In this document: positions 1 to 64,000 of the stretch, one piece after another
Position numbering within the stretch: the stretch's first letter is position 1
Layout of the letters: each line of letters begins with the position of its first letter
Assembly: GCF_001006305.1 (NCBI RefSeq)
Contig: NZ_LBHJ01000020.1
Location: 124,001-188,000 of the forward strand
Length of the DNA stretch: 64,000 nucleotides
DNA from: Silvibacterium bohemicum
GTDB lineage: Bacteria; Acidobacteriota; Terriglobia; Terriglobales; Acidobacteriaceae
Direction of reading: 5' to 3'
Made by a program: the position numbers and the translations under genes
The notes under the pieces: model-generated
What the model was told of the DNA's origin: nothing
Databases searched by the model: none
The model's input: only the letters and a program-made list of their open reading frames with translations

Positions 1-610
1 CCTTCAGATGTGCGCGCCCGCGCATTAGCCGTGACTTGACGGTGCCCAGGTTGATATTCAATATCTCCGCAACTTCTTCGTACGCCAGCCCTTCCAGGTC
101 GCGCAGGATGACGACGGTGCGGAAAGGTTCCGGTACTTCCCTTAATTCGGCCTCGACCTTGGCGCGAATCTCAGCTTTTTCGGCTGTTTCAAAGGGAGAC
201 TCGTGCTGATCGATCAGGGTGTCCTTAATACAAAGCGGCTGGCCTTCATTGGATTCGCCCGTTTCCGCCTCGATCGTCACTTCCTGGCGACGATGACGCG
301 ACCACCAGCGGCGCTGGTTCGAGGCCTCATGAAGAGCAATCCGATAAATCCAGGTGCGCAGGCTGGCATCCCCATGAAATCCCGAGATTCCCCGGAAAAT
401 CTTCACGAAAACTTCCTGGGTCAGATCGGCGGCATCGGAGGAAAGCGGGATAGTGCGGGCGATCAAGCTATAAACAGGTTGGTGATAGGTGGAAATCAGC
501 CACCCAAAAGCATCTTCCGAACCGGCCTTGAGCTGAGCGACCAAGGCCGTCTCTTCGGGCCGGATCCCGATTACGCTTGCAACATTTCCCACGGCAATCC
601 CCGCTTGCAT
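1..610 (-). CDS. ECF RNA polymerase sigma factor, partial (C-terminus beyond window)
   Basis: Reading leftwards from ATG at 610 gives about 203 residues before the window edge. Sigma region 2 is seen near residues 35-75 (AFGWLISTYHQPVYSLI, then DLTQEVFVKIFRG). Region 4 lies at the truncated end (VILRDLEGLAYEEVAEIL followed by GTVKSRLMRGRAHLK), the helix-turn-helix that contacts the -35 element. The protein directs core RNA polymerase to alternative promoters. An AGGAGGAG ribosome-binding site 6-7 bases upstream fixes the start. Only the last residues are missing. No anti-sigma gene is visible in this window; one could lie beyond the left edge. The family call is firm, the regulon unknown. Confidence 0.93.
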   Translation of the reverse strand, partial: MQAGIAVGNVASVIGIRPEETALVAQLKAGSEDAFGWLISTYHQPVYSLIARTIPLSSDAADLTQEVFVKIFRGISGFHGDASLRTWIYRIALHEASNQRRWWSRHRRQEVTIEAETGESNEGQPLCIKDTLIDQHESPFETAEKAEIRAKVEAELREVPEPFRTVVILRDLEGLAYEEVAEILNINLGTVKSRLMRGRAHLK

Positions 611-666
611 GAAAAAACTCCTCCTACAGTATCAGGAAGCCCCAACGACTCGCGAGTGGGCGCGCG

Positions 667-785
667 CTTTAGCATTTTCCCTATGGGTGCCAGACCGAAG
701 AAGAGAGGCTCAACGCAGCTTTTCCGTTAAGAAAAGCTGCACCTAGCCAATCTCCCAAAGGACATCGTAAATAGGGAAAAATGCT
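667..785. repeat. Nested inverted repeats between two genes
   Basis: An inner perfect 9-bp hairpin (GCAGCTTTT at 715-723 against AAAAGCTGC at 732-740) lies inside an outer pair (AGCATTTTCCCTAT at about 671-684 against ATAGGGAAAAATGCT at about 771-785, one extra A). It lies downstream of the leftward gene ending at 887 and upstream of the sigma gene start at 610. It could be a terminator or an interspersed palindromic repeat. There is no clear T-run, so a simple terminator is not certain. Confidence 0.5.
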
Positions 786-886
786 TTAGCCGCCGGCGGC
801 CGAGTGTCTCGCTCACTCTATTATGCTTAGACACCGGCCTGAGGTGCTTCGGTTCCCGGCACTCCTAACTTTTCTGAGGCGGAGCG

Positions 887-1585
887 CTAGTTGGAAGGCG
901 GATTCGATGCCGAACCGCTGGTCGTCGCGGGCGTTGGCGCAGGAGCCTTTTGGGCCGCCGGCTTCCGCTTTTTCTTCACGGCCGGTTGCACCGGTCCATC
1001 GTCCACAACCGCGGCCTTCGCCGGAGGAGGCGCAGGTATAGCGGCTGCGGCAGCTTTAACAGCGGCTTGCAGCTTCACGATCTGCGCTTCGCGAGCCTGA
1101 GCGGCAGACACAATTACATCGCCCAGCTGCTTGCGCGCAGACTCCAGACGATCGAGCGAGGATGCTATCGCGGATGCCTCGTTGTCTGGCGCAGCCAACA
1201 TCGCAGTCTGATCCACGCGCAGCAAAACGTCGTAGAGGGCGTCGATATTGCGATACACGGCGAACGAGGGGGCGATGGAGCCTGCAGCGCCATCGGCCTG
1301 CGCGATCAGACCCGGAAGCGTCTCCACCAAGTCCCGCTGAATCGACGAAAGATTGCGATCGGTTGCGGCCCTCACCTCGCCGGGCGCTTTCCATCTCCCG
1401 GTATTCAGCGCGCCGGCTGTGCTCTGCACATCCTGCAAAGCAGGTTGCACGATCGCGGCAATACTCGATCCCGGTGTTCCCGGACCGGTACCCCCATTCG
1501 GGCTGAGAGCAGATTGAGAGAATCCGGCGGAACTCGCCAGAGCGGCCGCCGCAAAGAACTGCAAAATGCATTTCGAAATTGACAT
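887..1585 (-). CDS. Secreted hypothetical protein with Lys/Pro/Ala-rich tail
   Basis: About 232 residues from ATG at 1585; a TTG four codons upstream is possible but less likely. The N-terminus is a signal peptide (ISKCILQFFAAAALASSAG). The middle is helical and alanine-rich, with repeated Ala/Gln/Asp segments that could form an extended or coiled structure. The last 35 residues are basic and Pro/Ala-rich (KKKRKPAAQKAPAP). No catalytic motif was recognised. It is read in the same direction as the sigma gene but about 280 bp separate them. A periplasmic or cell-surface structural role is only a guess. Confidence 0.7.
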   Translation of the reverse strand: MSISKCILQFFAAAALASSAGFSQSALSPNGGTGPGTPGSSIAAIVQPALQDVQSTAGALNTGRWKAPGEVRAATDRNLSSIQRDLVETLPGLIAQADGAAGSIAPSFAVYRNIDALYDVLLRVDQTAMLAAPDNEASAIASSLDRLESARKQLGDVIVSAAQAREAQIVKLQAAVKAAAAAIPAPPPAKAAVVDDGPVQPAVKKKRKPAAQKAPAPTPATTSGSASNPPSN

Positions 1586-1687
1586 GTCTTTCGTCAACGA
1601 TGCGGGATCTCCCCAACCGGTTGCAAGAGACTGGCAGGATTGACGAAACTGCCACAGTAAACGACAATGAAATCACCCTACCAATGT

Positions 1688-1763
1688 GGGCCTGTGGCGC
1701 AGCTGGGAGCGCGCTTCCATGGCATGGAAGAGGTCATCGGTTCGATCCCGATCAGGTCCACCA
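1688..1763 (+). tRNA. tRNA-Ala (anticodon GGC)
   Basis: A complete cloverleaf can be folded. The acceptor GGGCCTG pairs with CAGGTCC (one G-T pair), the anticodon stem CTTCC/GGAAG encloses the loop ATGGCAT with anticodon GGC, and the T arm contains GGTTCGATCCC. The discriminator A is at 1760 and CCA at 1761-1763 is encoded. The integrase gene ends only 72 bp downstream, so the 3' end of this tRNA is the probable attachment site of the conjugative element. Confidence 0.95.
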
Positions 1764-1834
1764 ATTATTCCAACAACTTAGACGATTTCGCGCTTTTTCA
1801 AAAAGGTCCAAGAAGGTCCAATAAGAGCTTGCCG

Positions 1835-3007
1835 TCATTTGGACCCCGCTTTCAGAAGTCCTGCGAGCTTTGACTGAGCCTCCCGCTTGGCCGGAGTGAC
1901 CGCCTGCGCGTAGACCTCAAGCGTCATCTTCACCGTCGCGTGCCGCAGTAGCTCCTGCACCACTTTGACATCCTCGCCGTTGGCCTTCAGCAAGGTGGTA
2001 AAGGTACGCCGGAAGGTATGCCAGCCGATGTGCTTTGCGATCTTCGCCCTTGCCGCGGCAGGACGAATACTCCGCTTCAGCAGTGAGTCGGGACTGTAGG
2101 GCTGCTTCCCCTTCTTCCGCGTACTGGCGAAGACCCAGTCCTTCGGCTGGTTGTAGGGAGCAGCGAGCTTCCACGTCAGCAGTTCCTCTGCAACCCAGGG
2201 GTCGAGCGGAACCGGCTTCCGTGAGATTTCCGTCTTGCACCGACCTACCCTCTGCCGGTAGACCGAGCGCGTGACGGATAGCTCCAGATCCTCAAAGTTC
2301 ACATCCATCCACTTGAGTCCGATTAGCTCGCTGCGGCGCAACCCGGTGACCGTATCCAGAAGAGCCATGGCACGATCACGATGCGGGAGCTGATCAAACA
2401 ACGCGATCAGTTCGTGAACCTCCAGTACGTCCGGAGTTCGCATACGCTTCCCGCTCTGTCGCACCATCGTGATCGGGTTCTTGCCCTGCGGCAGGAACTC
2501 GTGACGGATGGCGTGATTGAACAGGACGCTCATGATGGAACGGATCTTCGCCTTGCTCCCTCTGGCCAGCTTTAGGTCGCGCAGCCAATTCTCGACTGCA
2601 ACAGCCCTTACCTCATGCAGCTTCATCCCGCCCCATTTCGGAACCACGTGGAAGTCGAGGATATCGGTGTAGGTTGAGCGCGTTGAATACGCCCTGCCCT
2701 CCTCCTCGTCTCCCTCCTTAATAGGACCAAGCTCCAGCTCCTTGAAGTGTTTTACGAGAGCGGCGACCGAAGCCGGTTGCTGAGCCATCTCGGGCTGCTC
2801 TTCATTAATGGTTAAGCGCAATGCGTCAACAGCGACTAATGCCTTGGTCTCGGTCGGGTACTCCTCCACCGTCCCGATCACCTTATTGCGGCGAACCCGT
2901 TTTCCGTTGTCGCCGGTTTCCCGCCAACGGAAGATCCAGCAATCCGGGCCTTCCTTGCGCTTTACGCGATCCAGTGTTCCTTGTTGATATCGTGTCCGTC
3001 GAAACAT
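1835..3007 (-). CDS. int: Tyrosine recombinase / phage-type integrase
   Basis: 390 residues, usual for element integrases. The N-terminal arm-binding and SAM-like core-binding domains cover about residues 1-190. The catalytic domain shows the expected residues: Arg in GLRRSELIGLKW (about 224), His-x-x-Arg in HTFRRT (330-333), His in LLRHATV (about 356) and the nucleophile Tyr in TLEVYAQA (about 366). It catalyses site-specific integration and excision. It is read towards the tRNA-Ala gene, whose 3' end is the inferred attB. An excisionase-like gene lies 70 bp upstream. All catalytic residues are intact, so it is probably active. Confidence 0.95.
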   Translation of the reverse strand: MFRRTRYQQGTLDRVKRKEGPDCWIFRWRETGDNGKRVRRNKVIGTVEEYPTETKALVAVDALRLTINEEQPEMAQQPASVAALVKHFKELELGPIKEGDEEEGRAYSTRSTYTDILDFHVVPKWGGMKLHEVRAVAVENWLRDLKLARGSKAKIRSIMSVLFNHAIRHEFLPQGKNPITMVRQSGKRMRTPDVLEVHELIALFDQLPHRDRAMALLDTVTGLRRSELIGLKWMDVNFEDLELSVTRSVYRQRVGRCKTEISRKPVPLDPWVAEELLTWKLAAPYNQPKDWVFASTRKKGKQPYSPDSLLKRSIRPAAARAKIAKHIGWHTFRRTFTTLLKANGEDVKVVQELLRHATVKMTLEVYAQAVTPAKREAQSKLAGLLKAGSK

Positions 3008-3077
3008 ATTTTCTCCGTTTCGATGGCACAGACCACTGCTTCGATGGTGCCATAACTCAGCGGTCCTGAGCCTCGAA

Positions 3078-3287
3078 TTACTGCATTAAACTGCGGATAT
3101 ACGCTTCCAGACCGGAGGCGCGGAAACGCCATACTTTGCCGAATTTCAGGCCGGGAATCTCCCCTCGCCGCGCTCTCCGTTTTACCGTCTCCGGATGCAC
3201 ATGCATCAGTTCCGCAGCCTGCTGGCTGTCGAGTAAAGGCTCGAAAATATCGGCCACCTTGATCTGATCTTCTTCTTGTTTTTGCAT
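3078..3287 (-). CDS. Excisionase-family helix-turn-helix protein (HTH_17 type)
   Basis: 69 residues. The core LLDSQQAAELMHVHPETVKRR followed by GEIPGLKFGKVWRFR is the classical winged helix-turn-helix of the excisionase/AlpA group: helix-turn-helix, then a beta wing with a conserved Trp-Arg. It probably binds DNA near the attachment site, favours excision and may regulate the integrase immediately downstream (70 bp). Its upstream region holds one copy of a 47-bp sequence that also precedes virB2, which suggests that excision and conjugation are controlled together. Confidence 0.8.
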   Translation of the reverse strand: MQKQEEDQIKVADIFEPLLDSQQAAELMHVHPETVKRRARRGEIPGLKFGKVWRFRASGLEAYIRSLMQ

Positions 3288-3393
3288 CCTCGTCTCCTGT
3301 CAGGACGTTTTCACGGATTGCGCGGGATTGGAACGTGCAATCAATCGCATTCCGTAGCGCCCATAGCCAGACAATAGGTCGAAATTGTGGCGG

Positions 3394-3440
3394 CGATTAT
3401 TACCTTTTGCGACGCATTATTCCATCTGAGGCAATAATCC
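3394..3440 (-). promoter_or_regulatory. 47-bp shared upstream sequence, copy 1 (before the excisionase-like gene)
   Basis: Read on the minus strand this sequence matches 5250-5296 at 45 of 47 bases. It contains an inverted pair ATTATT-N12-AATAAT and a further TAATAAT. On the minus strand it lies about 107 bp upstream of the excisionase-like start. The same block in the same relative orientation precedes virB2. An operator for an element regulator is the simplest reading; the binding protein is unknown. Confidence 0.6.
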
Positions 3441-3528
3441 AAAGCCACACTATGTGGCATCGGAACCACAATCATTCAAGTCCTCAGCTTGAGTCTTGTC
3501 CGTGTATGCGCGATGATCGATTCGAGCG

Positions 3529-3972
3529 ATGAGCAGCACACCCATCATCCCGCCGGGCGGTACGCCGCCAATCCCACCCCACTGGCGCGAGGAGAGCGAC
3601 TGGATAGTCCTCATCGAGTTCTTGCGTGAGGACGATGCTGAGGATCGTGTGCGCGGGACGGAGGCCATCGGGTACATGTTCGCTTATTCGCAGATGACCG
3701 ATACGCGCATGCTGGCGCTGGTTGGCGATCCGAAGGAAGATGCCTACGAGCTGCTGTTTTCGTTCTCGTCTCCGGTCAATAAAGTGGAGTTCCTGCATTT
3801 GCTGCAATCGAATGACGCAACCGCCTGCGAGGAGTTCGAGATTCTCGTTCCCGATCCATCCGAGATCGAAGCTGCCCAGCCCATCGCACGAGTGTTGCCC
3901 GAGGACGTCATGCGGCAGGTCACTGTCATCGCTGCCATGCTGTTTGGCGGCGAGTCGGACACTATCCAATAG
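3529..3972 (+). CDS. Hypothetical element protein, acidic
   Basis: 147 residues starting MSSTPIIPPGGTPPIPPHW. The N-terminus is proline-rich. The rest is acidic, with predicted mixed helix and strand, and ends EDVMRQVTVIAAMLFGGESD. No transmembrane segment or catalytic motif was seen and I do not recognise the family. It lies between the copy-1 regulatory sequence and palindromic element A, in the early region of the conjugative element. By position it could be an accessory or anti-defence protein, but nothing in the sequence shows this. Confidence 0.65.
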   Translation: MSSTPIIPPGGTPPIPPHWREESDWIVLIEFLREDDAEDRVRGTEAIGYMFAYSQMTDTRMLALVGDPKEDAYELLFSFSSPVNKVEFLHLLQSNDATACEEFEILVPDPSEIEAAQPIARVLPEDVMRQVTVIAAMLFGGESDTIQ

Positions 3973-4066
3973 TCTGTCCAGCGTCATATCGATCACGGCC
4001 TTGAACGATCCTCAAACACTCTTCTGTTTCACAGCTTCCGCGTTTGCCAATCCCTCAAACCCTGAT

Positions 4067-4320
4067 CTTTTGCCCCATGCTCTTCCATCGCCCGGACACT
4101 GCTTCGGGTCTTAACCGCCGCCCTGCGGACTACGCGTGTTCTGCTTCGGCCTGACGGCCGCCCTGTGGGTTTCGGGTCCCTCCAAAACAATCTTCTGCAA
4201 AGAGCGCAGAACATTCTTTCGGCCCTCCCGAAAATGCACCCGCTTGCCTTGGGAGGCGGGACCCTCACATCGCTTCGCGTGGTGTGTTCCGAGCGCCTTC
4301 AGAGGCAAGGGGCCAAAAGG
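4067..4320 (+). repeat. Palindromic leader element, copy A (before methyltransferase gene)
   Basis: Noncoding block bounded by an inverted pair, CTTTTGCCCC at the left and GGGGCCAAAAG at the right. Internal hairpins include TTCTGC/GCAGAA (4193-4211) and TTTCGG/CCGAAA (4217-4233). A third stem follows, starting CTTGGGAGG and closing with CCGAG. The layout matches copies B and C, although the stem sequences differ and pairing is kept. The element ends only 12 bp before the methyltransferase start. This points to a structured leader, a promoter or a folded single-strand DNA element. Confidence 0.7.
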
Positions 4321-4331
4321 AGATTTCAGAG

Positions 4332-5054
4332 ATGGCAACCACGACCGTAGCAACCGCGCTGCAGAGCAGCTTCACCAACAAGATCCTTCACGGCAACTGC
4401 ATCGAAGTCATGAAGCATATGCCCTCTAACAGCGTCGATTTCATCCTCACCGATCCACCCTATCTCGTGAACTATCGCGACCGCAGTGGACGCACGATTC
4501 AGAACGATGTCGATGAGAGTTGGCTCAAACCAGCGATGGCAGAGGCGTACCGAGTATTGAAGCAGGACCGCGTGGCTGTGATGTTCTACGGGTGGACGAA
4601 GGTCGATGCGTTCTTCGAAGCCTGGCGCAGCGCGGGTTTTCAGCCTGTAGGTCACATCGTTTTCCGCAAGTCATATAGCTCGAAGAGCAGGTTCCTCCAG
4701 TATCAGCATGAGCAGGCATACCTTCTAGCGAAGGGCAGGCCGCCGCTCCCGAAGCGGCCGCTCGGCGACGTGATGGATATGCCCTATAGCGGCAACAAGC
4801 TCCATCCCACACAGAAACCGGTACCGGCACTGGCGCAACTGATCCGCAGCTTTTCTCTTCCAGGGGAGAGCGTGCTCGATCCCTTCGCTGGAAGTGGAAG
4901 CACCTGCGCTGCATCGCTCCTTACGGGTCGTAAGTACATCGGCGTGGAGATGGATGACGTGTACTTCAAACATGCCAGCGAGCGCTTACAGAGAGTCCAC
5001 CAGAGGGTCGCCGCAAGGCGATCTTCTGCTTCGGGCATTCCCACGCGGGTGTGA
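4332..5054 (+). CDS. DNA methyltransferase (N6-adenine/N4-cytosine, beta class)
   Basis: 240 residues from ATG 4332, chosen because GGAGA lies 10 bases upstream. Catalytic motif IV DPPY is at residues 41-44 and the AdoMet-binding motif I FAGSGST at 185-191. This order defines the beta class (CcrM/M.HinfI-like). HPTQKPV, the conserved stretch before motif I, is also present. It transfers methyl groups to adenine N6 or cytosine N4 in DNA. No restriction endonuclease is adjacent, so it is an orphan enzyme that probably protects the element from host restriction. It directly follows palindromic element A, which may control it. Confidence 0.93.
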   Translation: MATTTVATALQSSFTNKILHGNCIEVMKHMPSNSVDFILTDPPYLVNYRDRSGRTIQNDVDESWLKPAMAEAYRVLKQDRVAVMFYGWTKVDAFFEAWRSAGFQPVGHIVFRKSYSSKSRFLQYQHEQAYLLAKGRPPLPKRPLGDVMDMPYSGNKLHPTQKPVPALAQLIRSFSLPGESVLDPFAGSGSTCAASLLTGRKYIGVEMDDVYFKHASERLQRVHQRVAARRSSASGIPTRV

Positions 5055-5249
5055 TGTTACCCGCGCGCGCCGCGCCTCAAGGCGAGCCATCGCTCTGAGT
5101 CGCGATGATTGCGGCCTTGACCCGCGACATGCCCGCGGATTCTTTGCCAGTCATGGTGGGAATGCCATGATCTGCGCCTGCACGGCGCAATAGAAAACGC
5201 ATGATCTGTGATCCCAACCTGTGTCGCGTACACCACAATCTGGGTCTCT

Positions 5250-5296
5250 GGATTATTGCTCCAGATGGAATAATGCGTCGCAAAAGGTAATAATCG
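5250..5296 (+). promoter_or_regulatory. 47-bp shared upstream sequence, copy 2 (before virB2)
   Basis: This block differs from the reverse complement of 3394-3440 at only two positions. It starts GGATTATTG and ends GGTAATAATCG. The virB2 start lies 85 bp downstream. Weaker similarity continues past it into CCTACTGTC (5312-5320), matched by CCTATTGTC at the other locus, a possible -10 region. It is a candidate operator or activator site controlling the whole secretion operon. The remainder of the gap between 5055 and 5380 holds no gene I can support. Confidence 0.6.
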
Positions 5297-5380
5297 ACCC
5301 CCCTTTTCTCGCCTACTGTCGCTCCAGACGTTGCAACGGAGAGTGCTCACTCGCCGGAGATGCAAACGAAAGGAGCAGAC

Positions 5381-5710
5381 ATGCAACCCAGCCTTCCCAC
5401 CAAACGGCCTCACTTCCGGCGATTGCGTTCGCAATGCCGGAGGTGGGCGATTCCATCGCTGATGTTCCTTGCCGCTCTGCCGGTCTATGCCCAGACCGGC
5501 GCGAGCCCGTGGGAGAACGCGGTCAACGCTCTCAAGACCTCGTTCACCGGCCCCATCGCACAAGGGCTTTCGCTCGTGGCAATCGTCGTCGGCGGACTGA
5601 TGTTCGCCTACGGCGAGGGCCAGTCGAAGAAGATGCTCGCCGGCATCGTCTTCGGCATCGGCATGGCGATCGGCGCGGTTAACTTCATGGCCTGGCTTTT
5701 TCCGTCGTAG
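5381..5710 (+). CDS. virB2: VirB2/TrbC-like conjugative pilin
   Basis: About 109 residues from ATG 5381, which has AAAGGAGC just upstream; an in-frame start 21 bases earlier is less well placed. A basic N-terminus leads into a long signal sequence ending near PVYAQTG. Two hydrophobic segments (GLSLVAIVVGGLMFAYGEG and KKMLAGIVFGIGMAIGAV) joined by a short polar loop are the mark of cyclic or VirB2-type pilins. The processed product would form the conjugative pilus. It is the first gene of the secretion operon and is followed 60 bp later by virB3. Confidence 0.85.
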   Translation: MQPSLPTKRPHFRRLRSQCRRWAIPSLMFLAALPVYAQTGASPWENAVNALKTSFTGPIAQGLSLVAIVVGGLMFAYGEGQSKKMLAGIVFGIGMAIGAVNFMAWLFPS

Positions 5711-5769
5711 CCCTCTGACGGCAGGCCCAACCAACACCCGCAAACGACAGGCAGGAAGGAGGTTAGCAC

Positions 5770-6096
5770 ATGGCAGAGGGCGGTTCAACACGCAACGACG
5801 TACGCAGAAACAAAGTCTTCAAGGCGATGAACCGCCCGCTGACCGTGTTGGGCGCGGAACGCAGATTGTTCTTCGTGGCGCTGATTACAGGTGGCGCCAT
5901 CTTCTCCATGTTGCACTCCCTCATCGGCGGCATCGGCCTCTTCGTTGTAGGCGTCATCATCGCCCGCATTGCGACCAAACACGACGTAGAGATCCTGCGC
6001 ATCCTCTTCAACTCCACGAAATTCCGCAGACGCTACGACTCCATGAAGTGGGAACCAACAGTGATCGTCATCAGGGGGCAGCGTGCTCAGGATTAG
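5770..6096 (+). CDS. virB3: VirB3/TrbD-like inner membrane protein
   Basis: 108 residues. It has a short cytoplasmic N-terminus (KAMNRPLTVLGAERR, resembling the family start), then two adjacent membrane segments (LFFVALITGGAIFSMLH and GIGLFVVGVIIARIAT) and a basic tail. VirB3 proteins sit in the inner membrane and associate with the VirB4 ATPase during pilus assembly. An AGGAGG site lies just upstream. Its last 14 bases overlap the GTG start of virB4, so the two are probably translationally coupled. Confidence 0.85.
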   Translation: MAEGGSTRNDVRRNKVFKAMNRPLTVLGAERRLFFVALITGGAIFSMLHSLIGGIGLFVVGVIIARIATKHDVEILRILFNSTKFRRRYDSMKWEPTVIVIRGQRAQD

Positions 6097-8545
6097 CAAC
6101 ATCACGAAGGACTGGAATGAAGCCGCTTCATTCGCCGAACAGCTTAACCTGTACGGCTTCTGGGACGACCACTGCTTCCTGACTAAGACGGGAGATCTCG
6201 GCGCCGTCCTGAAGCTCGAAGGCATCGACTACGAGAGCCTCGACCATTCGGGACGCGACTACGCGGTCAAGCGGCTCGAAGCCGCTCTCCGCTCCCTCGA
6301 TGACAAGACCCGCCTCTATCAGGTCCTGTTCAAGCACAACCATCCGGAGATCGCGCACGCCACCTATGATGACCCACTCGTCCGCGCCGCGGTAGAACAA
6401 CGCGCGGCGTTTCTCAAGGAAAAGTCAGACCGGCTGTATTCGATCGAGATCTATTGGGTGGTCATGATCGACGGCAGCTACCGTAAAGCCGGTCTGCTGC
6501 ACGCGCTCGCACAGTTGCCGAAGGACCCGCGCTCATCGCTACGCGACCTTCGCGCCCTGTTCTCCGGCGACAAGACGCGGACCCTGCTCTACGAGCAGAT
6601 CGAGCGCGACCGCGTGCGCCTACAACAGAAAGTTCAAAGTTTGAGTGGGCAGCTTAACGATCTTACAAAGATCGAGCTGTCAGGGGCGGAGAAGACCTTC
6701 CGGTTCATCCGGCGTCTCGTAAACTTCCGCCCCTCCAAGATCGATGACGCTCCGCTTCGCGGCTCGCGCCATCTCGACCGGCAAGTCTGTGACTCCGAGT
6801 TAGAGGCGCACCGCGGGTTCCTCCGCGTGGACGATAACTTCGTCCGCGTCCTCACGCTGAAGGAGATGCCCGGCGAGACTCGCCCCCTGCTGCTGCAGGG
6901 GCTGCTCGACGTCCCGGCCAATTTCCATGTCGTGACCGAATGGCATCCGGTGGACAACGCGAAATCCCGCAAAGAGATCGCTTCCCGACGCCGCCATCAC
7001 CACAACTCGAAGACCAGCTTTGTCTCGAACCTTCAGGACCAGCAGAACACCAATCCGAAAGACCAGTTGGTCGATGACTCCAAAGAAGCCGCGGTCGCCG
7101 AGTTGGGCGGAGCCCTCACCTCGCTCGGTATGGAGGGCAAGAACTTCGGTGAGTTTACCTTCTCCGTTGTCGTTTATGACGAAGACCGTCTGAAGGTGGA
7201 ACATGCCGTCGCGGAGTTTCAGAAACTGTTCACGCAGCATGATGGACTGCTCTACGAAGAACGCTACAACCTCCTCAATGCCTTCTTCGCCACTGTCCCC
7301 GGCAACCGGCAGTTCAACCTCCGTAAGCAGTGGGCGCTTAACTCCAACTATGCCGACCTGTCCTTCCTCTTCTCGATCGATACGGGTTCAAAGTGGAACG
7401 CAGAGCTGAATAAAGAATATCTGGCAGTCCTCGAATCTACCCACGGCACCCCCTACTACCTGAACCTGCACTATGGTGATGTTCCCCATGCGCTGATCAC
7501 CGGGGCCACGGGCAGCGGCAAGTCCTTTCTCACCTCATTCCTGTTGCAGTCGGCGCAGAAGTATCAGCCCCTGACCATCATCTTCGATCTCGGTGCCAGC
7601 TACGAGATGCTGACGCGAACCTTCGGAGGGACCTATCTCAACGTCGGGTTGAAGACCCCAGGGTTCAGCATCAATCCGTTTTCGCTGGAACCGACGCACG
7701 AGAATCTCAACTTTCTTTATCTCTTCCTCCAGGTCCTGATCGAATCCGGAGGTCGCTATGAACTAACAACCGCCGATGAGAAGATGCTCTACGCTGCGCT
7801 GGAGCGCGTGTATAAACTCCCGCGCGAGATCAGGACGCTTACCAACTTCGCGTCCATCCTCGGACCTTTGGGCGAGCGTCTCCACCGCTGGACGCGTGCC
7901 GGCCAGTTCGGCTATCTGTTCGACAACGTAGAGGACACGCTCACCTTCTCGCGCTTCCAGACCTTCAACTTCAGCGGCTGGGACAAGTACCCCGATGTCC
8001 TCGAACCGATGTTGTTCTACGTGCTGCAACGTGCCTCATCAGAGATCGAGAAGCCAGAGAACGTCGGCATCTTCAAGCTCTTCGTCATCGATGAAGGCTG
8101 GATCTTCTTCAAGAAGCGCATCATCCGCGACTGGATCACGAGGGCCGAGAAGACATGGCGCAAGCTCAACGCGTCCATGATCCTCGCCACACAATCCATG
8201 ATGGAGCTCAAGGACTCCGGGTTGCTCGAACTCGTGAACGAGTCCTGCCCCACCCGGATCTTCCTCGCCAATCCCGGCATCGACCGCAAGCTCTATGCCG
8301 AGACCTTCCAGTTGAAGGACACCGAACTGGAGCTGCTGGAGTCGCTGGTCCCCAAGCGTGACCTGCTCTTCAAGCAGCCACAGTATGCCAAGAAGCTCCG
8401 CCTCGCTGTCGATCCCCTCAGCTACTGGACCGCGACAAATACGCCTCGCGACAACATCCGCAAACAGGATTACTTCGCCCGCTTTGGGCCGGAGCAGGGC
8501 TTGCTCCGGCTCGTCCAGGACTTTCCCAACCCACTCAACCAATAA
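6083..8545 (+). CDS. virB4: VirB4/TrbE-family conjugation ATPase
   Basis: 820 residues from GTG 6083, preceded by AGGGGG. The N-terminal half is the VirB4/CagE domain. The C-terminal half is a RecA-like ATPase with Walker A GATGSGKS near residue 475 and Walker B LFVIDEGWIFF near 668, followed by ILATQSMMEL, the conserved glutamine motif. It powers pilus biogenesis and substrate transfer at the cytoplasmic face of the inner membrane. Length is normal for VirB4. It overlaps virB3 and lies 8 bp before the VirB9 gene. Confidence 0.97.
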   Translation: MLRISNITKDWNEAASFAEQLNLYGFWDDHCFLTKTGDLGAVLKLEGIDYESLDHSGRDYAVKRLEAALRSLDDKTRLYQVLFKHNHPEIAHATYDDPLVRAAVEQRAAFLKEKSDRLYSIEIYWVVMIDGSYRKAGLLHALAQLPKDPRSSLRDLRALFSGDKTRTLLYEQIERDRVRLQQKVQSLSGQLNDLTKIELSGAEKTFRFIRRLVNFRPSKIDDAPLRGSRHLDRQVCDSELEAHRGFLRVDDNFVRVLTLKEMPGETRPLLLQGLLDVPANFHVVTEWHPVDNAKSRKEIASRRRHHHNSKTSFVSNLQDQQNTNPKDQLVDDSKEAAVAELGGALTSLGMEGKNFGEFTFSVVVYDEDRLKVEHAVAEFQKLFTQHDGLLYEERYNLLNAFFATVPGNRQFNLRKQWALNSNYADLSFLFSIDTGSKWNAELNKEYLAVLESTHGTPYYLNLHYGDVPHALITGATGSGKSFLTSFLLQSAQKYQPLTIIFDLGASYEMLTRTFGGTYLNVGLKTPGFSINPFSLEPTHENLNFLYLFLQVLIESGGRYELTTADEKMLYAALERVYKLPREIRTLTNFASILGPLGERLHRWTRAGQFGYLFDNVEDTLTFSRFQTFNFSGWDKYPDVLEPMLFYVLQRASSEIEKPENVGIFKLFVIDEGWIFFKKRIIRDWITRAEKTWRKLNASMILATQSMMELKDSGLLELVNESCPTRIFLANPGIDRKLYAETFQLKDTELELLESLVPKRDLLFKQPQYAKKLRLAVDPLSYWTATNTPRDNIRKQDYFARFGPEQGLLRLVQDFPNPLNQ

Positions 8546-8553
8546 GGAGACTT

Positions 8554-9309
8554 ATGCACCGCTCGCCTATCTTCCCGCTCCTCCTCGGCCTTGCTGCCAC
8601 CGTCGCGCACGGCCAGCAAACTACCGCCCGCATCGTCAAATACCACGCCAACGACATCGTGAATGTTCGCGGAAAGATGAGCTACACCACGCTCATTCAG
8701 CTTCCGCCAACAGAGAAGATCCTGGACGCTGCAACCGGCGACAAAGACTTCTGGATCGTCGATACGGTCGGGAATTACTGCTTCGTCCATCCGGCCAAAG
8801 CAGGCATCCATTCCAGCCTCGACCTGATTACCGACAAGGGCAGCGTTTACTCCTTCACCCTCGATGAAGCTGGACCTTCCGATCCCGACCTGAAGGTCGT
8901 CATCGAGCCGTCCGACCCGGCCTTGCTTACTGCATCGAACGGCGCCAGCAAGCTGGTCTCTGCTTCGGAGGTCATGGCTGCGCAGGAACAAGTGCGGCTG
9001 GCCCAGACTCATGCCGCAACCGCCGCAGAACAATTCCGCGCCGACTATCCCGTCAAGGCGCTGAAGTTCGATTACACCTACCGCAACCAAAGCCCCTTCA
9101 ATGTCTCGGCGATCTATCACGACGACAAGTTCACCTACATCAAGTCGTCAGCCTCTGAGAAGTTCTCGATCTACGAGCTGAAAGACAAGAAGCCCGACCT
9201 GATCACGTTCCAGCTTCTGGACGGCACCTATGTCATCCCCACTGTGGTCGATCACGGCTACCTCCAGATCGGCAAACACAAGCTCAGCTTCGACCGGACC
9301 GGCAAATAG
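8554..9309 (+). CDS. virB9: VirB9/TrbG-like outer-membrane-complex protein
   Basis: 251 residues with signal peptide (SPIFPLLLGLAATVAHGQQ). Two regions match VirB9. The first is YTTLIQLPPTEKI with GDKDFWIVD and NYCFVHPAK. The second is the C-terminal beta domain with FNVSAIYHDDKFTYIKS and YVIPTVVDHGYLQIG. VirB9 with VirB10 and a VirB7-type lipoprotein builds the core channel across the periplasm. An AAGGAG site precedes the start. The gene sits between virB4 and virB10 as in other VirB operons. Confidence 0.9.
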   Translation: MHRSPIFPLLLGLAATVAHGQQTTARIVKYHANDIVNVRGKMSYTTLIQLPPTEKILDAATGDKDFWIVDTVGNYCFVHPAKAGIHSSLDLITDKGSVYSFTLDEAGPSDPDLKVVIEPSDPALLTASNGASKLVSASEVMAAQEQVRLAQTHAATAAEQFRADYPVKALKFDYTYRNQSPFNVSAIYHDDKFTYIKSSASEKFSIYELKDKKPDLITFQLLDGTYVIPTVVDHGYLQIGKHKLSFDRTGK

Positions 9310-9317
9310 GAGGCAAC

Positions 9318-10583
9318 GTGCCAGAGGAAAAACAGATCCCCGAAGTATCCGAGGTGCAGGCTGCTGCACCTCAAACGCAGCCCCCTCCGGCCCTGCGCGA
9401 CAAGCGCGTCCTGCCGGAGGGTGTTGTCCCCAAACAGGCGCAGGGTTACGTCGTTGCAGGACTCGCTATGCTCATTCTGCTCGCCGTGATGTTCTCGAAG
9501 AATCACGCGAAGACCACGCCTGCTGCTCTTCCGAACGCGACGCCATTCTCGAGCGATGCGAACGCGCGGAAAATCGCAGAGTTGGAACAGAACCTGACTG
9601 CGGAGCAACGACAAAGCCAGCAGCAGGCACAACAACAGAAAACGTCTCCTGCCGGCACGACTGCAGGAACCCAGGCTCCCACGCAGGCCGGTGGCCCGGC
9701 GTCTCCTGCTGCGCAGTCGGTAACGCCCGCTGCCACGGAACCGCCCCGCGATCCCATCGCTGATGCGGAGAAGGCAATGGCGTTCAAAGCCCGCTTCGCG
9801 TCGAACCTCGTCTCCGCCGACGCTGGCGCTTCGCGGCCATCGGCGTCTCCCGCGGGCTCCGCTGACGCGATCGCCCGTCCGGAGTCCGACTCGGTCACGT
9901 CTGCTCCTCGTTCTGCGACCTCGGCGTCGCAGGCTTCTGCTTCGCAGACCGCCGCGAATAAGCGTGCGCCAGAGGTAAGCCTTAACTCAGCACATGGCCA
10001 GCCTTTTGCGATCTTCGAGGGCACCACAATCGACACCGTTCTGGTGGACCGTCTCGATGGAGAGTTCGCCGGGGACTTCAAGGTCATGGTCACCAACCCT
10101 GTCTATAGCGAAGACCGTCAGCATGTGCTCATCCCCGAGGGAACCTTCATTCTCGGCAAAACCCAGAAGGTATCGAGCTTCGGCCAAAAGCACCTGGCTC
10201 TCACCTTCCACCGGATGCTCATGCCGGACAAATACAACGTAGACCTCGACCAGTTCACAGGTCTCGATCAGGCAGGTGAGACCGGCGTCAAAGGCAAGGT
10301 CAACAACCACTATCTCGAAATCTTCGGGACATCCATTGCTCTCGGCGTCATCGCTGGCGCTGCTGAGGCCACGACCAACAGCGGCTACAACGAAAGCGGC
10401 TCGGATGCTTACCGTCAGGGCATCGCATCCAGCCTTTCGCAGTCGAGCGCGAACGTGCTCGACCGCTTCATCAACGTCCTGCCCACGCACACGATCTTCG
10501 AGGGGCACCGTATCAAGGTCTACATCACCCAGGACATGCTGCTGCCCGCTTACGAAAACCACGACATGCCGGCGGTGTTCTGA
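9318..10583 (+). CDS. virB10: VirB10/TrbI-like channel scaffold protein
   Basis: 421 residues from GTG 9318 after AGGAGG. It has a short cytoplasmic N-terminus and one membrane segment (VVAGLAMLILLAVMFSK, near residue 50). A long Ala/Gln/Pro/Ser-rich periplasmic linker runs from about 75 to 215. The C-terminal TrbI/VirB10 domain includes VLIPEGTFILGKTQKV and the region before RIKVYITQDM. It spans from inner to outer membrane and gates the channel. Its stop codon overlaps the next start by one base. Confidence 0.93.
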   Translation: MPEEKQIPEVSEVQAAAPQTQPPPALRDKRVLPEGVVPKQAQGYVVAGLAMLILLAVMFSKNHAKTTPAALPNATPFSSDANARKIAELEQNLTAEQRQSQQQAQQQKTSPAGTTAGTQAPTQAGGPASPAAQSVTPAATEPPRDPIADAEKAMAFKARFASNLVSADAGASRPSASPAGSADAIARPESDSVTSAPRSATSASQASASQTAANKRAPEVSLNSAHGQPFAIFEGTTIDTVLVDRLDGEFAGDFKVMVTNPVYSEDRQHVLIPEGTFILGKTQKVSSFGQKHLALTFHRMLMPDKYNVDLDQFTGLDQAGETGVKGKVNNHYLEIFGTSIALGVIAGAAEATTNSGYNESGSDAYRQGIASSLSQSSANVLDRFINVLPTHTIFEGHRIKVYITQDMLLPAYENHDMPAVF

Positions 10584-10735
10584 TGCGTGCCGCTCTCATC
10601 CTTTGTCTCGGCTCCGTGCTCGTGGTTGGCTGCGCCTCCCCCTCGCAGCCGCCGAAGCCCTCTCCCTATCGGTACAGAACGCCCGAACGCGTTTCCACGC
10701 GTTCTCCGTTCCGTCCCGTATCCATCCACCTGTAA
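10583..10735 (+). CDS. Small lipoprotein, VirB7 candidate
   Basis: 50 residues beginning MRAALILCLGSVLVVGCASP. The lipobox VVGC would leave a short mature lipoprotein rich in Pro, Arg and Ser. The ATG overlaps the virB10 stop (TGATG), which indicates translational coupling. Size, lipobox and position match VirB7-type lipoproteins that anchor VirB9 in the outer membrane. TrbK-type entry-exclusion lipoproteins look similar, so that alternative stays open. Confidence 0.7.
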   Translation: MRAALILCLGSVLVVGCASPSQPPKPSPYRYRTPERVSTRSPFRPVSIHL

Positions 10736-10753
10736 CTCCACGGAGGTTTCACC

Positions 10754-11665
10754 ATGAAAGCAATAAGAACTCTTCTCCCCGTCTTCAGCCTGTTCGCTAC
10801 GCTCGCGCTCGCGCCTGCGGCGCACGCGCAGTTCGGCTCAGGCATCGTCTACGACCCAACCCAGAGCGCCCACGCGGTTCAGGAGATTCAGCAGGGCGAG
10901 CAGCAACTTCAGAAGTGGGCGACCGAACTCAACAACTGGCAGCAACACCTCCTCAAGGAAGCCCAGATATTTACCACCGCGGAACAGACGCGGACGCAGA
11001 TCGTGACCATGTACAACCTTGCCTACCAGATGGCCACGATGCCCCAAAACCTTGAGGCGCGCTACAAGGCAGACTGGTCGCGATGGGAGAGCCTCGCGGC
11101 TCCGCCAAACTCCTACGGCAATACGTCTCCCCTGGTAAATGCTCTCAACTTCGGCGGATTGCCACAGGCACAGCAGGGATACAACAGCGCCTACGTGCAG
11201 CCTCAGAGCTACCCCTCGGGCAGCTACTCGTCGCTCGATGCAAGGACGCAAGCCACGGTCGCGAATCAGTACGCGACGTCCGAGTTTGCGCAGAGTACGA
11301 CCACCAGCACGCTCTCAACCCTCGGCACGATCCGCGCCGATGCCCAGGCATTCGCCACCAAACTCGCCAACCTCGAATCGGACACGTTCTCCAACGATCC
11401 CAGCCAGCAGACCCAAAATGCCCTGCTCGGCAAGATCAACTCTGCCACGCTGCTCCAGATCCACTCCCAGCAGGACACCAACCAGCTCCTCATGGCTTCG
11501 ATCCAGCAGCAGCTTCTCGCCCAGAAGCAGCAGATTGATGCGCAGAACCGCGCCATCAACGACGCCATTTACTTCCAGCAGAACTTCTCCAACACCATGC
11601 AGAACGTGAGCAATGGCGTGAGCACGTCACTGCACGCGATCTCACTCAGCACCACAGCACAGTAA
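10754..11665 (+). CDS. VirB5/TrbJ-like secretion protein
   Basis: 303 residues with a signal peptide ending ALAPAAHAQFG. The mature protein is almost entirely helical and Gln/Ala/Asn-rich (VQEIQQGEQQLQKWATELNNWQQH), with coiled-coil character at both ends. This is the pattern of TrbJ/VirB5 minor pilus proteins that sit at the pilus tip and contact recipients. The start follows GGAGGTTTCACC. Position between the lipoprotein and virB6 supports the call. Sequence similarity to VirB5 is low, as usual in this family. Confidence 0.8.
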   Translation: MKAIRTLLPVFSLFATLALAPAAHAQFGSGIVYDPTQSAHAVQEIQQGEQQLQKWATELNNWQQHLLKEAQIFTTAEQTRTQIVTMYNLAYQMATMPQNLEARYKADWSRWESLAAPPNSYGNTSPLVNALNFGGLPQAQQGYNSAYVQPQSYPSGSYSSLDARTQATVANQYATSEFAQSTTTSTLSTLGTIRADAQAFATKLANLESDTFSNDPSQQTQNALLGKINSATLLQIHSQQDTNQLLMASIQQQLLAQKQQIDAQNRAINDAIYFQQNFSNTMQNVSNGVSTSLHAISLSTTAQ

Positions 11666-11679
11666 GCCGGAGGTCGTTC

Positions 11680-12501
11680 ATGCAGGATAATCCGTTTACC
11701 TTTCTCGGCCAGGCCATCAGCCAGCTTCTGTCCTCGAACAGCGGGGCATTGCAGGCAGCGGGACTCGATATGTTCCGCGGCCTGGCCGTGATTCTTATCG
11801 TCTGGTTTGGGATCAAATCCGCCCTGTCCGCGTCGCAGGGACAGGGCGGATTCCACTTCGGCAAGTTTGCCGACCTGATCCTGTTGATCTCGTTTGGCCT
11901 TGGAATGCTGACTTACTACTCGACACCGATTCCAGGTGTTGGGTACAGCTTCAGCGACCTCGTCACCAAAGAGGCTCTCAGCATCTCCGGCCAGATCGAG
12001 TCCGATACCACGCAACAGATCGCTACCACGGTCACCACCGCCGAGCAGCAACTCGGTGCGCCTCCGGGCAACTTCAACATCCTCGAAGACCTCGTGTATC
12101 TGATCCTCGCGCTCCTTCTGGCCGCAATGGAGGCCGTGTCCTTCGCTGTGATCGCATACGGCTACGTTGCCGCCGCCGTATGCGTGCTGATCGGCCCGGT
12201 CTTCATCCCGTGGTTTGTGGTGCCGAAGATGGACTGGCTCTTCTGGGGATGGTTCAAGGCATTCATCGGCTTCAGCTTCTACCAGGTCATTGCCTCGGCC
12301 TTCATCTTCGTCTTCTCGAAGGTGCTGACCTCGATGTTCCAGGTCATTGGCACCCTCAGCCTCTCAAACGCCCTGATGAATCTTCCTGCGCTCTTCATCA
12401 CCCTGATGGTCTGCATCTACGGCCTCGTCAAGATCCCCGAGTTGACTGGCGCCATTCTTAGCGGGCGCAGCGGAACCTGGGTCAACCCGATGGGACGGTA
12501 A
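11680..12501 (+). CDS. virB6: VirB6/TrbL-like polytopic membrane protein
   Basis: 273 residues with about five to six hydrophobic segments: AVILIVWFGIKSAL, ADLILLISFGLGML, LVYLILALLLAAMEAVSFAV, a long AAVCVLIGPVFIPWFVV, VIASAFIFVFSKVL, and a last one at LFITLMVCIYGLV. The amphipathic Trp-rich stretch MDWLFWGWFKAFIGF is typical of VirB6/TrbL. The protein forms part of the inner-membrane channel through which DNA passes. It starts 14 bp after the VirB5-like gene and is followed 2 bp later by virB8. Confidence 0.87.
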   Translation: MQDNPFTFLGQAISQLLSSNSGALQAAGLDMFRGLAVILIVWFGIKSALSASQGQGGFHFGKFADLILLISFGLGMLTYYSTPIPGVGYSFSDLVTKEALSISGQIESDTTQQIATTVTTAEQQLGAPPGNFNILEDLVYLILALLLAAMEAVSFAVIAYGYVAAAVCVLIGPVFIPWFVVPKMDWLFWGWFKAFIGFSFYQVIASAFIFVFSKVLTSMFQVIGTLSLSNALMNLPALFITLMVCIYGLVKIPELTGAILSGRSGTWVNPMGR

Positions 12502-12503
12502 TC

Positions 12504-13187
12504 ATGACAGCTACAAACTACGCGATTCGAACCACAGATGCCGGGCACCGATTTCTGGAGCTGTACGCCGAGCCAGTTGTCACCAACACCTACCTCAAGG
12601 TCGCGCTGCTCGTGCTCTCGGTCGTCACGCTCGCTTCGCTCACGCTCCTCTATCGCGCCGAGACCGCTGCCTTGCGGCTGAAGCCGCTCGTCATCGCGGT
12701 CTCGGAGGCGGGACGTGGACAGGTGTCGAGCTATGCCGACTTCTCAAAGGTCCCCGTTGATCGGGTGAGCAAGTATTACCTCGCCCATTGGGCGGAGCTT
12801 TACTACGGTCGCAATCACGCGACGTTGCAGCGTGACTTCCGTGAGTCGATGGACCTGTTCTCCGATGACTTGCAGGGCGCTACGCTTCTGCGCGTCACCA
12901 GGGCAAAGACGCTGGAGACCTTCCTTCTCGACCCGAGCGCCCCGAACGTCGATGTCGAGATTAAGACCGTGGTCCTTGAGGACCTCCGACAGGCTCCCTA
13001 CCGCGCTCATATCGAGTTCGAAAAAGTCTTCCGTTCGCCCGGCGATCAGGACGAACAACGCCGCGAACGCTGGACGGCGAACGTCGTGTACGGATTCCGC
13101 GACGAGGTCCCAAACAAGATGCTACTCACCAATCCTCTCGGTCTGGTCATCAGCTACGTCCATGAGGATCAGGCATTCGGGAGCTAA
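12504..13187 (+). CDS. virB8: VirB8/TrbF-like inner membrane protein
   Basis: 227 residues. A short cytoplasmic start (FLELYAEPVVTNTYLK) is followed by one membrane segment (VALLVLSVVTLASLTLLY, about 35-52) and a periplasmic NTF2-like domain. The domain includes YLAHWAELYYGRNHAT and ERWTANVVYGFRDEVP, ending NPLGLVISYVHEDQAF. This matches the VirB8/TrbF architecture; the protein nucleates assembly of the secretion channel. It begins 2 bp after virB6. Confidence 0.88.
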   Translation: MTATNYAIRTTDAGHRFLELYAEPVVTNTYLKVALLVLSVVTLASLTLLYRAETAALRLKPLVIAVSEAGRGQVSSYADFSKVPVDRVSKYYLAHWAELYYGRNHATLQRDFRESMDLFSDDLQGATLLRVTRAKTLETFLLDPSAPNVDVEIKTVVLEDLRQAPYRAHIEFEKVFRSPGDQDEQRRERWTANVVYGFRDEVPNKMLLTNPLGLVISYVHEDQAFGS

Positions 13188-13192
13188 CGACC

Positions 13193-13585
13193 ATGCGACC
13201 GAAGAAGTCCATTCTCCTCTACTGCGCCGACCAGGAACTGCTCTCGACGATCTTGTTTGCATTGCAACTACACCCCTATCGCGTGGTCGCAGTCCGCGAC
13301 AGCGTAGAAGCTTCGCGCCTGGCCACGGACAGAGAGGCAGCCTTCGTCTGTGGCGTTCTCATCCACGCGCAACAGGCCGATCCTGCCGGCAGGATCATTC
13401 ATCGCTTACTGGAGTGCGGGTCGCAGATACCGGTTCTGCTGGTAGACCGCGCTGGTGACCTCGCACCCGTCCGTTATGCCGACATGGTCCTCTATGGCCG
13501 CAACACCACGATGGCCCACATTCTCGCGGGAATCCAGGTTCTCAGCCAGCACAGGCCCGGACCGAAGCCGAGGAGGGCCGCATGA
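13193..13585 (+). CDS. Degenerate response-regulator receiver-like protein
   Basis: 130 residues, single domain. The start KSILLYCADQELLSTILFALQLHPYRV resembles the first strand and helix of CheY-like receivers (paired acids after strand 1, then a helix). The third strand, which normally carries the phosphorylated Asp, reads AAFVCGVLIHAQ without it. A later strand is QIPVLLVDRAGD. It is therefore probably a non-phosphorylated pseudo-receiver used for protein contacts. It starts 5 bp after virB8, so it belongs to the secretion operon, which is unusual for such operons. Confidence 0.55.
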   Translation: MRPKKSILLYCADQELLSTILFALQLHPYRVVAVRDSVEASRLATDREAAFVCGVLIHAQQADPAGRIIHRLLECGSQIPVLLVDRAGDLAPVRYADMVLYGRNTTMAHILAGIQVLSQHRPGPKPRRAA

Positions 13586-13617
13586 GACAGCTCATAGGCA
13601 TTCAGTCGCTCTCCGGT

Positions 13618-13829
13618 CTTTTGCCCGATTCATCCTCGGACACCCGTTCGGTGCTTATCCCGCGCCCTTCGGCACGGCGCGTCTCTGCTTTTACGGCCTT
13701 CAAAAAATCTTTTTGCGACCAACGCAAAAACATTTTCCGAACCTTCCGGAAAAGACGCCGCTTGGCCTTGGGAGCAGGGCACCTTCACGTCGCTCCGCGC
13801 AGGGGTGACCCGAGCACGCTTCGGGCAAA
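13618..13829 (+). repeat. Palindromic leader element, copy B (before ssb-like gene)
   Basis: Bounded by TTTTGCCC (from 13619) and GGGCAAA (13823-13829). It contains a perfect 8-bp hairpin TTTTTGCG/CGCAAAAA (13710-13730) and a 7-bp hairpin TTTTCCG/CGGAAAA (13733-13753). A third stem starts CTTGGGAG and closes with CCCGAG near 13813. It is strongly similar to copy C in its outer parts (GCACGGCGCGTCTCTGCTTT), while the hairpin arms differ and stay paired. It ends 23 bp before the ssb-like gene. A structured leader or single-strand DNA promoter is proposed. Confidence 0.75.
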
Positions 13830-13851
13830 CCCAATACCGGAGAAGACAGGA

Positions 13852-14247
13852 ATGAATACCGTATCTCTCACAGGCGTCATCGCAAGCACTCCCACCACCG
13901 CAACCGCCGGCAACGACCTGACCTATACCAGTTTTCGGCTTCGCGTCCATGCAGCTTATCTGGGCGACAGAGACGATGCTTACACCTACGTCGATGAGCA
14001 CACCATCATCTGCGTGGGACAACTGACAGATATGCTCCGCATCCTTCCGCGCGACGAGGAGATCAACGTCGGAGGCGAGTTGCGGACACGCATTCATGTC
14101 TACCGCGTCGGCGAGCCAATCAACATCAATCTCGCCTATCCCTTTTCCGAAGTGGTTGCGGATTCGATCACATGGCGCGACCTCACCTTCAAGAGGACGG
14201 CAGGAGAAGACACCCTGATTGCTCTCTACAGACCAGAACGGCAATAG
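13852..14247 (+). CDS. SSB-like OB-fold protein
   Basis: 131 residues from ATG 13852, chosen because GGAGAAGACAGG lies just upstream and the longer reading frame runs through palindromic element B. The start MNTVSLTGVIASTPTT with TYTSFRLRVHAAY, then HTIICVGQLTDML and NVGGELRTRIHVY, follows the strand pattern of single-stranded DNA-binding proteins. It lacks an acidic tail. It probably coats or protects incoming single-stranded element DNA. A terminator hairpin follows 10 bp after the stop. Confidence 0.75.
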   Translation: MNTVSLTGVIASTPTTATAGNDLTYTSFRLRVHAAYLGDRDDAYTYVDEHTIICVGQLTDMLRILPRDEEINVGGELRTRIHVYRVGEPININLAYPFSEVVADSITWRDLTFKRTAGEDTLIALYRPERQ

Positions 14248-14256
14248 GCCGGTTTC

Positions 14257-14288
14257 GCGGAGAGGCTGCTTGTTCGCAGCCACTCCGC
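14257..14288 (+). terminator. Intrinsic terminator after ssb-like gene
   Basis: GCGGAG-A-GGCTGC pairs with GCAGCC-A-CTCCGC (12 pairs around one A-A mismatch) with a six-base loop, followed by TTTCTTC. The left arm GCGGAGAGGCT is also found in the terminator at 20874, so the two ssb-like units share their 3' signal. Confidence 0.75.
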
Positions 14289-14319
14289 TTTCTTCATCAG
14301 CAGTTTCAAGAGGACATTC

Positions 14320-15162
14320 GTGAGTGAGTTGGTCTACATCGGCGGAGTATCTGGCGGCATTGACTCGCAGGCCGCTGCGCGGTTCATGCTGAACCGCTAC
14401 GGCTCCGCTCGCGTCGTCCTCGTGAACTCGGACGCAGGCGGAAACGAACATCCGCTAACTATCGAACACATCGACTGGTACTCGCAGCATGTGTGCCCGG
14501 TCATGAGAATCAACGCGAAGGTCGGCGACTTCCGCAGCGACGAGTGGTGTGAGACGAAAGGCATCGATCCAGAGTCAGAGCTTACGTTTCCCGAACTCGC
14601 CAGGATCAAAGGCCGCTTTCCGTCCCGCAAGGCGCAGTTCTGCACGGAAGCACTGAAACTCGCACCCATCCGGCGATGGATCGAGGAGCACTATCCGGAC
14701 GGGAACTACGCGCGCTTCACTGGCGTTCGCCGCGATGAATCCCCGTCCCGCTCTCAGCGCGAATGGCAGGAGTGGGACGACTACTACGATTGCGAGTTGT
14801 ACAACCCCGTCTTCGACTGGACCAAACAGATGTGCTTCGACTACGTGAAGCACCACGGAGAGCAGATCAATCCGCTCTACACGCTCGGCTTCTCGCGTGT
14901 CGGCTGTGCCCCATGTATCAACTCCGGTAAAGACGACGTCCTCAATTGGGCGACGCGCTTCCCCGAAATGATTGACAAGGTCCGTGCCTGGGAACGGCAG
15001 GTAGGACGCACGTTCTTCGCACCGTGCGTCCCAGGCATGGAGATCAACTGGATCGACGAGGTCGTTGCGTGGGCAAAGACCGATCGAGGAGGCCGGCAGA
15101 ACAATCTCTTCCGCATCCTGCCGCCACCTTCCTGTGAATCGAGGTTTGGTCTATGCGAGTGA
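14320..15162 (+). CDS. PAPS-reductase-like PP-loop (adenine nucleotide alpha hydrolase) protein
   Basis: 280 residues from GTG 14320. The PP-loop motif SGGIDS is at residues 11-16, which binds and cleaves ATP. Further conserved features are FCTEALKLAPIRRW, the RRDES element near 147 and a C-terminal cysteine pair CAPC near 197, all typical of phage and mobile-element members of the PAPS reductase/DndC group. The true substrate is unknown; activation of a thiol or base for DNA modification fits better than sulfate assimilation, as no cys genes are nearby. It heads a block of four overlapping genes ending with a DNA methyltransferase. Confidence 0.8.
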   Translation: MSELVYIGGVSGGIDSQAAARFMLNRYGSARVVLVNSDAGGNEHPLTIEHIDWYSQHVCPVMRINAKVGDFRSDEWCETKGIDPESELTFPELARIKGRFPSRKAQFCTEALKLAPIRRWIEEHYPDGNYARFTGVRRDESPSRSQREWQEWDDYYDCELYNPVFDWTKQMCFDYVKHHGEQINPLYTLGFSRVGCAPCINSGKDDVLNWATRFPEMIDKVRAWERQVGRTFFAPCVPGMEINWIDEVVAWAKTDRGGRQNNLFRILPPPSCESRFGLCE

Positions 15163-15386
15163 CCGCCTTACCCTTCGGTCTCGGCGCAGTTGTGCGTGGC
15201 GAGCATATAGAGCGGTCTTCCGATCGAACCCGCTTGCAGCGGGTCGAACGGATACTCGAAGCCGCACCCGAGGCAACAGAGCGCATGCTGCGACTTTGCG
15301 ATTTCCTTTCGCACTACATCCGTGGGCAGCTTGTCATCTTCGATGAACCGCATGCCCGCAGGCTATCACGGGAAGGTGCTGCATGA
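15153..15386 (+). CDS. Small hypothetical protein in modification cassette
   Basis: 77 residues beginning MRVTALPFGLGAVVRGEHIE. Its ATG lies inside the end of the preceding gene (10-bp overlap) and its end overlaps the next start by 4 bp, so it is translated as part of a coupled unit. The product is helical and Arg/Glu-rich (RLQRVERILEAAPEATERM). No motif was recognised. The overlaps are the main evidence that it is real. Confidence 0.6.
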   Translation: MRVTALPFGLGAVVRGEHIERSSDRTRLQRVERILEAAPEATERMLRLCDFLSHYIRGQLVIFDEPHARRLSREGAA

Positions 15387-16150
15387 TTCATTACCATGGC
15401 ACCCCCATCACTCCTGACTCGGCTGCTGCACAGATTCTCATGCGCCGCCATGCGATGGTCTCGTTCGCTCATCCGGAGCAAATCGATCTTGTAGCGGACG
15501 CTTGTCAGTCCTTCGCTCTCGACAACGGGGCGTTCTCGGCCTGGCGTGCCGGCAGACCGATCACGGACTGGAAACCCTTTTATGAGTGGGTCGCCGTTTG
15601 GCAACGGCATCCCGGCTTCGATTGGTTCCTGATCCCCGATGTGATCGACGGGAACGAGGAGCAGAATGACGCGCTGGTCTTCGACGCCGCGCTTTCTCGG
15701 CATGGAGTCCCCGTGTGGCATCTTCATGAATCGCTCGACAGAATCGAGCGGCTCATAGGACAAGGGTTCCCACGTATCGCAATCGGAAGCTCCGGCGAAT
15801 TCGCGCAGATCGGCGCGCCCCGCTGGTGGCGCCGCATGGCCGAAGCCATGTCTGCCTTCTGCGACGAGCAAGGCAGGCCACGCACCAGGCTGCATGGCCT
15901 GCGCATGCTCGACCCATATGTGTTCGCGTCGTTCCCATTCGCGAGCGCCGACAGCACGAACATTGCCCGCAATATCGGTCTGGATGGCAGGTGGACAGGC
16001 AGCTATTCCCCTGCGACCAAGTCTGGTCGCGGTGTTGTGCTCGTTGATCGAATCGAAGCAATCAATTCGGCCGAACGGTGGAGCGGATTCGCATACAGCG
16101 AGTCGCTCCCGCTGCTCTTTTCAGATAGCCCTGCCGAGGAGTCTGCATGA
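15383..16150 (+). CDS. Transglycosylase-like protein (TGT/DpdA-type barrel, putative)
   Basis: 255 residues. Motifs fall in the order seen in tRNA-guanine transglycosylases and phage DpdA relatives. They are LDNGAFSAW with Asp at 47 (compare DSGGFQ), WFLIPDVID with Asp at 86, RIAIGSSGEFA at about 131 (compare the AVGE substrate loop) and FPFASADSTNIARN with Asp at 190 (compare DCVxPTRNAR). Such enzymes swap guanine for a 7-deazaguanine base. If the call is right, the target here is probably DNA. No queuosine-precursor synthesis genes are present in the window. Overlaps with both neighbours support a joint pathway. Family assignment rests on motifs only. Confidence 0.55.
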   Translation: MIHYHGTPITPDSAAAQILMRRHAMVSFAHPEQIDLVADACQSFALDNGAFSAWRAGRPITDWKPFYEWVAVWQRHPGFDWFLIPDVIDGNEEQNDALVFDAALSRHGVPVWHLHESLDRIERLIGQGFPRIAIGSSGEFAQIGAPRWWRRMAEAMSAFCDEQGRPRTRLHGLRMLDPYVFASFPFASADSTNIARNIGLDGRWTGSYSPATKSGRGVVLVDRIEAINSAERWSGFAYSESLPLLFSDSPAEESA

Positions 16151-17913
16151 GATACCTCTCCGTTTGTTCAGGGATCGAAGCCGTTTCGGTTGCGTGGCAA
16201 CCTCTCGGCTGGCAGCCCGCGATGTTCGCAGAGATCGATCCGTTCTGTGCATGGCTGCTGCGCTCGCGCTATGGCGCGTCGCGTCCGCTGCACATGCCCA
16301 GCCCGAACGATGCCTCCAATCGGAAGGAGGCGAAGCAGCGCGCGGCAGCCATCCGCAACGTTGTTGCTCTGCCTGCCGATGGCGCGGTCATCAACGCCGG
16401 AGACTTCACAAAAATTGGAGTAGAGGATGTTGGAACAATCGACCTTCTGGCCGGAGGAACACCTTGCCAGTCTTTCTCCGTCGCCGGTAAGCGAGCAGGA
16501 CTGGATGACCCGCGTGGCAACCTCACTATCGAGTTTGCTCGACTTGCTGGCAGACTCAGGCCCCTATGGCTGGTGTGGGAGAACGTCCCCGGCGTCCTGT
16601 CGATCGATGACGGACGGACGTTTGGAGCCTTCCTCGGGATACTGGTCCAACTCGGGTATGGGATCGCCTACCGAGTTCTGGACGCTCAGCATTTTGGAGT
16701 TCCCCAGCGACGGCGTCGCGTCTTCGTTGTCGGACATCTTGGAGACTGGCGAGGTCCCGCAGCGGTACTACTTGAGCGCCACAGCCTGTCGGGGTATCCT
16801 CCGCCGCGCCGTGAAACGCGGAAAGACGTTGCCCCCACTCTTAGCGCGCGCGCTCATGGCGGTGGCGGGCCGGGAACAGACTTCGACCTCAGTGGCGGCC
16901 TGATTCCCAGCACCGGAGACACCCCTCATTGCCTCAATGCGGGGGGCATGGGAAGACAGGACTTTGAAACCGAAACTCTCATCACTCACGCGCTCTCAGC
17001 CGATGGCTTCGACGCGAGCGAGGATGGCACCGGGCGTGGAACGCCCATGGTGCCCGTCGCAATCTGCACCGCACATACACAATCGAACGGAAGCGGTTTC
17101 TCCGATGATGTTGCGCACACTCTTGAGAGTGGTGGCGCTCAGGCTGTCGCCTTTGCGCAGAACAGCCGAGATGAAGTGCGACTGCATGGTGGAGACGGCA
17201 AGACAGTCGGGGCACTCGCAGCGCAGCCAGGCGTAAAACAGCAATCCTACGTCGCCTTCTCTGCGAAAGACTATGGAGCCGACGCAGATAGCGTCGCACC
17301 GACACTGCGTGGCATGGGACATGACCGGAGCCATGCGAATGGTGGCGGCCAGGTAGCGATCGCCTTCGCACAGAACCAGGAAGGAAATGTCCTGAGTGGC
17401 GATGTGATGCAGTCGCTTGGAACCAACTCCAATGCCACCGGACGCAACGCCCCGACGATCGCGTTCACGCTACACGGCAGCGACGGTACCGCAAGTGCGG
17501 CTTCATCCACTGAAGTCGCAGGAAGTTTGCGTACACGCGCCCCTGGAAGCATCGAGAACAGCTCGACGACTGCCGTGCTTCAGGAGCAGCCCGTTGCCTG
17601 GTCTGGAGAACTCACTGCATCGACCGATGTCACGGGAACTCTTCAGCGTGGCGGCGAGGGTGGGCGAGTCGATGGAGTGATGACGCCTCAGATGGCCGTG
17701 CGGCGATTAACCCCTCGTGAGTGTGAGCGGTTGCAGGGATTCCCAGACGATTACACGCTGGTCGAGTATCGCGGCAAGCTGGCAGCGGATGGCCCCCGCT
17801 ACAAAGCGCTCGGCAACTCGATGGCAGTTCCGGTCATGCACTGGATAGGGAAACGGATTGCGGCAGTCGATGCCATCCTCCGTGACCGGCGCGGCGACGG
17901 GGAGTCTGGGTGA
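16147..17913 (+). CDS. DNA cytosine-5 methyltransferase with repeat-rich target domain
   Basis: 588 residues. Motif I lies at the very start (YLSVCSGIEAVSVAW). The catalytic Pro-Cys is in GGTPCQSFS (Cys107), the ENV motif at 145-147 and motif VIII QRRRR at 187-191. The C-terminal part has LTPRECERLQGFPDDY and YKALGNSMAVPV. Between about 225 and 440 is a Gly/Ala/Ser-rich insertion with repeated segments of the type VAxTL-GG and AIAFAQN, as in phage-encoded enzymes with extended or multiple target recognition. It methylates DNA cytosine at C5, probably to protect the element. It is the last gene of the coupled cassette. Confidence 0.93.
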   Translation: MRYLSVCSGIEAVSVAWQPLGWQPAMFAEIDPFCAWLLRSRYGASRPLHMPSPNDASNRKEAKQRAAAIRNVVALPADGAVINAGDFTKIGVEDVGTIDLLAGGTPCQSFSVAGKRAGLDDPRGNLTIEFARLAGRLRPLWLVWENVPGVLSIDDGRTFGAFLGILVQLGYGIAYRVLDAQHFGVPQRRRRVFVVGHLGDWRGPAAVLLERHSLSGYPPPRRETRKDVAPTLSARAHGGGGPGTDFDLSGGLIPSTGDTPHCLNAGGMGRQDFETETLITHALSADGFDASEDGTGRGTPMVPVAICTAHTQSNGSGFSDDVAHTLESGGAQAVAFAQNSRDEVRLHGGDGKTVGALAAQPGVKQQSYVAFSAKDYGADADSVAPTLRGMGHDRSHANGGGQVAIAFAQNQEGNVLSGDVMQSLGTNSNATGRNAPTIAFTLHGSDGTASAASSTEVAGSLRTRAPGSIENSSTTAVLQEQPVAWSGELTASTDVTGTLQRGGEGGRVDGVMTPQMAVRRLTPRECERLQGFPDDYTLVEYRGKLAADGPRYKALGNSMAVPVMHWIGKRIAAVDAILRDRRGDGESG

Positions 17914-17917
17914 GCAC

Positions 17918-18224
17918 GCGTATGCAGATTCTCACGACACCGACGCGTACTTCCTTCTCGCGGATACAGGTGGGGCTTCTTCTTGCCGTCACCAATCCTG
18001 AGTGGATGGTCTGCGTCTCGCCTACGACCCTGTCGCCCGAATACGGGATCTCCGCCTGGCAGGGAGCTGCACACAACGATGCCGGCCAAACGGTGCAGTG
18101 TACCCACGCGCAACACTTGCAGCCGGACTTGGTGGCCAGCAGACACCGTGCGGTTGGTTTTTGGTTGCATCGGCATCCTCAGCGCCGTCGAACCCTTCAG
18201 TCGAGTGTTTCCGTAAAGCGCCAT
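17918..18224 (-). pseudogene. Degraded ssb copy, inverted relative to the intact ssb
   Basis: On the minus strand, blocks match the intact ssb at 20017-20424. The start MALYGN corresponds to MALYEN, followed by ATKNQ, a match to the segment coding LATKSG, then VVGETQT and REKEVR. The matching blocks fall in different frames, so frameshifts have destroyed the gene. Its upstream side, GGGCAAATACAGGAGAG before the old ATG, also matches the leader of the intact gene. The two ssb copies therefore once diverged from palindromic element C. The gap after the cytosine methyltransferase holds only this remnant. Confidence 0.8.
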
Positions 18225-18230
18225 CTCTCC

Positions 18231-18396
18231 TGTATTTGCCCAGCTTTCCCTCGGTCACTCGCTTCGGTGCTCACCCCGCGCCCTGCGGCACGGCGCGTCT
18301 CTGCTTTTACGGCTTTCAGAAAATCTTTTCGACAACCTCCGCACAGAACGCGGACGAAAAGATTTTCCGAACCTTCCGCAAAAGCGCCGCTTGGCA
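18231..18396 (+). repeat. Palindromic leader element, copy C, left part
   Basis: This is the left portion of an element whose right portion lies at 19936-20000, separated by an insertion sequence. TGTATTTGCCC (18231-18241) is a perfect inverted repeat of GGGCAAATACA (19990-20000). It contains a perfect 12-bp hairpin AAAATCTTTTCG/CGAAAAGATTTT (18320-18366) with an inner TCCGC/GCGGA. Similarity to copy B ends at GCCGCTTGG, which marks the insertion point. Confidence 0.8.
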
Positions 18397-18466
18397 CACA
18401 TTATGAAAGGACGCCCCACCCCCCTACGTGCAAGAGGAGTAAAAAGCCAGAGGGAGGAAGAGCGAG

Positions 18467-19534
18467 ATGGACAGCATCAAGTATGTCGGCATGGACGTTC
18501 ACAAGGAAACAGTCTCGATTGCAGTGCGTAACCAGGCGGGGAAGATCGTGATGGAGACAGTCATAGAGACGAGAGCGAACGCGATCCTCGATTGCATCCG
18601 AGGGATGCGTGGTGAGCTGCATATCACCTTCGAAGAAGGTACGTGGGCCGCATGGCTCTATGACCTATTGCATCCTCATGTTGCGCGCGTCGTGGTCTGC
18701 GATCCACGCCGGAACGCCTTGCTCACCGAGGGCAACAAGGGAGACAAGGTCGACGCACACAGGCTTGCGGCATTGCTTCGCGATGGCGGTATGCTTCGGC
18801 CGGTCTACCACGGTGAGCACAGCCTGCGCTCTCTGCGAGAGCTGGCGCGCAGTTACCTCGTCATCACCCAGGATGTGACACGGGTGATGAACCGCACGAA
18901 GGCGCTGTATCGCGGCTGGGGTATTCCATGCGGCGGACAGCAGGTATATGCAGCTAACCACCGTGAAGCGTGGCTGAGCAAGCTCCCTGAGACTGGCGTG
19001 CGGCGCAGGGCGGAACATTTCTACCAGGAGTTGGACGCGCTCCGGGCACTCCGCCAGCAGGCAAGACGCGACCTGCTGACGGAGGCTCGTAAACAGCCGG
19101 CCACACGCTGGCTCCGTCAGGTCCCGTACATCGGACCGATCTGGTCAGCGCTGCTCGTTGCGTTGCTCCAGACACCTCATCGCTTTCGGACGAAGAGGCA
19201 GCTCTGGTCTTACTGTGGGCTGGCCATCAGAACATCGAGCAGCGCCGACTACCAATTCATTGACGGAGAGCTGAAGCGATCGAAGAAGTCGCCTCTTCTC
19301 CGCGGGCTCAACACGAACCACAACCATGCGCTGAAGAACATCTTCAAGCACGCCGCGATGGGCGCAAGTTGTGGTTCAGGCCCGCTCCGTGAGTTTTATG
19401 ACGCCCAGGTCGCTCAGGGGAAGAAGCCTGCGATGGCCCGGCTGACATTGGCCCGTAAGATTGCGGCCGTCACTTTAGCTGTTTGGAAGCAGGAAGGAGG
19501 GTTTGACGCGGCCCATCTAAAGCTGCAGGCTTGA
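18467..19534 (+). CDS. IS110-family transposase (DEDD RuvC-like recombinase)
   Basis: 355 residues. The N-terminal RuvC-like domain starts KYVGMDVHKE with the first catalytic Asp, and includes ITFEEGTWAAWLY and NKGDKVDAHRLA. The C-terminal Tnp20 domain includes the helix-hairpin-helix VPYIGPIWSALL and ends with GASCGSGPLREFYD, which holds the conserved serine. It moves the element by an RNA-guided recombination that does not leave normal target duplications. The start follows GGAGGAAGAGCG. The frame is intact, so the element may still be active. Confidence 0.95.
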   Translation: MDSIKYVGMDVHKETVSIAVRNQAGKIVMETVIETRANAILDCIRGMRGELHITFEEGTWAAWLYDLLHPHVARVVVCDPRRNALLTEGNKGDKVDAHRLAALLRDGGMLRPVYHGEHSLRSLRELARSYLVITQDVTRVMNRTKALYRGWGIPCGGQQVYAANHREAWLSKLPETGVRRRAEHFYQELDALRALRQQARRDLLTEARKQPATRWLRQVPYIGPIWSALLVALLQTPHRFRTKRQLWSYCGLAIRTSSSADYQFIDGELKRSKKSPLLRGLNTNHNHALKNIFKHAAMGASCGSGPLREFYDAQVAQGKKPAMARLTLARKIAAVTLAVWKQEGGFDAAHLKLQA

Positions 19535-19922
19535 GCGCCCCGAGAACAGATCTACCATGCAGGCGATTCTTCGCTTCGTTGTGGCCAGAGACGTTTCCGG
19601 AGCTCTCGGTTCGAGGGTGAGTATCCACTCCCAAGTTAGGCGATCACGCGCCTCGGCGCACAGTCTCCATTGGCACTCTATGCCCCCTTGGATAACCGAA
19701 GAAAGTCGTAGGCCTCGAGTCTCGAATAAGACCATGGTTGGCACCTTTGCCAATCGGTTCGCTTGTCAGCTTCGAAAGTGGATGGCGTTCGCTCAACGAT
19801 CACGATGAATAACTCTGCAAGGAAAGAACTGCAATCGAGACAAAACCTGAAGGCGTGGGGGTTGGGGCTGGCTGTCAAGAGACGGTCGCTCCGCGACGGG
19901 AGAACCCTGTCTCTTGACAACC
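19535..19922 (+). ncRNA. Candidate bridge RNA region of the insertion sequence
   Basis: The 390-base noncoding 3' part of the insertion sequence, between the transposase stop and the right subterminal repeat, is where IS1111-type elements encode their bridge RNA. The last part folds into an 11-bp perfect stem, TGTCAAGAGAC (19873-19883) with GTCTCTTGACA (19909-19919), enclosing a smaller GTCGC/GCGAC hairpin. No convincing protein is encoded. The exact RNA ends and its guide loops cannot be read off directly. Confidence 0.4.
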
Positions 19923-19935
19923 CCTTTCATAAGAC

Positions 19936-20000
19936 TTGGGAGCGGGGCACCTCGCGTCGCTTCGCGCAAGAGTGTCCCGAGGGCAATCCGGGCAAATACA
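19936..20000 (+). repeat. Palindromic leader element, copy C, right part
   Basis: It starts CTTGGGAGC, closes a stem with CCCGAGG near 19975 and ends with GGGCAAATACA (19990-20000), the partner of 18231-18241. It lies 16 bp before the intact ssb start, so the ssb gene keeps only this proximal part plus the right end of the insertion sequence upstream. Confidence 0.75.
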
Positions 20001-20016
20001 AACAAGGAGAAACACA

Positions 20017-20424
20017 ATGGCACTCTACGAAAACGAACAGAAACTGAAGGGCTTCGTCGGCAAGGACGCCGAGAGCTTCGCAACCAAAAACCAGACCACC
20101 TTCGTCGTCTTCTCGCTGGCCACCAAGTCCGGCTACAAGAAGGGCGACCAGTGGGTGAACAAGACCGAGTGGCACCGCATCGTCGCCTTCGGCAAGCCCG
20201 CCGAGGACGCGAAGCCCCTGAAGAAGGGCGACTACGTCGAGGTCGTAGGCGAGACACAGACCAACCAGTACGACAAAGAGATTGGTGACGGCAAGAAGAA
20301 GACCAAAGTCACCTTCCGCGAGAAGGAGGTACGCGCCAGCATCGTCAAGAAGCTGGCGAAACCCGAGAGCTCACGCGACGAGAACCTCGACGCCGAGCCG
20401 GTCACGGAGGACGACGCGGCTTAG
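20017..20424 (+). CDS. ssb: Single-stranded DNA-binding protein
   Basis: 135 residues from ATG 20017, preceded by AAGGAGAAACACA. The OB fold is visible: KLKGFVGKDAES, TTFVVFSLATKSGY, then the diagnostic TEWHRIVAFGK and DYVEVVGETQTNQY. The C-terminus is acidic (EPVTEDDAA) but lacks the canonical DDDIPF tip. It binds single-stranded DNA, presumably during conjugative transfer or replication of the element. It directly follows palindromic element C. A long hairpin spans its stop codon. Confidence 0.92.
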   Translation: MALYENEQKLKGFVGKDAESFATKNQTTFVVFSLATKSGYKKGDQWVNKTEWHRIVAFGKPAEDAKPLKKGDYVEVVGETQTNQYDKEIGDGKKKTKVTFREKEVRASIVKKLAKPESSRDENLDAEPVTEDDAA

Positions 20425-20439
20425 GCCGCGTTGTCCTCC
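20406..20439 (+). terminator. Hairpin spanning the ssb stop codon
   Basis: GGAGGACGACGCGGC (20406-20420) pairs with GCCGCGTTGTCCTCC (20425-20439) at 14 of 15 Watson-Crick positions, with one wobble pair. The four-base loop starts inside the TAG stop. There is no T-run, so attenuation or mRNA protection is as likely as termination. Confidence 0.55.
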
Positions 20440-20455
20440 CTCGGGAGGTGCAACC

Positions 20456-20854
20456 ATGACTGGATTATTTCAGAACACCGTCACGCTGCGAGGATTCCTC
20501 GCAGCGGACGCCACGGTTCCGCCTTCGGACGGAATCACCGAGGAGGCTTTCGCAGTTTTGCTCCTGGCAACGATGTCCGGAACCTGGGACGTCGCCACCA
20601 ACGAGTGGACTCCACGGATCACCACACACCGGATCGTCTGTCCCGGCCCGTGGTTCTGCGGTTTCACCCGCGGTATGAAACGTGGCGACTATCTCGATGT
20701 CGAAGCAGAACTACGAGCGCAGGAGCATATCCGAATCGCAGTTGTTGCTGGAGAGCGTTTTCCTGTGAAGCACGACTCGTATGAGATTCAAGCGACACGG
20801 ATACAGCGGTTGGAACGTCCCCTGCTAGTCGTCGATACGGGCGAGGACGGCTAA
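20456..20854 (+). CDS. Second OB-fold SSB-like protein
   Basis: 132 residues. MTGLFQNTVTLRGFLAADAT, FAVLLLATMSGTW, RITTHRIVCPG and RGDYLDVEAELRAQ follow the SSB strand order, with THRIV in place of the WHRIV hallmark. It lies 32 bp after ssb with GGGAGG as ribosome-binding site. It is more divergent than ssb and resembles the protein at 13852, so the element carries three intact SSB-like genes. It may be a transfer-specific partner. It is followed by a terminator. Confidence 0.7.
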   Translation: MTGLFQNTVTLRGFLAADATVPPSDGITEEAFAVLLLATMSGTWDVATNEWTPRITTHRIVCPGPWFCGFTRGMKRGDYLDVEAELRAQEHIRIAVVAGERFPVKHDSYEIQATRIQRLERPLLVVDTGEDG

Positions 20855-20873
20855 CGCCGTCCGCCCTCATTTC

Positions 20874-20897
20874 GCGGAGAGGCTAAAGCCTCTCCGC
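20874..20897 (+). terminator. Intrinsic terminator after second SSB-like gene
   Basis: Perfect 11-bp stem GCGGAGAGGCT/AGCCTCTCCGC with a minimal loop, followed by TTTTGTTCT. The same left arm occurs in the terminator at 14257-14288. Confidence 0.85.
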
Positions 20898-20944
20898 TTT
20901 TGTTCTGACAAGGCCGCTCTGTTATCGCGGCAGAAAGGAACCCG

Positions 20945-21253
20945 ATGTTCGCCAACGCTGTCTTCGTCGCCACGCTGATCTTTCTCGCGCTCGGATTCTG
21001 GCTCACTGGTGAGCTGCGCTTCCTCACTCCCTGGCGAAGCTTCATTCTTCATCACGATCTCCAGAGCATCGCGCTTTACTGCGCTCTGCTCTTCGCCAAC
21101 ATCCTCGGCATCACCATCTGGATCGAGCGCAAGTTCTTCCTCCGAGATGCCGGTCGCAAGCTCCGGCATCTCGATCAGGAAATTCAGACCGGACAGAGTG
21201 AACTCTCCGAAGAGATTCTTTCCCGCTTTGGCGAGTCGGAGGAGGAACAGTAA
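20945..21253 (+). CDS. Small membrane protein with two membrane segments
   Basis: 102 residues. The first membrane segment is NAVFVATLIFLALGFWL, the second IALYCALLFANILGITIWI. A charged cytoplasmic tail follows with coiled-coil character (KLRHLDQEIQTGQSELSEEIL). The ribosome-binding site is GAAAGGAA. No family was recognised. It is the first of a run of closely packed genes (3-4 bp spacing or overlaps) leading to the relaxosome-like region, so a role in transfer is likely by position only. Confidence 0.65.
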   Translation: MFANAVFVATLIFLALGFWLTGELRFLTPWRSFILHHDLQSIALYCALLFANILGITIWIERKFFLRDAGRKLRHLDQEIQTGQSELSEEILSRFGESEEEQ

Positions 21254-21256
21254 ACC

Positions 21257-21550
21257 ATGGCGAGTGAAGACCAATATATGGAACGTACTCCTGATCTCGT
21301 CGCGAAGATCCGTGCGATGCGCGAGGCCGCCGACAAGCTGATGAACCGCTTCACCCGCGTGGCCGACTACGACGTTCGTCGTGTCGTCGGCCAACTTCCC
21401 AAGGCGCCGCCGGTTTCTGACGAAACCGTCTTGCCTTCTCCCCCGCCGAGCCGCCAGAAGAAGTCATCCACGAAGTCGGCGAATACCCAGACAGCGATCG
21501 ACTTCACGCCTGCTCCTGCGGAGCGCGGCGATGACGGGGAGGCCGCATGA
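21257..21550 (+). CDS. Hypothetical protein, transfer region
   Basis: 97 residues. The N-terminal half is helical and basic (TPDLVAKIRAMREAADKLMNRF). The C-terminal half is disordered, rich in Pro, Ser and Lys (PSPPPSRQKKSSTKS). It starts 3 bp after the small membrane protein and overlaps the next gene by 4 bp. A small DNA- or relaxosome-binding adaptor would fit this composition, but no motif proves it. Confidence 0.6.
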   Translation: MASEDQYMERTPDLVAKIRAMREAADKLMNRFTRVADYDVRRVVGQLPKAPPVSDETVLPSPPPSRQKKSSTKSANTQTAIDFTPAPAERGDDGEAA

Positions 21551-22605
21551 GAATCGATATTCCCCAGGAACCGCCGCGTCGTCGCGATGGCGACGAACGC
21601 GTTGCCCCGCAGCCCGGTGAACGGTCCAACTCCCGCAAGGTCCCTGACAACCCGATCCTCCATCGCCTGAAGTCTCTGGAGGTGAAGGATGCGGACTCTC
21701 GCCACACCCGTCCGCGGGCGAAACGCCCGCGTGAAGTAGGTGCGCGAGACGTTCCGCGCGAACGGCGCCGTCCTGAGCCCTCCGCCGATCCTCGGCGTCC
21801 GGCACGGACGTCCAGCGACATCGTCGGGCTGGAATTGCGTCCAGAAGAGAAGCAGCTCCTGAGCGAGGCTGGGCGCTTTCGCGTCGTCCGCGTCGCGGAC
21901 CTCCGCGAGACGCTTTACAACGGAAAGTCGCGTCCTCTTGAGAATGACCTTCGGTATCTCCGAGACAAAGGTCTCGTCGAAACCTCTCAGGTCAATCTGC
22001 GCCGCGACGGGAGCCGGCGCACGATTGAACGCGTCGAAGTTGTCACCTTGACCCAGGACGGTCGCCGCTTGCTTCTCAAGCAGGGCGACCTGCCGAAAGA
22101 CCAGAGGCTCTATGCCGGCCTGGTGAAACCGCGCGAGGTCGAGCACGACTCCCATATCTACCGCGCTTATCAGAAAGAGGCAGAGAAGATCGGGGAGAAG
22201 GGCGGCACGAATCTTCGAGTGAAGCTCGACTTCGAGATCAAGTCACAGGTACAGAAGGCGATCTATGCCGAACGCAAAGCCGATCCCTCGCGCGACATGG
22301 CCGAGATCAAGCGCGAGGTTGCCGAACGCCTGGAGCTGCCCTTCGTTGATGGAAAGATTCAGATCCCTGACGCGCGGATCGAATACGACCTTCCCCGCGA
22401 CGTGGAACAGACCGTAGATGCGGACGACCGATCGCGCACCGGCCATGAGGACATCGAAGTCCTCACCGCCGCCTACCATGCCGGCCATCTCCGATCGAAA
22501 GGCCAGGCTGGCTTCCGGAACTACGCCTCTGCCGCAGACCGGGCCACTATCACCTCAAAGATCGAGGACGAACACTATCCCCTGGGAGACATTCTGGAGC
22601 TATGA
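21547..22605 (+). CDS. Replication-relaxation-like protein with winged helix
   Basis: 352 residues. The first 95 residues are basic, Arg/Pro-rich and disordered. A winged helix follows at about 97-175 (LRPEEKQLLSEAGRFRVVRV, then ENDLRYLRDKGLVETS). The C-terminal part has IPDARIEYD, then DIEVLTAAYHAGHLRSK and AGFRNYASAAD. This Pro-Asp / acidic / Lys spacing recalls the nuclease-like domain of replication-relaxation proteins. No HUH or other relaxase motif is present. It overlaps both neighbours by 4 bp. It may be part of, or replace, the relaxosome. Confidence 0.5.
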   Translation: MRIDIPQEPPRRRDGDERVAPQPGERSNSRKVPDNPILHRLKSLEVKDADSRHTRPRAKRPREVGARDVPRERRRPEPSADPRRPARTSSDIVGLELRPEEKQLLSEAGRFRVVRVADLRETLYNGKSRPLENDLRYLRDKGLVETSQVNLRRDGSRRTIERVEVVTLTQDGRRLLLKQGDLPKDQRLYAGLVKPREVEHDSHIYRAYQKEAEKIGEKGGTNLRVKLDFEIKSQVQKAIYAERKADPSRDMAEIKREVAERLELPFVDGKIQIPDARIEYDLPRDVEQTVDADDRSRTGHEDIEVLTAAYHAGHLRSKGQAGFRNYASAADRATITSKIEDEHYPLGDILEL

Positions 22606-23651
22606 CCATGGACTACGATCCGATCTCATCTCTCGAAGCCATCGGCTACCTGGAACGGGAGGCTTCATTTCTGTATCTTGTTGCCGTTCACTCCGGCTAC
22701 TTCCTGCGCCGTCAGTACAACCGCTTCGCCGGTCGTGATGGTGGTACGGCGCTAGATCGGATGCTCCGCAAGGCGGATCGGCATAACCATATCCAGGTCA
22801 TCGAGTGCGGTCGGGGCTGGCACATTTACCACCTGAAATCAAAGACTCTCTATGCCGCCATCGAACGGCCACACTCCCAGAACCGACGCATAAAAGGTGA
22901 CGCTCATATCAAGTCGCGCCTCATGGTGCTTGACTTCGTCCTCGCACACCTGAGCGCGAACATGCTCGTCGAAGAAGTCAACAAGGTTGACTTCTTCACC
23001 ACGCAGTGTGGCGTCCGTTCGGAGCTGCTGCCCCGCAGCCACGCCGGACGCCTGATGTATTTCTCGGATGGGTTCCCCATTCTTGTCTCGAATGCTGGCG
23101 TTCCACGCTTCGCATTCTTTGACGAAGGCCAGGCGACGGCATCACGCTTCGAGCGTTACCTCAAACAGTACCAACCACTGTTTGCGGCGCTCGGCGAGTT
23201 CGAGTTGATCTTCGTTGCCGACACCGAGAGTAATTCAGCGCGGGCAAAGGCGACCTTCAATCGCTTCCTGCCCGCCGACCGCCTGCGCGGTGTCACTCCC
23301 ATGACACCGATCGGCGTCGATCACTTCCTCGAATTCCTGGCTATCCGCCAGCAATCCGAGGTCGGGGGGCGAGGTGTTCTGTCGAGCGATCTCAAAACTC
23401 TGCGCGAAGGTGAGTCCCTTTACACCTCGCTGGAACATCAGGCCCTCTACTCTGCGTGGAAGGCAGGGAGCACAACAGTGGAGAAGATCCGCCAACGATT
23501 TCTTCAGACTTCCATGCGTGTGACCTTCTCCACTATTGTCCTCCCCTATCGCTATCCATTAGATCCGACACAGCCGGAGCCTCACTCTGACGAGGATGAC
23601 GATACCCATCACCATACCCGCCACGATACCCCTTCTAAGGAAGATAAGTGA
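22602..23651 (+). CDS. Second replication-relaxation-like protein
   Basis: 349 residues. The N-terminal segment LEREASFLYLVAVHSGYFLRRQYNRFAG looks like a winged helix. A central segment reads KGDAHIKSRLMVLDFVLAH. A later part PRFAFFDEGQATASRFERYLKQYQ with FELIFVADTESNSARAK resembles a nuclease-like fold. The C-terminus is His/Asp-rich (HSDEDDDTHHHTRHD), perhaps metal-binding. Its predicted layout parallels the preceding protein. It lies directly before the palindrome and iterons at 23701-23890, so it may act on that site. Confidence 0.5.
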   Translation: MTMDYDPISSLEAIGYLEREASFLYLVAVHSGYFLRRQYNRFAGRDGGTALDRMLRKADRHNHIQVIECGRGWHIYHLKSKTLYAAIERPHSQNRRIKGDAHIKSRLMVLDFVLAHLSANMLVEEVNKVDFFTTQCGVRSELLPRSHAGRLMYFSDGFPILVSNAGVPRFAFFDEGQATASRFERYLKQYQPLFAALGEFELIFVADTESNSARAKATFNRFLPADRLRGVTPMTPIGVDHFLEFLAIRQQSEVGGRGVLSSDLKTLREGESLYTSLEHQALYSAWKAGSTTVEKIRQRFLQTSMRVTFSTIVLPYRYPLDPTQPEPHSDEDDDTHHHTRHDTPSKEDK

Positions 23652-23700
23652 CTTTAATGCATCGAGTTACGCGGATAGATGGGGTCAGGGAGGGGTGTAT

Positions 23701-23890
23701 GCCGGGGGTGGGAGCGACCCCGCCCTCCGGGCTGCCGCGTCGGCTGACGCCGCGCTGGTCGCTCCCACCCCCGGCCTGCCGTTGACCAAAGTCGATACCA
23801 GATCGAGTCCAGAGTCGGTACTCCATCCGGTCCAGACACGGTACCTGAGTTGGCCAAAGTGAGTACCTAAACCTGACCAAAGTCGGTACC
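23701..23890 (+). other. Candidate origin of transfer (or replication): palindrome plus iterons
   Basis: A perfect 18-bp inverted repeat (arms 23701-23718 and 23758-23775, starting GCCGGGGGTGGG) encloses a 39-base spacer. It is followed by directly repeated sites: TGACCAAAGTCGATACC (23783), TGGCCAAAGTGAGTACC (23851) and TGACCAAAGTCGGTACC (23874). Two shorter related sites are TCCAGAGTCGGTAC (about 23809) and TCCAGACACGGTACC (23831). A palindrome next to protein-binding repeats, between relaxosome-like genes and virD4, is the usual layout of oriT. An iteron-type oriV is the alternative. The 300-bp gap holds no gene. Confidence 0.65.
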
Positions 23891-23949
23891 GAGTTAGTCC
23901 CAGTGTTGTACATCACAAGGTCGCATCTGCGGCCAGAGAGGAACCACCG

Positions 23950-24267
23950 ATGAGTAAGTTCAAGATCGAGCATGGTGCCAGTAAGGTTCGGCTCGTGCTC
24001 CTGAAGACCAACATCGAGGACAGCATCTCGAATGACATCGACCTGATGTGCGAGTGGTCCGATAACGAACGCAAGTACATCATCAATGAGCTTTTGCGCT
24101 TCGCTCTGACACAGGAAGAGGACTTCCTCAAGTACAAGGCCAGCCGGTCTCCGAGTCCCGCGCGTCCTTCCACCGAGACTAAGGCCGCTACCTCACCGGT
24201 CAAGCCTACGACTGAGCCGGTCCGTAAACCTGACTCGATTCCAGCCAACAGCACAACTCACGCGTAA
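23950..24267 (+). CDS. Small DNA-binding-like protein beside the iterons
   Basis: 105 residues. MSKFKIEHGASKVRLVLLKTN suggests a short N-terminal strand. It is followed by WSDNERKYIINELLRFALTQEEDFL, two helices in the arrangement of ribbon-helix-helix proteins. The C-terminal 45 residues are disordered, rich in Pro, Ser, Thr and Lys. It starts 59 bp after the last iteron and 17 bp before virD4. Accessory relaxosome proteins often have this size, fold and position. The fold call is inferred from pattern only. Confidence 0.5.
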   Translation: MSKFKIEHGASKVRLVLLKTNIEDSISNDIDLMCEWSDNERKYIINELLRFALTQEEDFLKYKASRSPSPARPSTETKAATSPVKPTTEPVRKPDSIPANSTTHA

Positions 24268-24284
24268 AAGGAGACGCCGCCAAC

Positions 24285-26321
24285 ATGCGTCTGAGAGCCC
24301 CGCTTCAACAGCTTGTTCGTCCCCTGGTCGAGTACCGCATCCTTCTGTCGCTCGGACTCAGCGCGACCTGCGGGATCATCCTCAATAGCCTGTACCCCAT
24401 CAATCAGGCAGACCCTTTGCTGCGGTTGGTCTCGCTCGAAGGGCCATCCATCTATCTCGGTCTGGTACGAAGCTACGATCTATTCCTCTACAGCACGCCG
24501 TTCCTGATTTTCTCCATGCTGTTCTCTCTGGTGTATGTCCACATCTACAGGAAGGAACTGGAACAGGGTGTGGGTTCTCTGCCTCCGTATCCCGATCCGC
24601 GTACCAGAGACGAGCTGCAACTGGTCATCGGAGAGGTACACCGCCAACTCGTTCCACGGCCCAGTCCGACTCCGCGATGGCTCGCCATCCCCGAACGAGG
24701 TCTCTACACCGGTATTGCGTCGTTCGGCTCTATCGGCTCCGGCAAGACGTTGGGATTGATCCTCCCGGCTATGCGCCAGTTGTTTGCCTACCGCGCCGAC
24801 GATCCGGAGCAGAAGCTCTCCGGCATCGTCCTTGAGGTGAAGGGGGATCTTTGCAGACAGGCACAGCGCATTCTGAAGTCGTGCGGACGAGAGAACGATT
24901 ATGACGACATCTCGCTCGACGGCGATCTTCGCTATAACCCACTGAACAACTCCCTCGACGCCTACGCGCAGGCGTTCAATATCGCCTCCATCATTACCTC
25001 AATATGGGGCAAAGGGAAGGAGCCTTTCTGGCAGCAGTCTTATACAGACCTCGTCCGGTACGTGATCCTGCTCCATCGCATTCGGGACGGATACCTGACG
25101 ATGGTCGACATCTTCCGTACTGTCATCAGCGCAGGGCGCCTCGAAGAACTCATGATCGAAGTGGGAACGCGCTTCAGCGCAACGAGCTATATAGGCATCC
25201 ACAAGGATGCGTACCGGGAACATGAGGGTCTGTTGTCCCCCCTGGGATTCGAGTGGCGCGAAGACGAGGGACTTTATCTGGTCGCATGGACCGAGACCCT
25301 GGAACAACTGCTGGTACAGCATACGTCTGCAGAATTTGCTGTGTATACGCGGAGACCGTCCCAGGCAGAGCAGCGTGACCAGTTCGACAGCGTCCAGTAT
25401 TGGTACTGGGAACACTGGAAGCTCTTTCGCTCCGAGGTCAAGACCTCGATCGTGCAGGGTATCGTGGTCTTTCTGTCTCTCTTCGAGACCGATGCGAAGG
25501 TCCGTCGCGTGTTCTGTCCGCCAAAAGAGCTGTACGAGGGTAAGCCCTGTCCCTCTGATCCGACAGGACGCGTGCTGCCGCCGTTCGACGAACTGATCGA
25601 GACCGGAAGAGTCGTTGGCCTCAACTTCCCCGTTGCCCTTAATCCTGCGCTCGCCAAGACCATCGGAACCATGATGAAGATCGACTATCAGCGAGCTGTC
25701 CAACTGCGAATCCCGGTCATGGATGCTCACCCGGAAAGACACTTCCGAGCGACTGTATTCATCTGTGACGAGTATCAAAACTTCGCCACGGTAGGTGGTG
25801 ACAACCCGACAGGGGATGAACGATTTTTGTCGATATCCCGGCAGCCAAAGTGCATCCCGATCGTCGCCACCCAGAGCGTCTCCAGCCTCAACGATGCATT
25901 ACCCAATGAGGGCGTCAAGACGCTGCTGCAGGCATTCAGGACAAAAGTTTTCCTGACCACAAGCGATCCAGAGACAGCCAGATACGCGTCTGAGTTGTGC
26001 GGTAAGGCAGACCGGACACGGATTAGCTACACCGTCTCAGAGTCCAGTACGAATGCCAATGTCGGCCTGCTGAGCGGACGCACCTCGTCCAGTAAAGGTT
26101 CCGTCTCCGCCTCCAAGCAGTACCAGAAACATAAGGAGCCGCTCTTCGAGGAAAAAGTCTTCTTCGACCTCAACAATATGCAGTCTGTGGTGGTCGCGTT
26201 CGATGGCATCACCCCTCTGCCACCGACCTACTGCTATCTCAAGCCCGACTTCCTGCCTGCGACGATGAGTTGGTTCGAGCAGGAACGGATCGGCTTCGAT
26301 CCAAAGAAGGTTCCGGCATGA
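24285..26321 (+). CDS. virD4: VirD4/TraG-family type IV coupling protein
   Basis: 678 residues. Two N-terminal membrane segments (ILLSLGLSATCGIILNSLY and FLIFSMLFSLVYVHIYR) lead into the motor domain. Walker A GSIGSGKT lies near residue 150 and Walker B VFICDEYQNFA near 490, with ATQSVSSL downstream. The coupling protein brings the relaxosome to the secretion channel and pumps DNA. Its substrate domain includes the TraG-type PATMSWFEQ end. It follows the putative oriT and its small binding protein. Confidence 0.95.
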   Translation: MRLRAPLQQLVRPLVEYRILLSLGLSATCGIILNSLYPINQADPLLRLVSLEGPSIYLGLVRSYDLFLYSTPFLIFSMLFSLVYVHIYRKELEQGVGSLPPYPDPRTRDELQLVIGEVHRQLVPRPSPTPRWLAIPERGLYTGIASFGSIGSGKTLGLILPAMRQLFAYRADDPEQKLSGIVLEVKGDLCRQAQRILKSCGRENDYDDISLDGDLRYNPLNNSLDAYAQAFNIASIITSIWGKGKEPFWQQSYTDLVRYVILLHRIRDGYLTMVDIFRTVISAGRLEELMIEVGTRFSATSYIGIHKDAYREHEGLLSPLGFEWREDEGLYLVAWTETLEQLLVQHTSAEFAVYTRRPSQAEQRDQFDSVQYWYWEHWKLFRSEVKTSIVQGIVVFLSLFETDAKVRRVFCPPKELYEGKPCPSDPTGRVLPPFDELIETGRVVGLNFPVALNPALAKTIGTMMKIDYQRAVQLRIPVMDAHPERHFRATVFICDEYQNFATVGGDNPTGDERFLSISRQPKCIPIVATQSVSSLNDALPNEGVKTLLQAFRTKVFLTTSDPETARYASELCGKADRTRISYTVSESSTNANVGLLSGRTSSSKGSVSASKQYQKHKEPLFEEKVFFDLNNMQSVVVAFDGITPLPPTYCYLKPDFLPATMSWFEQERIGFDPKKVPA

Positions 26322-26322
26322 A

Positions 26323-26429
26323 GGCGGTGGAAATGACGGGCAGTGGAAAGCACGGAAAACGATACAGCCATTTTCCACCCTTCCCACTGCCCTTGGAAAT
26401 CGCGTTTCGATTTCCACATTCCCACCGCC
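26323..26429. repeat. Nested inverted repeats between virD4 and virB11
   Basis: The outer stem is GGCGGTGG (26323-26330) with CCACCGCC (26422-26429). The inner stem is GGGCAGTGG (26338-26346) with CCACTGCCC (26384-26392), with related GGAAA/TTTCC runs between. The 160-bp gap between the two genes has no coding potential that I can support. The structure may set the relative expression of virB11. Confidence 0.5.
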
Positions 26430-26483
26430 ACGACCACGACGATTACATTTTTTCAAACACTTAGAACCTGAGGGGTACCAGAG

Positions 26484-27446
26484 ATGAGCTTTGACATCAT
26501 CATTCCGTTTCTCAAACCGATCGAACATCTGCTGTCCAGCCAGACCATCTCCGAGATCATGGTGAATCCCGACGGCTCCGTCTGGATGGAGGAGAAGGGC
26601 CGCATCGTGTTTCAGCCGGACATCCAATTTGAGGATGGCGCACTCCTGACGAGCCTCGAAGTAATCGCCAACCGCTTCGGCAAGAAACTCGATGCCGATT
26701 CGCCAATCCTGAATCTGAGATTGCCGGACGGGAGCCGTATGGCTGCGCTCATCCCACCAGTGGTCAATCCTCAGCCCATGATAACGATCCGAAAGTTCAC
26801 CTCCCGTGGGTTCACGATGGACGACCTGATCGAGCGCAGGATGCTCACAGCCGATCAGGGGGAACAGCTTTCAGACGCGATACGCCGCGGCGACAACCTC
26901 CTGATCTCTGGTGGAACAGGGGCGGGAAAGACCACGTTGACCAATGTCATCGCGGGATTCATCCCTGACAATGATCGAATCCTGATCCTCGAAGACGTAG
27001 CAGAACTCTATATAAAGAAGCAGCACGTCATCTCAGCCGAGGCCCAACTCGATACGCATAAGAGTCAGATCGGGTTTAGTGATTTATTGAAAGCTGCGCT
27101 TCGGCACAGGCCCGACCGCATCATCGTCGGTGAGATTCGCGGCCCAGAGGCGCGCGTCTTTCTCGACGCGCTCAATACCGGCCATCGCGGCTCGCTCTCG
27201 ACCATCCACGCCAACAGCGCGGGAGATGCTCTGCGACGCTTGGCGCAGCTTGCCATGCGCGGCTCGGGTGGCGTCCCTTTGAGTGAGGTCATGGAGGAAT
27301 GCAGGTGTTCCATAGACCTAGTCACGCACGTCGCAAATCAAGATGGCTGGCGGCACGTAACGGAAATTCGCACAGCCAATGAAACACTTATCGCATCGGG
27401 AACGAAGTCATTTCGACTGAGTCAGCCGCATTCCGACGGTTCGTAG
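26484..27446 (+). CDS. virB11: VirB11/TrbB-family secretion ATPase
   Basis: 320 residues. An N-terminal PAS-like domain precedes the RecA-like ATPase with Walker A GGTGAGKT near residue 142. An acidic Walker B-like segment (ILILEDVAELYI) and the conserved RIIVGEIRGPEA and TGHRGSLSTIHANSA (Asp and His boxes) follow. It forms the hexameric traffic ATPase that switches the VirB/VirD4 machine between pilus assembly and DNA transfer. It is the last recognisable transfer gene; the element's conserved backbone ends here. Confidence 0.96.
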   Translation: MSFDIIIPFLKPIEHLLSSQTISEIMVNPDGSVWMEEKGRIVFQPDIQFEDGALLTSLEVIANRFGKKLDADSPILNLRLPDGSRMAALIPPVVNPQPMITIRKFTSRGFTMDDLIERRMLTADQGEQLSDAIRRGDNLLISGGTGAGKTTLTNVIAGFIPDNDRILILEDVAELYIKKQHVISAEAQLDTHKSQIGFSDLLKAALRHRPDRIIVGEIRGPEARVFLDALNTGHRGSLSTIHANSAGDALRRLAQLAMRGSGGVPLSEVMEECRCSIDLVTHVANQDGWRHVTEIRTANETLIASGTKSFRLSQPHSDGS

Positions 27447-27477
27447 GTGGCCGCTTATTGGCAAAATCATCGAGAAC

Positions 27478-27953
27478 ATGACACTATCTGCTCCACGACC
27501 AATTCGCCTCCAAAGAATCACCAAACGTACGTCTGAAGGACTTCCTTCGTTCGAACTTCCCGCCGGCGCTTGCTGGACTATTGAGGACATTAACGGCCAA
27601 CCAGCCTGCATTCGCCGAAGTCGCGGTCTTCAGTATTGTGCTGGACGCCAATAGGATTAGTGCTCAGATCCGTTGGAGACTTCGAGAAAATCGGCTTACA
27701 AAGACAGCCTCCAAGTACCAAGGGTAGTAAGTTCAGCGATCTAAATTCGATCCAGATAAAGGAGGACCCTCTGGAAAACACCATCACTTGGGTACACGCG
27801 CTAGCTGAAGTGGCCAATCTGAGATTCGGCCTGAAACATGTGAAAGCTACCCCGAGGTTTCGTCTCGACTGGAGTAGTGGTTATCTACCTACTGGTGCGC
27901 CATGCAAGAACAGCCGTCTTCGCAGCGCTGCCATTGAAGTTATTTGTTCCTAA
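27478..27953 (+). pseudogene. Degraded coding remnants, one PIN-like
   Basis: Short open stretches in different frames follow virB11. One near 27590-27730 encodes AVFSIVLDANRISAQIRWRLR, which resembles the first strand of PIN-domain nucleases (VLDAN) and stops soon after. Another starts MTLSAPRPIRLQRITK at about 27479. No intact gene could be assembled. This could be the scar of insertions at the backbone/cargo junction. Assignment as PIN is weak. Confidence 0.3.
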
Positions 27954-29183
27954 AACAACTTCAAAGTGCGGCACAGATCGGTCGCTACCCCGGATCTGTT
28001 TTAAAAATGGCAGCAACTGGGAATCATCTGAAACGAAATCCCATGCGCTGTCTGTTCCTGCCATGGATGTTCCTTCAACGATAAGTACATTGCCGTTTCC
28101 ACTTAAGTTGGGCAGATAGGCGACAACCCCGAAGACACGGCGCTGAGCGTCTGTGTATCGGGAATCCCATTGGTGTGGTTCACTGCCGGTAGGTGAGCGG
28201 TTAACTACAGACATCACCCGATGATCGCGGTCGTGAGAGAAAACGAAGTTCATATTGCGCTCGAAGAGCTCAACCCACGGGTTAGCCTCGGGGGCTCCGA
28301 TCAGTATGACATTGCCTCGCTTAAGATCGTTGGTAGTCAATTCCCGAGCATAACGCAGCTCCAGCTTGCCCCTTCCGGAAAGTGCAATCTGGTCGAGATC
28401 GTGAACGATCTCAAGATCGACAATGGTGGTATACCGACGACCGCCAAAATCGTCCGCTTCGGCCCGAATAGCAGCGGACGATGTGGTGTTCGCCATTCCA
28501 TGGTCGGAGCTGAGGTAATCTGCCAATCCCATGTTCCGATTGATGATCCCCTGCCGCATCACCGATCCGCTGTCCCCCGGAACCGCTAATGTGGCACGTC
28601 CCGGAGTGAAGATTTCACTCCAAAGAGGATGGGCCTGGGGACGACCGTGCAGGGACAGAGTCAGAATACCCGCATGGCTAAGAAGAACAGTGATGAGCGC
28701 CAGGGCAAGGCAAATCGAGGCAGACCATATATAGATAGGAAATCTTGAAGGCGTGACCGGGGCTTCGAGCGGGAGCGTCAGCGGAGGCGTTTCGATCGGC
28801 TGAGGCAAAGCTCCGGGAGCGGGTTCGAATAGGGGGACATAACTTCCTCGAGGAATGACTATGCGAATGGGTTCGTCTGCGCCCTCCCCATTGAAATAAA
28901 GATCGAGCTTTTGACGCAGGCGGCTCGCCTGAGTTCGAACGATCCCATCAACTGTTGAGTCGTAGTGTGGGGACCGTCCAAAGACGGTGGTGCCTATGCT
29001 GTGCTCGTTAATCTCGTGCGCTCGACCACTCAGAGCCAGTTCACAGATCGAAGAGAGGAAGCCAGAGAGTCGTTCGGTTTTTAAGAATATTGAGGAGCCG
29101 ATGACACGTGCTACCAAAGCGCGTCGGCTATCGGCTATCGCATCATCGGGCGCAACAGTTTCCTCAACGCTGGTGGAGGCCAT
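27885..29183 (-). CDS. Winged-helix membrane regulator of the acidobacterial type
   Basis: 432 residues. The N-terminal region is a winged-helix DNA-binding domain (RLSGFLSSICELALSG, FGRSPHYDSTVDGIVRTQ, RLRQKLDLYF, IRIVIPRGSYVP). A proline-rich linker and one membrane segment (IYIWSASICLALALITVLLS, about 150-170) precede a large extracytoplasmic domain of unknown function. Such ToxR-like proteins are common in acidobacteria and often lie beside Oar-like TonB receptors, as here, where the receptor is transcribed divergently 280 bp away. It probably senses a signal outside and regulates the receptor. Confidence 0.75.
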   Translation of the reverse strand: MASTSVEETVAPDDAIADSRRALVARVIGSSIFLKTERLSGFLSSICELALSGRAHEINEHSIGTTVFGRSPHYDSTVDGIVRTQASRLRQKLDLYFNGEGADEPIRIVIPRGSYVPLFEPAPGALPQPIETPPLTLPLEAPVTPSRFPIYIWSASICLALALITVLLSHAGILTLSLHGRPQAHPLWSEIFTPGRATLAVPGDSGSVMRQGIINRNMGLADYLSSDHGMANTTSSAAIRAEADDFGGRRYTTIVDLEIVHDLDQIALSGRGKLELRYARELTTNDLKRGNVILIGAPEANPWVELFERNMNFVFSHDRDHRVMSVVNRSPTGSEPHQWDSRYTDAQRRVFGVVAYLPNLSGNGNVLIVEGTSMAGTDSAWDFVSDDSQLLPFLKQIRGSDRSVPHFEVVLGTNNFNGSAAKTAVLAWRTSR

Positions 29184-29460
29184 ATGTTACCTCTTTCCCC
29201 GATAGCACCCAGTAAATCAGAGGTTTATAAATGGCGCGTAAACACGATTGAAACGTTCTGTTCATGTATCGGGGCAATGTTAAGGCTTCGTAACGCGCTC
29301 ATAGCGCTGGGCTTATGCGAAGTATCCCTGCTGTCTCCGTGAATTATCTGCGTGGAGCTGCTGTCCGGTTGCTAGTCCTATGGCATCGGCGAGGATTTGC
29401 TGCCTGCGTTCACCCTCGCGACACAGATACATCAGAAGTGATTTCCAAGGAGCCTACGCA

Positions 29461-32400
29461 ATGAGATTAGAGCCATATCTGGCTACGCAAGAAAAGAAGC
29501 AGAGCGTCATTCGATGGCGACTCTGGCTGTATGGCATCGCTACAGTGGTGCTGATTTTGTCCGGATCCCCACATGCAGCATGGGGCCAATTCGATTCCGC
29601 AACCGTGCTCGGAACGATTAAGGACCCGAGCGCAGCAACCATATCCTCAGCGACCGTCCAGCTATCGAGCATCTCCAAAGGTGTGACGGTGACTCGTCAG
29701 ACCGATTCAAACGGCAACTATGAATTCGATAACGTGCAGCCGGGCGAGTTTACCGTTACAGTAACGGCCCCCGGATTTCAGACCTCGACCACCAGCCCAT
29801 TCGTCGTCAACATCGGAGCTAGACAGCGAGTTGAGCTGACGTTGAAGCTTGGCACGAATACGGAAAATGTCACCGTTTCGGGCGCAGCGAGCTTACTTGA
29901 AACCGACTCCAGCGACCGCGGAGAAACTGTCCAATCGCGTGAGATCGTAAACCTTCCGCTCAATGGCCGCGCCTACGCCGATCTGGCAACCCTCGTGCCC
30001 GGCGTTCGTAAATCGCTGCTCGAGGTCTTGTCCAATCCCAGCCGGGATGCCTCCTACAACGTAAACGGGTTGAACTCGATGGCAAACAACTTCCAGCTGG
30101 ATGGTATCGACAACAACGCGTATCAGACAGCAAACCAAGGGTTTTCAAACGAGGCCGTGATTCCGTCTCCCGACGCGGTACAGGAATTCAAGGTTCAGAC
30201 GGACAACTATAGCGCTGAATTCGGTCGGGCCGGCGGAGCGATCATCAACGCCACCATCCGGAGCGGCACGAATCAGTATCACGGTGTCCTATACGAGTAT
30301 CTTCGGAACACCGACCTCAATGCGTACGGGCCTTTTCTTGGGAACGGCGTGAAGCCAACGTTGGTTCAAAACCAATTCGGCGCCACGATTGGTGGTCCCA
30401 TCAAGCGCGACAAGCTGTTCTTCTTCGCGGACTTTGAAGGACTCCGCAACGTCAACCGCACTATTCAGACCGCCGTGGTTCCGACCGCTGCGCAAGCTCA
30501 GGGTATCTTCACCGACGCCAATGGCAATCCCATCGCGCTGGTGAATCCAATCACTGGCGCACAGTATGCGAATGGACGAATTCCTGCCGGTGACCAGAGC
30601 CCGTTTGCTTCGAAAGTTCTCAGCATCATGCAGGGGGACGCCACACCCAATGCAACCGTGGCGCCCGGCGGAAATAACTACGTCTCAACGCCAGCGAATA
30701 GAACCACCACGAATAAGGGTGACGCCCGAGCCGACGCCTACATCAGTCCGCGGCAGACCGCATTCGCTCGTTACAGTCAGAGCTCGTGGGAGGTCCTTAT
30801 GGCTCCCAATATTCCAGGCCTCGCAGGCGGAAACACCGTTGGCACGCTCTACGCTTACACGCGGCAGATTGCGGGTGGCTACAATTTCACCCCGACACCG
30901 AGATCGGTCCTTGAGCTTCGTCTTGGCTTGACATGGACGAACAGCGGCAAAACACCGCTGAACATCGGCGCGGACAATCTGCTGGCCGACTTCAACATCC
31001 CGAACGTGCCGACCGACCCATCGCTCACCGGCGGCCTTGACACTCAAGTCGTCACCGGTTTCTCTCAGTTCGGGCGACAGTCTTCCAATCCACAGTTCAC
31101 CAATCCTTTCTTAGCGAACCCCAAAGTCAACTACAGCGTGCAGAAGGGACGCCACAGTATCAAGGTTGGCTTCGAATACGGCTTTCTCAACCAAGCGATC
31201 TCGGACTTCCATCCACAGTATGGCGAGAGCTTCTATGCCAGCCAATTCAGCCGAGGAGCTGCGGCATCTGCCACCGATGCTGCGCATATCCAGGCGTATA
31301 ACCTGGCCGACTTCCTGACCGGCGCACGTAACAGTTACCAACTCAATAATCTGGCGACTGTCGAGATGGAACGCCGCATGTATATGGGCTACGTTCAGGA
31401 CGACTTCAAGCTCAGCGATAAACTCACATTCAATCTGGGCTTGCGGTATGAGCTCGTCACTCCCTATTGGGAGCAAAACAACCACCTTGCGAACTTCGAT
31501 CCAACGAGCAACTCGTTGGTCCAGGCGTCTTCAGGTGACCGCAGCCTCATCAACACCGACAAGAAAGATCTCGCTCCCCGCTTCGGCTTTGCTTATCAGG
31601 TAGACCCAAAGACGGTAATTCGTGGAGGATACGGAATCGGCTTTATGCACTTCTTCCGTGTTGGTGGTGAGAGCCTATTGGCTTATAACGGCCCCTACAT
31701 CGTCGACGCCACGATTAACCAGACTCCTCCTTCCGTGACGGGTGGGCAACAACTCTGCACATCGCTTACACAGAACCCCAGCAACTGCTTCCGCACGACG
31801 CAGATGGGTTACCAGACGAACTTCGCGTCGGCGCAGAACTTCTCGACACTGTCCGCTCAGACTCGCTACATTCCTCGCGACTTTGAGGCTGGCTACGTTC
31901 AGGCATTCCATCTGACCGTTCAACGCGAAGTCATGAAGAACACAACTCTAGAAGTGTCATATGTTGGCAGTCATGGGGTGCATATTCCCGTCCTCACCGA
32001 CTTCAATCAGGCTGCCACCGAGCCGGTAGCCTGCAACACTGATAGCACGAAATGCACTTCGCAGCAGGCAAGGCGTCCGATCGGTAACTTCACGAACATT
32101 CTCGCGACGTTACCGACCGGATTTCTGAACTTCAATTCGCTGCAGGCGAAACTCGAGCGGAGATACAGCAACGGAATCTACCTCATCAATTCGTTCACAT
32201 GGTCGAGGGCGTTCAACAATGCATCCGCGGACTTGGAGACGAACGGTGGAGACTCCGCAAACGTAAACTTCTACAACCCGGCTGGGGACAGGGGGCCGTC
32301 AGGCTATGACCAGCCTCTAAACGACACACTTTCGATCACCGCGGACCTGCCATTCGGCAGGGGGCGCATGTTCGGCCAGAACGCGCCGGCGTGGCAGCAG

Positions 32401-32904
32401 GCAACTCTTGGAGGATGGCAGGTCTCAGCTATCAACGTCGTGAGCAGCGGACTGCCGATCAACCTGACCTACGCTCCGCAAGGACAGTATGTGGTGTCGA
32501 GCACCAGTTCGGCCTATGCGATTCGTCCAAATCTTGTTAGCACACCTGGTGCCGTATATGCGCCGAAGTCGGCCCGAGTGAAGACCAACAGCGGGCTCAC
32601 GAAGACGCTCAACGCAAGTCAGGTGACTGTTCCTACCCCGAGTCAGTTCTTCGGCAATGCCGGTCGAAATGCCCTCCGTGGTCCGGCATTCGCGCAGCTC
32701 GACCTCGCGCTCCACAAGTCAGTGCCACTTTGGTCTGACGCAAGCAAGCTGGAGTTTCGCGTAGAAGCCTTCAACGTACTCAACTCGACCAACTTCCAGG
32801 AACCAGACAGTGCCATCACCGACGGGGCCAACTTCGGAACGTATACCGCAGCTAACGCCTATCCATCCCGTCAGGTACAGGTAGCCCTCCGTCTGGCTTT
32901 CTAA
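29461..32904 (+). CDS. Oar-like TonB-dependent receptor
   Basis: 1147 residues from ATG 29461, chosen because AAGGAG lies upstream. The signal or anchor segment is WLYGIATVVLILSGSPHAAW. A carboxypeptidase-regulatory-like beta-sandwich follows (VLGTIKDPSAATISSATVQL, YEFDNVQPGEFTVTV). A plug domain (VNGLNSMANNFQLDGIDNN, AVQEFKVQTDNYSAEFGRAG) then leads to a long beta-barrel ending in VALRLAF with a terminal Phe. It is an outer-membrane importer for large substrates, powered by TonB. The substrate is unknown. The divergent neighbour is its likely regulator. Confidence 0.93.
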   Translation: MRLEPYLATQEKKQSVIRWRLWLYGIATVVLILSGSPHAAWGQFDSATVLGTIKDPSAATISSATVQLSSISKGVTVTRQTDSNGNYEFDNVQPGEFTVTVTAPGFQTSTTSPFVVNIGARQRVELTLKLGTNTENVTVSGAASLLETDSSDRGETVQSREIVNLPLNGRAYADLATLVPGVRKSLLEVLSNPSRDASYNVNGLNSMANNFQLDGIDNNAYQTANQGFSNEAVIPSPDAVQEFKVQTDNYSAEFGRAGGAIINATIRSGTNQYHGVLYEYLRNTDLNAYGPFLGNGVKPTLVQNQFGATIGGPIKRDKLFFFADFEGLRNVNRTIQTAVVPTAAQAQGIFTDANGNPIALVNPITGAQYANGRIPAGDQSPFASKVLSIMQGDATPNATVAPGGNNYVSTPANRTTTNKGDARADAYISPRQTAFARYSQSSWEVLMAPNIPGLAGGNTVGTLYAYTRQIAGGYNFTPTPRSVLELRLGLTWTNSGKTPLNIGADNLLADFNIPNVPTDPSLTGGLDTQVVTGFSQFGRQSSNPQFTNPFLANPKVNYSVQKGRHSIKVGFEYGFLNQAISDFHPQYGESFYASQFSRGAAASATDAAHIQAYNLADFLTGARNSYQLNNLATVEMERRMYMGYVQDDFKLSDKLTFNLGLRYELVTPYWEQNNHLANFDPTSNSLVQASSGDRSLINTDKKDLAPRFGFAYQVDPKTVIRGGYGIGFMHFFRVGGESLLAYNGPYIVDATINQTPPSVTGGQQLCTSLTQNPSNCFRTTQMGYQTNFASAQNFSTLSAQTRYIPRDFEAGYVQAFHLTVQREVMKNTTLEVSYVGSHGVHIPVLTDFNQAATEPVACNTDSTKCTSQQARRPIGNFTNILATLPTGFLNFNSLQAKLERRYSNGIYLINSFTWSRAFNNASADLETNGGDSANVNFYNPAGDRGPSGYDQPLNDTLSITADLPFGRGRMFGQNAPAWQQATLGGWQVSAINVVSSGLPINLTYAPQGQYVVSSTSSAYAIRPNLVSTPGAVYAPKSARVKTNSGLTKTLNASQVTVPTPSQFFGNAGRNALRGPAFAQLDLALHKSVPLWSDASKLEFRVEAFNVLNSTNFQEPDSAITDGANFGTYTAANAYPSRQVQVALRLAF

Positions 32905-32983
32905 CAGGATTGCGGACCTAACCAAACAAAATCAACCTAGGCGGCAACATCGTTCCGTGTTGCCGCCATACCTCCGGAGACTC

Positions 32984-34051
32984 ATGAATCGTCTTTTCAT
33001 TCTCGCTCTTTGCATGCTGGCCTGGCCTCTTGCCGCAAGCGCAGAAAGCACCGTCCTTGTTACCTTGAAGCTCGTTAAGACAACCACCGCGCCGGCAGAT
33101 CTTCCGGTAGCCATAGACTTTCCTTCAACGTGCAAAGCCTGCCAGCTTGTCGAGGATCCTGCATATGCGCGCCAGAACACCCGCGAAGTGATCCTCGCCA
33201 TGCGTGTGCCCGTGTCTACTCCGATCCCGTTGCGCGTGAGAACGGACGCAAGCGCGTTTAGGCGTGTGACCCTCGAGACTGTCGATCTCTCCTTCGAACG
33301 CTCCTCAGGCGGCTTACGCTTTATAGTGCCATCGCAAATCGCCGATCGCGTGAACTCTGGAGAATTTCAAACTCATCTTTACTGGCAAGGAGTTGAGCTG
33401 CGCCTCGAACACGGTGATCCAGCGCGTAGAGCAGGTGATTACACCGAGGGCGTCTTTCCCGATGTTCAGCGACGCGCTGCAAGCAATCTTGAGTTCGGTC
33501 TGCTGGAGGCCATTCGGAGACTGGGACTGGATCACTACGTCGATGATCAGAATCTGGGCCGCCTTTTCCTGATGGGCTTCGACACCAACTACCCGCACGG
33601 ACATCATGACTCTCCGCCGCACTTTCATCTGGCGTTGTGGCTACCCAACTATCGTGGGGGAGCCAGCCTGATTCCTCACTTCTATTTGACGCCTCAAGGG
33701 TTGATCGCAAACTCCATCGTGATGCCGTATGACTGGCCGATCAAGAGCGCAGAGTACAAGGCCGGCGAATCGTTCTCTGTGACGGATATGCTGGTCCGCC
33801 CAGTCTACTCACTTACGATCACGCCGGAGGGCTGGCTAAACATAGCCCGCTTTGATGGGGCGCAATGTTCCTTGCAGCCTCTCGCAACGGGTTTTGACAG
33901 CGGTGTAAAAGTCGCCTGTCCTAACTTCTCTCCGTTTTCCATTCAGGTCGATGATGACATCAGTTCCGGACAGATCCGCGAGTCGATCGATGGGGAAAAG
34001 TCAAAAATTTTCTACTACGATCCCGACACCGGAGCTCTGCTGCAGCCGTGA
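32984..34051 (+). CDS. Secreted hypothetical protein with His-rich segment
   Basis: About 355 residues from ATG 32984 with signal peptide (NRLFILALCMLAWPLAASAES). The central segment NYPHGHHDSPPHFHLALWLP carries five histidines and could bind a metal ion. Flanking regions are beta-rich. No known catalytic family was recognised. It starts 80 bp after the Oar receptor and is co-directional, so it may be an associated periplasmic or surface protein. The start at 32984 was preferred over 32957 because the signal peptide then begins properly. Confidence 0.7.
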   Translation: MNRLFILALCMLAWPLAASAESTVLVTLKLVKTTTAPADLPVAIDFPSTCKACQLVEDPAYARQNTREVILAMRVPVSTPIPLRVRTDASAFRRVTLETVDLSFERSSGGLRFIVPSQIADRVNSGEFQTHLYWQGVELRLEHGDPARRAGDYTEGVFPDVQRRAASNLEFGLLEAIRRLGLDHYVDDQNLGRLFLMGFDTNYPHGHHDSPPHFHLALWLPNYRGGASLIPHFYLTPQGLIANSIVMPYDWPIKSAEYKAGESFSVTDMLVRPVYSLTITPEGWLNIARFDGAQCSLQPLATGFDSGVKVACPNFSPFSIQVDDDISSGQIRESIDGEKSKIFYYDPDTGALLQP

Positions 34052-34244
34052 CCTATTTGCTGAATTGCTTGGGAATAAGGGACGCTTAGACACCTACAAA
34101 ATTCCTTGGGTTATCGAGAGCAGACTGTTTTGTGCCGGACGCATCGATGGCCGCTGATCTCTTCGGTCTACTTGACGCTGTAAAAAATTGCCTAGTAACT
34201 AAATTGCATTAACTTGCAAATCAGTAAGGAAGGTATATCTCATC

Positions 34245-34667
34245 ATGAGTGCTAATTTTCTTTTGACAGCAACTGCGATTGCCTTTGGCGGAGTCTTGCT
34301 TTACGCACAGACCTCGACCTTGGCGCAGGCGTCTGCGGTATCGCAACCGAACTCCCAAACTCATTCGACCGACATCTCACCATCTAAGGCCGCAAAAATA
34401 GAGGAAATGCTTCCAGCCACGGGCACTAAGCCCCAACTGCTGCAAATTCTTGGGGAGAGGCGGGAAGGCCTCAAGCGGTATGCCGATCGGAAGACCGTCG
34501 TCCCAGGCATCGCACACGCGAAGGTCGTCGCGACCTCGGTCAAGGAGAAACAGCTCACAGACGACTACCTAGCCAAGATCAATGGAATCGCCGATACCGA
34601 GCTGACCTGGGATGAGATCAAGCCAACTCGTTCCCAAGAGCGTGGACTGCGACAGCATCTTTCTTGA
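34245..34667 (+). pseudogene. Truncated DUF2059-type protein, paralogue of next gene
   Basis: 140 residues with signal peptide. The part ISPSKAAKIEEMLPATGTKPQLLQILGE aligns with ISPEKSAKIDEMLTVTGTKSELSEVLSQ of the next protein, and both share the LSEDYRAEINKIADTE region. After IADTELTWDEI the similarity stops and the conserved FYKSPAGKAM core is missing. It looks like a tandem duplicate cut at the 3' end. A short functional product cannot be excluded. Confidence 0.6.
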
Positions 34668-34749
34668 TGCCATCGATCATCTCCCAGCAGCCAGTTTAAC
34701 TCTTCAACTTTTGCATTTTGCACGTCAGACCAGGAGAACTCTCCCCATC

Positions 34750-35451
34750 ATGCGCCTTAATTCTTTTTCGATCGCCACAATGCTGGTCTGTAGCAGCCTG
34801 TCGCTTAACGCACAGGACACTCGACCGGTTTCCGCAGCGACGGCTCCTTTGCAGACCGAGTCGCGTCCGTCCGCCATTTCTCCCGAAAAATCCGCAAAGA
34901 TCGACGAGATGCTTACGGTCACGGGAACTAAGTCTGAATTGTCAGAAGTTCTCTCTCAGGGAAAGACAGCTCTGAAAATGTTCGCTAGCAGAAAGGTGGT
35001 TGTGCCTGGAGAGTCGCTTGAAAAAAACAAGGGGATCTCTCCGGAAGAAAAAAAGCTCAGCGAGGATTATCGTGCCGAGATAAACAAAATTGCGGACACT
35101 GAGTTTGGCATCGAAAACCTGGAAGCAGCTATGGTTCGCTATTGCGCGGATAACTTTAGCGACGAGAACATAGACGGCATCATCGCTTTCTATAAGTCGC
35201 CTGCAGGCAAGGCAATGCTGGAAAAGGGGCCTGCTCTCAACCATGTCGCTTACGATTTCATGGAGAAGCTCAAAACTCGGCTTGGAAGCGAAACGGATCA
35301 AATTACAACAGCTTACATCGAAAAGCGCAATGTGATTCACCCACCTTTGATCGCGGAGCCGGCCGTAACGCCCAAGACGGCGAAGCCAGATACTCGCACG
35401 TCGACTAACAGAGAGCCGGAGACCGGAGCCGATGGCGACGGTCCAGAGTAA
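34750..35451 (+). CDS. Secreted DUF2059-domain protein
   Basis: 233 residues from ATG 34750, with AGGAG at 34731-34735, about 14 bases upstream. A signal peptide (SIATMLVCSSLSLNAQD) is followed by a helical region. The DUF2059 core ENIDGIIAFYKSPAGKAMLEK lies near residue 145. The C-terminus is Pro/Thr-rich and acidic. Proteins of this family are small periplasmic or exported helical proteins of unknown function. The truncated copy just upstream shows a tandem duplication. Confidence 0.75.
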   Translation: MRLNSFSIATMLVCSSLSLNAQDTRPVSAATAPLQTESRPSAISPEKSAKIDEMLTVTGTKSELSEVLSQGKTALKMFASRKVVVPGESLEKNKGISPEEKKLSEDYRAEINKIADTEFGIENLEAAMVRYCADNFSDENIDGIIAFYKSPAGKAMLEKGPALNHVAYDFMEKLKTRLGSETDQITTAYIEKRNVIHPPLIAEPAVTPKTAKPDTRTSTNREPETGADGDGPE

Positions 35452-35769
35452 TCGAGAATTCGAAGCAATACTTTACGCGTAGCTGCCGCAAATGATCGAG
35501 GCGAATTCGGTCGCCGCACCGGCAGATTGAGACTGCTCGGCAGCTATTTCTTGTAGATGAGATTGATTTGACTCAGTACGCGTCAGCGTCGCATCTCGCG
35601 AATCATCAGAGACGGCGGCTTCTCCACGACGATCTGCCTCGGTCAATCCTGACGACCGATGTCTGGATGGAGGGCGTGCTGAATGTATTCTCCGTCGGCG
35701 TCTGTCTCGACTTGTTCTGGGGCAGGCAAATAAAACAAGAATTCCACTGATCAAAGGAAAAGGATCTCT
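35452..35769. other. Intergenic region without supported gene
   Basis: About 320 bases between two rightward genes. A basic, Arg/Ser-rich open frame on the minus strand has no family features and no good ribosome-binding site. No tRNA or strong hairpin was seen. The last part (ATCAAAGGAAAAGG) provides the ribosome-binding site of the next gene. Confidence 0.5.
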
Positions 35770-37152
35770 ATGCCCAATAACAGTTGGTTTAAGACGCTCT
35801 TCTTTGTGCTCGCGCTAAGCGGGAGCATCATCATGCACGCGCAAAGTTCTGGCACTTCGTCAAACACTGGCACCTCCGGCGTCTCACTAGGACCCGGCTA
35901 TGACACAGACCACATTCTGTCTGCGATGTATAACAGACATTCCGATCTTGTGATTGTTGCAGCTCACAGAGGCCTTCATTCGATTCTGGATGACAATGGC
36001 AACGCGTGTTGTGTAACTACGCTTCCTAACTCGAGTATCAAACTCGACTTCAGCAAAACTCCCGAAAACTCTCTTCAAAGTATCTATAACGCCGCACTCA
36101 TGGGAATTGAGGCAATCGAACTCGATGTCCGGCTTACGCAGGACGGCGTGCCGATTCTCACCCACGATTCCACATGGGGGCGTGAGACGAATGTCGGAAA
36201 CGCTGATGGAAAATGCTGCTTCGATCCCTGGGGTCCCGGTCCCGGTCTTTCGGTACCAGATGGAGATCCAGGTGAGTTGGGCGGTGGCGTCAGCAACGTA
36301 GGAGGGCAGGAGGCGGCGGGTTTGAATCCCAATGTCAGTGGGTGGAGCAATGCTTCAGTGCAGGATACATTAAAGCTGAGAACTTCCACCAACTTCGCCT
36401 GGTCAACTTGGAACGAGGCACCGCCGACCTTGCAAGCGGCGATTGACTATATCGGGCACAACAATATTCAGGCTGTGTTTACGCTGGATGTCAAAGACGG
36501 AACTTCTCTCCAGGCGGTGTGGAAGCTAATTGCACAAACCGGGTTTTACAGGGTAGCTATCCTTAAGTACGATGCTGCATATACCTACATGTGGCCCGCT
36601 ACGCTTCAAAGTGACTTTAATAAATTGATGTACGTTACAAAGAACTCATCTGACCCGGATTCCAACTACGTAAAGGTCATGCCGGTATATCAGACCAGCG
36701 GAATAGCTCCAGGTCGCTTCGGAAGCGAGCCTCGGGAGCTCGCTTCGATGCAAGCTTACAACGCATTTCCGTTCACTGCAGGCATGGAGGTGGACCTCAA
36801 ACAAAATCCGGGCATTCTTACATCGCTCTACAACTGGGGGGATTCGGGAACGCCTAGGGCGCTCGCTAACTTCAACCCTTATAAGGAATGGGTGGCATCC
36901 GGCGCCGATCAGACGAACTACGTGAATTATCAGTTTTTCAACAGTAACGGATATTGCTGCTCTTTCCTTAGCCAGTATTTCTACAACGGAGCGCCTAACG
37001 GCCAGCCCTCCGACACCGCGGATCAACGGCCTGATTGGAGTTTCATCTTGGCTAACAGAAATGGATTCAATTTCATAACTACCGATAATCCGCTGGCTAT
37101 GGGGTCGTATCTGTGGCAAAGAGGGCAACGTAATACGAGCTACTTTTTCTAA
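35770..37152 (+). CDS. Secreted glycerophosphodiester phosphodiesterase family protein
   Basis: 460 residues with signal peptide (LFFVLALSGSIIMHAQSS). GDPD motifs are clear: VAAHRGLHS with the catalytic His-Arg, KTPENSLQSI, then MGIEAIELDVRLTQDGVPILTHDSTW with metal-binding Glu/Asp and the second His. A 40-residue Gly/Pro-rich insertion follows the last motif. The C-terminus ends DNPLAMGSYLWQRGQRN. It hydrolyses phosphodiesters such as glycerophosphocholine outside the cytoplasm. A hairpin at 37234 follows. Confidence 0.9.
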   Translation: MPNNSWFKTLFFVLALSGSIIMHAQSSGTSSNTGTSGVSLGPGYDTDHILSAMYNRHSDLVIVAAHRGLHSILDDNGNACCVTTLPNSSIKLDFSKTPENSLQSIYNAALMGIEAIELDVRLTQDGVPILTHDSTWGRETNVGNADGKCCFDPWGPGPGLSVPDGDPGELGGGVSNVGGQEAAGLNPNVSGWSNASVQDTLKLRTSTNFAWSTWNEAPPTLQAAIDYIGHNNIQAVFTLDVKDGTSLQAVWKLIAQTGFYRVAILKYDAAYTYMWPATLQSDFNKLMYVTKNSSDPDSNYVKVMPVYQTSGIAPGRFGSEPRELASMQAYNAFPFTAGMEVDLKQNPGILTSLYNWGDSGTPRALANFNPYKEWVASGADQTNYVNYQFFNSNGYCCSFLSQYFYNGAPNGQPSDTADQRPDWSFILANRNGFNFITTDNPLAMGSYLWQRGQRNTSYFF

Positions 37153-37233
37153 GCGAGCAGTAGAAACCTCAGCCACCCATAATTCGTTCTGGGCCCTATC
37201 CTGAAAGCCGAATGGCCTCGGTCCGAACAAGAT

Positions 37234-37270
37234 CTGGACACTGCTCCTTCTTCCAAGGGGTAGTGTCCAG
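37234..37270 (+). terminator. Hairpin downstream of GDPD gene
   Basis: Perfect 9-bp stem CTGGACACT (37234-37242) with AGTGTCCAG (37262-37270) and a 19-base loop. No T-run follows, so it is a possible, not certain, terminator. Confidence 0.45.
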
Positions 37271-37502
37271 AGGGATCAGTTCAGCGGCAGCGCAAGTATA
37301 TGCCTCCCATTAGGTGCAACTTGCCCTCGGCTGGCGTTTCAAACTAATTCGACCCAGGAGGGAGCGGCAGCAGATATCCAACCGCGCCTTATGCTTCTTG
37401 CGCGTTGGACAGCACCTGGACTCCCCCCTTCAATCTTTGACGGTCAAACAGTTGTGCTTTCAGTTGCAACCATCGTCCCCCCGAACACCTCTGCACAAAT
37501 AA

Positions 37503-38030
37503 GTGTCGCTCCAGCGACACCGAAGAAGACGGCAACGATCAACCGAGGGCAGAACAGATTTCCCCAGGAACACGACTCTCAAGTTCAACGCCGATGGCAC
37601 GCGGCGCGCTTTCGCTGGTAATACCGTTCTCCGTCATCCGCCTGTCCAATGCGACATGCGGGACGCGATGGTTGCTCTACACGACGATCTTGCAAACGCC
37701 TCTTTTCAGCACAACCGTGAGTTTTTGTGCGCCATGATCTCTCCAACTTTTCCCTCAAGCATAGATCTCTCCTTTGGAGAGGGGGCACTGTAGGTAGGTC
37801 ATCAAGCTGCGCATGGGTACATGATTGATGAATGCAAAGCCTCCACTGGACCGCACTTCGAAACGTTGGGGTCTCCTCCAAAGTAATCATCTTGATCGTT
37901 CGCTAAGTGACACGACGACTTTGACAAGTTTGTGCGCGATCACCACTGGCGGATCACGTCTATCGATTTTGTATTACAGGCTCCGAACGAAACAATCGGC
38001 GACTGGGAACTCTTACAGGAGCTGCCGTAA
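37503..38030 (+). pseudogene. Degraded gene, possibly DUF1868-like
   Basis: The region between the GDPD gene and the leftward lipoprotein gene has no intact gene. From about 37575 one frame reads TTLKFNADGTRRAFAGNTVLRHP and MVALHDDLANASF, which recalls the beginning of DUF1868 proteins. The frame breaks near 37790. A later segment (about 37975-38030) reads RLRTKQSATGNS in one frame and APNETIGDW in another, so several frameshifts seem present. The family call is a weak impression; the sequence between 37271 and 37500 shows nothing. Confidence 0.3.
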
Positions 38031-38032
38031 GT

Positions 38033-38653
38033 TCATTTGGCCGGCACTTCCCATCCCTGGTTGGTCAACCGCAACCCCGCTAGTTGACTTGTCTTCGAGA
38101 CTCCACTGACTGTCGTCATAATATCCCCAAACAAGCGCTGGATATCCGGCCTTTCCGCCCAAGGTGCGAGGTCCACGATCTTGTAGGTGTAGGTAACCTC
38201 GGTCTGGGAATACGAGCCCATCGCCATCGGCTCCGTCCATTTGACGATCGAATCAACGGTCTTCTCTCCATAACAAAAGCTACCGGTTTTCCCAAAGATG
38301 CCCGGGATCTCTTGGAAATATTTCTTTCCCTCGTCGGTTACTTCATACCGTTTTACTAGCCGCTGCGCACTGGACCCCAGAATGCCGGGAGCGGCAACAA
38401 CGATATCGAAAGAATGAACCAACCCAACCTGCTCCAGAGCTGTCATCTGAGCCTCGATCCCATACTGATCCTTCTGCGTAGCCCTGGAGACATCGACAGG
38501 AAACTCACGACCTATCGACGCGCAAGTTTTTCCATGTATTTCGAAATACCGGTTGATGGCCTTCCTGAAATTTCTGTCGGTTGGCTTTTTAACATTGTCG
38601 CAGGCGGTAAGGAAAACAACGCCTGCAAGAAAGATGAGAGGGAATCTGCGCAT
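38033..38653 (-). CDS. Putative lipoprotein
   Basis: 206 residues starting MRRFPLIFLAGVVFLTACDN. The lipobox LTAC predicts a lipid-anchored Cys at 18. The mature domain contains RYFEIHGKTCASIGREFPV, YEVTDEGKKYF and KTGSFCYGEKTVDSIVKW. The central part looks like a small winged-helix-like or mixed fold, with two Cys that could form a disulfide. No known enzymatic motif was seen. It stands alone between opposing genes. Confidence 0.7.
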   Translation of the reverse strand: MRRFPLIFLAGVVFLTACDNVKKPTDRNFRKAINRYFEIHGKTCASIGREFPVDVSRATQKDQYGIEAQMTALEQVGLVHSFDIVVAAPGILGSSAQRLVKRYEVTDEGKKYFQEIPGIFGKTGSFCYGEKTVDSIVKWTEPMAMGSYSQTEVTYTYKIVDLAPWAERPDIQRLFGDIMTTVSGVSKTSQLAGLRLTNQGWEVPAK

Positions 38654-38717
38654 AAGACATCCTCCGGAGCAGTTGATCGATCAGAGCGAAATATCCCATC
38701 CAGTGGGGCACTTGGGC

Positions 38718-39641
38718 TTAGTTGATTTCGATTTTGAGAGCTAAGAGCCGAGAGAAAAGATCATCGACTAGATCTTTGAGGTCGCCGTATCTCTGATCAC
38801 GTCGCATGAAAAGCACGGTCTCGATGCCAAGGTAGCGGTCGGTCAACGGCTTGAAGACGGTACCCGCATGCGTGATGTGGGCAGCGGAACGGGGTAGTAG
38901 AGCAATGCCAAATCCGTGTGCCGCAAATTCGAGAGCATGAGCCTCACTCTTCACTTCTTTGAAGAGGGGTTGCACTCCCAGATTGCCGATGTATTTCATA
39001 ACCCGCCCATAGTAGCGAGGCTGCAACGATCGAGGCATCCAGAAGACCATCTCGCGATCAAGGTCGTGCGCAGTCACGCCTACCTTCTGGGCCAGCCGAT
39101 GGTTCCGCGGCAGGCAGACCGAAAATCCCTCTCGGCCAACCCGCTGCACCCATAGATCTCGATCCGAGATTGGACCCACGCCCAGCGCGGCATGAAGCTT
39201 CCCTCGAAGAACACGATCCACCAACTCCAACGTGTTCGCGGTCTCAAGCACAATCCCGGAGGGCTCATCCCCAGGAGAATGACGTACCGGGCTCATACCA
39301 TTCAGGAGCGGCAAGAACGCACTGTGGGTGTATGGGGAATAACCTATCCGGTAAGGGCCAATCTGGATCTGCGCCTGGAATCGAGCAAGATCCCAGGCGC
39401 GTTCGGCATGCATGAGGGAGAGAGACGACTCCTGAACAAAGAGTCTTCCTGCAGTGGTCAGTTGTACGTTCCGTGTCGATCTGTCGAACAGCTTAACTCC
39501 GATGCTTCTCTCAAGAGACGAGACCCTTCTGGTGAGCGACGGTGGTGTAATGCCTAGCTTCTTCGAGGCACGGATGAAATTGCCTTCCTGTGCGATGACG
39601 ACGATCAGGATGTTCACTTCCAATGGATTCTTGCTCTGCAT
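38718..39641 (-). CDS. LysR-family transcriptional regulator
   Basis: 307 residues. The N-terminal winged HTH (IVVIAQEGNFIRASKKLGITPPSLTRRVSSLERSIG is the HTH region, residues 12-46) continues with KLFDRSTRNVQLTTAGRLF. The rest is a LysR substrate-binding domain (VNRGKLHAALGVGPI-like segment near 145, HALEFAAHGFGIALLP near 245). It acts as a dimeric or tetrameric regulator responding to a small molecule. The divergent neighbour region has no obvious target operon; its own gene and the adjacent lipoprotein gene are candidates. Confidence 0.93.
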   Translation of the reverse strand: MQSKNPLEVNILIVVIAQEGNFIRASKKLGITPPSLTRRVSSLERSIGVKLFDRSTRNVQLTTAGRLFVQESSLSLMHAERAWDLARFQAQIQIGPYRIGYSPYTHSAFLPLLNGMSPVRHSPGDEPSGIVLETANTLELVDRVLRGKLHAALGVGPISDRDLWVQRVGREGFSVCLPRNHRLAQKVGVTAHDLDREMVFWMPRSLQPRYYGRVMKYIGNLGVQPLFKEVKSEAHALEFAAHGFGIALLPRSAAHITHAGTVFKPLTDRYLGIETVLFMRRDQRYGDLKDLVDDLFSRLLALKIEIN

Positions 39642-39843
39642 GGAAACCTGCCTTTGTTGGATTAAGCTTCAGCATTGCGTAATTCGAGGGATGCACTTAG
39701 TCCCGGCGATCATCCGCGCCTGATTCGCTTTATCGGGAGTCAGATCCTGATTGACATACTAAGAGCAGGCTCTTTCGATCTCCGGAGGCTGGCGACGGCT
39801 TTAGATCGCCTTGCTACATTTGCTTATTGGAAGAGGATTGATT

Positions 39844-40653
39844 TCAGGTCGAATTGGAATGTTCGTCAGGGGACGTATAGTCGAGCCTGGTTTTTCTGGG
39901 AAACCCTAATCGGGTCAGAACACGATTTACCATGCCGACGATCTCTATTTCCCCCCTGTATCGCCACCTCTGGTAAGACACCATGGACATAGCGGAAGGC
40001 ACCAGCGTGAGCCATTCTTGTTTGAGGTCCAGTTCGCACCAGCCGCAATGGTAGCCATCGTGAGAGCGCAGAAAATAGATGGGGCGTTCAAAGATAGAGC
40101 GGAAGACTCTACCTGAGTCGATTTTATGAATCGATGAATCAATCTCAACGATTGCTCCCGGTTGCACGAATGGGATCAACGTGTTGTCACTCGCACCGAG
40201 TATGCCGTACAAATATTCCGTGTTGCGGGGTCGCTTTCTAGCCGGAGAAGAACCCTCAGTTTGGGCGAGGGGTGGTAAGAGTGTTGTCGTAGGGAAGTAC
40301 GCTAACCAGCTTTCGGGTGGCAACAATGAAGCTCCCAGCCCAGCCAATCCTTTCAAGACGGCAGCCGGAATATCGGGAAGTTGATGATGCAGTGATCGGG
40401 TTGCCTTCGATTCGGGAATCAAATCATCGGTTAGCTCCTCGTGTGTGACACCGTAGACTTCTTTCAGCGATTCCAGCCACTTGTGTGCGATCGAATGGTT
40501 CTCCCGTTCGACCCTGCCGAGCCAACTCGCCGAAATCCTGCGGGACTTGTCACCGTACTTTTGTGCAATCGTCGTAGTGAGCTTTTCCACCTGTCGCAGT
40601 GAAAGCTTGCGTTGCCTACGGATGATCAATAGCTTACGACCCATCTCACTCAT
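39844..40653 (-). CDS. XRE-family regulator with C-terminal sensing domain
   Basis: 269 residues. The N-terminal HTH (RRQRKLSLRQVEKLTTTIA and RRISASWLGRVER) is of the Cro/C1 type. The C-terminal half has EYLYGILGASDNTLIPFVQPGAIVEID, which resembles the LexA/S24-like fold, but no Ser-Lys protease pair is evident. It probably represses a nearby promoter in response to an unknown cue. It is isolated: 390 bases without a gene lie upstream and 200 downstream. Confidence 0.75.
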   Translation of the reverse strand: MSEMGRKLLIIRRQRKLSLRQVEKLTTTIAQKYGDKSRRISASWLGRVERENHSIAHKWLESLKEVYGVTHEELTDDLIPESKATRSLHHQLPDIPAAVLKGLAGLGASLLPPESWLAYFPTTTLLPPLAQTEGSSPARKRPRNTEYLYGILGASDNTLIPFVQPGAIVEIDSSIHKIDSGRVFRSIFERPIYFLRSHDGYHCGWCELDLKQEWLTLVPSAMSMVSYQRWRYRGEIEIVGMVNRVLTRLGFPRKTRLDYTSPDEHSNST

Positions 40654-41042
40654 CGGATTGGCCTCCGCTTGATACTCGACCGCGTGAAGCTGGGAATTGC
40701 TCCTGTAGATGGGAGCAGGTCCTCTCTTCCCACCCGCTCATGCGGTCCCTGATGCCCTCGCGGCCGGATGGTCTCTATGGCACGGAACTTTTTGGCTGAA
40801 TCGGGGAGTACGGCTGCGCCCCTGCGGTGTCGTCGTCAGCACCGTCAGGTTGCGACGCCACCAAAGATAGCAATCACCATTCCATCTGTAAGCTATTGAT
40901 AATAAGAACGAAGGTCGCGTCTACTGCCACGAGTTCCTGTGGTTCCACAAAATTCTGTGGTCTTAGACTGCGCGTTGTTCCACTAGGAGGATATGAAGGC
41001 TTCCTATACCGACTGCGCCAATGGATGCCAAGGCGAATCGAC
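40654..41042. other. Intergenic region without supported gene
   Basis: About 390 bases between the XRE regulator start and the AbiEii toxin stop. It contains small imperfect hairpins such as TGCTCC/GGGAGCA (near 40700-40720) but no gene, tRNA or repeat shared with the rest of the window. It should contain the promoter of the leftward XRE gene. Confidence 0.5.
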
Positions 41043-41861
41043 CTAAGCTTGCGCCAGTAACTCTACGAAGGCGCGGAACCGTGCTTCGATCTCCGTCGCT
41101 GAAGTCGTCGGGTAGCCAAGCTCCTTCACCAGCACTTCAAGCTCCGGCGCCCACTCCGCGGGGATATGGACGTTCGGCGGAAACTCGTGGGTTGCGCGGT
41201 CGGCGAAGACCTGTTGAGCCGCCGCTCGTACTGCCGTCACATCCAGCTTGCCGAGCAAGTCGATCAACAGAATGTCGAGGACATCTCGAGCACGACCTGC
41301 TGCGTAAGGTCCGGTGCAGGCGTGCAGCTTTTGGGCGACTTGTTCGCTCAGATTGAGGCACCGAACAGGCGATGGGACGCGCAATCCCATCGCGTTCAGT
41401 CCCCGAATCGCCGGCACGACGAGTTCTACGGCACCTCTACCGGACGAACCAAGATCGACCTCGATAGTTTGCCATGCGCGGGTGCGATATCGGATGGCGA
41501 GTTGCAGTCGTACCGCGTCTACTTTGTCCATGTTCAATGGCTTCCCCTTCAGTAGAAAGGTGAAGTCGTCAAAGCCTAGCGCCACCGCAGCCTGAAACGC
41601 TCGCAGCCGTTTTGTCCGTTCAAGCGGCACACCGATGTCGATGTCTTTGGTGGCGCGTGCTCCCTCGGCAAACCTGAGCTCAAGGGCAACGCCGCCTTTG
41701 AGGTCGTAGCCGTCCAGAATCCCTTCGTTCACCGCGCGTTCCAATACGCCGCATAGCGCCAGAAAGGAGACCCATCGGCGGAGGCGTTCCTGCGCCAAAC
41801 CCTGTTCTTTGGCGACTCGCGCCAGCGTCTTTTCGAGACGTTCAACTGGTCGCGGATTCAT
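41043..41861 (-). CDS. abiEii: AbiEii-type nucleotidyltransferase toxin
   Basis: 272 residues from ATG 41861 (MNPRPVERLEKTLAR). The AbiEii signature is seen: DLKGGVALELRF followed by ARATKDIDIGV, the GG and Asp-x-Asp-like motifs of DNA polymerase beta-type nucleotidyltransferases. A C-terminal helical part carries EQVAQKLHACTGP and ARDVLDILLIDLL. These toxins of type IV systems transfer nucleotides and block growth of phage-infected cells. The start lies 20 bp inside the end of the antitoxin gene, so both are translated together. Confidence 0.9.
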   Translation of the reverse strand: MNPRPVERLEKTLARVAKEQGLAQERLRRWVSFLALCGVLERAVNEGILDGYDLKGGVALELRFAEGARATKDIDIGVPLERTKRLRAFQAAVALGFDDFTFLLKGKPLNMDKVDAVRLQLAIRYRTRAWQTIEVDLGSSGRGAVELVVPAIRGLNAMGLRVPSPVRCLNLSEQVAQKLHACTGPYAAGRARDVLDILLIDLLGKLDVTAVRAAAQQVFADRATHEFPPNVHIPAEWAPELEVLVKELGYPTTSATEIEARFRAFVELLAQA

Positions 41862-42474
41862 GTGCTGTCGCCTCGCTTCTGTCTGTGGGGCGTGGAAGAG
41901 ATTGTGCTGCTTTGCCGATGATCTTCCGGAGCTCCGTGGCTTGGGGGCTGTTGAGCAAGCCATCGCGGAGCGCTTCTGTGACAGCCTGACGCGCGATCTC
42001 CGTTCGATGTGTTGTCGAGAGGACATCCATTATGGAGCGGCTTACTGTCGTGACTGGAATCCCCTCATGTTGACCGACCTCCTTCTCCGTAAGATCGGCC
42101 TGATGGACCGTGATCCATTCGGGACGTTCGCGACGGAGCCGTGCCGACTTCGGCACGGTGAGATGCACACGCGAAGGATTCAGGTCTGAGATGCCATAGA
42201 TGAGCAGAGCCGTCTCATGGGACAGAGCGATGCGTTCGGGACCATGATGATTTGCCTGCGCCCATAGAACGGCTTCGCGATATTGTGCAAGCCGGTCTGT
42301 CGGATAATGGGCTATGCGGTAGACGCCTCGGCTCATTCGCTCCAGGCGGCCACGCTGTGCCAACCGAACCAGGACGGAGTCTCGAATTCCGAGTGCGCGA
42401 GCCTCTCTAGACGTGAGCAGGCCGTCATGCTCTTCGGCAAGTGCGTATAGCTCGTCCATGCGGGTGCGCGGCAT
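41842..42474 (-). CDS. abiEi: AbiEi-type antitoxin / transcriptional regulator
   Basis: 210 residues from ATG 42474 (MPRTRMDELYALAEEH); an upstream in-frame start at 42513 is less likely. The N-terminal winged helix (GLLTSREARALGIRDSVLVRLAQRG as HTH, then LERMSRGVYRIA) is the AbiEi_4-type domain. The C-terminal domain follows (RIALSHETALLIYGISD, VHLTVPKSARLRRERPEWI). In type IV pairs it represses the operon and neutralises the toxin without direct contact. Toxin and antitoxin overlap and appear intact, so the pair is probably functional in phage defence or element maintenance. Confidence 0.88.
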   Translation of the reverse strand: MPRTRMDELYALAEEHDGLLTSREARALGIRDSVLVRLAQRGRLERMSRGVYRIAHYPTDRLAQYREAVLWAQANHHGPERIALSHETALLIYGISDLNPSRVHLTVPKSARLRRERPEWITVHQADLTEKEVGQHEGIPVTTVSRSIMDVLSTTHRTEIARQAVTEALRDGLLNSPQATELRKIIGKAAQSLPRPTDRSEATAHESATS

Positions 42475-42541
42475 ATCTATATAGAGTGTGTGATACTGCG
42501 CCAGAAATGTCAATATGGTTCCATAATGGAATGATATTGAC

Positions 42542-42862
42542 TCATTGATTCTTTGGCTTCATTGATGATGATCGTGTTCGACCTCGATCAGATCGGTGCC
42601 CGCGTTTTGCAAGTCGTTCCTCCAAGGGAAGAAGCGAGCGCTTTCGCGTTTCAGTGAAATCAAAGATCTCGTGTATTTCGATATCTAGGCCATCGGCAAG
42701 CTTAATGAGGTTTTCAGGCTCAGGCCACACGCCATACCGTTCGTAATCGGCGATCTGTCTGGGATCAAGGCCAGTGAGCTTTGCAAGCCCATCACGGCTC
42801 AGATGCGACCAATTCCTCAGTTCTTCGAGTCGTAGTCCGAGCCACACTCTGAGATTGAGCAC
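42542..42862 (-). CDS. XRE-family regulator, paralogue 1
   Basis: 106 residues. The Cro/C1 helix-turn-helix is LRNWSHLSRDGLAKLTGLDPRQIADYERYG, split over residues 15-45 and followed by WPEPENLIKLADGLDIEIHEIFDF. A basic tail (RGRTRSSSMKPKN) follows. It closely parallels the protein at 42990-43232 in size and layout (both include WPxP-LxKxADxxxIE-x-x-FDF). Each has the same ATGAT-N7-TTCATGAAA sequence upstream. The AbiE pair lies immediately downstream, so it may regulate that too. Confidence 0.8.
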   Translation of the reverse strand: MLNLRVWLGLRLEELRNWSHLSRDGLAKLTGLDPRQIADYERYGVWPEPENLIKLADGLDIEIHEIFDFTETRKRSLLPLEERLAKRGHRSDRGRTRSSSMKPKNQ

Positions 42863-42918
42863 CTCTAAAGTGTCTTTACTTATTTGTTCCTATAAAATGA
42901 TCTTGAAGTTCATATTTT

Positions 42919-42939
42919 ATGATGCTAGGCTTCATGAAA
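42919..42939. promoter_or_regulatory. Candidate operator, copy 1 (ATGAT-N7-TTCATGAAA)
   Basis: ATGAT at 42919-42923, seven bases, then TTCATGAAA at 42931-42939 with the palindrome TTCATGAA. The same pattern with identical spacing occurs at 43267-43287. It lies 57 bp upstream of the XRE paralogue 1 start. Confidence 0.5.
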
Positions 42940-42989
42940 CTGTTGAAACCCTTATCGCAGCGCTTTGAAGTAAGGAGTTATTGGTTATT

Positions 42990-43232
42990 TCAAAGGGGCT
43001 TTCGAGGGATCAGACGCGAAGAAGAAAAATCAAATAAGTCTCGAACTTCAATGCCAAAAGACTTTCCAATGCGCTCTAGCGTAGCCGGTTTTGGCCAACC
43101 ATTTCCAAGTTCGAGAGATGCAATACGGCGCGAGCTAAGACGCACTTTCGCGGCATACTCCTCTCGGCTCATTCCCGTCGAATCACGCAGTTCCCGTATC
43201 CTCGCCCCGAGTTGAACTTGTAGTTTGGACAC
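42990..43232 (-). CDS. XRE-family regulator, paralogue 2
   Basis: 80 residues: ARIRELRDSTGMSREEYAAKV and LSSRRIASLELGNGWPKP make up the helix-turn-helix, followed by ATLERIGKSFGIEVRDLFDFSS. It is compact and intact. It is transcribed away from the ECF sigma gene; the 110-bp region between them contains operator copy 2. It is a good candidate for the regulator controlling entry into the sigma-factor/lasso locus, although this is inferred only from position. Confidence 0.8.
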   Translation of the reverse strand: MSKLQVQLGARIRELRDSTGMSREEYAAKVRLSSRRIASLELGNGWPKPATLERIGKSFGIEVRDLFDFSSSRLIPRKPL

Positions 43233-43266
43233 GAATCAAGTGTCTGGAATTTTCTCGGCATAGAAC

Positions 43267-43287
43267 ATGATCTCTGAGTTCATGAAA
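43267..43287. promoter_or_regulatory. Candidate operator, copy 2, in the divergent promoter region
   Basis: ATGAT (43267-43271), CTCTGAG, then TTCATGAAA (43279-43287). It sits between the leftward XRE paralogue 2 and the rightward ECF sigma gene, so a bound regulator could control both directions. Confidence 0.5.
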
Positions 43288-43343
43288 TGGGATTTACTGA
43301 ATGTTAGAGGCTGCTTTTCAATTTGGACGATTGGCAGGCGACT

Positions 43344-44078
43344 ATGAGTTCTGAAGCAGCCGCCCTTTTCCCGGACGCTCTGGCGAGCACATCGGAAGTT
43401 CGCGGAACTGTGCAAGGTGCGGCAGCGATTTCTTCAGATCCCCCCGATAACGTCCGACACAACACATACGAAGCTTCCGCCAGTACCGTCATCCCGATCA
43501 CTGAAATTTCGGATGAGGCGCTGCTGGAACAAGTGTGCCAGGGAACAAGAGAAGCTCTCGGCATCCTGTTTCGCCGCCACGCCCGCACAGTGCGCAACGT
43601 CGCCTACCGCATTCTAAGAAATGAAGCGGAGGCTGAAGATCTGGTCCAGGAAATCTTCATCTTCATCTATCGCAAGGCTGCGCTCTTCAACGTATCGGGC
43701 GGTACAGCCCGTTCATGGATTGTGCAGGTCACCTACCATCGAGCCTTCGATCGCCGCCGTCATCTCATCACGCGCCACTTTTATACGAGCCAGGAAATCG
43801 ACGATGCCGCGTTGAACATGGCGGACCGTCGATATGAGATTCTCTTTTCCGAGTGGTCTTTGGAAGATGTCTGGGGAAGGGACTGGGCAGAAAAGCTCAG
43901 GGAACTTCTCTCCCCGTCCCAACTTTCAACCATCGAACTGTATTTCTTCGAGGGATATACATTTGATGAGATTGCCGGACGCTTGGGGCAGACTTTGAGT
44001 AATACTTACAACCATTACTACCGCGGCCTTGAAAAGTTGCGCAAGTCCGCTTTTGCAAGGAAATTGCGGTCAAAGTGA
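43344..44078 (+). CDS. ECF sigma factor of the lasso-peptide locus
   Basis: About 244 residues from ATG 43344; an in-frame TTG 21 bases upstream is possible. After a 60-residue acidic N-terminus, sigma region 2 is seen (LGILFRRHARTVRNVAYRIL, EAEDLVQEIFIFIYRKA). Region 4 follows (LLSPSQLSTIELYFFEGYTF, DEIAGRLGQTLSNTYNHYYRG). It directs transcription of a small regulon, presumably the TonB receptor and isopeptidase genes downstream. Its stop overlaps the GTG start of the anti-sigma gene, the normal coupling for such pairs. Confidence 0.93.
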   Translation: MSSEAAALFPDALASTSEVRGTVQGAAAISSDPPDNVRHNTYEASASTVIPITEISDEALLEQVCQGTREALGILFRRHARTVRNVAYRILRNEAEAEDLVQEIFIFIYRKAALFNVSGGTARSWIVQVTYHRAFDRRRHLITRHFYTSQEIDDAALNMADRRYEILFSEWSLEDVWGRDWAEKLRELLSPSQLSTIELYFFEGYTFDEIAGRLGQTLSNTYNHYYRGLEKLRKSAFARKLRSK

Positions 44079-45385
44079 ACAGAACTGTGGACAATGACCC
44101 CAATCAAGGCGTCCAAGCATTCGCGCCAGCGCATTGCGATGATTACTTCATCGAACTCTGTGCGCTCTCGACCACTGATGCCTTGACGAGCGAACAGTGG
44201 AGGCAGCTCGAGCTGCACTTATCCATTTGCGCCAGCTGCAGGGAAATCAAAGCTCAGTATGACGGCGTCATCGCTACGGCGCTTCCGGCGCTGGCTGTAC
44301 ATCTCGCTCAGGCGAGTGACGGCTACACTTCTGATTCCTGGTCGATCGAGCAAGCAGAAGCGTCCCTGATGGCAAGGATTGACCGGGAGAACATCTCCCC
44401 AGAAAAGGACCCGCAACCTTCCGCACGGGCTTTCAACTGGCGAGGGCTCCCCTGGCCCTATGCTGGGGCCGCAGTCTTCCTTATCGTTGCTGCTTGTGCC
44501 GGCTATCGAATCGGGCTTCTCAAAGGACGCAGCTCGTCGGAGATTGCCGATCTCCCCACGTCACATATGGGCAATGCGCAACGTGACCTCAATCACTCCG
44601 GTGTCCCACCTTCTCCTGCCCCACTAATGAGTGAGCAACGAACAAAAAAGGAAGTGGAACTGCGCCAACAGCTCCAGTCGAGTGGAATGGAAGTCGTCCA
44701 ACTGAAAGAGCAGCTCAACAGGCTAGAAAACGAACTGGCAGACAGTAACTCAGCTTTGGATCGCGACTCGCAAAATCACGCTGAGTTGGAACGGCAACTG
44801 TCGCTCGCACAGACCAACGCGCAGAATCTAGAGGACAAACTCAACGCCACTGTCAGTCAGAACTCCCAGAGCGGGGCGCAATCACAAATGCTGCAAGCGC
44901 AGGTGAGTGAACTCACTGCTTCGATGCGAGAGAAGGATCAGCAGATCGCTCAACATGAGGAATTGCTCGATCATGACCGTGACATCCGCAACCTCATTGG
45001 AGCTCGCGATCTATATATCGCCGAGATCTACGATGTAGCCAAGAACGGCAAGACCCAGAAACCCTTCGGAAGAGTGTTCTATACGAAGGGAAAGTCATTG
45101 GTCTTCTATGCCTATGACCTAGATCAGCAGCCGGGAGTGAAGCTCGCAAGCACCTTCCAGGCATGGGGACGTAAAGGGATCGATCAGCAACACGATATCA
45201 ATCTCGGAGTCTTCTATCAGGACGACCAGAATAAGAAGAGATGGATTCTGAAGTCGAACGATCCTATAACACTTGCACAGATTGATGCAGTGTTTGTAAC
45301 AGTCGAGCCCAATGGAGAGAGTTCTAAACCCAGTGGCAAACCGCTCTTATTCACCTATCTCCGACTGACACCCAATCATCCGTAA
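44075..45385 (+). CDS. Membrane anti-sigma factor (zinc-finger type, RskA-like C-terminus)
   Basis: 436 residues from GTG 44075. The N-terminal anti-sigma zinc finger is ELHLSICASCREIK (His-x3-Cys-x2-Cys), with an earlier Cys/His pair. A membrane segment (YAGAAVFLIVAACAGYRIGLL) lies near 130-150. A periplasmic coiled coil follows (about 190-300: RQQLQSSGMEVVQLKEQLNR, then NRLENELADSN). The C-terminal beta domain (LASTFQAWGRKGI, VFVTVEPNGES) resembles RskA. It holds the sigma factor inactive until a signal at the envelope is received, here plausibly from the neighbouring TonB receptor. Confidence 0.88.
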   Translation: MNRTVDNDPNQGVQAFAPAHCDDYFIELCALSTTDALTSEQWRQLELHLSICASCREIKAQYDGVIATALPALAVHLAQASDGYTSDSWSIEQAEASLMARIDRENISPEKDPQPSARAFNWRGLPWPYAGAAVFLIVAACAGYRIGLLKGRSSSEIADLPTSHMGNAQRDLNHSGVPPSPAPLMSEQRTKKEVELRQQLQSSGMEVVQLKEQLNRLENELADSNSALDRDSQNHAELERQLSLAQTNAQNLEDKLNATVSQNSQSGAQSQMLQAQVSELTASMREKDQQIAQHEELLDHDRDIRNLIGARDLYIAEIYDVAKNGKTQKPFGRVFYTKGKSLVFYAYDLDQQPGVKLASTFQAWGRKGIDQQHDINLGVFYQDDQNKKRWILKSNDPITLAQIDAVFVTVEPNGESSKPSGKPLLFTYLRLTPNHP

Positions 45386-45509
45386 ACATCGCCGGCATTA
45401 AAATCCTCCTCCGCACCGACCAGAGACGAACTTTTGTTGAGAAGAAATACACGCACCCTCCGTAGACAGAGTGCCACATCATCAACCCTGTCTGCCCGAG
45501 GAGCTTCGC

Positions 45510-48500
45510 GTGAAACACCTATGCCCCCGTCTGCTATTGCTTATCCTCTGCGTCACAACACTTGCCATTGCCCAATCCACTGACGCGACAATCAGTGGTC
45601 TGGTGGTAGATCCTTCTGGAAGAATCATCCCTGACGCCGAAATCGTGATCTTAAACGAAACGACCGGCATTCACTACACCAACAAGACAAACGGGACCGG
45701 GATCTATACCGTCTCGATTCTTCCTCCAGGACAGTATCGCCTGCAGGTATCCAAGATCGGCTTCAAAACACTTATTAAACCGGGCATCGTTTTGAACGTT
45801 CAGAGCGCTGTCGCTCTCAACTTCACTTTGCCGATTGGCGCTGCTTCCGAAAGCATTACGGTTGAAGCTGGCACCTCGCTTTTGAACACGACCGATGCTT
45901 CTGTCGGGACAGTTGTCGATAGAAAGCTAGTAAGTAATATCCCGCTGAATGGCCGGAGTTTTCAGGATCTGATCTCACTTACGCCCGGAGTTGTCACGCA
46001 GAGTCCACAGTCCGGATCAACTCTTGGCGATAATGGCGACTTCTCCGTGAACGGTCAAAGAACTGAGTCGAACAACTACACAATCGACGGGGTGACTGGG
46101 AACATTGCATCGGGAGATGGCTACGGAGGAGCAGGGGCCGCGACTGGGGGCGCGCTCGGAGGCGCGACGGCCCTGGGGACGACGCAGAGCCTCATCTCAG
46201 TCGACGCACTTCAGGAATTTCGCGTTCAAACCTCAACCTATTCAGCAGAGTATGGTCGATCACCCGGCGGCCAATTCTCGCTGGTAACCCGCTCCGGCAC
46301 AAAGATCTTTCATGGGACCTTATTTGATTATTTGCGGAATGATTTCTTCGACGCGAATGATTGGTTCAATGACCACTATGGCAAGCCGATTTCCGCTCTT
46401 CGCCAAAACGATTTCGGAGGTACTTTCGGTGGCCCGATGTGGATTCCTGGAATTTATAACGGAAAGAATAATACTTTCTTCTTTGTTTCCTATGAGGGGC
46501 TGCGTTTGACACAGCCCACAGCCGCTGCGATCCAGTATGTTCCGGATCTCTTTATGAGGCAGCAGGCGGCCGCAGCAATTCAGCCAATTCTGAATGCCTA
46601 TCCTCTCCCAAACGGCCTTGACTATGGAAATTCGGTCAGCCCAAATCTCGCGCAATTCATCGCGCCATTCTCACTTCCAAGCAGTATTGATTCGACGAGC
46701 GTTCGCATAGACCATACGTTTGGCGACCACCTTTCGGCATTCTTCAGGTACGGCTATACTCCTAGCTCGACCACCTCTCGCCCAGACTTTGCCCGACTAG
46801 AGAGCAGCACTAATATCCAGACCTACACGTTGGGCCTATCAAGTCAGTTCTCGACGCGCTTCAACAACGATTGGCGTCTCGGATATGACAGGACGGCTTC
46901 GTCGAATGTAGGAGTGGTCGATAATTTCGGCGGAGCCACGCCCGTGAATCTCGCAGCTGCGATGGGAGCCGGTTCTCTCTCTGGATCCTATCCGGCGATA
47001 TATTTGTCGATCCCAGGGATAGGGACCTCTCTGTTCACTGCTCCAAACTCGACCAACTTCGGGCGGCAGTGGAATCTCGTGGACACGTTCACCATGTCCG
47101 CGGGCCGCCACGAGTTGAAGTTCGGTGTCGATTACAGACACATCATTTCACCTCTCAGACCGGCCGACCCGCAGATCCTCGTCGAATATCTGAGTCCACA
47201 ATCGCTTCTCAATAACCTCGCCGACTACCCCGACGTGTCTCGCTTTATTGCTGCAACACCGGTGTTCAACGAAACTGCCCTCTTTGCGCAAGACCAGTGG
47301 CGTGTTGCACCCAGCGTCCAACTTTCGCTCGGCATTCGTTGGGAGGTAAACCCGCCGCCGACAGAAGCTCATGGCCATGACGCCTACACTCTTCGAGGAA
47401 GCATCGGCAACCCTGCGTCATTGACGGTAGCCCCACAGGGAACCCCATTGTGGAAGACAACCTGGTATAACTTCGCGCCGCGCCTTGGAGTGGCATGGAC
47501 GGCGCATCGGCAATCTGGCCGCGAAACAGTAGTCCGTTCGGGTGGGGGTGTGTTCTTCGATAATCTCAACCAGATTGGTGCGTTGGGCTACCTTGGTCTT
47601 GGGTTCCGCGCCTCGCAGATCTATTCCGGATCCTCACTCCCGTTCACTTCAGCTCAACTCTTGTTCCCTGTGACTACGACCGCTCCATACACCAGCGCAG
47701 TAATCTACGCTTTTCCCTCACATCTTCAACAGCCCTACACATTGCAGTGGAACACAAGCGTTCAGCAAGCATTGGGGAAAATGCAGACGTTCACCATTTC
47801 ATATGTCGGTGCCAATGGACGGCGGCTTGTCAATATGCAGGAACTATATCTGAACAGCCTAAACTCCAATTTCAACGGTGTTCTCTACTTCCCGGGGGGC
47901 GTCACCTCGAGTTATCAAGCGCTACAAGGGCAGTTTCAGCGTTCCGTGTCACACGGATTACAAGTTCTCGCCTCGTATACCTGGTCACACTCTTTGGATT
48001 TCGGATCCACCTCAGCCACGTTGCCGCTTATGCGGGGAAATTCTGACTACGACGTCCGGAATAGTCTTCAGGCAGGTCTCAGCTGGGATTTGCCAAAAGT
48101 GTCGACCAACAGGCTCGCGGATGCACTCCTAAATGGATGGGGACTAGATGGTAGGGTAATCGCGAGAAGCGCTTTCCCGATTCCTTTGACCGGATCTGCC
48201 TACGTCGATCCGGCCACCGGCAATGAGACTTACTCGGGTTTGAGCTTCGTCGCGAATCAACCTCTCTATTTACATAGCTCACAATATCCAGGTGGAAGGA
48301 TCATCAATCCCCAAGCATTCACTATTCCTCCTACGGGAATTCAAGGTGATGCGCCGAGAAATTTTGTTCGAGGATTTGGGGCAACACAAATCAACTTCGC
48401 CGCGAGACGAGAGTTTCATCTGCATGATGCGCTAGCACTGCAGTTTCGGGCAGAAGCCTTCAATCTTCTAAACCATCCGAACTTTGGCTACGTTGACCCT

Positions 48501-48626
48501 ACATATACAGACGCAACCTTCGGTCAGGCGACGCAAATGCTGAACCGCAGCCTTGGAACAGTCGCCTCGCAATATCAGCAGGGCGGTGCGCGGTCCATGC
48601 AATTTGCACTCAAGCTGCTGTTCTGA
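45510..48626 (+). CDS. Oar-like TonB-dependent receptor of the lasso-peptide locus
   Basis: About 1038 residues from GTG 45510, preceded by GAGGAGC. The signal peptide is LCPRLLLLILCVTTLAIAQ. A carboxypeptidase-regulatory-like domain (ISGLVVDPSGRIIPDAEIVI, YTVSILPPGQYRLQVSKIG) precedes the plug (NGQRTESNNYTIDGVTG, ALQEFRVQTSTYSAEYGRSP) and a barrel ending MQFALKLLF with terminal Phe. It imports a bulky ligand across the outer membrane. It lies between the sigma/anti-sigma genes and the isopeptidase gene, the layout of isopeptidase-type lasso clusters, so the lasso peptide is the likely cargo. Confidence 0.92.
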   Translation: MKHLCPRLLLLILCVTTLAIAQSTDATISGLVVDPSGRIIPDAEIVILNETTGIHYTNKTNGTGIYTVSILPPGQYRLQVSKIGFKTLIKPGIVLNVQSAVALNFTLPIGAASESITVEAGTSLLNTTDASVGTVVDRKLVSNIPLNGRSFQDLISLTPGVVTQSPQSGSTLGDNGDFSVNGQRTESNNYTIDGVTGNIASGDGYGGAGAATGGALGGATALGTTQSLISVDALQEFRVQTSTYSAEYGRSPGGQFSLVTRSGTKIFHGTLFDYLRNDFFDANDWFNDHYGKPISALRQNDFGGTFGGPMWIPGIYNGKNNTFFFVSYEGLRLTQPTAAAIQYVPDLFMRQQAAAAIQPILNAYPLPNGLDYGNSVSPNLAQFIAPFSLPSSIDSTSVRIDHTFGDHLSAFFRYGYTPSSTTSRPDFARLESSTNIQTYTLGLSSQFSTRFNNDWRLGYDRTASSNVGVVDNFGGATPVNLAAAMGAGSLSGSYPAIYLSIPGIGTSLFTAPNSTNFGRQWNLVDTFTMSAGRHELKFGVDYRHIISPLRPADPQILVEYLSPQSLLNNLADYPDVSRFIAATPVFNETALFAQDQWRVAPSVQLSLGIRWEVNPPPTEAHGHDAYTLRGSIGNPASLTVAPQGTPLWKTTWYNFAPRLGVAWTAHRQSGRETVVRSGGGVFFDNLNQIGALGYLGLGFRASQIYSGSSLPFTSAQLLFPVTTTAPYTSAVIYAFPSHLQQPYTLQWNTSVQQALGKMQTFTISYVGANGRRLVNMQELYLNSLNSNFNGVLYFPGGVTSSYQALQGQFQRSVSHGLQVLASYTWSHSLDFGSTSATLPLMRGNSDYDVRNSLQAGLSWDLPKVSTNRLADALLNGWGLDGRVIARSAFPIPLTGSAYVDPATGNETYSGLSFVANQPLYLHSSQYPGGRIINPQAFTIPPTGIQGDAPRNFVRGFGATQINFAARREFHLHDALALQFRAEAFNLLNHPNFGYVDPTYTDATFGQATQMLNRSLGTVASQYQQGGARSMQFALKLLF

Positions 48627-48701
48627 AGCGATTCCGGAGATCTGTCTTTAATTGTCGCCGCGAACGCTGGCGGACAGGACTACCGAAACGGAAGGATGAG
48701 A

Positions 48702-51053
48702 ATGAAGAGCCGCCTCGTTTGCGCTTTAGCCCTTGTAGGCCTTGCTGTTCCGATCGGATACGCCAATGATCATGGCTTGTCAGTACAGGACGACATCGCG
48801 ATGGTCCGATTGAATGATCCCTCAGCCCTGACAGACGGCGCTACCGCGAGGTTCTCGCCAGATTATCGCTACTTCGCAGTCGTGAGTTCGCGAGGCCTTC
48901 TGAAATCGGATCAGATTGAGTCTACGCTCTCCGTATATTCAACTGCAGACTGTCGAGCTTTCCTCGCCGAGGGATCCTCCTCGTCGCAACCAAAGCCCCG
49001 CACCACAATCAAGATAACCGGTTCCATCCGTAGCCAACGCTCTACTGCCTACAGCGCCGTTATCAGTGATCTCCGTTGGGCTCCCAGATCTTCGGCGCTC
49101 TATTTCACCGCTGAGGAATCGACTGGCGATCGTCGACTTTATCGATTCGATTTAAACAGAGGCAGATCGGTGCCACTGTCGCCTGCCGGATATAACGTGG
49201 AGAGGTTTGACTTCACGAGGGAGGCAGTTGTCTTCAGTGCGTGGAAGTCGATTCAGACTGATGCAGACTCTGGGGTAGGACAGAGTGATCAATTGAATAG
49301 CGATGCGCGGGGTGTCACTGGCGAATCGCTACAGGAGATCCTCTTCCCGCAGAACCAACCGGCACCGGTTAGTCAGACCATGTGGTTTGTAGACGCCGAG
49401 AGAGCTCAGCCAGTGCCAAAGCGCGTGCCCTCTGCCGCAATCCGCGACATCAGTTGGCTTCCAGAAGCATTCTCCCTTTCGCCCAAAGGTCACATGCTCG
49501 TTCACCTGCGTCCTATAACTCGGATAGAAAGCTCGTGGGTGAATTATGAGCCGCAGAAAGGGGAGGGGCTATTCCGAATCACCAACCATGATCCCGGGAT
49601 GACTGCCGCCACCAATGTATGGCGATTGAAGGAATACTCACTTGTTGACCTTGTGACAGGAAACGAACGCACCCTCATTGACGCTCCACAGAGCTATTCG
49701 CTCGGTTACAGCAATGACACCCGAGCGGTCTGGTCAGCTAATGAAAACGCCCTTCTGCTTACGAATACCTTTCTTCCATTGGATACGCCTGATCAAATGG
49801 AACGGTCAGAGCGACTACGACCGTGTGCCGTTGCCGTTGTGCGCCTTCCCGCGATGAAATCTTCGTGTGTAGTCACTATCTCTGAGCTTGAGAAGGAGGA
49901 TGCCACACCGCTTCCGGGCGCTCTCGCGTTCGGCCGAAACGAGGATGAGGTCACATTCGAGGTTAAGTTCGTCCAGGGAGGTACCGAATCGAGGCATTAC
50001 GTATGGACAGGAGTCAAATGGAAAAACAGAGCGCCAGATGACGTCGCTCCGAGCACGTACCAGCCACAACAACGGCATCGATCGACCGGGGATGATCTCA
50101 GGATTATCGTGAAACAAACGCTGAACGAACCTCCAACTCTCTGGGTTACCGACCAGCGTACCGGGCGAAGCAAAATGTTGTGGGATCCGAATCCAGGATT
50201 GGTCAAGCAGCAACTGGGCCTGGCATCTGTATTCCGCTGGAAAGACGATAGTGGTTATGAATGGAAGGGCGGGTTGATCAAACCTCCCGACTATATCTCT
50301 GGCGAGCGCTATCCCCTTGTACTCCAGATCTATAATTTCAACGAACGGCAGTTCATGACGGATGGCATGATGCCGACCGCATTTGCTGCACGGGCGCTGG
50401 CCGGTGCGGGAATCGTCGTCCTGCAGATACAGAGAAAGCTCCCACACACATTCGATGTGGCAGAAGCGGATGCGCAATTGAAAGGCATGGAAAGCGCTAT
50501 CGATCGTCTAAGTGACGATGGAATCGTAGATCGCCACAGGGTCGGATTAGTAGGTTTTAGCTTCTCGTGCTGGTACGTCGAGAATGCTTTGATCAAAGCG
50601 CCTGATCGTTTTGCTGCAGCGACGATAGCAGATGGCCTGGACATGAGCTATATGCAATATCACCTTTCTGCAGTCAGTTCTCGTTCTCTGGAGCGGGAAT
50701 TCGAGACGACCATCGGGACGCGTCCTTTTGGCGAAGGCCTCAAAACCTGGTTTGCGCTCGCGCCCGGCTTCCAACTTGACCGCATTCGCACCCCACTCCG
50801 CATTGAAGCGATTGGGTCGACGTCGGTTCTTGGAGAATGGGAGATCTATTCATCCTTGGAAACCCAGAACAAGCCCGTCGACCTCATCTACTTTCCAAAC
50901 GGGCAACACATTCATCAGAATCCGCTGGAGCGTTTCGAGTCGCAGCAGGGTGATGTCGATTGGTTTCGCTATTGGCTCCAGGGTTACAGAGACCCCGATC
51001 CATCGAAGCAGCAAAAGTACATGCGCTGGCAACAGCTCAAATTGGCAAGATGA
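48702..51053 (+). CDS. Lasso-peptide isopeptidase-like S9 serine hydrolase (Atxe2 type)
   Basis: About 783 residues; ATG 48702 has GGAAGG at the right distance, ATG 48696 is also possible. The signal peptide is RLVCALALVGLAVPIGYAND. A beta-propeller-like domain covers about 30-520. The alpha/beta hydrolase domain has nucleophile motif VGFSFSCWY (Ser near 620) and a His late in FPNGQHIHQNP. These features match prolyl-oligopeptidase-like isopeptidases that open the lasso ring. It is the last gene of the rightward unit and faces the precursor gene. Periplasmic action on imported peptide is inferred. Confidence 0.85.
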   Translation: MKSRLVCALALVGLAVPIGYANDHGLSVQDDIAMVRLNDPSALTDGATARFSPDYRYFAVVSSRGLLKSDQIESTLSVYSTADCRAFLAEGSSSSQPKPRTTIKITGSIRSQRSTAYSAVISDLRWAPRSSALYFTAEESTGDRRLYRFDLNRGRSVPLSPAGYNVERFDFTREAVVFSAWKSIQTDADSGVGQSDQLNSDARGVTGESLQEILFPQNQPAPVSQTMWFVDAERAQPVPKRVPSAAIRDISWLPEAFSLSPKGHMLVHLRPITRIESSWVNYEPQKGEGLFRITNHDPGMTAATNVWRLKEYSLVDLVTGNERTLIDAPQSYSLGYSNDTRAVWSANENALLLTNTFLPLDTPDQMERSERLRPCAVAVVRLPAMKSSCVVTISELEKEDATPLPGALAFGRNEDEVTFEVKFVQGGTESRHYVWTGVKWKNRAPDDVAPSTYQPQQRHRSTGDDLRIIVKQTLNEPPTLWVTDQRTGRSKMLWDPNPGLVKQQLGLASVFRWKDDSGYEWKGGLIKPPDYISGERYPLVLQIYNFNERQFMTDGMMPTAFAARALAGAGIVVLQIQRKLPHTFDVAEADAQLKGMESAIDRLSDDGIVDRHRVGLVGFSFSCWYVENALIKAPDRFAAATIADGLDMSYMQYHLSAVSSRSLEREFETTIGTRPFGEGLKTWFALAPGFQLDRIRTPLRIEAIGSTSVLGEWEIYSSLETQNKPVDLIYFPNGQHIHQNPLERFESQQGDVDWFRYWLQGYRDPDPSKQQKYMRWQQLKLAR

Positions 51054-51088
51054 CAGCTGGTCACCGTGTGAGCGTGACCAGCTGTCAT
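51050..51088. terminator. Bidirectional terminator between isopeptidase and precursor genes
   Basis: Perfect 14-bp stem ATGACAGCTGGTCA (51050-51063) with TGACCAGCTGTCAT (51075-51088) and an 11-base loop. It overlaps the isopeptidase stop codon and lies 51 bp beyond the precursor stop on the other strand, so it can end both convergent transcripts. Confidence 0.75.
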
Positions 51089-51138
51089 GGATGTGGTTCA
51101 TCGCAACCGTCCGGCAAAAAAGTATGATCTCAAGTGCT

Positions 51139-51273
51139 TTATTCGTCGGCCCTGTAGGCTGGGCTGTCGCTTGGAAGCACACCGGTTTCGGCATGGATTG
51201 AGTCTTTGGACATGCCTTGAATGACGGAGTCCGCCTTCAGGACGTTTGTGATGCGCGGTTCGACGTATTTCAT
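51139..51273 (-). CDS. Lasso-type RiPP precursor peptide
   Basis: 44 residues; GAGGT lies upstream of the ATG. The leader starts MKYVEPRI, matching the YxxPxL-type motif read by PqqD-like B1 proteins. The C-terminal part after QGMSKDSIHAE is TGVLPSDSPAYRADE. Usual lasso rules (Thr two residues before the core, Asp/Glu at core position 7-9) are not met: neither Thr (9 or 30) gives such a core. A ring from Ser22 to Glu29 (8 residues) would be possible. It is the last gene of the biosynthetic operon, 117 bp after the cyclase gene. Confidence 0.75.
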   Translation of the reverse strand: MKYVEPRITNVLKADSVIQGMSKDSIHAETGVLPSDSPAYRADE

Positions 51274-51390
51274 GGTGATTACCTCGTGTTCGGGATTTCC
51301 GTGCGACGCAGACCGACATGCAGTCTTCATCGTCCGGATCTTGTTTGCCCCAATGTACGGAGCAGAAAGTTAGAGGATGGCATCCACCGA

Positions 51391-53253
51391 TCAGTGCACA
51401 GCCAATATCGATTCGTTGCCTCTTATCCACAATTCGAGGTTGATCGCACGCATCAAAGGGCGCCACCATTTTGCCTCATGGCCCCGCCCAGTCAGTTCCA
51501 GAGCCTGCCGTGCCTTGCTCATATCGATGAGGCCACTCGCCGCGATTCTGGAGCCAGTAAGAAGAGTGTCAATCTCGGTGTAGGACTGTTGCATCGCGGC
51601 CAATGGTCCTCGAATTTGATAGCCCTTTCGCCTGCGATCAAGAATCTCCCGCGGCACGATGCCTCTCAACGAACGCCTCATGAGGGACCGTTTGTACCCC
51701 GGACGTAGAATCTGTTCTCTAGGAACGCTGAGGAGAAAGTCGACCAGATCTCTATCGAGAAGCGGATAGCGATATTCTGGGCGGGAGAGTGAGCCCGGGT
51801 ACAGATGAGGCAGCGTCTCCATCACCGACCACCATGCACGGCTACTGCCAACACTGCTCGGTCGCACACCAAACCTTCCACGGATTAAAGTATCCTCTCG
51901 GGTCAATCTGGCACACGCCTGGCGAAGCTTTTCTGACATCCACGGTGGCATGGCTTCGTCAGGGGTCGACATCGGCGAATACAGGTCGACTACCGATCTC
52001 GCAGTTTCGAACAGGATATGGATGATTGGTGTTCGATCGATCAGACTCCATTCCAGACTCTTCTTTAGCAACGCGGAGAGTCTGCCCGCGACAAGGTAGT
52101 CTCCAAGCTCCGGAGTTGCGGTCGGAACGCCACCTAACAACTCATCGCCACCGACGCCTGAGAGCACGCATCTATATTCTGCGCCGCCCAATTCCGCCAT
52201 GATTCTCTGCTCCCTTTCCACAGTTGCACTGTCGACACCCGGCAGAAAATAGCTCCCTCTAGCAGGGTTATGAGGATGAAAGGATCTGTCTCGAAAGGAG
52301 GTCTCAATATGAAACCCCGTCTTGCCCCTACGCGCCTCTACTAGAGTGAAAAATGGCTTCTCATTCCAGTTGGGCTCCGAGTCATCAAAAAATGAGACTG
52401 TATCCAAGAGTTCTGGCGAGTTGTTGCGTGAACGCCGAATGTAGTCGGACATGCAGACAATAGAGGTTGAGTCCATTCCTCCACTTAGCTGCGCAAGAAT
52501 GGGGGCACCGGGTTGATCGCGCCGCTCAACTGCCTTCTCAAAGAGAGCAAAAAAATGCTCCTCGTATTCTCGGTCCGACTGATATTGCACCGTTCGGTTG
52601 CTCATCCACTGCCAATGTGCAGCCTGGGATTGTGAGTGTTGGGCGAACATCAGATAGTGTGCCGGAGGCACTGACCGGATGCCTTTGTACGGGGTTAGTT
52701 CTCGTACCGGAGACGCCGCCAGGTAACACGCGACATACTGCTCGTCCAGTTCTCGGGGCCGAACCCCGATGAAAAAACTATCCAGATATGTCGACCACAC
52801 CAACGTTCCATCTTGGTCATTAAAATAGAGACTTCGCGTGCCGGCATGATCCCTTGCGAGGTACAGCACTTGTTCCGCACCAGACCACAGTGCCAACGCC
52901 CAGTCCCCAATGAAATGAGAAAAACATTCTCGCCCCCAGCGAAGGTATGAAGCCAAAATGATGGCCGTATCGCTTAGTTCTCCATCGGTCCGCAGTTCAC
53001 GACAAAGCTCCTCATAGTTGTCGAGTCTGCCGTCAAAAGCTACAAGAGACCCCCGCTGATCAGCCAAGGGGCCGGTCTCGAGACGCGAACGCTGATGTGT
53101 ATGGTACGGCTGAAATCCCATGCCGACCCTGCCGTGCGAATATACGGCCAGACCATCAGCTGCATAGCGCTCAGTCGGCAGTGCCAGATCGCGAAGTTCC
53201 TGTTCCGAGACTGAAGCGCCGGGCGATTCACGAATTCCGAATATGATGCTCAT
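51391..53253 (-). CDS. Lasso cyclase (asparagine-synthetase-like)
   Basis: 620 residues. The N-terminal glutaminase-like domain starts MSIIFGI, so the catalytic Cys2 of true asparagine synthetases is replaced by Ser; it should not use glutamine. The ATP-PPi-loop LSGGMDSTS lies near 245. The synthetase domain continues with CVLSGVGGDELLGG and EYRYPLLDRDLVDFLLSVP. Lasso cyclases activate a side-chain carboxylate with ATP and close the isopeptide ring. It starts 14 bp after the B2 gene in the operon. Length and motifs are normal for the family. Confidence 0.92.
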   Translation of the reverse strand: MSIIFGIRESPGASVSEQELRDLALPTERYAADGLAVYSHGRVGMGFQPYHTHQRSRLETGPLADQRGSLVAFDGRLDNYEELCRELRTDGELSDTAIILASYLRWGRECFSHFIGDWALALWSGAEQVLYLARDHAGTRSLYFNDQDGTLVWSTYLDSFFIGVRPRELDEQYVACYLAASPVRELTPYKGIRSVPPAHYLMFAQHSQSQAAHWQWMSNRTVQYQSDREYEEHFFALFEKAVERRDQPGAPILAQLSGGMDSTSIVCMSDYIRRSRNNSPELLDTVSFFDDSEPNWNEKPFFTLVEARRGKTGFHIETSFRDRSFHPHNPARGSYFLPGVDSATVEREQRIMAELGGAEYRCVLSGVGGDELLGGVPTATPELGDYLVAGRLSALLKKSLEWSLIDRTPIIHILFETARSVVDLYSPMSTPDEAMPPWMSEKLRQACARLTREDTLIRGRFGVRPSSVGSSRAWWSVMETLPHLYPGSLSRPEYRYPLLDRDLVDFLLSVPREQILRPGYKRSLMRRSLRGIVPREILDRRRKGYQIRGPLAAMQQSYTEIDTLLTGSRIAASGLIDMSKARQALELTGRGHEAKWWRPLMRAINLELWIRGNESILAVH

Positions 53254-53267
53254 GTCAAGGGCTCCAG

Positions 53268-53666
53268 TCAGCAGCGTTCCAGCGTCTGATAGATCTCGTG
53301 CATATACGGCTTGTCATTGATCACCACACCGTCGGTTTCCGCCCAGGCATGGAATTCATATGGCAAAATCTGCACTCCGGTCACCAATTCACACCCAAAG
53401 CCGTGTTTCCGGATAAGAATCACAGTCGCGGCGGAGCACTGTAGGCATAACACCCGTTTGAAGTAAAAGACGCAGGCAATGTCTATGGCATGACACAAGG
53501 ACTCGATGGTCACTTCGCGGGAACTGCGAGAGGTATGTACTGGATAGCCGCGCACAATTCGGCGAAGAGTTTCGGATGTCCGGAATTTCATAACGAGATC
53601 GATGCGTGCCAAAAGCAACCAACTCTGCACTATCAAATTCACGCGCGTGAACTTAGTCAGCTGCAC
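53268..53666 (-). CDS. Lasso peptide leader peptidase B2 (transglutaminase-like)
   Basis: 132 residues. The Cys-His-Asp set of the B2 family can be placed: CLQCSAATVILIRKHG (Cys77), LPYEFHAWAETDG (His106) and VIND (Asp118). B2 cleaves the leader from the precursor, working with the separate B1 protein found upstream. The gene overlaps the kinase gene by 10 bp and the cyclase follows 14 bp later. The split B1/B2 arrangement is common outside the classical proteobacterial clusters. Confidence 0.88.
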   Translation of the reverse strand: MQLTKFTRVNLIVQSWLLLARIDLVMKFRTSETLRRIVRGYPVHTSRSSREVTIESLCHAIDIACVFYFKRVLCLQCSAATVILIRKHGFGCELVTGVQILPYEFHAWAETDGVVINDKPYMHEIYQTLERC

Positions 53667-55030
53667 AACGCCTCCTGAAATGTCCGGGTGCGTGCAATGC
53701 GATCGATGTGCCGGGCGAGACTTCGCGCATACCTCTGGACAGAGCTACTGTGCCGTAATGGGGAAGTAAACGCAGGATCACGGCCAAACAGGTAAGAGGC
53801 TATGCCCAATGGCCTGCTCAGGACAAATGCACGTTCCATCTGAGACTCATCAAGAAAGAGGCGCCAATGATTCAGGTACGCCCGTTTCAATTGAACGGGA
53901 TTTGCGTGGGTTTCGTTTCTTTCCACCACTTCGGTGTAAAGATGATGGAAGGTGAACCACGGCATCCCAATACATGCCTCTGCCCAGTCGATGAAGACAG
54001 CATTTCTACCATCAAACAGAATGTTCCCCGGGTTTAGATCGTTGTGTATCAGCGTGTTCGGAATACCAAATGATTCGATAGCTTCCGACGCCCGACATAA
54101 CAAGCTGGCCAGTTCGTCGAGGCGAATAGGCGTAATCGGTTCGACCTTAGCGGACGTTTGGTCTGCCATCGCAGCCTTTAGGTAGCTAACCAGGTCCGGC
54201 ATGTGCCGGAGGACCACTGATGATCTGAGGTCAAAACATCCATTTGTTCTGAGAGCCTCGATATGCGTAGCACTTGCAAGCTGCATCTGTGCGAGACTCT
54301 CAGCGACTTGCTGACATAAAGCGAAACACGAGAAGGTTCCTACTGGCTGACCAGAATCGACCGAGATCCATGCGTTCCAATCAGACCGCACCGCGAGAAT
54401 AGGTGGCACAAACCGAGGGCAGCAGCGCGTTATAGCCTGGGTCACTTGCAGTTCGTGTGTATTCGGCACACCCACCGCTTTCATCCAATAAATGGAGCCG
54501 CGCGATGACTCAAAACGAACCAGAGCAAAGTGACCTGTAGCAGTGTATTGCCGGATGGTATCGAACCGGAGGTCATCATCCTGAACTGTGTGACGAACCC
54601 ACGCTTGAGCATCATCAAGCCATCCAATCCTCGAAAAAGGGCCGCGGCTCTCGATGTTGCCGGCAATGATTTTCTTGATGGTGAGGCACTCAGAAGGACT
54701 CAGGTCTGTGTCTCCGAAGGCTTCGATAGGAATGGACGTAAGACCATAGTCTGTAAATTGCCAACACCGTGATCGAACCTCGATGACAGCACAGGGGGAG
54801 ACGTTGGATTCTCCCAATAGAATATCGATGACAACTATGGCGGTATTCCACCGTTGCCGAGCGGTCTCCTCGAATTGGTATGCAAGTCGAGCGCGGCTGG
54901 TTATGATTATTCGCGGCAACGGTAGACTATTTCCATGCCTCTCGGCCAATATCAGCCCAGACCATGGCAGAACCAAAACGACTCGGAATTCTTCCTGCTC
55001 AACGTGTTGGTCGTTGACATTCATGGCCAT
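53657..55030 (-). CDS. APH-type kinase with N-terminal extra domain, lasso operon
   Basis: 457 residues. The C-terminal 250 residues are an aminoglycoside-phosphotransferase/choline-kinase-like domain with the catalytic Brenner motif HNDLNPGNIL near 333 and the metal-binding VFIDWAEACIG near 350. The N-terminal 150 residues (EFRVVLVLPWSGLILAERHG, TAIVVIDILL) have no recognised family. It sits between the B1 and B2 genes and overlaps B2, so it should modify the peptide, most simply by phosphorylating Ser, Thr or Tyr, or act as a self-protection enzyme. Lasso-tailoring kinases known to me are of a different fold. Confidence 0.75.
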   Translation of the reverse strand: MAMNVNDQHVEQEEFRVVLVLPWSGLILAERHGNSLPLPRIIITSRARLAYQFEETARQRWNTAIVVIDILLGESNVSPCAVIEVRSRCWQFTDYGLTSIPIEAFGDTDLSPSECLTIKKIIAGNIESRGPFSRIGWLDDAQAWVRHTVQDDDLRFDTIRQYTATGHFALVRFESSRGSIYWMKAVGVPNTHELQVTQAITRCCPRFVPPILAVRSDWNAWISVDSGQPVGTFSCFALCQQVAESLAQMQLASATHIEALRTNGCFDLRSSVVLRHMPDLVSYLKAAMADQTSAKVEPITPIRLDELASLLCRASEAIESFGIPNTLIHNDLNPGNILFDGRNAVFIDWAEACIGMPWFTFHHLYTEVVERNETHANPVQLKRAYLNHWRLFLDESQMERAFVLSRPLGIASYLFGRDPAFTSPLRHSSSVQRYARSLARHIDRIARTRTFQEALCS

Positions 55031-55054
55031 GCCTCGATGTCGGGTGCTATTGCT

Positions 55055-55309
55055 TCAGATGGACAGCAGACGCTCCGATTTCAACTGCTCCAGGAACGCC
55101 TGTACTCCCCGTTCCACAATTGCAAGGTCGGTGTTGGACTCGTTCGCAAGACCCCGAATTATCTCTTCTACTGTTTGCCCTTGCTGTAGCCGTTCCCAGA
55201 CAAAGCCGCCGGTGGAATTTAATGTGCTGATTTGATTGCGCGAAACATCCAGAACGGCGGCGCCATCCTGATTGACCACGGTGCAAAGGTGAGAAGGCAA
55301 CGAAAGCAT
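55055..55309 (-). CDS. PqqD-like leader-binding protein (lasso B1)
   Basis: 84 residues from ATG 55309, with GAGGTGCTTCA just upstream. It has the PqqD/RRE pattern: a short beta-sheet GAAVLDVSRNQISTLNSTG, then GFVWERLQQGQTVEEIIRGL and a helix ending FLEQLKSERLL. It binds the precursor leader and presents it to B2 and the cyclase. It is the first gene of the operon, 24 bp before the kinase gene. The 310 bases upstream, up to the LuxR-like gene stop at 55620, should hold the operon promoter; no other gene could be supported there. Confidence 0.85.
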   Translation of the reverse strand: MLSLPSHLCTVVNQDGAAVLDVSRNQISTLNSTGGFVWERLQQGQTVEEIIRGLANESNTDLAIVERGVQAFLEQLKSERLLSI

Positions 55310-55619
55310 TGAAGCACCTCGATCAATTCTGTGATTCGCCGGATACAGGCTGTACATCCACAGATCTGGGAGAAGAGAGCCGACAACCTGCGAATGTTCT
55401 CAAGAATGCGCTGGTTTATGGTGGCGAACAAGGTCCGTATGGACCATTTTTTTCGTCCCAAACGGGCCAGCGTTGCAAGCTTCATCAGGCATCACATGAC
55501 CTACGAGCACGCGCTATGCGAGGTGCTAGATGATATCTAGCGACACGCAACAGCTCGATAAGCAACGTTGGGTGATGAGCAACACGGATGAGTCGGTGGA
55601 AAAACTAAGTGAGAAAAAC

Positions 55620-56168
55620 TCAGTTGTCGTTCTGAGGCAAGCGCAATTTGGCCGCGCGACTGGCTAGTTCTGTCCGATTAGCAGCTGCGAATCGTTCGAA
55701 GAGACTGCTCAGGATTCGTTTCACCGTGCGGGTGCTGACACGCAGTGTCACCGCAATCTCATTGTTCGTTCTGCCCCTCGCGAGCATGGTCAGAACTTTC
55801 ATCTCTCGCGGCGCTACGTGAGGAATTGAACTTAGTTCGGGAGTTGCAGATGTGTGTTCGCCATTGGGTGCCGCGACATCTGAGGGCTGAAAACCAAGGC
55901 CAAGGAGAAAGACACTTGTGCTGCAAGTAACAAGCTGCGGGTTGAATCTCTCAATTTCGTCCCGAATCTCCTTAAAGTCGTAACTCGGAAGATATGCGAT
56001 CTCCATGCGGTCTCCGAACTTCAGCGTGTGCTGCGCATCGTCCGCGCTACAGCCGAACAGGAGGACGCGCATGCGATCTTCAAGAGGAATTTCGGATTTC
56101 CCTGGTCGATCCTCGCTGCTCAGCGGGGGGTTGCGATGAAAGTGCGAAGGCAGATCGGTCGGTTTCAT
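55620..56168 (-). CDS. LuxR-type response regulator
   Basis: 182 residues. The C-terminal LuxR HTH is typical: HVAPREMKVLTMLARGRTNN followed by EIAVTLRVSTRTVKRILSSL. The N-terminal part (MRVLLFGCSADDAQHTLKFG, LVTCSTSVFLLGLGF) resembles a receiver domain but lacks the usual phosphorylated Asp context (QLVTCSTSVFL instead of DLVLLD). It lies just upstream of the RiPP biosynthetic operon in the same direction and is a plausible regulator of it. Confidence 0.8.
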   Translation of the reverse strand: MKPTDLPSHFHRNPPLSSEDRPGKSEIPLEDRMRVLLFGCSADDAQHTLKFGDRMEIAYLPSYDFKEIRDEIERFNPQLVTCSTSVFLLGLGFQPSDVAAPNGEHTSATPELSSIPHVAPREMKVLTMLARGRTNNEIAVTLRVSTRTVKRILSSLFERFAAANRTELASRAAKLRLPQNDN

Positions 56169-56507
56169 CGGGAGTCACCGCAAGAGATGAACGACAGGCA
56201 GGGTGGCAGCACGCCGTCGTTGTACAGATGCCAGCAGGATAGCTCCAAATTTCAAATGTGCAATAACTTTCCCAAGTTGGCGCGGATTCGCCACAGCTAT
56301 CCCAAAAGTGATCGAACATGCATTCTCGATGCTGACTTATTGTTCGTGCAAGCCAGACGGATGGATGAAGCGCCCACGACTGGTCGAATTCGTTATCTGT
56401 GGGTATTGCTCTTACCCACTTCACCAGCAAAATTTTCCCTGATCAGCTCTGTCCATGTGGCGTTTCAGCACCAGAGGTGGGTTGAATTCTGATGAGCCGC
56501 CCAGCAT
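56169..56507. other. Intergenic region without supported gene
   Basis: About 340 bases between the LuxR gene start and the stop of the sigma-54 activator. Open frames on both strands lack ribosome-binding sites and family features. It should contain the LuxR gene promoter. No strong hairpin was found. Confidence 0.5.
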
Positions 56508-58403
56508 CTACCGACCTTTGAATTTCGTGGGATCAATATTGAGAGTCTTCATTTTTGCCGAGAGGGTCGACGGAGGAACATGAAGCATCACCGCCGCCCC
56601 GGACGGCCCGTAAACACGCCCCTGCGTCTCAGCAAGCGCACGTTCGATCAGCATGCGCTCATAACTCGCCATCTGCCGCTGCAGCGAACCCATGGGCGCA
56701 TCCTCCGTAGGCCGCGTCGCAAACAGAAGTTCTTCGTCGATTGAAAGACCCTCTCCATTCGAAACGATCACTGATGTGTCAATCACATTTTTTAGTTCCC
56801 GAATGTTTCCCGGCCAATCGTACAAACGCAGCAATTCCATTCCGCGCTTCTCAATATTCCGAATGGTCTTTCCGTGCTTTGCCGCGGAGACACCAATGAA
56901 GTGATTGACCAGCAGAGGGATGTCCTCCCTCCGTTCTCGGAGAGGAGGTACTTCGATAGGGAAGGAGTTCAGCCGGTAGTAGAGATCCTGGCGAAACTCA
57001 CCAGATCGCATGGCAGCATGGAGATCGCGATTGGTGGCCGCAATGATGCGTACATCCGTTGAAATGATTTTTGTCCCCCCTACGCGCTGAAACGTGCGCT
57101 CCTCAAGTACGCGGAGCAACGTGGCTTGCATCTCAACCGGGATCTCCGCAATTTCATCCAGAAACAGAGTTCCACCTGCGGCTAATTCAAACTGTCCGAC
57201 GCGCTGGCGGTCAGCTCCGGTGAACGCTCCTTTTTCATGGCCGAACAGCTCCTCTGCGATCAACGTTGCGGGGACGGCCGCGCAATTGACACTGCGGAAT
57301 GGCATGCGCGAACGTTTCGAGTTTTCATGAATTGCCTGAGCAATCAGTTCCTTGCCTGTGCCAGTCTCGCCGGTAATAAGAACCGTCGCGTCGGTAGAAG
57401 CTACCTGCTCCACCTTGCTGAGTGTCCGCTGGAGTGCTGGAGACCCGCCGACAATCTTCTCGAACTTTACCCTTTGGATTGCGGCAAGTTCTCCTTGCAG
57501 TGCAAGATTGAGCTCCTGCAGGGAGATGTTTTCTTTGCGGAGTTTTTCTTGTAAATTCTTATTCTCCTCAAGCAACACCTGATTGTCTTCGAGAGACTTG
57601 CGCAGTGCTTCGCGATCCTCATGCTGCTCCGTCACATCGGTCACCGTGCCGATGAACTCTGTCTCCGCATTGCAGGTAGGAAACGGTCTTCCAAGAAATC
57701 GGACGTGCCGAATTGAACCGTCAGATCGCAAAATGCGATGTTTGTGATCAATTTCGATCCTTTCTTGAAGTGCTTCTTGCCATATAGCATGCAGGTCGGG
57801 TTCGTCGTCTGGGTGAACACTCTCGCAGTAGCCAAACGGAAAAGTTAAGTCGGATTCCTCACTAAAACCAAGGATGCGAAGTAATTCCGACGACCAAAAC
57901 CCTTTGCTTGTCGTCGCGTTCCATGCCCAGCTCCCTGTGCGGCTAATCTTCTCTGCCTCCGTCAGATAGGCGTCTCGGCGGCGGAGCTCGGCTGTCCGTA
58001 TTTGTACCTCTGCCTCGAGGCGGTCTCGTGACTGTTCCAAAGACGATTCGATGCGCCGGCGCAATCTACTGAATCGATAGATCCGATATACGAAGAGGAA
58101 GTAAAGACAGTAGACTGCAACATCATATCTGCCGATGTGAAACAGTCCGTTCTGAGAATGAAGGAACATGGTGAGTTCCAACGTGCAAAGAACGAGTCCA
58201 AGAATGCCAGGCCCTTCGCCTCCATACCAGACGCCAATCCAGAATGCAGCTAAGAAAACTAACGCGTAGGGGTCGCGCATGTGAAGAGACTGTAGAAAAA
58301 GCGCGATCGCGAACGCTCCTGCGGCTGAAGCGATCGCGACTCCATAGCGTAAAACGATGGAGAGGGCCGGATATTTCTTTAACAAAACCACTAGTTGCAA
58401 CAT
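56508..58403 (-). CDS. Sigma-54-dependent activator with membrane and PAS domains
   Basis: 631 residues. Three to four N-terminal membrane segments ([45 protein letters not shown]) precede a coiled coil. A PAS domain follows ([20 protein letters not shown], then the [18 protein letters not shown] segment). The AAA+ domain has Walker A GETGTGKE, the sigma-54-contacting GAFTGA and Walker [11 protein letters not shown] Fis-type HTH ends the protein ([19 protein letters not shown]). It activates sigma-54 promoters after sensing a signal, probably at the membrane. Its targets are unknown; the EAL gene upstream is co-directional. Confidence 0.93.
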
Positions 58404-58448
58404 ACACAGCAGCCTTTTGCACTCACGAGTTCAATTCCTTTGGCACAT

Positions 58449-59312
58449 CTACGTACTCAAGATCGCATTGCACTTCGGTCTCCGCGGTCGAGCAGAACGA
58501 AGGGAGCCCCAGAATCCTTCAGGAAGAGGGGTAAACTCAGGTTTCGCACTTGGGTTTCCAAAGAGGAAGCCTTGCATGATACCGATCCCGAGTTGCATGG
58601 ATACCTGCGCATCCTCGCCCTGCTCGATGCCTTCGGCGACAACCTGCGCGCCTATGTCCGATGCTAGGTTGACGAAGCTTTGAACCACGCTTCGTTTGAC
58701 AAGGCTGTTCGCGATCCCATCAATGAAGAACCGGTCCACCTTGATGAGATGTGGCTGAAGCTCGCAGATGACCCGCATACTGGCAAAGGCTGCTCCAACA
58801 TCATCGAGCGATATTGTTGCTCCCTGATCCAGTAGCGGGTCGATCAATCTGAGCAGAAGATCCGGCGACAAAATTGGTTCATGTTCCGTAAATTCGAGAA
58901 TGATCTGAGAGGGATGAAGGCCCGCGTTCTTGATCGCAAGCTGGAGATGAGTCAGAGCGAAAGCCGAAGCCAACAAAGTATTTGGTCTTATGTTGAGAAA
59001 GAGCTTACCGGGCCAGTGAAGTTTCGCGAAGGACTGAAGGACAAGCGTGTAAGCCGCCTCATCAAGTGCGGCACGCGTATCAGCCTCCTGTGCCGCCTGA
59101 AAGAGTTTCTCCGGAGCCTCAAGCGCAGTTCCAATCGGGCCTCGAATGAATCCTTCTACGGCAAATGGCTTCAGGTCGCCGACCTTATAGATCGACTGAA
59201 AGCTTGAGGTCAGTCCATTCTTCACGATCTGCCGGAGACGACTTATCCGGTTGGTTGAAGTTGCAGCAAAGTCGCACGTCATGATGTAAGAACCTTTCTG
59301 AGAAAGTTTCAA
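58449..59312 (-). CDS. EAL-domain protein with altered signature motif
   Basis: 287 residues (or 277 from the ATG at 59282). Most EAL-domain positions are kept: FLNIRP, IILEFTEHEP, ISLDDVGAAFASM, HLIKVDRFFIDG and VVAEGIEQ. The signature EAL-x-R is replaced by EGF-x-R (FAVEGFIRG). Because the metal-binding Glu is retained, cyclic-di-GMP phosphodiesterase activity is possible but unsure; it may be a sensor. The domain stands alone, without PAS or GGDEF. It is read in the same direction as the sigma-54 activator. Confidence 0.87.
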   Translation of the reverse strand: MKLSQKGSYIMTCDFAATSTNRISRLRQIVKNGLTSSFQSIYKVGDLKPFAVEGFIRGPIGTALEAPEKLFQAAQEADTRAALDEAAYTLVLQSFAKLHWPGKLFLNIRPNTLLASAFALTHLQLAIKNAGLHPSQIILEFTEHEPILSPDLLLRLIDPLLDQGATISLDDVGAAFASMRVICELQPHLIKVDRFFIDGIANSLVKRSVVQSFVNLASDIGAQVVAEGIEQGEDAQVSMQLGIGIMQGFLFGNPSAKPEFTPLPEGFWGSLRSARPRRPKCNAILST

Positions 59313-59415
59313 CCTGTCTAGCCAAAGAACTTAAATCTGACGCCCTTTAAGGGACTTCTCCGTCGCGGGAAAAAATCGTTCAGGCTCAAGTTGTTTGGAC
59401 ACGATCGTCCTTGCT

Positions 59416-59496
59416 CTAGGCGGCTACCGACAGCGGTATCAGAGTTACGAAAACTGCCAGCAACGAAAAGCTGGCTACAAAGCCGTGGGCTTTCAT
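59416..59496 (-). CDS. Tiny hydrophobic secreted or membrane peptide
   Basis: 26 residues, starting MKAHGFVASFSLLAVFVTL and ending IPLSVAA. The ATG is preceded by AAAAAGGAGATCCTCG, a strong ribosome-binding site, which is the main reason to accept so short a gene. The sequence is essentially a signal peptide or single membrane segment. It lies at the end of the metal-resistance-like group. The rest of 59313-59629 contains only this gene and a terminator. Confidence 0.45.
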   Translation of the reverse strand: MKAHGFVASFSLLAVFVTLIPLSVAA

Positions 59497-59554
59497 CGAG
59501 GATCTCCTTTTTAATCGATTGAAGTGAGAAGTCAACGGTTACATGCTCGGAAGC

Positions 59555-59590
59555 TTCATATGGCCGCGCCTTTAAGAGCGGCCATATGAA
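59555..59590 (-). terminator. Strong hairpin after Met-rich protein gene
   Basis: Perfect 13-bp stem TTCATATGGCCGC (59555-59567) with GCGGCCATATGAA (59578-59590) and a 10-base loop, 40 bp beyond the stop of the leftward Met-rich gene. No clear T-run follows on the minus strand. Confidence 0.6.
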
Positions 59591-59629
59591 AGGAATCCCA
59601 AGGCCAGATACGGAATCCGCAGTACTGTT

Positions 59630-59962
59630 CTAGTTTTGTGGTTGAGTATTTTGCCTCTCGTCTCTCATGGCATTGGAACTCTTCATGCCGCACTTCCCGC
59701 GTGTGTTCTGTGTCGTGTTCATCGTTTTCATGCCGCCATCCATCTGTTCGCTCTTAGCCTGCGTACGCCTATGGCAGCCCCCCGTCGTCGAATCCTTTGG
59801 CGTGGCCTGGTCTTGCTGCGTCTGGCCACTCTGCATCTGCATGCCTGGCATATTCTGCATTTGCTGATCGTTGTTCGTGCTGGACTGCTGCGCCCACGCT
59901 GCAGTTGCGAAGGTCAGACTCATCGATCCCGCAATTGCCAGAACTCTTAGTTTGCCGTTCAT
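59630..59962 (-). CDS. Secreted Met/Gln-rich protein, probable copper binder
   Basis: 110 residues with signal peptide (VLAIAGSMSLTFATAAWAQQ). The mature part is disordered and rich in Met, Gln, Asn and Thr, with MQNMPGMQMQSG, EQMDGGMKTM and KCGMKSSNAM. Met-x-Met and Met-x-x-Met patterns plus a few Cys/His are typical of periplasmic Cu(I)-binding proteins. The neighbouring P1B ATPase and PCYC protein support a metal role. The start follows CAAGGAGAACGC. Confidence 0.65.
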   Translation of the reverse strand: MNGKLRVLAIAGSMSLTFATAAWAQQSSTNNDQQMQNMPGMQMQSGQTQQDQATPKDSTTGGCHRRTQAKSEQMDGGMKTMNTTQNTRGKCGMKSSNAMRDERQNTQPQN

Positions 59963-60046
59963 GCGTTCTCCTTGTTTGTGATTTGTTAAATTGCCCGCGG
60001 TTGCCGCTGACCGATCCAGCTTTGTTCAGCGATTTAATATCCATCT

Positions 60047-60208
60047 CTATTGCGCTTTGGTGTCACGATCGAGTTGTTTCCTCATGTCACGCATCGCTAA
60101 ATACATCACTGCGGGACACAGCAATATAAGGATCACGGACTTGAGTCCCTCCCAACTGCCCAGACAGCTAAACAGCAATAGAGCACTCTCGCTATGTATC
60201 GGTGTCAT
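60047..60208 (-). CDS. Small single-membrane-segment protein
   Basis: 53 residues starting MTPIHSESALLLFSCLGSWE, with the membrane segment SVILILLCPAVMYLAM and a charged tail (RDMRKQLDRDTKAQ). The ribosome-binding site AAGGAGGAAA directly before the ATG is near perfect. Small one-helix membrane proteins of this kind (for example DUF2933-like) are common in copper and mercury resistance groups, but the family is not proven here. It lies between the Met-rich and PCYC genes in the same direction. Confidence 0.65.
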   Translation of the reverse strand: MTPIHSESALLLFSCLGSWEGLKSVILILLCPAVMYLAMRDMRKQLDRDTKAQ

Positions 60209-60322
60209 TTTCCTCCTTGGTGCGACCGGCGTAGGTCCCGTCAGAGCGCCTTACATCGACTCCATCTATCGGTGGGTGTTGCTTTGCAAAATTGTCTTCC
60301 TTGTGGGTTGTCTCCTTAACAT

Positions 60323-60796
60323 TCAGTCCTGAAATTGAATCGTCTTCCAATCACCATGAGCAATCTCAGTGCGAATCTGTTTCGCCGACCTGCCCTTACG
60401 GTGTTCCTGCAGTGCAAACAACGCCTCTTTCACGCAGATGTCACACTCTGACCCGTGCTGACTACCAAAGCAGTCAAGCAAACTACGGTGGCCTGCGTTG
60501 CGATCGCAGTGGCAATAACAAGGCTGCTGGGCCAGGATCTCGGGAATCTCCTTGGCCGACTCGTAGGCCGCTGCAACATCACGGTTTGAAAACCTCTTAG
60601 GATCGAGCGTCTGAGGTAGCGGCTTCGCCTTGTCGATGGTTGCAAAATAGCGGGGAATGGATTCCGCTAGCACCTGAGTTGTTGGGTGGTGTAGCACAAG
60701 GAAAAACGCGACACCATGTAGAACAACGATTACAACGGCTACAATGAGCACGAACTTCCAATTCGCAACTTTCGCCTTCTGTTTCGTGCGCTTCAT
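60323..60796 (-). CDS. PCYC-motif membrane-anchored protein
   Basis: 157 residues. It has a basic start, one membrane anchor (FVLIVAVVIVVLHGVAFFLVL) and an extracytoplasmic domain. The hallmark is QPCYCHCDRNAGHRSLLDCF, followed by SECDICVKEALFALQEHR, a cysteine/histidine-rich pattern of the PCYCGC family. These proteins are thought to handle metal ions or redox partners; function is not established. The start overlaps the stop of the upstream gene by 4 bp, so both are co-translated. Confidence 0.8.
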   Translation of the reverse strand: MKRTKQKAKVANWKFVLIVAVVIVVLHGVAFFLVLHHPTTQVLAESIPRYFATIDKAKPLPQTLDPKRFSNRDVAAAYESAKEIPEILAQQPCYCHCDRNAGHRSLLDCFGSQHGSECDICVKEALFALQEHRKGRSAKQIRTEIAHGDWKTIQFQD

Positions 60797-61179
60797 GGTC
60801 TAGCTCCAAGGGCCTTCTCCTCGTGGAAGGCGGCTAATATAGTGGCTCGTTCCTCCTGTTTGCTAAAGTCAGAGATCGAGTCTTCACAATGTCGCTGCAT
60901 TGGGACGGCCATCTTCCCATCGAACGGCAGCGGGTTCTTTCGGTACATCGCAGCCATCTCTTCGTGATACCGAACTTTCTCTCCGAGGTTTCGGGCTTGC
61001 TCTCGGTAGTACACCGATAGGCTGAGATGCTCTTGTGGAGTAGCGGCAGTGGCTTCCAGCGCTCTGGCTTGTTTCTTTGTAAGAACTATGGAAATGTTGG
61101 ACGCCTGCTCTGCCATGCCATCCGAAATGCCGAGAATCAGCAGCAGAGACAACGCCAGGAATCTATGGTTGATCGACAT
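60793..61179 (-). CDS. Secreted helical protein of the metal-resistance-like group
   Basis: 128 residues with signal peptide (RFLALSLLLILGISDGMAE). The mature part is helical, with EHLSLSVYYREQARNLGEKV and YHEEMAAMYRKNP, and a second helix from FSKQEERATILAAFHEEKA. Several His and Met residues could contact metal ions. Similar proteins are common beside copper genes in acidobacteria, to my impression. It overlaps the PCYC gene by 4 bp, which links their functions. The start follows GGAAGGAGAAAAAAT. Confidence 0.65.
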   Translation of the reverse strand: MSINHRFLALSLLLILGISDGMAEQASNISIVLTKKQARALEATAATPQEHLSLSVYYREQARNLGEKVRYHEEMAAMYRKNPLPFDGKMAVPMQRHCEDSISDFSKQEERATILAAFHEEKALGARP

Positions 61180-61202
61180 ATTTTTTCTCCTTCCAACGTC
61201 AC

Positions 61203-61529
61203 TTACTGTTTGGCTGCCTCAATGAACTCGACAGTCAACGTGGAGCCGGACACCTCCCCTCCGACGGTGACATTCTGTCCGGCGAATTTGTCGAACTGCG
61301 CTTTATCTCCCTTCAGGCTGTAGATCTGCTCCTTGCTGACAAGGACAAAATCAGACCCTTGCTTGACGCATTCCCGGATGCATTGTGCAAGACCCTTTCC
61401 TTGCATCATGTGGTGCCCAGCGCACATTGCATCGCTCACCGCCCCGGTGAAGACCTGGCTTGCTTGAGCGGAGACAGTAACAGCGGATAGAGCAACAGAT
61501 AGGAATAAAGCCGAGATTCGTATACGCAT
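61203..61529 (-). CDS. Small secreted protein with Cys/His-rich middle
   Basis: 108 residues from ATG 61529, with AAGGAGAACTCTA upstream. The signal peptide is RISALFLSVALSAVTVSAQA. The mature domain has TGAVSDAMCAGHHMMQGK, then CIRECVKQGSDFVLVS, and a beta-rich end AGQNVTVGGEVSGSTLTV. The arrangement suggests a small OB-like fold with Cys/His residues suited to metal binding. No function is known to me. It lies upstream of, and in line with, the preceding helical-protein gene. Confidence 0.7.
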   Translation of the reverse strand: MRIRISALFLSVALSAVTVSAQASQVFTGAVSDAMCAGHHMMQGKGLAQCIRECVKQGSDFVLVSKEQIYSLKGDKAQFDKFAGQNVTVGGEVSGSTLTVEFIEAAKQ

Positions 61530-61803
61530 TAGAGTTCTCCTTGAATTACGGGTTAGATAGGTATAGGTTGAGTTTGATCGGTGATTTAGGTTGCCCAAGG
61601 ATGCTGGCCAGGAGCGGCACGGTCATCGGTGATACCCGCCCCGGCGAAAAGGATGCTTTCTTGTATGGCAGCTTTCGATGAGCTACGAAAGTCAGGGTCG
61701 CAATTATTGCGAGAGTGAAATTTTGATTGAAGATGGTCGTGCCAGGACTAGCAATTAGCAGCAACGCTGACTTCGCGAGTTGTCCTTACGTGACAATAAG
61801 AAG

Positions 61804-62970
61804 CTATTGGCAAATAAGATTTCTTATCGCTAAATCAACTGTGCGTAAATCCCAGCCTGATCGGATCTCCATCTGAAGCCTCCTCCCCGGTTCTCCATGC
61901 AATTCTTTCGATAGATCATCCTGAGTCATTCCTGTCGTGCTTGATCCATTGACTGAGAGCACTTCATCCCCCACTTTGAAACCTGCGTCGGAGGCGGGAG
62001 TCGGACTCCAGACCGCCATGACAGCAAAGGCTCCCGTAGCATCCTTTGCGAACTGAATACCGATTGTGGAGAATCTGTCTTGATCTGCCTTGAAACTATG
62101 GTCAGGGTTGAGATACAGGGAGTTATTCGCCAAATCAAGCACAACGATAAATTGCCTTAGAAAATCACTCCCCAGTAGACCGTCAACCCCGGGATCGGCA
62201 AAGAAGCCGACGGACGTCGGTGGCTGTACCCTCATTGGCAGATTCCGATAGGAAGTGTGTCCAATAGTCACCTGTTGGATACACACCAACTTAGAAGTCA
62301 CCGATGTGCCCGGTGAACGAACACCATCGATGAGCGAGACTATTGTTTTGTTCTGGTTCAGTTTCGCCCATCCGCTTTGTGACAGAGCGCTGAAGTTCGT
62401 GCCTGTATCAAGCAGGAAGTTCAACGGTACTCCCCCGAAGTTCAGGTACGCGAAATATCGATTTCCAACGCTACGCAGCTTGATGGGAAGACCATGATGC
62501 GTACCGAATGAATGGTCGAACGTAACGGACCCTGCAGAATAATCAAATGTGACCGTAAATCTGCGAAGGAAATCATTTCCCACGACACCATCGATGTGTA
62601 CCCCAAGCGCTCTGGAATTTGCTGTCAAATCATCCGTCAAAACCCTTAGATTTCTGCTGTGAATGGATAGGGTGTCGAGATCAGTTACGAGCATAACCTC
62701 GGTCTTATCCGAGGAGTAAGGTCTCAGAATATCCGCGTTTCCAACCGGGTGGAGACCAAGTCGCTCTGCGAACTCTCGATCAAGAAGAGAGTGCTCTGCA
62801 CCTGTGTCGAGAAGTAGAATAGCCGGCGATCCATTCACTCTGGCATCTACCAAGAACGTACCGTCGATGTTATGCGACTGCGCATCCGCCGCCCTAATAA
62901 GAATTCCGTTCAGGACGCTGAGACATATGAACAGCAGCATTCTTCCGAGAACTCGTGGTGTGGATTTCAT
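61804..62970 (-). CDS. Retropepsin-like aspartyl protease with PDZ domain
   Basis: About 388 residues from ATG 62970; starts at 62997 or 62940 are also in frame. The signal peptide is RMLLFICLSVLNGILIRAAD. Two aspartyl-protease half domains are present: AILLLDTGAEHSLLD and FLLDTGTNFSALS, each with the catalytic DTG. A C-terminal PDZ domain follows (DAGFKVGDEVLSVNG, then MTQDDLSKELHGEPG). Two DTG motifs in one chain suggest a single-chain, pepsin-like arrangement. It probably acts in the periplasm. The 270 bases after its stop (61530-61803) contain no gene I can support. Confidence 0.88.
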   Translation of the reverse strand: MKSTPRVLGRMLLFICLSVLNGILIRAADAQSHNIDGTFLVDARVNGSPAILLLDTGAEHSLLDREFAERLGLHPVGNADILRPYSSDKTEVMLVTDLDTLSIHSRNLRVLTDDLTANSRALGVHIDGVVGNDFLRRFTVTFDYSAGSVTFDHSFGTHHGLPIKLRSVGNRYFAYLNFGGVPLNFLLDTGTNFSALSQSGWAKLNQNKTIVSLIDGVRSPGTSVTSKLVCIQQVTIGHTSYRNLPMRVQPPTSVGFFADPGVDGLLGSDFLRQFIVVLDLANNSLYLNPDHSFKADQDRFSTIGIQFAKDATGAFAVMAVWSPTPASDAGFKVGDEVLSVNGSSTTGMTQDDLSKELHGEPGRRLQMEIRSGWDLRTVDLAIRNLICQ

Positions 62971-63008
62971 GCAGTGTGCGAGTGTGAATGCGATCAATAT
63001 CCCACCAT

Positions 63009-64000
63009 CTACCGTTTGAGTGAACTTGTTCGTAGCCTTAAGGAGTTCGCGATAACTGAGACTGAGCTGAAACTCATGGCTGCGGCCGCAATCATGGGAT
63101 TCAGCAGCAATCCAAAGAACGGGTACAGAACACCTGCCGCAAGCGGCACCCCCAGAGCGTTGTAAAAAAACGCGAAAAACAGGTTCTGGCGAATATTGCT
63201 CATCGTGCGTTGACTTAGCCGTCTGGCTTTCACAATCCCGCGAAGATCGCCTTTCACGAGCGTGATGCCTCCTGTCTCCATCGCCACGTCCGTCCCTGTT
63301 CCCATGGCGATTCCTACATGCGCCTGTGCGAGTGCTGGCGCATCGTTTACCCCATCACCGGCCATAGCGACAATTGCCCCTTGTGACTGGAGCCTCTTGA
63401 CGACCTCCGCCTTTTTCTCGGGCAACACATCTGCCTCAAACTCGATTCCGAGCCTTCGGGCGACGGCAGCGGCGGTTGTGTGGTTGTCACCCGTGACCAT
63501 GACGACCTTAATGCCTTCTTGCTTCAACTGCTGAATGGCCTCAAGGGCCGATTTCTTGATAGGGTCAGCGACCGCAATAAGACCAGCGCACTGACCGTCA
63601 GATGCGACAAACATAACCGTCTGGCCCTCCTTGCGAAGACTTTCCGCCCGTTCTTGTAGCGTGTCGGAAGAGGCACCAAGATCCTGCATAAGAGCAGCGT
63701 TTCCGACTCCAATTCGCCTGCCCATTAAGGTTCCAGTGACACCTTTTCCCGTAATCGACTGAAACTCTCCCACTGCGATTAACTCGATATTCTTCTCCTT
63801 GGCTCCAGCAATAATGGCCGCAGCAAGCGGATGCTCGCTGGCCTTTTCGAGGCTGGCTACCGACTGGAGGAGCGGGGCTTCTTCGAAACCTTCTACCGAG
63901 ACAATCGCCGTGAGGCGCGGCTTTCCTTCGGTGAGGGTGCCGGTTTTGTCCACGACAAGGGTGTCCACCTTCTCAAAAATCTCCAGCGCCTCAGCATTGC
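63009..64000 (-). CDS. copA: Copper-type P1B ATPase, partial (N-terminus beyond window)
   Basis: About 330 C-terminal residues; the frame stays open to the right edge of the window, so the metal-binding and first membrane regions are outside. The phosphorylation motif [11 protein letters not shown], the nucleotide-binding SEHPLAAAI (with the HP of P1B pumps) and GKGV, MVTGDN and [13 protein letters not shown] are present. The last two membrane segments carry [13 protein letters not shown] and the M8 signature [20 protein letters not shown], typical of Cu(I) exporters. It pumps metal ions out of the cytoplasm. It lies 40 bp upstream of the protease gene. Confidence 0.93.

What the first reader, a model, noticed from the sequence alone, without database searches (positions are those of the whole stretch)
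4067..20000. Three structured palindromic leader elements placed directly before a methyltransferase and two ssb genes
Copies A (4067-4320), B (13618-13829) and C (18231-18396 plus 19936-20000) share ends (TTTGCCC ... GGGCAAA), a conserved middle and three hairpins. The hairpin arms differ between copies but still pair: TTTTTGCG/CGCAAAAA in B, the 12-bp AAAATCTTTTCG pair in C, TTCTGC/GCAGAA in A. Such compensatory change implies selection on folding. Each copy ends 12-23 bp before an early-transfer type gene (anti-restriction methylase, SSB). In F-like plasmids, hairpin promoters active in single-stranded DNA (Frpo/ssi type) switch on ssb and anti-restriction genes on entry. These copies could be an unrelated acidobacterial solution to the same problem. 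A MITE-like repeat or an RNA leader is the alternative.
Basis: partly seen in the sequence, partly recalled or inferred. Interest (0 to 1): 0.9.

Follow-up and report, generated by a model that had tools for sequence, protein, structure and literature searches.

The report
Folded DNA switches before ssb genes
Conjugative elements of soil acidobacteria carry a folding DNA element of about 200 bases directly in front of genes that protect incoming single-stranded DNA; it looks like an independently evolved version of the single-strand promoters known from the F plasmid, but promoter activity is still untested.

Summary
Copies A, B and C belong to one structured element family. A covariance model finds it in 99 of 300 genomes of the host family and 86 of 399 of the class. 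Of 128 copies whose flanks I read, 98 precede an SSB gene, 24 a PRK13699-type DNA methylase, 2 an SSB-like gene and 4 none of these. Covariation is strong (0.262 against 0.085 shuffled, 0/500). In the best helices G·U is about ninefold rarer than in RNase P RNA of the same family (a small control), so the structure looks like DNA rather than RNA. In 11 of 11 diverged own-family loci with T4SS genes an oriT-like block lies beyond ssb, its F-like nick core on the template strand of ssb: the leading direction would run through ssb and the element. The methylase is 55% identical to that of pESBL-EA11. Best explanation: a single-strand-active leader, analogous but not homologous to Frpo/ssi, expressing ssb and methylase from the entering strand. 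Against it: no -35/-10 enrichment, no transcription data, and the nick strand of the window's own element is unknown.

The parts
4067..4320 (+). Element copy A, with an extra hairpin module inserted; precedes the methylase
   Evidence: (83.4 bits)
4332..5054 (+). N6/N4 DNA methylase, PRK13699/NF010253 type; 55% identical to the DNA methylase of pESBL-EA11
13618..13829 (+). Element copy B
   Evidence: 166 bits; model match 13636-13813
13852..14247 (+). SSB-like protein, 131 aa, weak Pfam SSB match
   Evidence: 19.9 bits, below cut-off
18231..18396 (+). Element copy C, left part
   Evidence: 108 bits
18397..19935 (+). IS110-family insertion inside copy C, ends approximate (transposase ORF 18467-19534)
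19936..20000 (+). Element copy C, right part
   Evidence: 30 bits for 19882-19980
20017..20424 (+). ssb gene
   Evidence: PF00436, 60.8 bits, in ORF 19936-20424
17876..18230 (-). Degenerate inverted partial copy of the ssb gene left of copy C, extending the palindrome into ssb; it does not read as SSB
   Evidence: (I1-I5); relatives
5360..13187 (+). T4SS genes (virB2, B3, B4, B9, B10, B5-like, B6, B8)
   Evidence: for virB4, B9, B10, B6, B8; virB2/B3/B5 inferred from position; homologues in the six related elements compared
23701..23775 (.). Conserved palindrome, 19-nt perfect arms, upstream of a 105-aa gene and virD4; candidate oriT of this ICE (inferred)
24285..27446 (+). virD4 coupling protein and virB11 ATPase
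1688..3007 (.). tRNA gene with adjacent tyrosine integrase; the tRNA 3' end recurs 114 kb away on the contig (likely ICE boundaries)

Best explanation
The element is a single-strand-active leader of conjugative elements. When the transferred strand, which is the template strand of the downstream gene, enters a recipient as single-stranded DNA, it folds into one long interrupted hairpin. That hairpin offers a double-stranded platform from which host RNA polymerase starts, so ssb and the methylase are made at once, before the second strand exists; after conversion to duplex the fold is lost and the switch closes. Shown here: the element family, its covarying structure, pairing unlike RNA in the best helices, its fixed place before ssb or methylase genes, and linkage to T4SS genes in the own-family loci examined. 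Shown for diverged relatives only, and from a motif: a candidate transferred strand that equals the template strand. Inferred: folding in the cell, recruitment of polymerase, timing and shut-off.
For: Of 128 copies, 98 precede SSB genes, 24 the methylase and 2 SSB-like genes, the start codon a median 35-36 nt past the model end. In other families of the class 16 of 20 copies examined precede SSB genes. Covariation 0.262 against 0.085 in shuffles, 0/500. P2 exists in 38 distinct helices and 87 of 128 copies have all nine Watson-Crick pairs (no null was run for that parse); its extension is C-G in 108 and T-A in 6 of 114 parsed, never mixed. Pairing is not RNA-like: in P1-P3 G·T 16 and A·C 24 of 2100 lettered cells, against G·U 21 and A·C 4 of 303 in RNase P RNA of three family genomes. 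Template DNA is more stable than coding DNA in 92 of 128 copies, and in 80 of 128 after subtracting each strand's shuffles. T4SS genes lie beside the element in 11 of 11 own-family loci, from 9 genomes. An oriT-like block lies past ssb in the same 11; on the template strand it reads GTGGAGTGT behind a small hairpin in 7 and ATGGAGTGT in 4; GTGGAGTGT has 8 of 9 letters of the F-type GTGGGGTGT nick core (PMC5422253, PMC7755788, passages). MOB_F TrwC relaxase in the 2 loci given to Pfam; its start motif in 7 of 11. The methylase matches the pESBL-EA11 one, where methylase and ssb also point towards the mobilisation genes. M.EcoGIX from pESBL is single-strand specific and proposed to be transcribed from an upstream Frpo (PMC7736820, passages).
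Against: No enrichment of -35/-10 boxes: best match 7.0 of 12 against 7.4 in shuffled copies, scanned from the model match to the start codon; none by the stricter scan at A and B. No expression data. For the window's own ICE neither relaxase nor nick strand is identified, so strand polarity there is only by analogy. Strand preference is weak: G·T and A·C are about equal in P1-P3 once rows are thinned to 38 (7 against 6). G·T is commoner in P4 (46 of 909 lettered cells in stem and apex together, A·C 39), where alignment is poor, so the RNA-unlike pattern rests on P1-P3. P5 (71%) and parts of the middle stem (77-78%) are paired less often. In 57 of 128 copies the folding z of the template strand is not below -2. 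Four of five loci from other families show no T4SS homologues within 20 kb. The RNase P control is three sequences.
Confidence: 0.6

Rival explanations
1. A structured RNA leader (riboregulator) in the ssb and methylase mRNAs that controls translation or termination, for example by sensing SSB.
For: The model match ends 14-48 nt before the start codon, with SD-like motifs in 112 of 122; the long palindrome beside some ssb copies could cover the ribosome site. RNA folding of B has z -3.8 and of L007 -5.6. Some G·T pairs occur in P4.
Against: G·U is scarce in P1-P3: 0 in P3, where all five pairs switch among Watson-Crick types; RNase P RNA of the same family has 21 of 303. No Rfam match in the window but a tRNA. 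RNA fold of copy A is unremarkable (z -1.3) while its template DNA is not (z -2.4).
Confidence: 0.15
2. A single-strand initiation or protein-binding site (priming of the second strand, SSB or relaxosome loading) whose place before ssb is not for transcription. Frpo itself serves as promoter and primer site.
For: Conserved unpaired motifs (TCT bulge, apical AAAGAAC-like loop) look protein-bound, by eye; no promoter boxes.
Against: In 122 of 128 copies an ssb or methylase gene starts downstream on the same strand within 48 nt, and one element can hold two or three copies before separate genes: what a gene switch needs and a priming site does not.
Confidence: 0.15
3. A duplex-DNA switch: cruciform or inverted-repeat operator controlled in donors, without a role in single strands.
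For: The element is palindromic and both DNA strands fold about equally well (mean z -2.05 and -2.25); G·T and A·C are about equally rare in P1-P3.
Against: Loops and bulges are asymmetric and conserved and the stem has large internal loops; the gene set is the early-transfer set.
Confidence: 0.07
4. A MITE-like mobile repeat.
For: Inverted ends and several copies per genome.
Against: Copies sit before ssb, SSB-like or methylase genes in 124 of 128; helices covary across the family and the place before ssb is kept in other families.
Confidence: 0.03

Closest known systems
Frpo / ssi single-stranded promoters of F, ColIb-P9 and relatives
   Same: Folded element directly upstream of ssb and of a plasmid methylase in conjugative elements; two or more copies per element (F: about 5 kb apart, PMC9849209, passages; here 4.6 and 9.5 kb in the window, 9-13 kb in relatives).
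   Different: No blastn match of one relative's element (L007) in 72,556 plasmid records; no -35/-10 boxes found; a long interrupted stem with covarying helices; host phylum Acidobacteriota; the copies lie among or beside T4SS genes.
M.EcoGIX / PRK13699-type plasmid methylases
   Same: The gene after copy A belongs to this family, 55% identity to the pESBL-EA11 DNA methylase.
   Different: Activity on single strands is not tested here.
MOB_F (F/R388-type) oriT
   Same: Small hairpin directly followed by GTGGAGTGT on one strand, next to TrwB and TrwC genes in diverged relatives.
   Different: Found in relatives, not in the window's own ICE, whose relaxase is unidentified; four of 11 have ATGGAGTGT.
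sso of ICEBs1 (single-strand origin)
   Same: A single-strand DNA site in an ICE (title and start of abstract seen in listing, PMC4595007).
   Different: Described as an origin of replication; paper not read, so whether it also drives genes was not checked.

Membership tests
Frpo/ssi single-strand promoter | Sequence homology to known Frpo/ssi | tested here: not met
   blastn of one relative's element (L007) against PLSDB: no match. Known Frpo sequences were not aligned directly.
Frpo/ssi single-strand promoter | Stable stem-loop in the single strand | tested here: met
   over 128 copies mean z -2.25, 71 below -2
Frpo/ssi single-strand promoter | -35 and -10 boxes rebuilt within the stem | tested here: not met
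   7.0 against 7.4 of 12 in shuffles; none
Frpo/ssi single-strand promoter | Lies just upstream of early-transfer genes (ssb, anti-restriction) | tested here: met
   124 of 128 copies, two of them before SSB-like genes only
Frpo/ssi single-strand promoter | Transferred strand is the template strand | tested here: inconclusive
   Fits the candidate nick in 11 own-family loci; unknown for the window's ICE
Frpo/ssi single-strand promoter | Transcription by host RNA polymerase from single strands only | not testable with these tools
   needs in vitro transcription and mating time courses
Structured RNA leader | Covariation with G·U pairs tolerated | tested here: not met
   P1-P3: 16 G·T of 2100; P4 is less clear (46 of 909)
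Structured RNA leader | Match to a described RNA family | tested here: not met
   only a tRNA in the window at gathering scores
MITE | Dispersed insertion at many sites | tested here: not met
MITE | Target-site duplications | not tested
   no empty sites compared
Intrinsic terminator | G+C-rich hairpin then T-run on the coding strand | tested here: inconclusive
   B none on + strand; A one weak + strand match at 4193-4211

The most novel reading that the evidence does not exclude
A class of single-strand DNA promoters unrelated to Frpo, without sigma-70 boxes, recognised through DNA shape and loop motifs, which arose in the acidobacterial class of the window's host and is old enough to be shared by several families; in some lineages the hairpin extends through a mirrored, degenerate copy of the ssb gene itself.
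Probability: 0.45. Interest if true: 0.88.

Novelty: new variant of a known kind. Interest (0 to 1): 0.8.

Why it matters
The single-strand promoters I could find in print descend from, or were sought with, a few known Frpo/ssi sequences: the leading-region survey (PMC11541004, passages) used BLAST with five known ones, plus a search by fold and -35/-10 boxes in a few islands. A second, unrelated class with its own covariance model would show that early expression from the entering strand has been solved more than once, give a tool to find such switches elsewhere, and provide covarying helices that tell experimenters which bases to change. The scarcity of G·U in covarying helices also suggests a way to tell selected single-stranded DNA structure from RNA structure by sequence alone.

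Tried and rejected
MITE: rejected by the fixed genic position. RNA leader: kept as rival but disfavoured by the G·U count in P1-P3. Strand preference from G·T against A·C: over all 49 pairs A·C 141 exceeds G·T 69, and 56 against 33 after thinning to 38 rows, but in P1-P3 it vanishes on thinning (6 against 7), so I claim only 'not RNA-like', not 'template strand proven'. Much of the A·C excess sits in poorly aligned columns; a direct parse of one such position gave only 14 cases.

Promoter boxes: none. Relaxase of the window's ICE: PF03432 gave no match in that ICE (the one match in the genome is on another contig); the 352-aa and 349-aa proteins had no convincing family; AlphaFold models were poor (pLDDT 50) or moderate (72), and the second gave only weak matches, many of them winged-helix regulators, none at E 0.001 or better. 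Element in phage records: no blastn match. Literature: searches listed no title on an acidobacterial single-strand promoter; only these listings, in the held open-access library, support that statement.

Flaws in my own calls: two of four reference proteins were out of frame, so the SSB calls rest on one 60-residue SSB reference (E up to 1e-4); L034's SSB-like gene was likened to B's by eye. In one search the ssb query was out of frame; ssb genes there were found by motif in 9 of the 11 loci, and for L224 and L229 rest (L097, L115). The 128 copies are those whose loci I fetched, not all matches, whose list was itself cut; copy C, duplicates and the 33-base blastn hit L018 were left out. Genes were sought only downstream, within 150 nt. 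Pair counts use alignment A3 only (103 rows, 101 distinct; the 27 rows of A4 were not counted), it is fitted to the model, and two of its rows are the parts of split copy C. The 11 own-family loci were picked by me from good assemblies, the five others likewise. The 20 copies are part of those listed. The P2 parse searched many offsets per copy without a matched null, so the covariation claim rests.
Full report
What is there. The window holds the left part of a likely integrative conjugative element: tRNA and tyrosine integrase at 1.7-3.0 kb, T4SS genes at 5.4-13.2 kb, virD4 and virB11 at 24.3-27.4 kb. The tRNA 3' end recurs on the contig 114 kb away, beyond the window; the same sequence flanks a 64-kb stretch of another contig that holds two further copies of the element. 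Copies A, B and C are present as described, C being split by an IS110-family insertion.

Family. blastn with B finds six places in the own genome, B itself and part of C among them but not A, and matches in 13 of 100 genomes, own genome and one spurious 33-base hit (L018) included, often in pairs 9-13 kb apart. A covariance model from 11 copies finds 99 of 300 genomes of the family; 86 of 399 of the class, 31 of them in other families; and 23 of 347 in a phylum sample at a stricter cut-off, all in the own family. A 23-base pattern with 21 fixed letters gave 23 stretches in the GTDB contigs, all with titles naming acidobacteria, among them Edaphobacter, Granulicella, Acidobacterium and Paracidobacterium. 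One relative's element had no blastn match in plasmid or phage records.

Position. Of 128 copies whose flanks I read, 98 precede an SSB gene, 24 the methylase, 2 (B and L034) an SSB-like protein, and 4 (L040, L043, L077, L123) neither. The start codon follows the model end by 22-41 nt (SSB) or 14-48 nt (methylase). Of 20 copies from other families 16 precede SSB genes; L178 runs into its contig end, and L191, L192 and L195 show no such gene. Of 16 loci read with 20 kb of context, the 11 of the own family all hold T4SS genes beside the element; of the five from other families one does, L220 has only a weak methylase match and three have nothing.

Structure. P1 closes the element; P2 (four pairs, a bulge, five pairs, then three more beyond a G·A step) follows; then P3 (five variable pairs), a TCT bulge, a conserved GCTTTT-CGG stem, P4 and an apical loop; P5 is a side hairpin. 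In alignment A3 (101 distinct rows, fitted to the model) 41 of 49 pairs change on both sides somewhere (27.7 in shuffles), 541 cells against 166; the score is 0.262 against 0.085, and no slid version passes 0.051. Helices P1-P3 pair in 93-99% of cells, P4 in 84% (stem) and 94% (apex), the middle stem in 77-88% and P5 in 71%. P2 occurs in 38 distinct forms, all nine pairs Watson-Crick in 87 of 128 copies, seven or eight in 30, unparsed in 11 (without a null of its own). Its extension is C-G in 108 and T-A in 6 of 114 parsed copies, with no mixed state.

DNA or RNA. In P1-P3 there are 16 G·T and 24 A·C among 2100 lettered cells. In RNase P RNA of three genomes of the family there are 21 G·U and 4 A·C among 303; Fisher p 0.0007 for the ratio (rows are related, so a guide only). 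P4 has more G·T (46 of 909, A·C 39) but is poorly aligned. RNA helices commonly pass through G·U; P1-P3 hardly do. Which DNA strand is selected is less clear: the template strand folds better than the coding strand in 92 of 128 copies, 80 of 128 against its own shuffles, but G·T against A·C in P1-P3 gives no answer after thinning.

Strand polarity. In the diverged own-family loci ssb is followed by mobilisation genes; Pfam, run on proteins of L225, L227, L230 and L233, gave RepB primase and a below-cut-off NikA-like match (L227), TrwB (L230) and TrwC of MOB_F (L230, L225). A conserved block lies past ssb in 11 of 11 loci, 0.9-1.9 kb from the ssb start in the 9 where ssb was placed by motif. 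On the template strand it reads hairpin-GTGGAGTGT in 7 of 11; the other four carry ATGGAGTGT. Across these 220 kb, motifs within one mismatch of GTGGGGTGT occur 26 times on both strands, 7 of them in these blocks, all 7 on the template strand. F/R1 oriT has an inverted repeat directly 5' of GTGGGGTGT at the nick (PMC5422253, passages). If this is the nick, the entering strand is the template of ssb and the leading direction runs through ssb and the element, as a single-strand promoter requires. In the window's ICE a conserved palindrome at 23701-23775 sits in a matching place, but its relaxase is unknown.

Cargo. The methylase after A is PRK13699-type, 55% identical to the DNA methylase of pESBL-EA11, where methylase, ssb, psiB and ardA all point towards nikA and nikB. 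PMC7736820 (passages) reports M.EcoGIX from pESBL as single-strand specific, places it in the early-transferred region and proposes its expression from an upstream Frpo. That the pESBL-EA11 'DNA methylase' is M.EcoGIX itself is my inference. In F two Frpo copies are required for early expression of the genes behind them (PMC9849209, passages).

Mirror. Left of many ssb copies lies a degenerate inverted copy of the ssb 5' part: in 60 of 98 the match to the own ssb exceeds the best of the shuffled controls, against 69 of 490 swapped pairs; methylase copies 1 of 24. In the window it does not read as SSB. It may be a relic of the inverted duplication that made the hairpin, or lengthen the fold.

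Verdict. A real, old, structured DNA leader tied to early-transfer genes; a single-strand promoter is the best reading (0.6), but transcription is unproven and no sigma-70 boxes were found.

Noticed in passing
window 23701-23775: Palindrome with 19-nt perfect arms and conserved core, found in the seven related elements compared, upstream of a 105-aa gene and virD4; candidate oriT.
   Followed up: partly
window 18397-19935: IS110-family element inserted in copy C at a CTTGG core; the structured element is its target here.
   Followed up: no
window 17876-18230 and relatives L004, L021, L058: Mirrored degenerate copy of ssb beside the element, with many small deletions relative to ssb, giving palindromes of several hundred bases per arm.
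   Followed up: partly
copies A, L004, L010, L020, L021, L026, L016, L017: Extra hairpin modules inserted at one fixed site of the element (after CTGCTT). L006 and L023, from different genera, share another insert with CATCACCCC...GGGGACCCCGATTCTGCGG.
   Followed up: no
window 21547-22605 and 22602-23651: Two conserved backbone proteins without Pfam family, in the place where a relaxase is expected; models too poor to decide.
   Followed up: partly
G000:C13:125744-240185 and G000:C10:21474-85378: Two likely integrative elements of 114 and 64 kb bounded by the same tRNA 3' end in one genome.
   Followed up: no
window 14320-15162: PAPS-reductase-domain gene between copies B and C.
   Followed up: no
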